Positions 1 through 64,000 of a stretch of 64,000 nucleotides of DNA are shown piece after piece. The translations under genes and the position numbers were made by a program. The notes beneath the pieces are model-generated. The model ran no database searches, was not told the DNA's origin, and saw only the letters and a program-made list of their open reading frames with translations. Origin of the DNA: Limnomonas spitsbergensis (taxonomy: Eukaryota; Chlorophyta; Chlorophyceae; Chlamydomonadales); NCBI GenBank assembly GCA_037349105.1, contig JAYJMM010000116.1, positions 1,798,001 to 1,862,000 on the forward strand, in the 5' to 3' direction. Every line of letters begins with the position of its first letter. Position 1 is the first letter of the stretch.

Positions 1-305
1 TCGACCTCATGAACCTGCTGGCTTGAGATCTCTGATCCTGGCATGATTTGCACAGCCCGCTGCGACAAGTTGCTTGCCCCCAACAGCTCCTTCTGGCACC
101 AGCCCTGCCACGCCAGCAGGGAACTCGCAGGTCGCGCATCGATCCCGTCGTCGACCCCTCGCAGGCCGCTGCCTCATCAGGGACTCGGGATACATCGCTC
201 AAGTGTCAGATCGGTGGACATTGAATCAAAAAGAAGAGTCGCAGTCTCAGCAGGACCAGCAGTGGGATCCTCGGGAGCAAGCGAGCTACCCACAGCTTCT
301 CGCAG

Positions 306-414
306 CATGGCCGAGTTCAAGGAACAGGCTTACAACTTCGGCCTGTCGGGCAGAAGTCTGAGTCAGCTCGTGGAGCACGACGATGCAGCCGTACCCGTAA
401 TTCTTGTGCCTCAG
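306..414 (+). CDS. Possible exon of an unidentified upstream gene (weak)
   Basis: A short open segment lies between an acceptor-like CTTCTCGCAG and a donor-like CAG|GTAAAC and contains an ATG at 307. The peptide includes FGLSGRSLSQLVEHDDAAVP, loosely like the start of RhoGAP domains, where an FG..L..L.......VP pattern is common. I could not find a matching exon on either side, and the neighbouring aminopeptidase does not need it. The resemblance rests on about 20 residues and could be chance. It may be the tail of a neighbouring gene or a non-coding stretch. Confidence 0.2.
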
Positions 415-1112
415 GTAAACCCAGGCGCTGTGCAAACAACAGCCCCAGGCGTTCGTTGGTGATGGAGACATGGGGGCAGAGTCTGGGGCATGGCAAACCT
501 GTGGGGCGCTCATCATGGGCGTGGTACTTTTTCCTTGGCAATGGTGCGTCTTGGAGACTGTTTAGGCTCAAGGCCATGCCACCGCATGTACGATGCACCT
601 GATCTCCGAGCATGCAGGGGATCCGTTTCCGTGCTGCCTGCTGCGAGGTCCTGTTTCCACATTCGTGTCCATGTCTTGAAGACTGCGATGAGTACATTAG
701 CTGACTGCACATGCCATACAGTGGTGGGGTCAGATTGATTTCGTTCTGTCTCACTGTTTGTATCAGGGTTTGTACCTGGTTTGTATGCAGGACGTGAACT
801 GATAGGGAGGCGGGTTGTCAGAGGTCGGTGCCTTCAAGAATCCCACGTCAGAAAGGCAAAAAGTCATGACCTCATGCAACATCAGGAGCCCAGCAGCATG
901 CATGATCCAAATTGGGGCCCTCCTGATTCCCGAGGTTCTAGAGGTCGGACATCTGGAGGCATTTGACGTCAGTGCGGTGCTCCTCTCGTTGAGACCAAAT
1001 ATTACAGGACTGCCAAAGTAAACGGAACTCTTTCTGTGAATGATTGCCACCAGAGATCTTCAATGATCTAAGGCAAATCAGTTATGAAAAGGCACGCGAT
1101 CGAACAGCAGCT
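415..1112. other. Left flank before the aminopeptidase, no gene recognised
   Basis: No exon with recognisable protein similarity, no convincing promoter box and no RNA gene is visible here. An in-frame stop (TGA at 1041-1043) precedes the first recognisable aminopeptidase codons. An acceptor-like CCACCAG follows at about 1047-1053, so a further upstream exon, for example one carrying a targeting peptide, cannot be excluded. Confidence 0.4.
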
Positions 1113-4100
1113 ATGGATTTGAATGTCCACGAGCTTTCAGCCTTCCCTCTTCGCACTCCAATTCAGGGTCACCTCGACTCCATGCTGGCTGAGCACACTG
1201 CTGGCGGCTGGGCTGAGGCATGCAGCTTCAAGTGCAAGAGCGGGGAAGTGGGTCAAAACTGAGTAACTCCAAACTGCAGCATTGAACCCTGAACCCTGAC
1301 CGAACCCCTTGAGGCAGGTCCAAGGAGGCAGCCTTAAACCCTGAACCCCCAATCTAAACCAGGGGAGAAAACACATGCAGTGGCAGAGCGGGTTTGCTTC
1401 TGATGTTGGTGGAGGTGTTCAGAAACACCGTGTACGGTGTGTGCCTCAGCTAAAGTTCAGCTACCGTTCAGCTACGTCACGGCCTACAGCCATGGGGGGG
1501 TGGTACGGCTGCTCTGTTGCTTGGGCCACCGACCGTAGGCCGTAATGTGCGGATCCCAACAGTCCTGAGGCGGGTGCCCATGGACGCGCCCTAGACAGTT
1601 TGGTGTGTACCGGACCATACCCTGGCTGCCAGGCTCTCCACAACATGGGACTTATCGGCATAGGCCTGGCTCAATGGCATGGGATGGCTAGCTCAGGGTG
1701 GCAGAGGTTGGCAGAGGCTGGCAGAGGCTAAAGCGTAGGCGCCCCAATGCTGTCCCTGGCTCCCTGCCCTTGCTCCCTCTTGGACAGGTCCTGATCATGT
1801 CAGGATAACCCCAGCAGCCCTATTGCCCCAATGCCCTAAAGCCCCAACGCCCCAATTCCCCAATGCCTTTAAGCCCCAATGCCCCAATGCCTCAATGCCT
1901 TCCCTGGCCCTTCTCCCCGCTTGGACAGATCCTTATCATGCCGGGGGGCCCGGGCGGCAAGGCCTCTAAACTCTTCCTAGGAGTGGAGCAAGTGGGCGAT
2001 ATCTGGGCCACGGCGGCTCTTGCAAAGCTGCCCCCAGGTGTGTGCTCTGACTGGCTGGCCCGACAGCAAGAAGCAGCCCTCATATGAGGAGGAGTGTCTA
2101 CACACCCATGTAGCATTTTTTACGAAAGGGCCAGGCTGAGCGGGTGGCGTCCTTAACAGGTGTAAGAAAGACGATAGAAAGAAAGCTACGCCCCGTGGGA
2201 GGCGTGACAGTTGAGGAAACAGCGCAGTCTGGGCCGAAGCCACATACCGCGCCGTTACCGCCAGGTCAAGCGGGTTAGCCTACTTGATAGGCGTATTATT
2301 TGCAAGGGAAACAATGTCGTGCAGTTGCGATGTGTGTTCCACTGTTGCAGCCCCCCCCTGTTGGCCAACTCCTTTTTGTTGGGTGCTCCATATGCCTGTG
2401 GTACAGGAACGTACGAGTTGCAGACGCCCGGCACGCCTTCACGCAAGCAGGCAGATAGTATGGCCCTGGGATTCCTCTTGGGATGCTACAGCTTCACACG
2501 GTGGGTGGGTGTGGATGTGTGGAATGCCACAGCTTCACACGGTGGGTGGGTGTGGATGTGTGGTATGCCACAGCTTCACACGGTGGGAGGGTGTGGATGT
2601 GTGCATTGCCATAGCTTCACACGGTGGGTGGGTGTGGATGTGTGCATTGCCACAGCTTCACACGGTGGGTGGGTGTGGATGTGTGGAATGCCACAGCTTC
2701 ACACGGTAGGTGGGTGTGGATGTGTGGAATGCCACAGCTTCACACGGTGGGAGGGTGTGGATGTGTGCATTGCCATAGCTTCACATGGTGGGTGGGTGTG
2801 GATGTGTGGTATGCCACAGCTTCACACGGTGGGAGGGTGTGGATGTGTGCATTGCCATAGCTTCACACGTTGGGTGGGTGTGGATGTGTGCATTGCCACA
2901 GCTTCACACGGTGGGTGGGTGTGGATGTGTGGAATGCCACAGCTTCACACGGTAGGTGGGTGTGGATGTGTGGAATGCCACAGCTTCACACGGTAGGTGG
3001 GTGTGGATGTGTGGAATGCCACAGTTTCACACGGTGGGTGGGTGTGGATGTGTGGAATGCCACAGCTTCACACGGTAGGTGGGTGTGGATGTGTGGGATG
3101 CCACAGTTTCACACGGTAGGTGGGTGTGGATGTGTGGAATGCCACAGCTTCACACGGTGGGAGGGTGTGGATGTGTGCATTGCCATAGCTTCACATGGTG
3201 GGTGGGTGTGGATGTGTGGTATGCCACAGCTTCACACGGTGGGAGGGTGTGGATGTGTGCATTGCCATAGCTTCACACGTTGGGTGGGTGTGGATGTGTG
3301 CATTGCCACAGCTTCACACGGTGGGTGGGTGTGGATGTGTGGAATGCCACAGCTTCACACGGTAGGTGGGTGTGGATGTGTGGAATGCCACAGCTTCACA
3401 CGGTAGGTGGGTGTGGATGTGTGGAATGCCACAGTTTCACACGGTGGGTGGGCGTGGATGTGTGGAATGCCACAGCTTCACACGGTAGGTGGGTGTGGAT
3501 GTGTGGGATGCCACAGTTTCACACGGTAGGTGGGTGTGGATGTGTGGAATGCCACAGCTTCACACGGAAGGTGGATGTGGATGTGTGGAATGCCACAGTT
3601 TCACACGGTAGGTGGGTGTGGATGTGTGGAATGCCACAGCTTCACACGGTGGGTGGGTGTGGAGGTGTGGAATTCCATAGCTTCACACCGTAGGTGGGTG
3701 TGGACAGTATCACACGATAGGTGGGTGTGGATGTGTGGGTTTGTGGGTGTGGATAAGCTGGTGATTGTCTGGGTGTGAGGTGGGTGTGAGCATGTGCCAC
3801 TTAGAGTGGGAAAAAGTGTATGATAAGTGGCTGGGTGCATGGGTGGGTGTAAGTTTAGCATGGCTGTGTATGTACCAATAGGTGCATTTTCTATCATGCC
3901 CTTGTCTTGCCCCACCCACATGTCCCCTTTCCCCGCCCTCCAGGTACAAGTCCAAGGGCAAGAGCCCTCCTTCCACGGAGCAAGAGCAGGACGGCTCTCA
4001 GCCTGTGCGCAAGCCCTGCCTGGTGTGGCCGCCAGGGGCTGACAGGTGAGGAACACAATTCTCCCGCCTTCGCAGACCGCGTTGGGTTGGGGATCGGTCG

Positions 4101-7100
4101 GTATGTGTCCCTCCACTCACCCGCATTCAGCCAGCATGTGTCGCTCCACTCACCCGCATCAAGCCTGTATGTGTCCCTCCACTCACCCGCATCAAGCCAG
4201 GATGTGTCCCTCCACTCACCCGCATCAAGCCATGATGTGTCCCTCCACTCACCCGCATCAAGCCAGGATGTGTCCCTCCACTCACCCGCATTAAGCCTGT
4301 ATGTGTCCCTCCACTCACCCGCATCCAGCCCGCATGTGTCCCTACACTCACCCGCATCAAGCCAGTATGTGTCCCTCCACTCACCCACATCAAGCCAGTA
4401 TGTGTCCCTCCACTCACCCACATCAAGCTAGCATATTGCCCTCCACTCACCCGCATCAAGCCAGTATGTGTCCCTCCACTCACCCGCATCAAGCCATTAT
4501 GTATCCATCCACTCACCCACATCAAGCCAGTATGCGTCCCTCCACTCACCCGCATCAAGCCAGGATGTGTCCCTCCACTCACCCACATCAAGCTAGCATA
4601 TTGCCCTCCACTCACCCGCATCAAGCCAGGATGTGTCCCTCCACTCACCCGCATCAAGCCAGTATGTATCCCTCCACTCACCCGCATCAAGCCAGTAAGT
4701 GTCCCTCCACTCGCCCGCATCCAGCCAGCATGTGTCCCTCCACTCACCCGCATCAAGCCAGCATGTGTCCCTCCACTCACCCGCATCCAGCCAGCATGTG
4801 TCCCTCCACTCACCCGCATTCAGCCAGCATGTGTCCCTCCACTCACCCGCATCAAGCCAGTATGTGTCCCTCCACTCACCCGCATCAAGCCAGCATGTGT
4901 CCCTCCACTCACCCGCATCCAGCCCGCATGTGTCCCTCCACTCACCCGCATCAAGCCAGGATGTGTCCCTCCACTCACCCACATCAAGCTAGCATATTGC
5001 CCTCCACTCACCCGCATCAAGCCAGGATGTTTCCCTCTACTCACCCACATCAAGCTAGCATATTGCCCTCCACTCACCCACATCAAGCTAGCATCTTGCC
5101 CTCCACTCACCCGCATCAAGCCAGTATGTGTCCCTCTATTCGCCCGCATCAGGCCAGTGCCCCCACCTTCATACCATGCTGGATTGGCCCGCATTGTCCA
5201 GCAGGGTGTGAGATGGACCCGCTCTCCTGGCTGTCTTGCTGCATGAGGAGTGCACAGTGGTGCACCGTGCGGGTAGCCCGGGCTGCTTGGCTGAGGCAGG
5301 GCCCTACATCATGGCCCTTTTCCCCTGGGCTCAGCGTTTCTTTAACCCTACACCAATTGCTCCCTGCCTCCCACTTGCCAGCAGCATTCCCCCCCCCCCT
5401 TCTCTTTATTTGTCCCTGCCAGCCCCTTGTCAGCATCATGTCCCCAGCCCCTCCCCCTTCCCCGCTACCCCTGCTCCCTGACTGCTCAGGTTATCGGTCC
5501 AGTCGCTGGCCGAGGCCACGTTCCTCACCCGCGACCTCATCACCACGCCCGCAGAGGACATGGGGCCCCAGCACCTGGTGGCGGAGGCGCAGGAGATGGC
5601 AGCTAGGCACCCGGGAGCTGATATCAGCATAATACAAGGAGATGAGCTGTTGGAACAGGTGGGGGGGGCAGGCCTGGTACCGGGTAGGGGGGTGGACTGG
5701 TGGGGGATATGGGGCAGTTGCACCTGGTGGCGGAGACGCAGGCAACGGCAGATAAGCAGCCGGGAGATGATATCTGTGCGATCCAGGGAGATGAGCTGCT
5801 GGAACAGGTGGGGGGGGGGCAGGCCTGATACTTAATAGGGAGACTAGTAGCTGGAAGAGGTAGAGGTGCAGGGTTGATACTTAATAGGGAGATGAGCTGC
5901 TGGAACAGGTGGGGGGGGCAGGGCTGGTGCTTGGTAGGGGTGTGAGCTGCTGGGAGAAGTAGGGGTTCAGGGTTGATACTTAATAGGGAGATGAGCTGTT
6001 GGAACAGGTGGGGGGGGCAGGGCTGGTGCTTGGTAGAGGTGTGAGCTGCTGGGAGAAGTAGGGGTTCAGGGTTGATACTTAATAGGGAGATGAGCTGTTG
6101 GAACAGGTAGCAGGCTTGGTACTGGGTAGGGGCGTGAGCTGATGGGGGATGTGATGCTGCTGCACTTGGTGGCAGTTGTGCAGGCGATATCAGCAGGGTG
6201 CTGGGGGGGACTGAGAGTGTTGTCACTTGTCAGTAGATGAGCTGTTCAGGGGGTGGGGTGAAGGGGTACAGTATGTATACAAATGTGTGGAGTGGGGTGA
6301 TAGGGTATAGGGTACGGGGTGGATACAAATGTGTGGTGTGGGGTGATAGGGTATAGGGTACAGGGTGTATACAAATGTGTGGAGTGGGGTGATAGGGTAT
6401 AGGGTGGATACACATGTGTGGGGTGATAGGGTATATGGTACGGGGTGGATACAAATGTGTGGGGTGATAGGGTATAGGGTGGATACACATGTGTGGTGTG
6501 GGGTGATAGGGTATAGGGTACAGGGTGGATACAAATGTGTGGTGTGGGGTGATAGGGTATAGGGTACAGGGTGGATACAAATGTGTGGAGTGGGGTGATA
6601 GGGTATAGGGTGGATACACATGTGTGGGGTGATAGGGTATATGGTACGGGGTGGATACAAATGTGTGGTGTGGGGTGATAGGGTATAGGGTACAGGGTGT
6701 ATACAAATGTGTGGAGTGGGGTGATAGGGTACGGGGTGGATACACATGTGTGGGGTGATAGGGTATAGGGTACAGGGTGGATACAAATGTGTGGGGTGAT
6801 AGGGTATAGGGTACGGGGTGGATACATATGTGTGGTGTGGGGTGATAGGGTATAGGGTACAGGGTGTATACAAATGTGTGGAGTGGGGTGATAGGGTACG
6901 GGGTGGATACACATATGTGGGGTGATAGGGTATAGGGTACAGGGTGGATACAAATGTGTGGTGTGGGGTGATAGGGTATAGGGTACAGGGTGGATACAAA
7001 TGTGTGGGGTGATAGGGTATATGGTACAGGGTGGATACAAATGTGTGGAGTGGGGTGAGAGGGTATAGGGTACAGGGTGCATACAAATGTGTGGTGTGGG

Positions 7101-10100
7101 GTGATAGGGCATATGGTATAGGGTGTATACAAATGTGTGGTGTGGGGTGATAGAGTATAGGGTACAGGGTGCATACAAATGTGTGGTGTGGGGTGATAGA
7201 GTATAGGGTACAGGGTGTATACAAATGTGTGGTGTGGGGTGATAGGGTATAGGGTACAGGGTGGATACAAATGTGTGGTGTGGGGTGATAGGGTATAGGG
7301 TACAGGGTGGATACAAATGTGTGGTGTGGGGTGATAGAGTATAGGGTACAGGGTGTATACAAATGTGTGGTGTAGGGTGATAGGGTATAGGGTACAGGGT
7401 GGATACAAATGTGTGGTGTGGGGTGATAGAGTATAGGGTACAGGGTGCATACAAATGTGTGGTGTGGGGTGATAGGGTATAGGGTACAGGGTGCATACAA
7501 ATGTGTGGTGTGGGGTGATAGGGTATAGGGTACAGGGTGCATACAAATGTGTGGTGTGGGGTGATAGGGTATAGGGTACAGGGTGGATACAAATGTGTGG
7601 TGTGATAGGGTATAGGGTACAGGGTGGATACAAATGTGTGGGGTGATAGGGTATAGAGTACAGGGTGTATACAAATGTGTGGTGTGGGGTGATAGGGTAT
7701 AGGGTACAGGGTGTATACAAATGTGTGGTGTGGGGTGATAGGGTATAGGGTACAGGGTGGATACAAATGTGTGGTGTGGGGTGATAGGGTATAGGGTACA
7801 GGGTGGATACAAATGTGTGGGGTGATAGGGTATAGGGTACAGGGTGGATACAAATGTGTGGGGTGATAGGGTATAGAGTACAGGGTGTATACAAATGTGT
7901 GGTGTGGGGTGATAGATTATAGGGTACAGGGTGCATACAAATGTGTGGTGTGGGGTGATAGGGTATAGGGTACAGGGTGGATACAAATGAGTGGAGTGGG
8001 GTGATAGTGTATAGGGTACAGGGTGGATACAGATGTGTGGTGTGGGGTGATAGGGTATAGGGTACATGGTGGATACAAATGTGTGGTGTGGGGTGATAGG
8101 GTATAGGGTACAGGGTGCATACAAATGTGTGGTGTGGGGTGATAGGGTATAGGGTACAGGGTGTATACAAATGTGTGGTGTGGGGTGATAGGGCATAGGG
8201 TATAGGGTGTATACAAATGTGTGGTGTGGGGTGATAGGGTATAGGGTACAGGGTGGATACAAATGTGTGGTGTGGGGTGATAGGGCATAGGGTATAGGGT
8301 GTATACAAATGTGTGGTGTGGGGTGATAGGGCATAGGGTATAGGGTGTATACAAATGTGTGGTGTGGGGTGATAGGGCATAGGGTATAGGGTGTATACAA
8401 ATGTGTGGTGTGGGGTGATAGGGTATAGGGTACATGGTGGATACAAATGTGTGGTGTGGGGTGATAGGGCATAGGGTATAGGGTGTATACAAATGTGTGG
8501 TGTGGGGTGATAGGGTATAGGGTACAGGGTGGATACAAATGTGTGGTGTGGGGTGATAGGGTATAGGGTATAGGGTGGATACAAATGTGTGGTGTGGGGT
8601 GATAGGGTATATGGTACATGGTGGATACAAATGTGTGGTGTGGGGTGATAGGGTATAGGGTACATGGTGGATACAAATGTGTGGTGTGGGGTGATAGGGT
8701 ATAGAGTACAGGGTGGATACAAATGTGTGGAGTGGGGTGATAGGGTATAGGGTGGATACACATGTGTGGGGTGATAGGGTATATGGTACGGGGTGGATAC
8801 AAATGTGTGGTGTGGGGTGATAGGGTATAGGGTACAGGGTGTATACAAATGTGTGGAGTGGGGTGATAGGGTATAGGGTGGATACACATGTGTGGGGTGA
8901 TAGGGTATAGGGTACGGGGTGGATACAAATGTGTGGTGTGGGGTGATAGGGTATAGGGTACAGGGTGTATACAAATGTGTGGAGTGGGGTGATAGGGTAT
9001 AGGGTGGATACACATGTGTGGGGTGATAGGGTATATGGTACGGGGTGGATACAAATGTGTGGGGTGATAGGGTATAGGGTGGATACACATGTGTGGTGTG
9101 GGGTGATAGGGTATAGGGTACAGGGTGGATACAAATGTGTGGTGTGGGGTGATAGGGTATAGGGTACAGGGTGGATACAAATGTGTGGAGTGGGGTGATA
9201 GGGTATAGGGTGGATACACATGTGTGGGGTGATAGGGTATATGGTACGGGGTGGATACAAATGTGTGGTGTGGGGTGATAGGGTATAGGGTACAGGGTGT
9301 ATACAAATGTGTGGAGTGGGGTGATAGGGTACGGGGTGGATACACATGTGTGGGGTGATAGGGTATAGGGTACAGGGTGGATACAAATGTGTGGGGTGAT
9401 AGGGTATAGGGTACGGGGTGGATACATATGTGTGGTGTGGGGTGATAGGGTATAGGGTACAGGGTGTATACAAATGTGTGGAGTGGGGTGATAGGGTACG
9501 GGGTGGATACACATATGTGGGGTGATAGGGTATAGGGTACAGGGTGGATACAAATGTGTGGTGTGGGGTGATAGGGTATAGGGTACAGGGTGGATACAAA
9601 TGTGTGGGGTGATAGGGTATATGGTACAGGGTGGATACAAATGTGTGGAGTGGGGTGAGAGGGTATAGGGTACAGGGTGCATACAAATGTGTGGTGTGGG
9701 GTGATAGGGCATATGGTATAGGGTGTATACAAATGTGTGGTGTGGGGTGATAGAGTATAGGGTACAGGGTGCATACAAATGTGTGGTGTGGGGTGATAGA
9801 GTATAGGGTACAGGGTGTATACAAATGTGTGGTGTGGGGTGATAGGGTATAGGGTACAGGGTGGATACAAATGTGTGGTGTGGGGTGATAGGGTATAGGG
9901 TACAGGGTGGATACAAATGTGTGGTGTGGGGTGATAGAGTATAGGGTACAGGGTGTATACAAATGTGTGGTGTAGGGTGATAGGGTATAGGGTACAGGGT
10001 GGATACAAATGTGTGGTGTGGGGTGATAGAGTATAGGGTACAGGGTGCATACAAATGTGTGGTGTGGGGTGATAGGGTATAGGGTACAGGGTGCATACAA

Positions 10101-13100
10101 ATGTGTGGTGTGGGGTGATAGGGTATAGGGTACAGGGTGCATACAAATGTGTGGTGTGGGGTGATAGGGTATAGGGTACAGGGTGGATACAAATGTGTGG
10201 TGTGATAGGGTATAGGGTACAGGGTGGATACAAATGTGTGGGGTGATAGGGTATAGAGTACAGGGTGTATACAAATGTGTGGTGTGGGGTGATAGGGTAT
10301 AGGGTACAGGGTGTATACAAATGTGTGGTGTGGGGTGATAGGGTATAGGGTACAGGGTGGATACAAATGTGTGGTGTGGGGTGATAGGGTATAGGGTACA
10401 GGGTGGATACAAATGTGTGGGGTGATAGGGTATAGGGTACAGGGTGGATACAAATGTGTGGGGTGATAGGGTATAGAGTACAGGGTGTATACAAATGTGT
10501 GGTGTGGGGTGATAGATTATAGGGTACAGGGTGCATACAAATGTGTGGTGTGGGGTGATAGGGTATAGGGTACAGGGTGGATACAAATGAGTGGAGTGGG
10601 GTGATAGTGTATAGGGTACAGGGTGGATACAGATGTGTGGTGTGGGGTGATAGGGTATAGGGTACATGGTGGATACAAATGTGTGGTGTGGGGTGATAGG
10701 TATAGGGTACAGGGTGCATACAAATGTGTGGTGTGGGGTGATAGGGTATAGGGTACAGGGTGTATACAAATGTGTGGTGTGGGGTGATAGGGCATAGGGT
10801 ATAGGGTGTATACAAATGTGTGGTGTGGGGTGATAGGGTATAGGGTACAGGGTGGATACAAATGTGTGGTGTGGGGTGATAGGGCATAGGGTATAGGGTG
10901 TATACAAATGTGTGGTGTGGGGTGATAGGGCATAGGGTATAGGGTGTATACAAATGTGTGGTGTGGGGTGATAGGGCATAGGGTATAGGGTGTATACAAA
11001 TGTGTGGTGTGGGGTGATAGGGTATAGGGTACATGGTGGATACAAATGTGTGGTGTGGGGTGATAGGGCATAGGGTATAGGGTGTATACAAATGTGTGGT
11101 GTGGGGTGATAGGGTATAGGGTACAGGGTGGATACAAATGTGTGGTGTGGGGTGATAGGGTATAGGGTATAGGGTGGATACAAATGTGTGGTGTGGGGTG
11201 ATAGGGTATATGGTACATGGTGGATACAAATGTGTGGTGTGGGGTGATAGGGTATAGGGTACATGGTGGATACAAATGTGTGGTGTGGGGTGATAGGGTA
11301 TAGAGTACAGGGTGGATACAAATGTGTGGAGTGGGGTGATAGGGTATAGGGTGGATACACATGTGTGGGGTGATAGGGTATATGGTACGGGGTGGATACA
11401 AATGTGTGGTGTGGGGTGATAGGGTATAGGGTACAGGGTGTATACAAATGTGTGGAGTGGGGTGATAGGGTACGGGGTGGATACACATGTGTGGGGTGAT
11501 AGGGTATAGGGTACAGGGTGGATACAAATGTGTGGGGTGATAGGGTATAGGGTACGGGGTGGATACATATGTGTGGTGTGGGGTGATAGGGTATAGGGTA
11601 CAGGGTGTATACAAATGTGTGGAGTGGGTTGATAGGGTATAGGGTACAGGGTGGATACAAATGTGTGGGGTGATAGGGTATAGGGTACGGGGTGGATACA
11701 TATGTGTGGTGTGGGGTGATAGGGTATAGGGTATAGGGTGTATACAAATGTGTGGTGTGGGGTGATAGGGTATAGGGTACAGGGTGGATACAAATGTGTG
11801 ATGTGGGGTGATAGGGTATAGGGTACAGGGTGCATACAAATGTGTGGTGTTGGGTGATAGGGTATATGGTACAGGGTGTATACAAATGTGTGGTGTGGGG
11901 TGATAGGGTATAGGGTACAGGGTGGATACAAATGTGTGGTGTTGGGTGATAGGGTATAGGGTACATGGTGCATACAAATGTGTGGTGTGGGGTGATAGGG
12001 TATAGGGTACAGGGTGGATACAAATGTGTGGTGTTGGGTGATAGGGTATATGGTACAGGGTGGATACAAATGTGTGGTGTGGGGTGATAGGGTATAGGGT
12101 ACAGGGTGTATACAAATGTGTGGTGTGGGGTGATAGGGTATAGGGTACAGGGTGGATACAAATGTGTGGTGTGGGGTGATAGGGTATAGGGTACAGGGTG
12201 CATACAAATGTGTGGTGTGGGGTGATAGGGTATAGGGTATAGGGTGGATACAAATGTGTGGTGTGGGGTGATAGGGTATAGGGTACATGGTGGATACAAA
12301 TGTGTGGTGTGGGGTGATAGGGTATAGGGTACAGGATGTATACAAATGTGTGGTGTGGGGTGATAGGGTATAGGGTACAGGGTGGATACAAATGTGTGGT
12401 GTGGGGTGATGGAGTATAGGGTACAGGGTGGATACAAATGTGTGGTGTAGGGTGATAGGGTATAGGGTACAGGGTGCATACAAATGTGTGGTGTGGGGTG
12501 ATAGGGTATAGGGTACAGGGTGGATACAAATGTGTGGTGTGGGGTGATGGAGTATAGGGTACAGGGTGGATACAAATGTGTGGTGTAGGGTGATAGGGTA
12601 TAGGGTACAGGGTGCATACAAATGTGTGGTGTGGGGTGATAGGGTATAGGGTACAGGGTGCATACAAATGTGTGGTGTGGGGTGATAGGGTATAGAGTAC
12701 AGGGTGTATACAAATGTGTGGGGTGATAGGGTATAGGGTACAGGGTGGATACAAATGTGTGGAGTGGGCTTGGCTGTTGGCCCCCGCTTGACTATTGTTG
12801 CTGCATTGTTTTACATTCAGAACTACCCAGCGATTCACACTGTGGGAAGGGCAAGCCATCGACCTCCAGCTCTCATCGAAATCAGGTGACCTCTAATGCC
12901 CTGCACTCTAGACCCTAGCCTGCAGCTGCACCCCTAGCGTGCAACTGTCATCAAAATCAGGTGACCTCTTTTGCCCTGGACCCTAACCCCTGGCCTGCAA
13001 CTACCCCCCTAGCCTGCAACTGTCATTGATATCAGGTGAACTCCTATGCCCTGAACTCTAACCCCTAGCCTGCAGCTGCACCCCTAACCTGCAACTGTCA

Positions 13101-16100
13101 TCGAAATCAGGTGAACTCGCATGCCCTGAACCCTTGACCCTAGCCTGCAACTGTCATTGATATCAGGTGAAGTCTTAAGCCCTGGACCCTGTGCAGTAAA
13201 CTTTTAACTCTACACCCTTCATCTCCCTCTTTCAATTGCATCCTCTATTGCAGGTGGAGCCCCCCCGGTGTGTCTTCCAGCACCCTCGAGCTGCCAGAGC
13301 TCTGCCTGGTGGGGAAGGGCGTGTGCTTTGACACCGGGGGTCTTGACATCAAGTCAGCGGCCGGGATGAGGCTGATGAAAAAGGTGGGTTGCTGGTATGT
13401 CCCTCGCCACCGTCAAGCATACCTGATGCTGTCTGCATCCGATAAATGGTACCGCAGCCAGGGGCAGGCCTCTGTGGCTTATTTCCCCAGCTCCTCATCA
13501 GCGTGGTTATGGTGTGGACATGCCCATGCTGCACTCCTTTTCCTGGACCCTCTGTCGCCCATGCGGAGTAAGAAAGTAAAACGTAGGTCAGGGCCAAGAG
13601 ATGGCCATTTACATTGCTGCCTCAGCAGCCGAGCCTCTGAGCACGGCCCAGAGCTGTTACAGCAGCTGTCATTGACTCAACTGCCTCTGCGGCCTCTCGC
13701 CTGTTCTCAGGGGCTCTCAATTGTGTCGATGCTCTGCTCTGCCTTTGCCTGTCTGAATCTCTCAAATGCATCCATTGATTGTTAATTTGTTATGCTGCTG
13801 TAGGTGCATGTGCGAGCCAGGTAACGCTGTGACTTCACAATTTAATTGTTTGGACGTCACAGGCTAGTCACCCCTCCCCCCTGCAGGACATGGGTGGTGC
13901 TGCGCTCATGCTTGCCCTAAGCCACGTCATCATGACAATGGGGCTGCCGGTCCGGTTGAGGCTGCTCGTCCCCACTGTGGAGAACAGCATCAGTGGCAAC
14001 GCCTACAGGTGGGTGCGGGTTTAGGTTAAGGGTTTAGCGTTGCGCCATAGCTGAGGACGGCCAGGCCTCAGGGGGAGTGCTACCAGCCACTGGGATGGAC
14101 TGAAACAGCTTGAAGCAGCTTTGTTGCGCATGGCTGCTCAATGTTTGATCATCACGTGGTTTGTGTGTGCATGTTGTTGCAGCGAGTGTGATTGAAGTGT
14201 TTTGTACGCTTGCTTAACCCTGGGAGGGCAGTTTCCTCACATTCCTCTGGGAAGGCGCAGGTTGGACTTTGCAGTCCCTTGCATTCCCCACCAACAAGCG
14301 TGGAAGCTTACCGCCCGGCTTGCCCTGCCCCGCTCTCAGCACTGCCGCTACCCCCGTCTGCTGCCGTCCCCGACTCTTGTGACACCCTGACCAGCTGCCG
14401 GTATCGCAATCCTCGTTATGAGGTTGCTAAAGATATGTGTGTATCTCGTGTAAAGAGCCCCGCCTCGCTCTAAACTGTCTGTGTCTCCATGATCTCTCTG
14501 TTATCATTCCACACGATCCATGTCATACCAAGGCGTCCCTTAGTACGTCTTGTACAGCCTTAGAACCAAGTAGCATGGAACGCTACAGCCGGCGTCCCCC
14601 CTTCTTGCTGCAGGCTTTAGGGTTTAGGGTTTAAGCCGGCGTCCTCCCTCCTTGCTGCAGGCCCCTGGATGTGTTGCAGACCCGAGCGGGCATCACCGTG
14701 GAGAACAGGAACACCGATGCCGAGGGCCGCCTGATCCTGTGTGATGCGCTGACAAGGGGCGCTGCCTCCAACCCGGACTTGATCATCGACGCGGCAACGC
14801 TGACGGGGGCGGCCAGGTAACTAGGCCGTAGTGTGGGGGAATAGTGTGGAGGGGTAGCCGGGTACCAGGAGGCAGGAGGGGCAGCCAGTTATCAAGTCAA
14901 GAATAGAGTTGAGAATGGGGTAGAGGGGGTGGAGAGAGCTGATGTTGATTTGTCACTGAGGATAAAGAAGAGAGACAGTTAACGGTGATTTCTCACGCCT
15001 CCTGCTTCGGCATAGGAAAAGTCTTTCTTTCTTTCTCGTGATTTATGTGATGACTCTCCACACCCTGACCTCCTTCCCCTCTGTCCTCATTAATGACCAG
15101 CTGTACTCCTAGCTGATGGCCTGTGTGTGCCGTTTGAAATTCAAAACTGGCATACAAGTTGTAGTTGGGAAAAGCCAGATATTCGACCAGCTGTACTCGG
15201 AGCTGATGGCCTGTGTGTGCCGTTTGAAATTCAAAACTGGCATACGAGTTGTAGTTGGGAAAAGCCAGATATTCGACCAGCTGTACTCCGAGCTGATGGC
15301 CTGTGTGTGCCGTTTGAAATTCAAAACTGGCATAAAAGGAGAAGTTGGGAAAAGCCAGATATTCGACCAGCTGTACTCCTAGCTGATGGCCTGTGTGTGC
15401 CATTGAAATTCAAAACTGGCATAAGAGAAGAAGTTGGGAAAAGCCAGATATTCGACCAGCTGTACTCTGAGCTGATGGCCTAGCTGGCCTGTGTGTGCCA
15501 TGGTTGTCCTGTGTGTGATGGCCTATCTGATGGCCTGTGCGTGATGTGTGATGGCCTGTGCGTGATGTGTGATGGCCTGTGCGTGATGTGTGATGGCCTG
15601 TGCATGATGTGTGATGGCCTGTGCGTAATGTGTGATGGCCTGTGCATGATGTGTGATGGCCTGTGCGTGATGTGTGATGGCCTGTGCGTGATGTGTGATG
15701 GCCTGTGCATGATGTGTGATGGCCTGTGCGTGATGTGTGATGGCCTGTGCATGATGTGTGATGGCCTGTGCGTGATGTGTGATGGCCTGTGCATGATGTG
15801 TGATGGCCTGTGCGTGATGTGTGATGGCCTGTGCGTGATGTGTGATGGCCTGTGCATGATGTGTGATGGCCTGTGCGTGATGTGTGATGGCCTGTGCGTG
15901 ATGTGTGATGGCCTGTGCATGATGTGTGATGGCCTGTGCATGATGTGTGATGGCCTGTGCATGATGTGTGATGGCCTGTGCGTGATGTGTGATGGCCTGT
16001 GCATGATGTGTGATGGCCTGTGCGTGATGTGTGATGGCCTGTGCATGATGTGTGATGGCCTGTGCATGATGTGAGATGGCCTGTGCATGATGTGTGATGG

Positions 16101-19100
16101 CCTGTGCGTGATGTGTGATGGCCTGTGCATGATGTGTGATGGCCTGTGCATGATGTGTGATGGCCTGTGCATGATGTGTGATGGCCTGTGCATCATGTGT
16201 GATGGCCTGTGCATGATGTGTGATGGCCTGTGCGTGATGTGTGATGGCCTGTGCATGATGTGTGATGGCCTGTGCGTGATGTGTGATGGCCTGTGCATGA
16301 TGTGCGATGGCCTGTGCATGATGTGTGATGGCCTGTGCATGATGTGTGATGGCTTGTGCATGATGTGTGATGGCCTGTGCATGATGTGTGATGGCCTGTG
16401 CGTGATGTGTGATGGCCTGTGCATGATGTGTGATGGCCTGTGCATGATGTGTGATGGCCTGTGCATGATGTGTGATAGCCTGTGCGTGATGTGTGATGGC
16501 CTGTGCATGATGTGTGATGGCCTGTGCATGACGTGTGATGGCCTGTGCATGATGTGTGATGGCCTGTGCGTGATGTGTGATGGCCTGTGTGTGATGTGTG
16601 ATGGCCTGTGTGTGATGTGTGATGGCCTGTGCATGATGTGTGATGGCCTGTGCATGATGTGTGATGGCCTCTGCATGATGTGTGATGGCCTCTGCATGAT
16701 GTGTGATGGCCTGTGCGTGACGTGTGATGGCCTGTGCGTGATGTGTGATGGCCTGTGTGTGATGTGTGATGGCCTGTGCGTGATGTGTGATGGCCTGTGC
16801 GTGATGTGTGATGGCCTGTGCATGATGTGTGATGGCCTGTGCGTGATGTGTGATGGCCTGTGCGAGTGTGTGATGACCTGTGCATGATGTGTGATGGCCT
16901 GTGTGTGATGTGTGATGGCCTGTGTGTGATGTGTGATGGCCTGTGCATGATGTGTGATGGCCTATGCGTGATGTGTGATGGCCTGTGCATGATGTGTGAT
17001 GGCCTGTGCGTGATGTGTGATGGCCTGTGCGAGTGTGTGATGACCTAGCTTTACTCCTAGCTGATGGCCTGTGTGTGTCATTCTTGTGTTGTCCCTCCCA
17101 GGGCTGCACTGGGGCCTGAGGTGCCGGCGGTATTCAGCAGCTGCGATGCGGTGTGGAGAGAGCTGGAGACGGCGGCGACGGAAGAGGTACGGGGGAGGGT
17201 CTGGGTTAGGGTTAGGGTTAGGGTTGGGACGTGATCTGTGGTAGGCCGCTGAACCCCGTGAGCCTGCCTGTACGGGGCTGTACTGCCTGGGCCTGAGGTA
17301 CAGCTACCGTGGGGGTACAGCCTACAATACACAGGGTTAGGGTTTGGACGTGGTTTGGGTGATCTGTGGTTGGGCTTGTCTGTGAGGGGTGTGGATGGCA
17401 ATGAGAAAGGATGGGGAGGTCCTCTGGGGACTGAGTTGAAAGAAGGAAAGTAAACTATGCCCCGCATGGGGGTGAGGGCTAAGGAAACAGCGCGGCATGG
17501 GCCTAGGCCGCGTCCGCGCCGTTGCAAGGACTGAGGGGACTTGATTGGGAGCCACTTATTCGGCTGCAGCATGCCGTGCTTTGGCTACTGTCGGCTAATG
17601 CGGTGTGTGGCTGGGCCCCCTGGGCCCCCCTAAGTCCCCAGGGCGCCAGAGCCCCCTCATCCAGGTCTCTCTGGCTGGTTTGAGTGATCTGTGGTTGGGC
17701 TTGCCTGTGAGGGGTTTCGACTGGCAATGCAAACGTATGAGATGGATATTCTGGGGACTGGCTTGACTGCAATGGGAGCCAGCATCCTCACCCAGCTCTC
17801 ACTGCATGTGCAAGTTATTTATGGTGCTGCCATGTGCAGGATGAGATGTTGTGGCGGTTGCCACTGTGGAAGGGATACCGCAAGCATCTGGAATCAAAGG
17901 TGGGGAGGCAGGCGCTCTGATATACTGTACTTTCACATGTTTCTGATATGTACCGGTGTCCCCAAAAAAGAAAGACTGCTCCTCCGCCGAAGCAGGAGAT
18001 GTGGGACCGCTCGACCCACAGCAGTTATATCCTAAGTTGGATAGCCCGCTCAAAACATTCTGCGGGGTGCATTTAAGGAAGCACCAGACGTTTTCCACGC
18101 TTACACCTGGAATACGGTATGAAAGGAACTTTGGCAGGGTTCGAGCCGCCCGAATGTTTCTTTAATACGTACCTCACGTATGAATCTGACGTCTCCTTTG
18201 TGTCTGCCCCCCTCTCTCCCCTCTGTATACTTACCCCTGGGTGTTACAGGTTGCTGATATCGGCTCCACAGGGGGAGAGGGCACCCCGGGGGCCATTATG
18301 GCGGCTCTGTACCTACAGGAGTTCGTCAAGGATGTTCCCAGGTGAGACAGGCATTGTACTTTGGAAAGAGTGTGTATTACAGGGGGAGGGAGGCACTATT
18401 CAAGAATGAAAGAAAGAAAGCTATGAGAGGCATTGGAATGTGGAAGGAGTGTGTATCACAGTCGAGGGAGGCACTGCCCAAGAATGGAAAAAAGAAGGCT
18501 ACGAGAGGCATTGGACTCTTGGAGGAGTGTGTACAGTTGAGCGAGGCACTGGGCAAGAAAGGAAGAAAGAAAAAAGCTACGAGAGGCATTGGAATTTGGA
18601 ATTCTGAGTGTGTACAGTTGAGCGAGGCACTGGGCAGGGGTGTATCCCATTAAGGATGTAGGCGTGTTGTGCACTGGGCTGTGGGTCCAAGAGTGAAAAG
18701 AAAGAAAACTACGTCCCGCAGGGGCGTGAGGGTTAAGGAAACAGCGCGGCATGGGCCTAGGCCGTGTCCGCGCTGTTACCATACTGTGCGTCCAATTCAG
18801 TCCACCGTTGGCACCTTCAGGAGTTTGTCAAGGACTTGCCCAGATGATAGAGGCACTGGGGAGGGCATTTTCTCAGTGGGATGAAAGATGCATGCACGGG
18901 GGTATGCCGTATGCGTCACTGGGGTATGTGTAGCTCGGGTGGGCGTTCCATTTTAAGAAATTGTGCTCTGGTTGGTTGCTCACTCTAGCCCGGTGTATTG
19001 CCATCTTGGAGGATCCTCCAGATCTTGATCCAGAGGGATCCAGATCTATATCTTGGTGGTTCCCTGGACACAAAAGGCAAGATATAGCTGCCCTGCCCCT

Positions 19101-19373
19101 TGCCTTTTGATTGAGGCCTGTCTATCGCCGGTTGAGTGTGATGGCGGGGGGGAGGGGTATCGGGCAGATAGTGATGGCTTCCTGAACACAAACGAATGGC
19201 CATGGCTCACATGCATTGCCCCTGGGGACTTGTCCTGTGCACGTCGCAGGTGGGTCCACATTGACACCGGTGCGTACAACAACGCCAGCCGTGACGGCAG
19301 GCCTGAAGGCGGGGAGGCGATAGGGTTGAGGGCTTTGTGGCGTTTTTTGAGCAACCGCTATCCAAAGGCTTGA
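1113..19373 (+). CDS. LAP: M17 leucyl aminopeptidase, 13 exons, intact, 480 aa
   Basis: Removes N-terminal residues from peptides with a two-metal centre; M17 enzymes are usually hexameric. Proposed exons: 1113-1247, 1929-2037, 2407-2500, 3944-4045, 5490-5658, 12821-12885, 13254-13383, 13887-14008, 14661-14816, 17102-17186, 17840-17899, 18250-18341, 19250-19373 (TGA). All introns are GT-AG and every phase agrees, giving 480 codons plus stop. Metal ligands K246 and D251 ([11 protein letters not shown]), D269 (KKDMGG), D328 and E330 (NTDAEGR) are present, as are catalytic K258 and R332; their spacing equals that of bovine LAP. The N-terminal domain is short and diverged. The [21 protein letters not shown] and RPEGGEA stretches resemble the bacterial (alphaproteobacterial-type) M17 branch. 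The start at ATG 1113 fits the family's N-terminus, and no targeting peptide is visible from it. Exon boundaries are inferred, not transcript-supported; exon 1 is the least certain. Confidence 0.93.
1745..1806 (+). repeat. Decoy copy of the intron 1 acceptor and exon 2 start
   Basis: The sequence ending CTTGGACAG followed by GTCCTGATCATGTCAGG copies the real junction near 1921-1944, which reads CTTGGACAG then ATCCTTATCATGCCGGG. The copy includes the pyrimidine tract, the AG and about 17 nt of exon 2. It then runs into a stop (TAA). CCCCAATGCC-type short repeats fill the gap between the copy and the true exon. Confidence 0.75.
2163..2270 (+). repeat. Dispersed repeat family A, copy 1 (intron 2)
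   Basis: About 100 bp beginning with AAGAAAG-type purines, then GCTACGCCCCGTGGGAGGCG, GAGGAAACAGCGC and a CGCGCCGTTACC end. Related copies lie at 17437-17527 and 18691-18783. This copy is the most diverged of the three. No coding capacity and no clear terminal repeats are seen. A short non-autonomous element is possible. Confidence 0.6.
2485..3715 (+). repeat. 41-bp minisatellite spanning the intron 3 splice donor
   Basis: About 29 copies of a 41-bp unit. The first copy is the real junction: exon 3 ends GCTACAGCTTCACACG at 2500 and the intron begins GTGGGTGGGTGTGG. Each later unit carries the core ACAGCTTCACACGGTGGGTG, so exon tail and donor are repeated throughout the intron. Blocks at about 2750 and 3160 match at a 410-bp (10-unit) offset, a higher-order duplication. 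Copies decay towards 3700. Confidence 0.95.
3716..3943 (+). other. Unique acceptor-side part of intron 3
   Basis: GTGGGTGTGG-type decay products of the array end at about 3790. The rest is non-repetitive and ends in a strong acceptor tract (CCCCTTTCCCCGCCCTCCAG) before exon 4. Confidence 0.6.
4098..5150 (+). repeat. 33-bp minisatellite inside intron 4
   Basis: About 32 copies of a 33-bp unit with core CCACTCACCCGCATCAAGCC. It is C-rich on the transcript strand. Both strands stay open over long stretches because 33 is a multiple of three; these reading frames are repeat artefacts. No exon sequence is obvious in the unit. Confidence 0.93.
5717..6262 (+). repeat. Tandem partial copies of exon 5 and its donor in intron 5
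   Basis: Exon 5 ends GGAGATGAGCTGTTGGAACAG at 5658, followed by GTGGGGGG. At 5717-5810 a degraded copy of the exon's 3' half (from the CACCTGGTGGCGGAG segment) again ends GATGAGCTGCTGGAACAG and GTGGGG. Shorter copies follow near 5897, 5987 and 6087. Diverged remnants lie at about 6151-6200 and 6235-6255, where they merge into the 46-bp array. Confidence 0.9.
6262..12765 (+). repeat. 46-bp minisatellite with 2.6-kb higher-order duplication, intron 5
   Basis: About 140 copies of a unit of 46 bp (a 31-bp variant also occurs) with core GGTGATAGGGTATAGGGTAC. Roughly 6297-8870 and 8897-11470 match almost base for base at an offset of 2600 bp. A single-base deletion near 10700 shifts the offset to 2599. 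The unit is G-rich on the transcript strand with frequent GGG runs. Uninterrupted reading frames of 1400 to 2100 codons on the minus strand are repeat artefacts. Confidence 0.95.
12866..13180 (+). repeat. Donor-spanning repeats in intron 6
   Basis: Exon 6 ends CTCTCATCGAAATCAG at 12885 and is followed by GTGACCTC. Four diverged copies follow (near 12950, 13020, 13095 and 13150), each reading CAACTGTCAT then GAAATCAGGTGA or GATATCAGGTGA. Each is trailed by a CCCTGAACCCTAACCCCTAG-like stretch. Exon tail and donor are therefore repeated within a 368-bp intron. Confidence 0.88.
13384..13886 (+). other. Intron 7, mostly unique
   Basis: Donor GTGGGTTG, acceptor tract CCCCTCCCCCCTGCAG. No tandem array, exon copy or recognisable element is visible in this 503-bp intron. 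The frame that stays open from exon 7 to about 13785 is read-through. Confidence 0.6.
14586..14662 (+). repeat. Duplicated acceptor of intron 8 flanking telomere-like repeats
   Basis: The segment CCGGCGTCCCCCCTTCTTGCTGCAGGC is repeated as CCGGCGTCCTCCCTCCTTGCTGCAGGC; the second copy is the real acceptor of exon 9. Between them lie TTTAGGG-type repeats (about 14615-14633). Confidence 0.85.
15098..15480 (+). repeat. 90-bp tandem repeat, about four copies, intron 9
   Basis: Units carry CAGCTGTACTC, CTGATGGCCTGTGTGTGCC and TTGAAATTCAAAACTGG. The TACTCCTAGCTGATGGCC segment recurs at 17051-17068, just before the acceptor of exon 10. The array therefore shares sequence with the acceptor-proximal intron. 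Confidence 0.9.
15515..17045 (+). repeat. 21-bp minisatellite, intron 9
   Basis: About 72 copies of a 21-bp unit with core GATGGCCTGTGCATGATGTG. The main variant positions are GCG/GCA/GTG. It appears to derive from the GATGGCCTGTGTGTG part of the neighbouring 90-bp unit. Frames remain open on both strands because 21 is a multiple of three and the unit lacks stops; these are not genes. Confidence 0.95.
17200..17222 (+). repeat. TTAGGG-type interstitial telomere-like repeat near the intron 10 donor
   Basis: GGGTTAGGGTTAGGGTTAGG starts about 15 bp after the donor at 17187. It is one of several short telomere-like tracts in this window. Confidence 0.7.
17437..17527 (+). repeat. Dispersed repeat family A, copy 2 (intron 10)
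   Basis: AGGAAAGTAAACTATGCCCC, then AAGGAAACAGCGCGGCATGG, GCCTAGGCCGCGTCCGCGCC and GTTGC. It is close to copy 3 at 18691-18783. Confidence 0.75.
18350..18660 (+). repeat. Tandem repeat of about 70 bp next to the intron 12 donor
   Basis: Four diverged copies contain GAGTGTGTA(T/C), GAGGCACT, purine-rich GAAAGAAAGAAAGC and GAGAGGCATTGGA. They begin right after the donor at 18342. Confidence 0.85.
18691..18783 (+). repeat. Dispersed repeat family A, copy 3 (intron 12)
   Basis: AAAGAAAACTACGTCCCGCA, GGGCGTGAGGGTTAAGGAAA, CAGCGCGGCATGGGCCTAGG, then CCGTGTCCGCGCTGTTACC. Nearly identical to copy 2 over most of its length. Confidence 0.75.
18812..18850 (+). repeat. Degenerate copy of the exon 12 end inside intron 12
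   Basis: TTCAGGAGTTTGTCAAGGAC followed by TTGCCCAGATGATAG mirrors the end of exon 12 (TACAGGAGTTCGTCAAGGAT, GTTCCCAG|GTGAGACAG). About 27 nt of exon plus the donor region were copied; the GT of the donor has become AT. Confidence 0.8.
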
Positions 19374-20331
19374 GCTGTGCAGCATGCTGGAGAGCATAAG
19401 GGAGGGAGCCAAGTCAAGGCCGCTGATTTTTTAACCCAGGGTGGGGCTGGACGGGCGGGACTGGGTGTGGCCCTATGCCCTGGGAAAACTAGACACTGTT
19501 GAATCTTGCTGGGCAGCCCTGCTGTTGTACTGGAAGACTTGACCGCTACTGGCGGCATTGTCAGATTCCAGGAATGGTTGCGTCTCACTTCAGGGTTCCC
19601 ATACTGGCGTATCATGCACCGACATGTTACCTATCTTACAGCCTTTTTCATTTTGCTCGGGACTCTACGGACTGCAAGCTTTGAATTCATGGCTGGTACC
19701 TGACCTTCCTCTGTTGTGGTAAAGCCCTGCACCGACGGCACCACCGCGCCAGATCTTACCAAGAAAGCATTTGACAAGGAGCCACATTGACTGAGCAGTG
19801 ATAAAAATCCCTCACAGGGACTGCCCAACTTTCTAGGGCTCGTGATTGGGCTCGCTTTACTTCTGTCCGGCAATTATTGAAACAGCCACCTAATATTTTG
19901 CAAACAACCAAGCTAAGAAACATGGACTTTGACTCGTCATTATTACTGTCATTATACTGTTGACAGTAGTAGTCTGTTGTTTATCACCCTTGAAACTAAG
20001 GAACTTGGTGACTGAAAAGCGACTTTGTCGCACTTGAAGCCCGGCACACTCTTGGCTGGCTGAGGGCCTGACTTGGGATATGAACCATGTTAGTTGTGGG
20101 CTTCTGAATTCTGATGGTTAATAAAGGTACAAGTGGTGGTGAAGCTATGTGGAAGGTGATCCTAGTACCATCTCTGTCACGACGTATGACTGCACCGTGC
20201 GTTTGACCGCGCCAACTGCTTTTCGGTTGGAAGTCAGCAGTTAGTAACTGCAGTTTGTGTGAACTTGAATATGTGTGAGAGCCTACCAAGGCGAATCTCA
20301 GTTCTGATTCGTTACTTTTTCTCTCTTACAG
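19374..20331 (+). other. 3' region of the aminopeptidase and spacer
   Basis: No exon I recognise. The volvocine poly(A) signal TGTAA does not occur in this stretch. An AATAAA occurs at about 20120. The final bases, TTTTTCTCTCTTACAG, look like a splice acceptor for the next open segment. Confidence 0.45.
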
Positions 20332-20916
20332 CAATTCACAGCCGAGACACTCGTCCCTGTAAATACTGTGCGGGGAACCGCTGAAGGCGGTGGCCCTGTT
20401 GAGGAGGAAGAAGAAAAGGACGCGGACTGTCTTGCCGGGACCGCCGAGGCGCCGAGGGCGGTGCTGGGAGTCAATTTCACCAACTCTGGGATCGGCGAAT
20501 ACCAGAACGCAGACTACCGGGCAGACCAGTTGCAGCCTTCCACCTACACGTTTCTACAGCAGGAGCACGGGCTGCACGTCATCATTGCCAATCCTCCGGC
20601 TATCTACGCCGACGTGGTCTGCGCCTTGGCTGCAAAGTACGCACGTCATGTGGCCTGCTGCCTACTGCCGGAAGAGTTCCTCACCAACTGCCATCCTGTT
20701 AGGTTTGAGTGGCTAGCCCGTCTAAGGAGAGAAAAGCGATTAGTTGTCTTGCGCTCAGTTAGTTTTGCGGCTGGCTCCGGAGCTAAGCGGGCTATCCACG
20801 GTTGCCAAGGCTGCTATGTATGGGTCCTGGTGTTTGCGTCATCTAGCATCCCTGCACGGATGATCCCACCTCTGGTTCAGTTCTTTTACCCAGGTCGAGC
20901 TGGTGCACCATGGTAA
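20332..20916 (+). CDS. Terminal exon with a methyltransferase-like NPP motif, possibly mobile-element derived
   Basis: After an acceptor-like TTTTTCTCTCTTACAG the frame is open for 194 codons to a stop at 20914-20916. It has no in-frame ATG near its start, so it would be a last exon or a gene fragment. An acidic linker (EEEEEKDAD) is followed by HVIIANPPAIYADVV, then ACCLLPEEFLTN, a LRREKRLVVLRSVSF stretch and CYVWVLVF. An NPP tetrad-like motif followed by a hydrophobic strand, a LLP..F segment and an R.SF....W pattern is how adenine-methyltransferase-like domains of phages and retroelements are organised. The assignment is inference from motif order only. Upstream exons were not found. Confidence 0.4.
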   Translation, partial: QFTAETLVPVNTVRGTAEGGGPVEEEEEKDADCLAGTAEAPRAVLGVNFTNSGIGEYQNADYRADQLQPSTYTFLQQEHGLHVIIANPPAIYADVVCALAAKYARHVACCLLPEEFLTNCHPVRFEWLARLRREKRLVVLRSVSFAAGSGAKRAIHGCQGCYVWVLVFASSSIPARMIPPLVQFFYPGRAGAPW

Positions 20917-21780
20917 GGTCACTCAGTTCCCTGTTGCTAGCAGGTTTATTATGAAATGTGCTTGGCCGCATAATGACTCCTGTTATGAAGCAAATTGCAG
21001 CCGCTAGGAGGTTATCACACATATGTTTATTCTTGATGCATTCACATGTGAGCATGAAGTTGAAGCATGCGTCATCATTATCAGACTATATGCACAGTAT
21101 GTTTGTGAGCATTCACTGATTCACATGTGAGCATGAAGTTGAGTTGTTGACTGGCATCTGAGCATGAATCTGACTATGAAACACATGGCATAGTATATTG
21201 GGTTTCTAAATAGGTTTTACACGTACCTTGGGAGCATGGTGGATGGGATTGACAAATGGACTTGGGAGCATGGGGATGGGCATACTTTTGGGGAGCACGT
21301 TTTTATGGCTCATTTGAGTGTGCACCGGGGGTGCGCACCGTAGATCTGAACAACCAAGTGATTTGTGTACATCTTTCGTACATCTTTCTGGTAAGGCAGT
21401 GCATGCTACGCACTGCTAGTAGTTTTTATGAGGTGTCTACCGTGAGGTGGCATTGTCTTGCGTCTGGCGTGAGCCTACAGGCGTGGCAACTGATGTACGT
21501 CCCCTGGGGGGGGACAGAACATTTAAGACCAATAAGTGCTGGGACCTTCAGTTAGAAGGTGCCCTAAGGCGACTCTTGCAGAACACAGCGGCCTCATCTG
21601 ACCGGGGAGGCAAAGACCCACCAATAAGCCCGGCATTTGAGTTGGTAGTTAGGCGGGACCCCATTGTTCAAGGGGTTCAATGGGCGATTGTGAGTTGCTT
21701 TAGCGTTTACGTCCGGGACAGTAGCTTCGTACTCATCTGCCCCGAAGGTTGAGAATCCAAGGGATCTGAGAGGATTTTAC
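20917..21780. other. Spacer with short direct repeats, no gene recognised
   Basis: TTCACATGTGAGCATGAAGTTGA-like sequence recurs near 21040 and 21120, with part of it again near 21160. Two small open frames at 21256-21752 have no recognisable similarity. Confidence 0.4.
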
Positions 21781-21832
21781 AGCCCGTCTCTGATTGACTG
21801 CGGAGATTAAAAATGTACGGTGGTCATATGGC

Positions 21833-22300
21833 CTGCGGAAGAGTTCCGCAGATGTCGTTTCTGATCGACCCCTGTGGAGCGTGGGTGTCCAGGGGATAGG
21901 TCGTACACATGGCTGCCGATTTTGAATCGCTTTGGTGTCGATCTCCTATTCTTACGAGTCGACTTAGTCCTGCTCGACACCATGCCACATTTCTACCTGC
22001 TCTGCTGCATCTGCTGATTCGCTCGCTGTGCTTCATGACAGGCGCGGCCTGACGCGGCCCATGTCCATGGTCGCGTACACGACCACCACCCGATACGGCC
22101 ATGGGCAGAAAAATATGGCGATTCTAGTATATAATTAATATCAGTTCGAAGGCCTAAAATCTTTCCTCAGACTGTGGAAGTAGTTCTGAGGAGGGGGGGG
22201 GTCCTCGGAGAAAAGGCCGCACGTGGGTCTTCTAAGGGCCTGCGGAGCAGTTCCGCAGACCCCGTTTCTGTACGACATGGCCTGCGGAGGAGTTCCGCAG
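21833..22300. repeat. Three copies of a CTGCGGA/TCCGCAG hairpin
   Basis: Hairpins lie at 21833-21851 (CTGCGGAA-GAG-TTCCGCAG, perfect 8-bp stem), 22240-22258 and 22282-22300. Each is preceded by GG or GGC. The first two are followed by GTTTCTG, and the third by TCAATCAGAAAC, which carries the reverse complement. The half-site TCTGATTGACTGCGGAG at about 21789-21805 is the inverse of the third copy's flank. Possible ends of a small inverted-repeat element. Confidence 0.6.
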
Positions 22301-22423
22301 TCAATCAGAAACGAGCTGTTAATATCCAGCAAGACGCAGTTCTCTTTCACTGTCATACTTGTCATAAAATACCCGCCTCCAGTGTTTTCGAACTGGGGGG
22401 AATGTCTTGTGTTATTTTTGCTT

Positions 22424-22449
22424 GGTGCACCCATTCTTTAGGGTGCACC
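22424..22449. repeat. Perfect 9-bp inverted repeat GGTGCACCC/GGGTGCACC
   Basis: Arms at 22424-22432 and 22441-22449 are separated by 8 bp. A second inverted repeat (GTTTGAGCT / AGCTCAAAC) follows at about 22483-22509. Both lie just upstream of the candidate promoter and could be protein-binding sites or hairpins. Confidence 0.65.
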
Positions 22450-22535
22450 CCTCAGCCGCGACATTTCGTGCACGTTGAGGAGTTTGAGCTAAATCACATG
22501 AGCTCAAACTGTGCGTCCTGCCGAACCCCGCCCCT

Positions 22536-22565
22536 TGACGTGACGTAAGCAGAGCAATATATGAG
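22536..22565 (+). promoter_or_regulatory. Candidate promoter: double CRE-like box plus TATA
   Basis: TGACGTGACGTAA (22536-22548), two overlapping TGACGT cores, follows a CCCCGCCCC tract. A TATA-like CAATATATGAG lies at 22555-22565. Initiation would be expected near 22590. The next gene on this strand is the metalloprotease with ATG at 23447, which implies a long leader. The leader would contain a run of GCGGTGAACA/GCGGTGAAGA 10-bp repeats (22625-22680). Functional assignment is inference. Confidence 0.4.
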
Positions 22566-23446
22566 GGATGGCAATGCAAAACGTTTGTGTTGTAATTATC
22601 GGGTATGTCCTTGTTTCGGCGACGATCGGTGAACAGCGGTGAACAGCGGTGAAGAGCGGTGAAGAGCGGTGAAGAGCGATCAGTACAGCTGCTGGGCAGA
22701 GGTGTACACCCTTTCTCCGTAAACCCCGTCGCTTTCTGTGACGATTCACGGCCATGTAGTGTCTTCGAGTAATCAATGCACGTATTATGCCGAGACCCTT
22801 TTATTGTATGGATACTTCACTAGTATAGTGCCATCTTGCAAGCTCCGATGCTACACTACCTGATGCGTGGTTCAGAGCCTGATAGCGAGGCGCGGTTCTC
22901 CTTCAGCTCTCAGGTCCGTTCCCTGTCTGTCCACGACTATCTCTCTACACCATCGAGCAGGGGGTAGAAGAAAAATCCGGCGTGTGATACAGAAGCTCTG
23001 TAGCTGTCTGGGTACCGTTGTTCCACTGCAGCGGGGATGTTCCTGGGCGGATGCCCTGCTGCTCTGCGGAGCGGGGCGTTCCTGCGCTGGCGGCCTTTGC
23101 CACTTAGCTTCTTCGAGGAAACAGAGTCATTTGAATTGTGTGTGACACCTCATACAGTGCAACATGGCGGGGTAGGGCGAAAACGGATTTCCGCTGTCAT
23201 GAGGCCGACTCCCGAATGCCCATCCTCTCGTTGCCCCCACGACTAGGCCCACCATTTAACAACAATGGGGAAATCTCAAGCCAGCTGTGTGGCTTCTTCA
23301 GCCTTTATTAAGAAAAATGATATGTTCCTGACTCTTCACACCGTCTCATGTCTGCAGCAGCAGTCAGTGGATGCATGCAACCTTCTCCTCCTGTTGTCCC
23401 CGATAGGTCCATTGTCGCGAGTAAAGCTAGGGGAACATCTCCTCCC

Positions 23447-52412
<28,966 letters not shown>

Positions 52413-53990
52413 CACACAGGGGGTGGCCCTCGGGTCTGGAAGACAGCACTGCGCAAACGTTGTGAGGAGGAGGGATCAGAGCACGATCTGGGATCGAGAA
52501 GTGTCTTGGATTGGGCCAGGGTTCTGGAGCTCTCTGGATTGGGGCCACTTGATGACAAGGTGTCATCGAGTTTTCCAAAATATGTGTTACTTTCGCATTG
52601 TTCAAAAACTGTCGAAAGGTGACAGTTGATGGGCTTGTTTGGGGCAGGGAGAGATTATCTTGCTCGGTTGTGACGGACTTGGGGGCAGGCATTCATCCAG
52701 CTTGCGGTCCCAGGGATCATGTCGGTAGCTCAAATGCAGAGCCGCCCCGGCTGAGACGCCTCAACCCTGTCTTTTATCGGCTTTTTTCGGCCCCCCTCGT
52801 TAGCTAAAAAGCCAGAGAGCTTTGCAGCGCGGCGGATGGTGCGCAACGCATCGCGGAGGGAAGTGTGCTCAGAGATGTAGACCCCAAGAACAGAGCTGAC
52901 ATTTTTGTTGTTTCGTTTTCTTGCGACCTTCGTTGACCTTCTGTTGGCTGTTGTGCAATCTAAGTGGCTAAAACCCTATTTTGAGCTGGGGTGGGCATTT
53001 TAAGGGCCATGACAGTTGGCTGTTGTGCAATCTGAGTGGCTTGCCCTATATTATGAGCTGGGTTGGGCAATTTAAGGGCCGTGATGGTTGGCTGTTGTGC
53101 AATCTGAGTGGCTTGCACTGTTATAAGCGGGGTTGGGCAATTTAAGGGTCGTGACGGTTGGCCTCAGCACGGTGTTTCACAAGAATTGTACGGTGCTTCC
53201 GTCAGAATTTCTTTGTTTGACAGACCGTTTTACGATTTACTTCTACGTCACCCTTTTACAGTGTCAGATCCCAACACTCATGTTGAGTGTGATACTGCCG
53301 TATTCATTTTATTTTTCACACTTCCAGATCACCCACCACTCATCTGTTGGCACGCGCCACCGCGCCACTGCCACCGTCGCCCTGGTCTCGTGGGCCCACG
53401 CGTGGGGCTCCGACACCCTGCTCCGACACCAGGGTACTGCTAATCTGTCGTTCACTCGAATCCGACCCAGAGATCTTCAGCCCGGCGTCTATAATTAATT
53501 ACCGAGCGATTCTTGATAATATCGACGTGGCATGCGCCGCATGCAGAGGCGGGCCGACTCCCAGTCACATGGCCTCAAATAAGTTTTTAGTTACTGTGGC
53601 CATCCTAGCTTTTATGGGATAGCGTATGGTGGTCCGTAATGCACTAAATTCTTTACACCGCCCCTCCTCCTTGACTGGGATTCAGTTCGAAATTGAAAAT
53701 TCACGAGGAGGGTGTGTCAGTCAGAGGATGTGGGTGATGAGAGGCCAGCAAAAGCTGAGGATTTGGGAGGTGTCTGTTATACTAACAGAGTCACAGATGC
53801 CTTATATTTGTGAACAGTGACTGCTTGTGAGCGCCATCTTCTTCTCGCAGTTTGTGCAATCCCTTATGGCACATCTTTGTTTTTGATTTATTTTTGGGCG
53901 GCGATGCCTGTGAGACTGTATTGACCCAGGGTTTTGCATAATTTCCCGGGGTTTTGCATCCTTTTCTTTCTGGGCCGTCCGTATCTTTCT
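52413..53990. other. 3' flank of the metalloprotease with a triplicated 72-bp segment
   Basis: No gene recognised. At 52943-53162 a segment of about 72 bp (GTTGGCTGTTGTGCAATCTG ... GGGTTGGGCAATTTAAGGG) is repeated three times. TGTAA, the usual volvocine poly(A) signal, is first met only near 54444. Confidence 0.5.
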
Positions 53991-54974
53991 GAGCGTTCAG
54001 CAGGGCCCAGCGGGAATGCAATGTTCCAACCTATCTTTTCTCGTGGATGGTTCGCATTCTGTTCGTGGACACGAGTCTCATGGACTCAAGAACTGAAAAG
54101 GTGCATGTGGCTTTGGCCCTGAGCTGCACGGTTCCTTTTATCATGCACGCCCCTAGGGGGGCGTAGGTTTATATCTTTCTCTCAATTACTGAAGTGATCT
54201 GCAAATGCGATGGAGCTTTCTAAAGGAGTCTGCTGATGTGGAGAAGACTCTTACAAAAATGCCCCCATGCTCTCTTTCGCACTCTATGGGGGTCATTCCC
54301 ATGCTGCTCGTCCGTGGTTGTGTGTTGGTTGCTTGCCCAAGGGGCAGCATTTTTTCCCGTTTTGCTCATTGTCCTAGTTTATTTTGTGCCCGATCTGGTT
54401 TCGGGGCTACAGTCCCATGCATCAAATGTGATGCCCCGCTGGACTGTAAAAACGTCACGTTCCGGATGCCTTTCCAGCTCTCTGCAGCCCCTGCGCCAGG
54501 CAGCGGGGCTCCCAACGTTCGCCGCCAGTTGGGGAGTCATGAGGGAGCTACAAATGCAACCGATGCAACGAGGTTGGTGGCGCCATGTGCTTCGCTTCTA
54601 CAATTCCAGAGGTGCAATGTCTTTAGCCTGATGCCTTTGCGGTACTATGCATTGGCACGGTGGAACACTCAACGGGATGTATCATTCCTGGTATTACCGA
54701 GCCAGTCATTGACAGTTCACCTCCCCGGGCCATGCTCAAAAGGCTCGGTTGTAAGGGAGCCTTACGGTCCGGTTGAGAGATAACGAAACTGCTGCCTGGC
54801 ATATACCAGTGTGCCACACACTACTGTAAACCAGTTCCAGGTTGCGAACGCCTATCATTAAATCGAGTTGTGGGGAGTTGTATACCGGTATTAGACTACG
54901 TAGGTACGAGGAGGATTCTATTCAGCTAGACTAGTTTAGAACAGCGCATACCCGCTGGGCCCTGCTGAACGCTC
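53991..54974. mobile_element. Candidate 984-bp element with 24-bp perfect terminal inverted repeats
   Basis: The left arm at 53991-54014 begins GAGCGTTCAGCAGGGCCCAG. The exact reverse complement ends at 54974 (arm 54951-54974). Similarity continues inward for about 20 more bases (ATGC..TGTTC.AA.CTA). No transposase is recognised inside; the open frame at 54205-54783 matches nothing I know. No clear target-site duplication is visible. A non-autonomous DNA transposon is the simplest reading. Confidence 0.5.
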
Positions 54975-57146
54975 GGCCTCGTGGGGCTGGTAGGGAATGA
55001 CTAGGCTCAATTCCAGCTAGCATGCACAACCTGGGCCATGGTGCAGACATTCCATCCTCCTATGTGAGGGGGCAGGAACATTGAACCCGGCGTTCCAGGC
55101 GGGGGGAGAGAGAAGATCATGTGGCGTGCGGGTTCGATCCCTCAACCTCTGGGTATGGTTGCCACCAGCGTTATACCTCTGGACAATTTCCGCCCCCTAG
55201 CTAGACTAGTAAACTCTGCTGAAGTCCTGGAACTCAGGCAAATGCTTGCTCACAGGGAACGGGTCAGTGGGTAAGTAGGATATGTGTTTATAATCACTCA
55301 CATTAAGTATTCTCAGTGTAACGTCGTTGACCTAAAGTCTTCTCAGACTTAAACAGGTCTGCTGACACTTGAACCTGTATGAAATCTAGGGATGTTTGTT
55401 AACCTGGGGTGATCTTGTGCAGCGAGTGAGACCATAAGTCCTAGTGATTTAGTGGCCGATGGCCTCATGCTCACAGCGGGCTTTTTGGTGAAGAAAATTA
55501 TCTTGGGGCTGAGTACCACGATAAGGGTTGTCAAGTGTAGCCTTAAAACGATGGGCTGTGATGGTGGGGTCCGTGGAATCAAACCAGTGCTTGAGTTTTA
55601 GAAGCATAGCTGGGCATATTGGGGGGTCGGAATTACGCTTGTCTCGGATCGCTCAGGAGATATTCACTTGTTTCATGGATTGCCAAGCGAGGGGGGGGGC
55701 GAAAAAACAAATAAGGGACTCCATCCCCCCTAATTCTCCAAAACTCATCCGTTTGACAATTGACAAAGGAGTTGCACCTCAGGACTTTTGGGAGGGTATC
55801 TCGGCATTAAGAAAATCAAACGTTTATTTTTAGGGACTTGGACCCCCCTCCTAGTTTGACATGCGTTGCCTGGATACTTAACGTCGACCGTTGACCATGC
55901 ATAGGGGGGCATTCGGAAGCCCTGGCCCTACCCTGTGCAGTGAGATCTTCATATCATGCAGTTTTCTCGGGGCTGAGATGTTGTTCGCAAAATAAGCTTT
56001 TGTGAAATCTAAGAAATCCTAATTGTTTGGCTCTCTGTACCTCAGTCACCGTTGGGCAAAAAAGCATTTTACGACCAGATATGGAAAGCTCTCGTCAATC
56101 TCCCTACTTGTCGAGGATGGGGTGTTTTAGTTGTTTTTTGCCCCCCTTCGTCGCCAATAATTGTTTACTGTAGATTTACTCCGATTTTCCCACACTACAT
56201 ATGTGTTTAACCTTCTATTGATAAGGGTACGATTATAAGACTTTTGCTCGCCAGCAAAAAGGCAAGCACCTCATCATTATCAATCTACCAGTAAGTTCGT
56301 TAATACAAAACCAAAACTAAAGAGCGATCATCAAACCAATACGCGTGGCACAATCCTATGTCAAGACAATGTGAACAGATGTAAGTACGGGTACGTAACC
56401 CTTGCAACTTCTCTACCATTCCATTGACATTTAACACCACAGATTCGAACCTTGATATGGACCCTCAGAGCACTCAAGAGTCGAGCTCAAAGGTGACTAC
56501 CTAAACCACGGAAAAAAGCTTGATGGTGACTTCCTAAAGTACCGGAAAAAACTCGAAGGTGACTACCTAAACCACAAAAAAACCCTACTGATCACGTCAT
56601 CACTAAGGGTCACCCACAGGAACACGACTTTTGTTCAGGAAAACAGGAATTTAGGTACAGCTCGGGAATACAGGTCATTATAACGAAATAATGAAGGTAC
56701 TGATCAGGAAAACAAGTATACTGATCATGTACAAAACCACTGATCAGGAAAACAAGTACTGGTATACTGATCATGAACACAAGTACAGATCATGAAAAGA
56801 TCACTGCATCGCGCACATGTGTACATCTCCTGATCGGCGGGACATCGCCTCATGCTCAGAAGGCCCCACTCGTCACCTCTGGGGGAGAGCACGTATGGCA
56901 AAGCCACAACACATCTACAACTTTCACGTCAAGTTTCTCAAGTCCGGGGGGTCAGATTCAATATAAGATTCCCACAATCCCTTTATCGAAGTTAGCGACG
57001 CGAGAAAAGCCTGGCTTGGCCGTGGTTCCGCCATGCATTGAACAGCCACGGATGGTATGGAACCACGACCTGGAGATCAACAACATCGACCCCCCCTGGT
57101 ACAGCTTGAGGGCTGTTGCTGCCCCCCCCCCCCTTCGATTGCATCT
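54975..57146. other. AT-richer intergenic region with small repeats
   Basis: No gene recognised. AGCTAGACTAGT occurs at about 54924 and 55199. GGTGACTACCTAAACCAC-type repeats (three copies) lie at 56487-56586. An ACTGATCAGGAAAACAAGTA repeat (two copies) lies at 56699-56790. The last 100 bases are probably the 3' UTR of the minus-strand gene. Confidence 0.45.
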
Positions 57147-60100
57147 CTAGGCCATTCCAGCACGGATCGACTTCAGATCAAGCACACCCAGCGGCACTCC
57201 CACGCTGTGCAGCCGGCCCATTCTGCGATCCTCCCAAAGAGAGACCAGGCCCTTGACGCCTTCCACCTCCCTCCGGATGACCTCCGTGGGGAACGAAGCT
57301 GCTCCATGGCCCAGGGAGCCTCCAGTCCAAGCTGTCAGAACAGGTGCCCGATCGCCATGCCCGGCCCACAGCGACTCGCCAGAGCTGGCAAGGGCCGCGG
57401 CGGCGGCGATGGCAGCTGAGTGGTGCGCGTGCGGGGCCGTCTGATCGTGATTGACATCGGCGGTGCGGGCTCGGAGCGCGGCCTTGGCCTCGAGACGCAC
57501 CTCTTCATCTGGCGGCATGGCCAGGTTGATCCCCGCTGAGCTGAAGTTGCTCCCCCCGCTCTCCGGGCCCTCAGGGCTTGAAACAGCGGACTTGGCAATG
57601 ATCTCCAGCAGGTGCTGGCACGAGTGGGCCGACAGCGCACCCCTTCCGATCCCTGCTCTTCCTCCTGCTCCTCCTGCTCTTCCGGCTGCTCCGGCCGCAG
57701 CTCCTCCTCCCACCCTTGCTTTTCCACCAGGCAGGCAAGACATCTTTGAGGTTACGCTCTGCCCCGCCTCTTCACACTCCAACGCGTGCATCCTCACGTC
57801 CGGCGCAGAAGTGGGCGTCAGGGCATAGCTGGACGCCGGCACCGCCATGGAGCCGTCGCCGCCCGTCGCAGGAGACGCCGCGTGAGAGGAGGCAGTATGG
57901 GGGCGTGGCGCCCCAGGGGGCAGCTGCAAAAATAAATCCTCTCCCTCCTCCCCCTCCTCCCGCTGCTGCTGCTGCTGCAGGGTAATCGACCAGTCCCTGC
58001 CGCTCAGCGTCGGGGAAGAGGGAATGGGCGCGGCGTCGACGCGGCCCATGTCGAAAACTGGACTGGAGTATAGGACGACAAAGCCATCGCTGGACACCCC
58101 GTGGACCAGGCCGTGTCCAATGGGCACCGCCGCCGCTGGCGGCGGCTGTGCCTTGACGTTGTCAGGGCGGCTGGGGGACTGGTTGCAGCTGGCATGATGC
58201 AAATTGCATTGAGAGCCGTGACTGGAATAGCGTCCGCTGGCGGTTAAGGGTGTGGTCAGAGGGTTGATCCGGCGTCGGGACCTGCCCATGCTCACAACCA
58301 AATGCGGCCTTGTCTTGGATACAGTCTGCACGGTGTGTGTGGTGAGGTGTGTGGTGAGGTGTGTGGTGAGGTGTGGGGTGAGGTGTGTGTGACGAGGTGT
58401 GGGGTGAGGTGTGTGGTGAGGTGTGTGGTGAGGTGTGTGTGACGAGGTGTGTGGTGAGGTGTGTGTGGTGAGGTGTGTGGTGAGGTGTGTGGTGAGGTAT
58501 GTGTGGCGAGATGTGTGGTGAAGCTGTGAGGGATGAGGGGTGTGTGGTGAGGTGTGTGGTGAGGTGTGTGGTGAGGTGTGTGTGGTGAAGAGGTGAGGGG
58601 TGAGGGGTGTGTGACGAGGTATGGGGTGAATCTGTGAGGGGTGAGGGGTGTGTGTGTGTGGTGAGGGGTGTGTGGTGAAGAGGTGAGGGGTGAGGGGTGT
58701 GTGGTGAGGTGTGTGTGGTGAAGAGGTGAGGGGTGAGGGGTGTGTGACGAGGTATGGGGTGAATCTGTGAGGGGTGGGGGGTGTGTGTGTGTGGTGAGGG
58801 GTGTGTGTGTGTGTGGTGAGGTCTGTGTGGGTAAAGAGATGAGGGGTGAGGGGTGTGTGGTGAGGTGTGTGTGGGTGAAGAGGTGAGGTCTGTGTGGGTA
58901 AAGAGATGAGGGGTGAGGGGTGTGTGGTGAGGTGTGTGTGGGTGAAGAGGTGAGGTCTGTGTGGGTAAAGAGATGAGGGGTGAGGGGTGTGTGGTGAGGT
59001 GTGTGTGGGTGAAGAGGTGAGGGGTGAAGATGTGTGTGTGGGTGAAGAGGTGAGGGGTGAGGGGTGTGTGGGAGAAGAGGTGAGGGGTGAGGGGTGTGTG
59101 GTGAGGTGTGTGTGGGTGAAGATGTGAGGGGTGGGGTGTGTGTGGTGAGGTGCGTGTGTGAAGATGTGATGGGTGAGGGGTGTGTGGGTGAAGAGGTGAT
59201 GGGTGAGGTGTGTGTGTGTATGTGTGTAAAAATGTGATGGGTGAGGTGTGTATGGTGATGGGTGTGTGTGTGATGTGTGTGGTGAGGTGTGTGTGGGTGA
59301 AGAGGTGTGGGGTGAGGGTATTTGGTGCGTATTGTGAGGTGGACTACCCAAGTGCATCTGTGAGCAGGGAGTTGGGTGGCAGGCCGAGAGCGTCATTTCA
59401 CGCCATAAAGAGTTGTCTGCAGCCGCTGCAACTAATACCATTCGCAGCTAATTGGGCACATCAAGTTGCAATAAATAGACAGCGCCAGCTGCAAGACACA
59501 CGACAGCAACCTCTCCGTTTCACACTTGAGAGTAGCAGCTGCAAATACCCAGCTGCGAATACCCAGCTGCAAATACCCAGCTGCAAATACCCAGCTGCAA
59601 ATACCCAGCTGCAAATACCCAGCTGCAAATACCCAGCTGCAAATACCCAGCTGCAAATACCCAGCTGCAAATACCCAGCTGCAAATACCCAGCTGCAAAT
59701 ACCCAGCTGCAAATACCCAGCTGCAAATACCCAGCTGCAAATACCCAGCTGCAAATACCCAGCTGCAAATACCCAGCTGCAAATACCCAGCTGCAAATAC
59801 CCAGCTGCAAATACCCAGCTGCAAATACCCAGCTGCGAATACCCAGCTGCGAATACCCAGCTGCAAATACCCAGCTGCAAATACCCAGCTGCAAATACCC
59901 AGCTGCGAATACCCAGCTGCGAATACCCAGCTGCAAATACCCAGCTGCAAATACCCAGCTGCAAATACCCAGCTGCAAATACCCAGCTGCAAATACCCAG
60001 CTGCAAATACCCAGCTGCAAATACCCAGCTGCAAATACCCAGCTGCAAATACCCAGCTGCAAATACCCAGCTGCAAATACCCAGCTGCAAATACCCAGCT

Positions 60101-63100
60101 GCAAATACCCAGCTGCAAATACCCAGCTGCAAATACCCAGCTGCAAATACCCAGCTGCAAATACCCAGCTGCGAATACCCAGCTGCAAATACCCAGCTGC
60201 AAATACCCAGCTGCAAATACCCAGCTGCAAATACCCAGCTGCAAATACCCAGCTGCAAATACCCAGCTGCAAATACCCAGCTGCAAATACCCAGCTGCAA
60301 ATACCCAGCTGCAAATACCCAGCTGCAAATACCCAGCTGCGAATACCCAGCTGCGAATACCCAGCTGCAAATACCCAGCTGCAAATACCCAGCTGCAAAT
60401 ACACAGCTGCAAATACCCAGCTGCAAATACCCAGCTGCAAATACCCAGCTGCAAATACCCAGCTGCGAATACCCAGCTGCAAATACCCAGCTGCAAATAC
60501 CCAGCTGCAAATACCCAGCTGCAAATACCCAGCTGCAAATACCCAGCTGCAAATACCCAGCTGCAAATACCCAGCTGCAAATACCCAGCTGCAAATACCC
60601 AGCTGCAAATACCCAGCTGCAAATACCCAGCTGCAAATACCCAGCTGCAAATACCCAGCTGCAAATACCCAGCTGCAAATACCCAGCTGCAAATACCCAG
60701 CTGCAAATACCCAGCTGCAAATACCCAGCTGCAAATACCCAGCTGCAAATACCCAGCTGCAAATACCCAGCTGCAAATACCCAGCTGCGAATACCCAGCT
60801 GCAAATACCCAGCTGCAAATACCCAGCTGCAAATACCCAGCTGCATGTACTTGTAGGGGGTGCCGTGTTACAGAAGGGGGCTGGCAAGAATCCACCCATC
60901 CACCATTCAGAGTCTGGATGTCCAATCCGCAAACTTCGTAAAGACATTCAAATAACTCGCGTGATGTGACAACCTCGAGTGCACATTTGCCCCCCGCCCC
61001 CTTCAGACCCCTGCCTGTCCCGTCTGCTCTGCCTCCTGATCATCCTCCCACTAGTCCCTCCCCACCTCACTCCTGCTCCTGCACCCACTCGCCCCCTTCA
61101 GGCCCCTGCCCCACCTGCTCTGCCTCCTGCCCATCCTCCCAAATGATCTTCTTCACCCCACTCCTGCTCCAGCTCCCACTTTCCCCTCACGTCCATCAGA
61201 CCCCTGCCCCACCTGCTCTGCCTCCTGCCCACCCTCCCATTTGAACTTCCTACCCCAACTCCTGCTCCTGCTCCTAATCGCCCCCCGCCCCCTTCAGGCC
61301 CCTGCCCCACCTGCTCTGCCTCCTGATCATGCTCCCACTGGTGCCTCTCTGCCACCCGAGCATTCTGGTCAGCCAGCATGACCAGTCCGGCCCTGACTTT
61401 GTCCCAGGTGTTCCGCAGGGCCTGGCGGCGCAAGTTTTCAAACCTCAGGTACTGTCTCAACAGGTGCCATCTGAGCAAGACATGGGCCATGGGGTGAGAG
61501 GTTAGTGGAGGGTGACTTGGAGCTTTTGGGGGAGGGGGGGGCCATGGACTGCAATCTGAGCAAGACACGGGCCATGGGGTGAGAGGTTAGTGGAGGGTGG
61601 CTTGGAGCTTTTGGGGGAAGGGGGGGGCCATGGACTGCCATCTGAGCAAGACATGGGTCATGGTGTGAGAGGTTAGTGGAGGGTGGCTTGGAGCTTTTGG
61701 GGGAAGGGGGGGGCCATGGACTGCCATCTGAGCAAGACATGGGCCATGGGGTGAGAGGTTAGTGGAGGGTGGCTTGGAGCTTTTGGGGGAAGGGGGGGGC
61801 CATGGACTGCCATCTGAGCAAGACATGGGCCATGGGGTGAAAGGTTAGTGGAGGGTGGCTTGGAGCTTTTGGGGGAAGGGGGGGGCATGGACTGCCATCT
61901 GAGCAAGACATGGGCCATGGGGTGAAAGGTTAGTGGAGGGTGGCTTGGAGCTTTTGGGGGAAGGGGGGGGCCATGGACTGCCATCTGAGCAAGACATGGG
62001 CCATGGGGTGAAAGGTTAGTGGAGGGTGGCTTGGAGCTTTTGGGGGAAGGGGGGGCCATGGACTGCCATCTGAGCAAGACATGGGCCATGGTGTGAGAGG
62101 TTAGTGGAGGGTGGCTTGGAGCTTTTGGGGGAAGGGGGGGGCCATGGACTGCCATCTGAGCAAGACATGGGCCATGGGGTGAAAGGTTAGTGGAGGGTGG
62201 CTTGGAGCTTTTGGGGGAAGGGGGGGGCCATGGACTGCCATCTGAGCAAGACATGGGCCATGGGGTGAAAGGTTAGTGGAGGGTGGCTTGGAGCTTTTGG
62301 GGGAAGGGGGGGCCATGGACTGCCATCTGAGCAAGACATGGGCCATGGGGTGAAAGGTTAGTGGAGGGTGGCTTGGAGCTTTTGGGGGAAGGGGGGGCCA
62401 TGGACTGCCATCTGAGCAAGACATGGGCCATGGGGTGAGAGGTTAGTGGAGGGTGGCTTGGAGCTTTTGGGGGAAGGGGGGGGCCATGGACTGCCATCTG
62501 AGCAAGACATGGGCCATGGGGTGAAAGGTTAGTGGAGGGTGGCTTGGAGCTTTTGGGGGAGGGGGGGGCCATGGACTGCCATCTGAGCAAGACACGGGCA
62601 ATGGGGTGGAAGGTTAGTGGAGGGTGGCTTGGAGCTTTTGGGGGAAGGGGGGGCCATGGACTGCCATCTGAGCAAGACACGGGCATTGGGGTGAAAGGTT
62701 AGTGGAGGGTGGCTTGGAGCTTTTGGGGGAAGGGGGGGCCATGGACTGCCATCTGAGCAAGACATGGGCCATGGGGTGAGAGGTTAGTGGAGGGTGGCTT
62801 GGAGCTTTTGGGGGAAGGGGGGGCCATGGACTGCCATCTGAGCAAGACACGGGCCATGGTGTGAGAGGTTAGTGGAGGGTGGCTTGGAGCTTTTGGGGGA
62901 CGCTCCACTACACCCCCGCAATGAAGACTGTATTAAACCCAGCCCCCCCTGATTTATGGTAGCTCACCTACTGCTACGGCCAAACGGGTGGCTTCCTTAA
63001 TCCACGCCTCAGACGCATCGTGTATTTATTTATTTACACCCAGGCCCCACCCACCCACCGGTACACAGCCATAGGGGTGGTCTTGGCCCGGGAAATCAAA

Positions 63101-63124
63101 GGGCTGAGCCCTGCCGTGCTTTGC
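57147..63124 (-). CDS. Unidentified gene, three 3' exons, 5' end outside the window
   Basis: Minus-strand exons: 63124-63059, 61470-61311 and 58325-57147 (TAG). Phases match at both junctions (CG|A gives Arg; CAG|ACT is phase 0). The middle exon encodes a charged, probably helical segment (RQYLRFENLRRQALRNTWDK, then DQNARVAERHQWEHDQEAEQ). The last exon (392 residues) is low-complexity: poly-Gln followed by EEGEEGEDLF, Gly/Ala-rich runs, then a better-conserved-looking end (PTEVIRREVEGVKGLVSLWE). No family was recognised. The 66-nt exon is the weakest part; its donor CCG|GTGGGTGGG and pyrimidine tract are good, but the opposite strand is also open there. Exons are embedded in splice-junction repeats on both sides. 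Confidence 0.55.
58328..59330 (-). repeat. Irregular GT/GA-rich array before the last exon of gene 3
   Basis: On the transcript strand it reads CCTCACCACACACCTC-type repeats that run directly into the acceptor CACCGTGCAG. It is C-rich on the transcript strand. Frames open through it on the minus strand (Thr/His/Pro-rich) are artefacts continuous with the real exon. Confidence 0.88.
59536..60845. repeat. 14-bp minisatellite (CAGCTGCAAATACC)
   Basis: About 93 nearly identical copies; almost the only variant is GCGAAT for GCAAAT. The homogeneity suggests recent expansion. It lies in the middle of the intron of gene 3. All six-frame readings are artefacts. Confidence 0.96.
60999..61330 (-). repeat. 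Donor-spanning repeats of gene 3
   Basis: On the minus strand the middle exon ends GATCAGGAGGCAGAGCAG and the intron begins GTGGGGCAGGGGCCTGAAGG. Further copies of GGAGGCAGAGCAGGTGGGGC follow near 61218 and 61120. A diverged one at about 61030 reads GAGGCAGAGCAGACGGGACA. Exon tail plus donor are therefore tandemly repeated into the intron. Confidence 0.92.
61465..62900 (-). repeat. 85/86-bp minisatellite spanning the acceptor of gene 3's middle exon
   Basis: About 17 copies. On the minus strand every unit contains CCATGTCTTGCTCAGATGGC, which is the true acceptor (..GCTCAG at 61471) plus the first bases of the exon (ATGGCA). Units also hold a long C-tract (CCCCCCCTTCCCCCAAAAGC). Frames read through the array are artefacts. 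Confidence 0.95.
62955..63003. repeat. Second locus of the SINE-like 3' segment
   Basis: GGTAGCTCACCTACTGCTAC, GGCCAAACGGGTGGCTTCCT and TAATCC match the 3' part of the element at 50990-51265. No A or B box is visible nearby, so this is a truncated copy or an unrelated sharing of that tail. Confidence 0.45.
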
Positions 63125-63305
63125 CTGTTCAACGCGGCACAAGGAATGAAAGTGACAAGAGTTCAGGGTCTGGGGTTTAGGCCTCAGGGTTATCCGTGCA
63201 GGCAAACCATCCAATTGAGAGTTCTTGGCGTCACAACTGGGATACCCCAAGGACTGGAATACACCAGGGCATTTCACATCAGGCCCCTTGCTGGGTGAAA
63301 GTGTG

Positions 63306-63515
63306 AGGTGATGCATGTGTGAATCAGGAATGATGCATGTGTGAATTAGTCAAGATGCATGTGTGAATAAATCATGATGCATGTGTAAATTAGTCAAGAT
63401 GCATGTGTGAATAAATCATGATGCATGTGTGAATTAGTCAAGATGCATGTGTGAATAAATCATGATGCATGTGTGAATTAGTCAAGATGCAAGTGTGGAT
63501 GCATCGTGATGCACC
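63306..63515. repeat. Short tandem repeat (GATGCATGTGTGAATTAGTCAA type)
   Basis: About nine units of 20-22 bp, alternating GAATTAGTCAA and GAATAAATCAT endings after GATGCATGTGT. Confidence 0.9.
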
Positions 63516-63606
63516 GGTACGGAGTTGCATGGCCCGCAAACCGGGTGCAACAGAGTTTCGGGAATCGACCATCAATCGATGACAAGAGAAACTGCACTTC
63601 GGGCAT

Positions 63607-63975
63607 ATGGGGGTTCAGGACACATGAGGGTTCAGGACACATGAGGGTTCAGGACACATGAGGGTTCAGGACACGTGAGGGTTCAGGATACATGAGGGTT
63701 CAGGACACATGAGGGTTCAGGACACATGAGGGTTCAGGACACATGAGGGTTCAGGACACATGAGGGTTCAGGACACATGAGGGTTCAGTACACGTGAGGG
63801 TTCAGGACACATGAGGGTTCAGGACACATGAGGGTTCAGGACACATGAGGGTTCAGGACACATGAGGGTTCAGGACACACATCATCCACCCCCGAACCCT
63901 GACCGACCTCCATCAGACGCTAACAAGAGAAATTGCACTTCGGGCATATGGGGGTTCAGGACACATGTCATACAG
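63607..63975. repeat. 17-bp tandem repeat (GGGTTCAGGACACATGA)
   Basis: About 16 copies. The segment GCACTTCGGGCATATGGGGG at 63595 recurs at 63936 with its flanking AACAAGAGAAAT/ACAAGAGAAACT, so the array is bounded by a duplicated flank. Confidence 0.9.
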
Positions 63976-64000
63976 CCCGAATCCTGACCAACCTCCTTTG

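Follow-up and report, generated by a model that had tools for sequence, protein, structure and literature searches.

Tandem repeats that span intron-exon boundaries have been described in amphioxus (lancelets), where they were reported as single-gene cases and named mirages (PMC3087553). These minisatellites were found in Adh3, globin, PGBD5 and other genes with repeat units of 10-160 bp, and regular splicing was undisturbed as judged by RT-PCR; the reports also describe length polymorphism, somatic instability, and concerted evolution within the array, from which the terminal copies are excepted (PMC3087553, PMC3902484). Intron gain by tandem duplication has been reported for a potato RdRp case (PMC4974935).

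We examined a stretch of 64,000 nt from the green alga Limnomonas spitsbergensis (GCA_037349105.1, contig JAYJMM010000116.1, 1,798,001-1,862,000 of the forward strand), which is referred to as the window. It was noted that tandem repeats make up 63% of the window compared to 14% of a contiguous 200 kb on the same contig, and the window is extreme for repeat load. The original prediction proposed that exon-intron boundaries as such are the target of a duplicating process, for which no named system was known; on this last point the amphioxus repeats across intron-exon boundaries provide a name (PMC3087553).

Junction copies in the window

To count as a junction copy, an ungapped block had to score 13 or more and to extend 6 bp or more to each side of the junction. 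In the window set, protein frame placed 18 introns, and aligned homologues also placed 16 of them. The first gene and its copies are as follows.

307..19373, plus strand: leucyl aminopeptidase (M17) gene, 14 exons and 13 introns (Pfam PF00883, 5e-100; homologues; frame)
1745..1803, plus strand: copy of acceptor 1928 plus the head of the following exon, whose first base is 1929 (offset -141; 22 intron and 12 exon bp; 82%)
2479..3704, plus strand: 41-bp x 30 array, first copy being the tail and donor of exon 2407-2500 (TRF; donor 2500 with copy score 72, 30 copies and 22 exon bp)
5717..6110, plus strand: copies of the tail and donor of exon 5490-5658 accompanied by a 49/99-bp array (TRF; donor 5658 with 21 exon bp by the block measure and 4 further copies, none inside 6264-12768)
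12873..13153, plus strand: 75-bp array with the tail (23 bp) and donor of exon 12821-12885 (TRF; 23 exon bp in the copy of donor 12885)
14586..14660, plus strand: second copy of the acceptor of exon 14661, extending no more than 2-4 bases into exon sequence (offset -47; 27 intron bp)
18812..18842, plus strand: one diverged copy of the 31-bp tail of exon 18250-18341, GT lost (offset 502; 80%; 31 exon bp in the copy of donor 18341)

The aminopeptidase frame is closed from ATG through stop, and the 12 junctions after the first sit where the alignment to 7 homologues of 57-66% identity is free of gaps; P0020, one of the seven, starts only downstream of the first of these 12. The alignment query still used the exon start of 1113 from the original prediction, which was wrong, as the exon begins at 1167. 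The first intron is a putative one, placed by frame and by visible likeness to homologue N-termini. The second gene lies downstream on the same strand.

23447..52412, plus strand: gametolysin-type M11 metalloprotease gene with a proline-rich C-terminal part, 6 exons and 5 introns (Pfam PF05548, 6e-20)
23537..23572, plus strand: 18-bp tandem duplication over the donor of the first exon, last base 23546 (offset 18; 94%; 10 exon bp in copy)
25123..30968, plus strand: 10-bp x 595 array, rich in G, from the donor of exon 24404-25125 onward (TRF)
31606..32855, plus strand: 40-bp x 31 array with acceptor 32845 and the head (10 bp) of exon 32846 (TRF; 30 copies; 10 exon bp in copy)
50068..50146, plus strand: duplicated acceptor 50146 and 12-bp head of exon 50147 (offset -67; 12 exon bp in copy)
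50311..50582, plus strand: 100-bp array from the donor of exon 50147-50312, with at most 9 exon bp (TRF; 9 exon bp in the copy of donor 50312)

Four of the five M11 junctions fall in gap-free alignment stretches with homologues P0121 and P0122, and the signal-peptide junction is a candidate placed by frame only. Donor 25125 was scored as a junction copy and is missing from the original list; the junction content of its array (6 exon bp) is doubtful, being low-complexity and G-rich. Acceptor 34428 appeared by eye to have a diverged duplicate, for which copy scoring gave no support.

Two further arrays belong to a putative gene on the opposite strand. Its putative exon is an open 160-bp stretch bounded by AG and GT, with 61311 as its last base; neither a Pfam family nor a homologue was found for it, and it was not counted as a verified gene.

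60995..61337, minus strand: array with exon-tail-like sequence and donor (27 exon bp; 94%)
61465..62900, minus strand: 85-bp x 17 array with AG and 6 bp of the putative exon (TRF)

Across the two verified genes, 10/36 junctions and 9/18 introns have a junction copy in their own intron, comprising 7 donors (2500, 5658, 12885, 18341, 23546, 25125, 50312) and 3 acceptors (1928, 32845, 50146). The earlier estimate of about half of the introns was a fair one. Of the 12 sites then listed, nine are junction copies as defined here (1745, 2485, 5717, 12866, 18812, 23541, 31604, 50066, 50308); 14586 has only 2-4 exon bases, and 60999 and 61465 show copies in the unverified gene. Of the three unrelated genes in the original claim, the aminopeptidase and the metalloprotease are verified, and the opposite-strand gene, which is without domain or homologue, counts as unverified.

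Several large intronic arrays of the window carry no junction copy.

4103..5157, plus strand: 33-bp x 32 array (TRF)
6264..12768, plus strand: 46-bp x 147 array, 6.5 kb (TRF)
15095..17046, plus strand: 90-bp and 21-bp arrays (TRF)
34903..50043, plus strand: 33-bp and 32-bp arrays, 15 kb (TRF)

The largest, 35881-50043 (14.2 kb) and 6264-12768, are without a copy of either junction of their own intron; they are among five large stretches of intronic arrays in the window that lack a junction copy. Of the 41 junction cases, 31 have only one or two extra copies. The proposal that junction duplication usually seeds the long arrays is not supported.

Prevalence of junction copies at other loci

Two blind samples were assembled beyond the window. 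With permissive settings, ab initio gene finding across the entire window returned many false exons, so homology was used for the main sample and the predictor for the second only. For the main sample, 89 dynein heavy-chain matches were grouped by us into 16 loci, 14 of which were analysed. From 62 neighbouring exon pairs, 5 were dropped for having no valid GT-AG join and 4 for a profile gap above 10 or a length below 60 bp, leaving 53 introns placed by homology. The second sample comprised 46 introns of two other genes, with junctions taken from gene predictions; we discarded two 21-bp exons from it, as well as one join where an exon seemed to be missing. With the settings chosen, 10/18 donors and 13/18 acceptors of the window genes were recovered by the predictor in a set of 14 introns called, and these genes had also supplied part of its training.

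Junction copies were encountered at 31/106 dynein junctions (14/53 donors and 17/53 acceptors) in 26/53 introns, and at 14/92 predicted junctions in 13/46 introns of the second sample, so that the phenomenon is widespread beyond the window, as had been expected. Together, 45/198 junctions and 39/99 introns of the blind samples carry copies. The rate is not uniform, at 0.31 of dynein junctions compared to 0.16 in the second sample. Swapped-intron controls, which cover both samples, gave 12/1258 matches for dynein (about 1 expected among 106 junctions) and 0/723 for the second sample, and junction copies are far above chance. These are the counts for junction words; for interior points the swaps gave 15/1560, and introns of different genes do not share sequence in the way introners do.

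The copies are tandem in structure. Head-to-tail homology over the whole unit was detected in 26/31 dynein cases (z > 3) and not shown in 5/31, and the nearest copy lies at an offset of 18-216 bp in 39/41 junction cases. Introns with copies are longer than those without (median 617 bp vs 372 bp; p = 5e-4).

Junctions compared with intron interiors

The high frequency of copies (31/106 dynein and 10/36 window junctions) might suggest a dedicated process, involving for example splicing, R-loops or exon-junction sequence, that duplicates boundaries and seeds minisatellites. We consider such targeting quite unlikely, because interior intron points are covered about as often as junctions or more often. 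In 95 introns (50/53 dynein and 45/46 predicted, those below 200 bp being excluded), coverage was 0.24 at junctions and 0.27 at interior points, a difference of -0.03. The 95% CI of -0.10 to 0.04 is compatible with junctions being covered up to about 10 points less, or about 4 points more, than interiors; no junction preference was detected in these two blind samples. The corresponding values were 0.31 and 0.33 for dynein alone, and 0.28 and 0.48 for the window alone.

Along the dynein profile, a fraction of 0.29 was covered at the junction itself, and intron points as far as 120 bp inside gave 0.26-0.39; on the exon side coverage dropped to 0.14 by 40 bp and to 0.03 by 60 bp, and had reached 0 by 100 bp. 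The blocks themselves reach about equally into exon and intron (medians of 29 bp and 18 bp, 45 blocks; Wilcoxon p = 0.68), which together with the lack of junction copies in the longest window arrays also argues against targeting. The earlier proposal of a process acting on boundaries as such is therefore not upheld. A copy within 600 bp was found for 74/208 intron interiors and 2/39 exon midpoints, and for 102/600 random points of the contiguous 200 kb compared to 1/600 in a Markov control.

Divergence of the copies and age of the introns

Junction duplications leave competing splice-site copies within introns, as originally stated, and it may be asked whether some of these decoys are functional alternative sites under selection. 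Among the best copies (score of at least 15), GT is kept in 14/18 and AG in 19/20; the acceptor AG matches at 39/40 bases compared to 246/280 for its neighbours, a slightly better retention that could reflect some selection, and 28/41 decoys exceed the 10th percentile of the scores of real sites. However, retention of the donor GT does not surpass that of the adjacent bases (31/36 vs 210/252 base matches), and detecting a copy already demands similarity at the site. Offsets show no bias towards multiples of 3 (13/41). The exonic part of the copies diverges near-neutrally, with mismatches of 10.7% at first, 9.6% at second and 21.5% at third codon positions; divergence of about 10% at the first two positions speaks against function, and the pattern is as would be expected for a free decoy beside a real exon changing at silent sites. 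We regard it as unlikely that some decoys are functional.

It could also be that the introns themselves were born when an exon segment with a splice-like site was duplicated in tandem (the Rogers/AGGT or a mirage-based model). Intron gain by tandem duplication is on record (PMC4974935) and such a model was put forward for amphioxus (PMC3087553). At AAA_6 position 156, however, 10 dynein loci share an intron and only 6/10 carry copies, so that intron is older than its copies. Copies also lie mostly at one end, with both ends copied in only 5/26 dynein introns. The intron-gain reading is contradicted at this single shared position, and we regard it as very unlikely.

Telomere-like sequence was seen between the acceptor copies at 14602-14660 and inside the repeat units at 50079-50146 and 50311-50582. 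This would fit double-strand breaks near junctions being repaired with telomere-like filler and their flanks duplicated, as in interstitial telomeric repeats. The three places are striking by eye but not above random intron segments, as the exact telomere 7-mer occurs in 5/41 nearest units compared to 3.5 expected, and 134/500 random draws reach 5. Such filler may explain single cases; as a general cause it is disfavoured and highly improbable.

Discussion

The simplest account, and in our judgment a probable one, is a junction-blind tandem duplication that is tolerated in introns, overruns their borders and rarely expands into minisatellites. Stretches of about 50-200 bp would be duplicated in tandem at a high rate all over introns, blind to splice junctions. 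Where a duplication straddles a junction, the outer junction (the donor furthest 5' or the acceptor furthest 3') would survive intact. A correct mRNA then remains possible, and the extra copy would drift as neutral intron sequence containing a decoy. Duplications wholly within an exon would usually be removed by selection. Most events would stop at one or two extra copies and a few would grow into minisatellites via copy-number turnover. The mutational step may involve fill-in during the repair of breaks or nicks, or else template switching; Vaughn and Bennetzen (2014) and Schiml (2016) reportedly described small tandem duplications from the repair of staggered breaks or adjacent nicks. The evidence base of this account is one organism.

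The outer (terminal) copy is probably the junction actually spliced. The original prediction had said as much, and the claim follows from protein homology rather than from transcripts. A stronger statement is possible, though we hold it only tentatively and lean against it: that duplication is so frequent that nearly a quarter of junctions (45/198) own a decoy twin in the same intron, that these twins are not significantly depleted relative to interiors, that the spliceosome must choose the outermost site as a rule, and that the amphioxus mirages are the same overrun. Such a rule would be needed because, at acceptors, taking the first site encountered would select the decoy. If true, outermost choice at both ends would amount to exon definition or some comparable mechanism.

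Studies of splice-site choice usually rely on engineered duplicates. The alga supplies numerous naturally occurring pairs of similar donors or acceptors in competition, with known spacing and graded divergence, and a tally of twin usage would be a direct test of whether position or strength decides the choice; RNA-seq and full-length transcripts have been reported for an assembly that is probably the same (PMC11228838). The decoy twins are also a warning for gene predictors, as the one used here built two apparently spurious 21-bp exons out of junction copies. A junction-blind overrun would in addition give mirages a simple general explanation.

Compared with the mirages as reported, the algal copies are similar in that the repeat unit spans the exon-intron boundary (10/36 window and 31/106 dynein junctions), that both 5' and 3' boundaries are hit (14 donors, 17 acceptors), that unit length varies (nearest offsets of 18-216 bp in 39/41), and that many copies keep GT or AG with the outer junction being the real one, in the alga by protein homology. 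They differ in belonging to a green alga, in affecting 39/99 introns of two blind samples compared to the single genes reported in amphioxus, in consisting mostly of one or two diverged extra copies, and in having been compared with intron interiors, where no junction preference was seen. As in the potato RdRp case, the duplicated segment holds splice signals; in contrast to it, none of the algal cases shows a new intron, and the copy sits in an intron that is older at one shared dynein position. Repair of staggered breaks or adjacent nicks also yields short tandem duplications and is a plausible mutational source for the alga, although the studies described are at the mutation level and in other organisms (PMC8355091). 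As with introners (PMC9860276), many introns of one genome are affected; introners are dispersed copies, but those of the alga are local. What is new is the green alga, the prevalence of junction copies and the evidence against targeting, with the mirages as the named precedent.

Duplicated splice junctions in the window

The window (1798001-1862000 of contig C116) was examined within a searched genome of 260,226,709 bases in 124 contigs. Both of its plus-strand genes, a leucyl aminopeptidase and an M11 metalloprotease, were rebuilt using reading frame and homology; the closest named homologue of the aminopeptidase in the homologue search came from Chlamydomonas eustigma. Each exon-intron junction was then scored for ungapped copies within its own intron, requiring 6 or more bases on either side of the junction. 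A copy was found at 10 of 36 junctions and in 9 of 18 introns, in agreement with the original prediction that about half of the introns carry one. By this measure, the exonic part of the copies spanned 6-31 bp, although inspection of the sequence at site 5717 showed a likeness to the exon extending visibly farther back than the ungapped measure. One of the ten junctions, the donor at 25125, is of low complexity and doubtful. Nine of the 12 sites listed originally lie in the verified genes and were recovered by the same scoring; one further site shares only 2-4 exon bases, and two fall in an unconfirmed, putative minus-strand gene. On the minus strand, 57160-58330 holds an open reading frame (about 380 aa) with a high Ala, Gly and Gln content; it gave neither a Pfam family nor a homologue once joined to putative upstream exons.

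Prevalence beyond the window

Tandem repeats make up 63% of the window compared to 14% of a 200-kb stretch from another part of the contig, and further introns were therefore selected without regard to repeats. For the first sample, an AAA_6 domain search returned 89 exon matches, which we grouped into 16 dynein heavy-chain loci; 14 were analyzed, with exon joins selected by GT-AG borders, frame and fit to the dynein consensus. Among the 53 introns, 31 of 106 junctions (14 donors and 17 acceptors) had a copy in their own intron, affecting 26 introns and 11 of the 14 loci. The same junctions swapped against other introns matched in 12 of 1258 trials, or about one expected for 106 junctions. The second sample comprised two genes with introns predicted ab initio in the blind 200 kb, one with HECT-domain pieces and the other a SMUBP-2-like helicase by Pfam. 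Copies were found at 14 of 92 junctions and in 13 of 46 of these predicted introns (swaps 0/723). Junction copies are thus a real and common feature, and their proposed occurrence beyond the window was borne out. Within the same 200 kb, three open reading frames on both strands (near 3.8, 13.8 and 29.7 kb) shared a motif around LPVTEVLALVDAAYEQARLDA, possibly representing a gene family or a mobile-element reading frame.

Duplication probably without regard to the junction

The original prediction proposed a process that targets exon-intron boundaries. No junction preference was detected relative to random interior points of the introns in either sample or in the window. Local copies occurred at 137 of 400 interior points of the dynein introns versus the 31 of 106 junctions (interior swap background 15/1560), and at 67 of 360 versus 14 of 92 in the second sample. 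Across the 95 introns of 200 bp or more from both blind samples, junction minus interior was -0.03 (CI -0.10 to 0.04), and in the window junctions were covered less than interiors (0.28 vs 0.48). Dynein coverage was roughly flat along the intron and faded in the exon, from 0.29 at the junction to 0.21 at 20 bp, 0.14 at 40 bp, 0.03 at 60 bp and 0 at 100 bp, while the duplicated blocks had similar reach on both sides. Taken together, these results therefore give no indication that duplication responds to the junction, and targeting is not upheld. Local copies were roughly twice as frequent in introns as at random positions in the 200 kb (74/208 vs 102/600). They were nearly absent from exon midpoints (2 of 39), which is what selection against duplications inside coding sequence would produce.

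Neighbouring whole units in the dynein introns aligned head to tail in 26 of 31 cases, and the events are therefore tandem duplications. Junction copies are best explained by short tandem duplication that is blind to the junction. Among 41 pooled junctions (31 dynein and 10 window), 22 had one extra copy, nine had two and five had at least 11 (11, 30, 30, 54 and 98, the last a low-complexity donor). Identity of the dynein copies to the real junction ranged from 72% to 95%, a spread that speaks for an ongoing process and against an assembly artefact.

Long arrays and telomere-like sequence

Junction duplication had also been proposed to seed the minisatellites. As a general rule this fails, since five array stretches in the window, including those of 14.2 kb and 6.5 kb, carry no copy of the donor or acceptor junction of the intron in which they lie. 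Telomere-like filler between copies was considered as a cause and showed no enrichment.

Plant-type CCCTAAA telomere repeats were found at the start of contig C1. Genome-wide, interstitial telomere-like sequence was dispersed on many contigs, with 104 exact matches to a 23-base degenerate telomeric word and 0 for the reversed control. Telomere-like words were strand-biased in the 53 dynein introns (sense CCCTAAAC 21 times vs GTTTAGGG 4 times; 25 and 18 in the 200 kb). With a wider motif set in dynein and window introns, sense copies lay closer to the acceptor (median 248 vs 639 bp). A branch-point-like CTAAAC, or removal of TTTAG|G because it would mimic an acceptor, could account for these patterns.

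Fate of the copies and splice-site choice

Over their exon-derived bases, the dynein copies mismatched the real exon at 10.7% of first, 9.6% of second and 21.5% of third codon positions, as would be expected of an unconstrained copy next to an exon under constraint. The best copies kept GT in 14 of 18 cases and AG in 19 of 20; GT was conserved no better than its neighbouring bases and AG slightly better. It was noted that 28 of 41 decoys outscore the weakest tenth of real sites. For dinucleotides and scores alike, similar cores are favoured by the detection itself. Junctions show no clear deficit, which suggests a low cost of decoys; from this we infer that the outermost splice site is selected at both intron ends.

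Introns with copies were longer (median 617 vs 372 bp). The intron at AAA_6 position 156 occurs in 10 dynein loci, with junction copies in six and none in four; here at least, copies were added to an older intron. In the HECT-like gene (72.9-73.7 kb of the joined 200 kb), a 156-bp array duplicates the acceptor and exon head, and the ab initio predictor called two of its copies 21-bp exons, showing that gene annotation can be misled by copies of this kind.

Comparison with known systems

Among the matches listed for the open-licence literature, no titles or abstract openings described algal junction-spanning repeats, nor are they mentioned in the abstract, passages and first part of the results of the Limnomonas spitsbergensis genome paper (PMC11228838). 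The finding is of value for the prevalence of the copies, for the case it makes against targeting, and as a source of natural twin splice sites that compete with each other. Tandem duplication is a known route of intron gain, according to an excerpt of PMC4974935. The original prediction pointed to no named system of this kind; however, excerpts of two papers describe amphioxus tandem repeats that run over exon-intron boundaries, termed mirages (PMC3087553, PMC3902484). They provide a named precedent, and in amphioxus, as described in the excerpt of PMC3087553, and the green alga alike, tandem repeats cross exon-intron boundaries.
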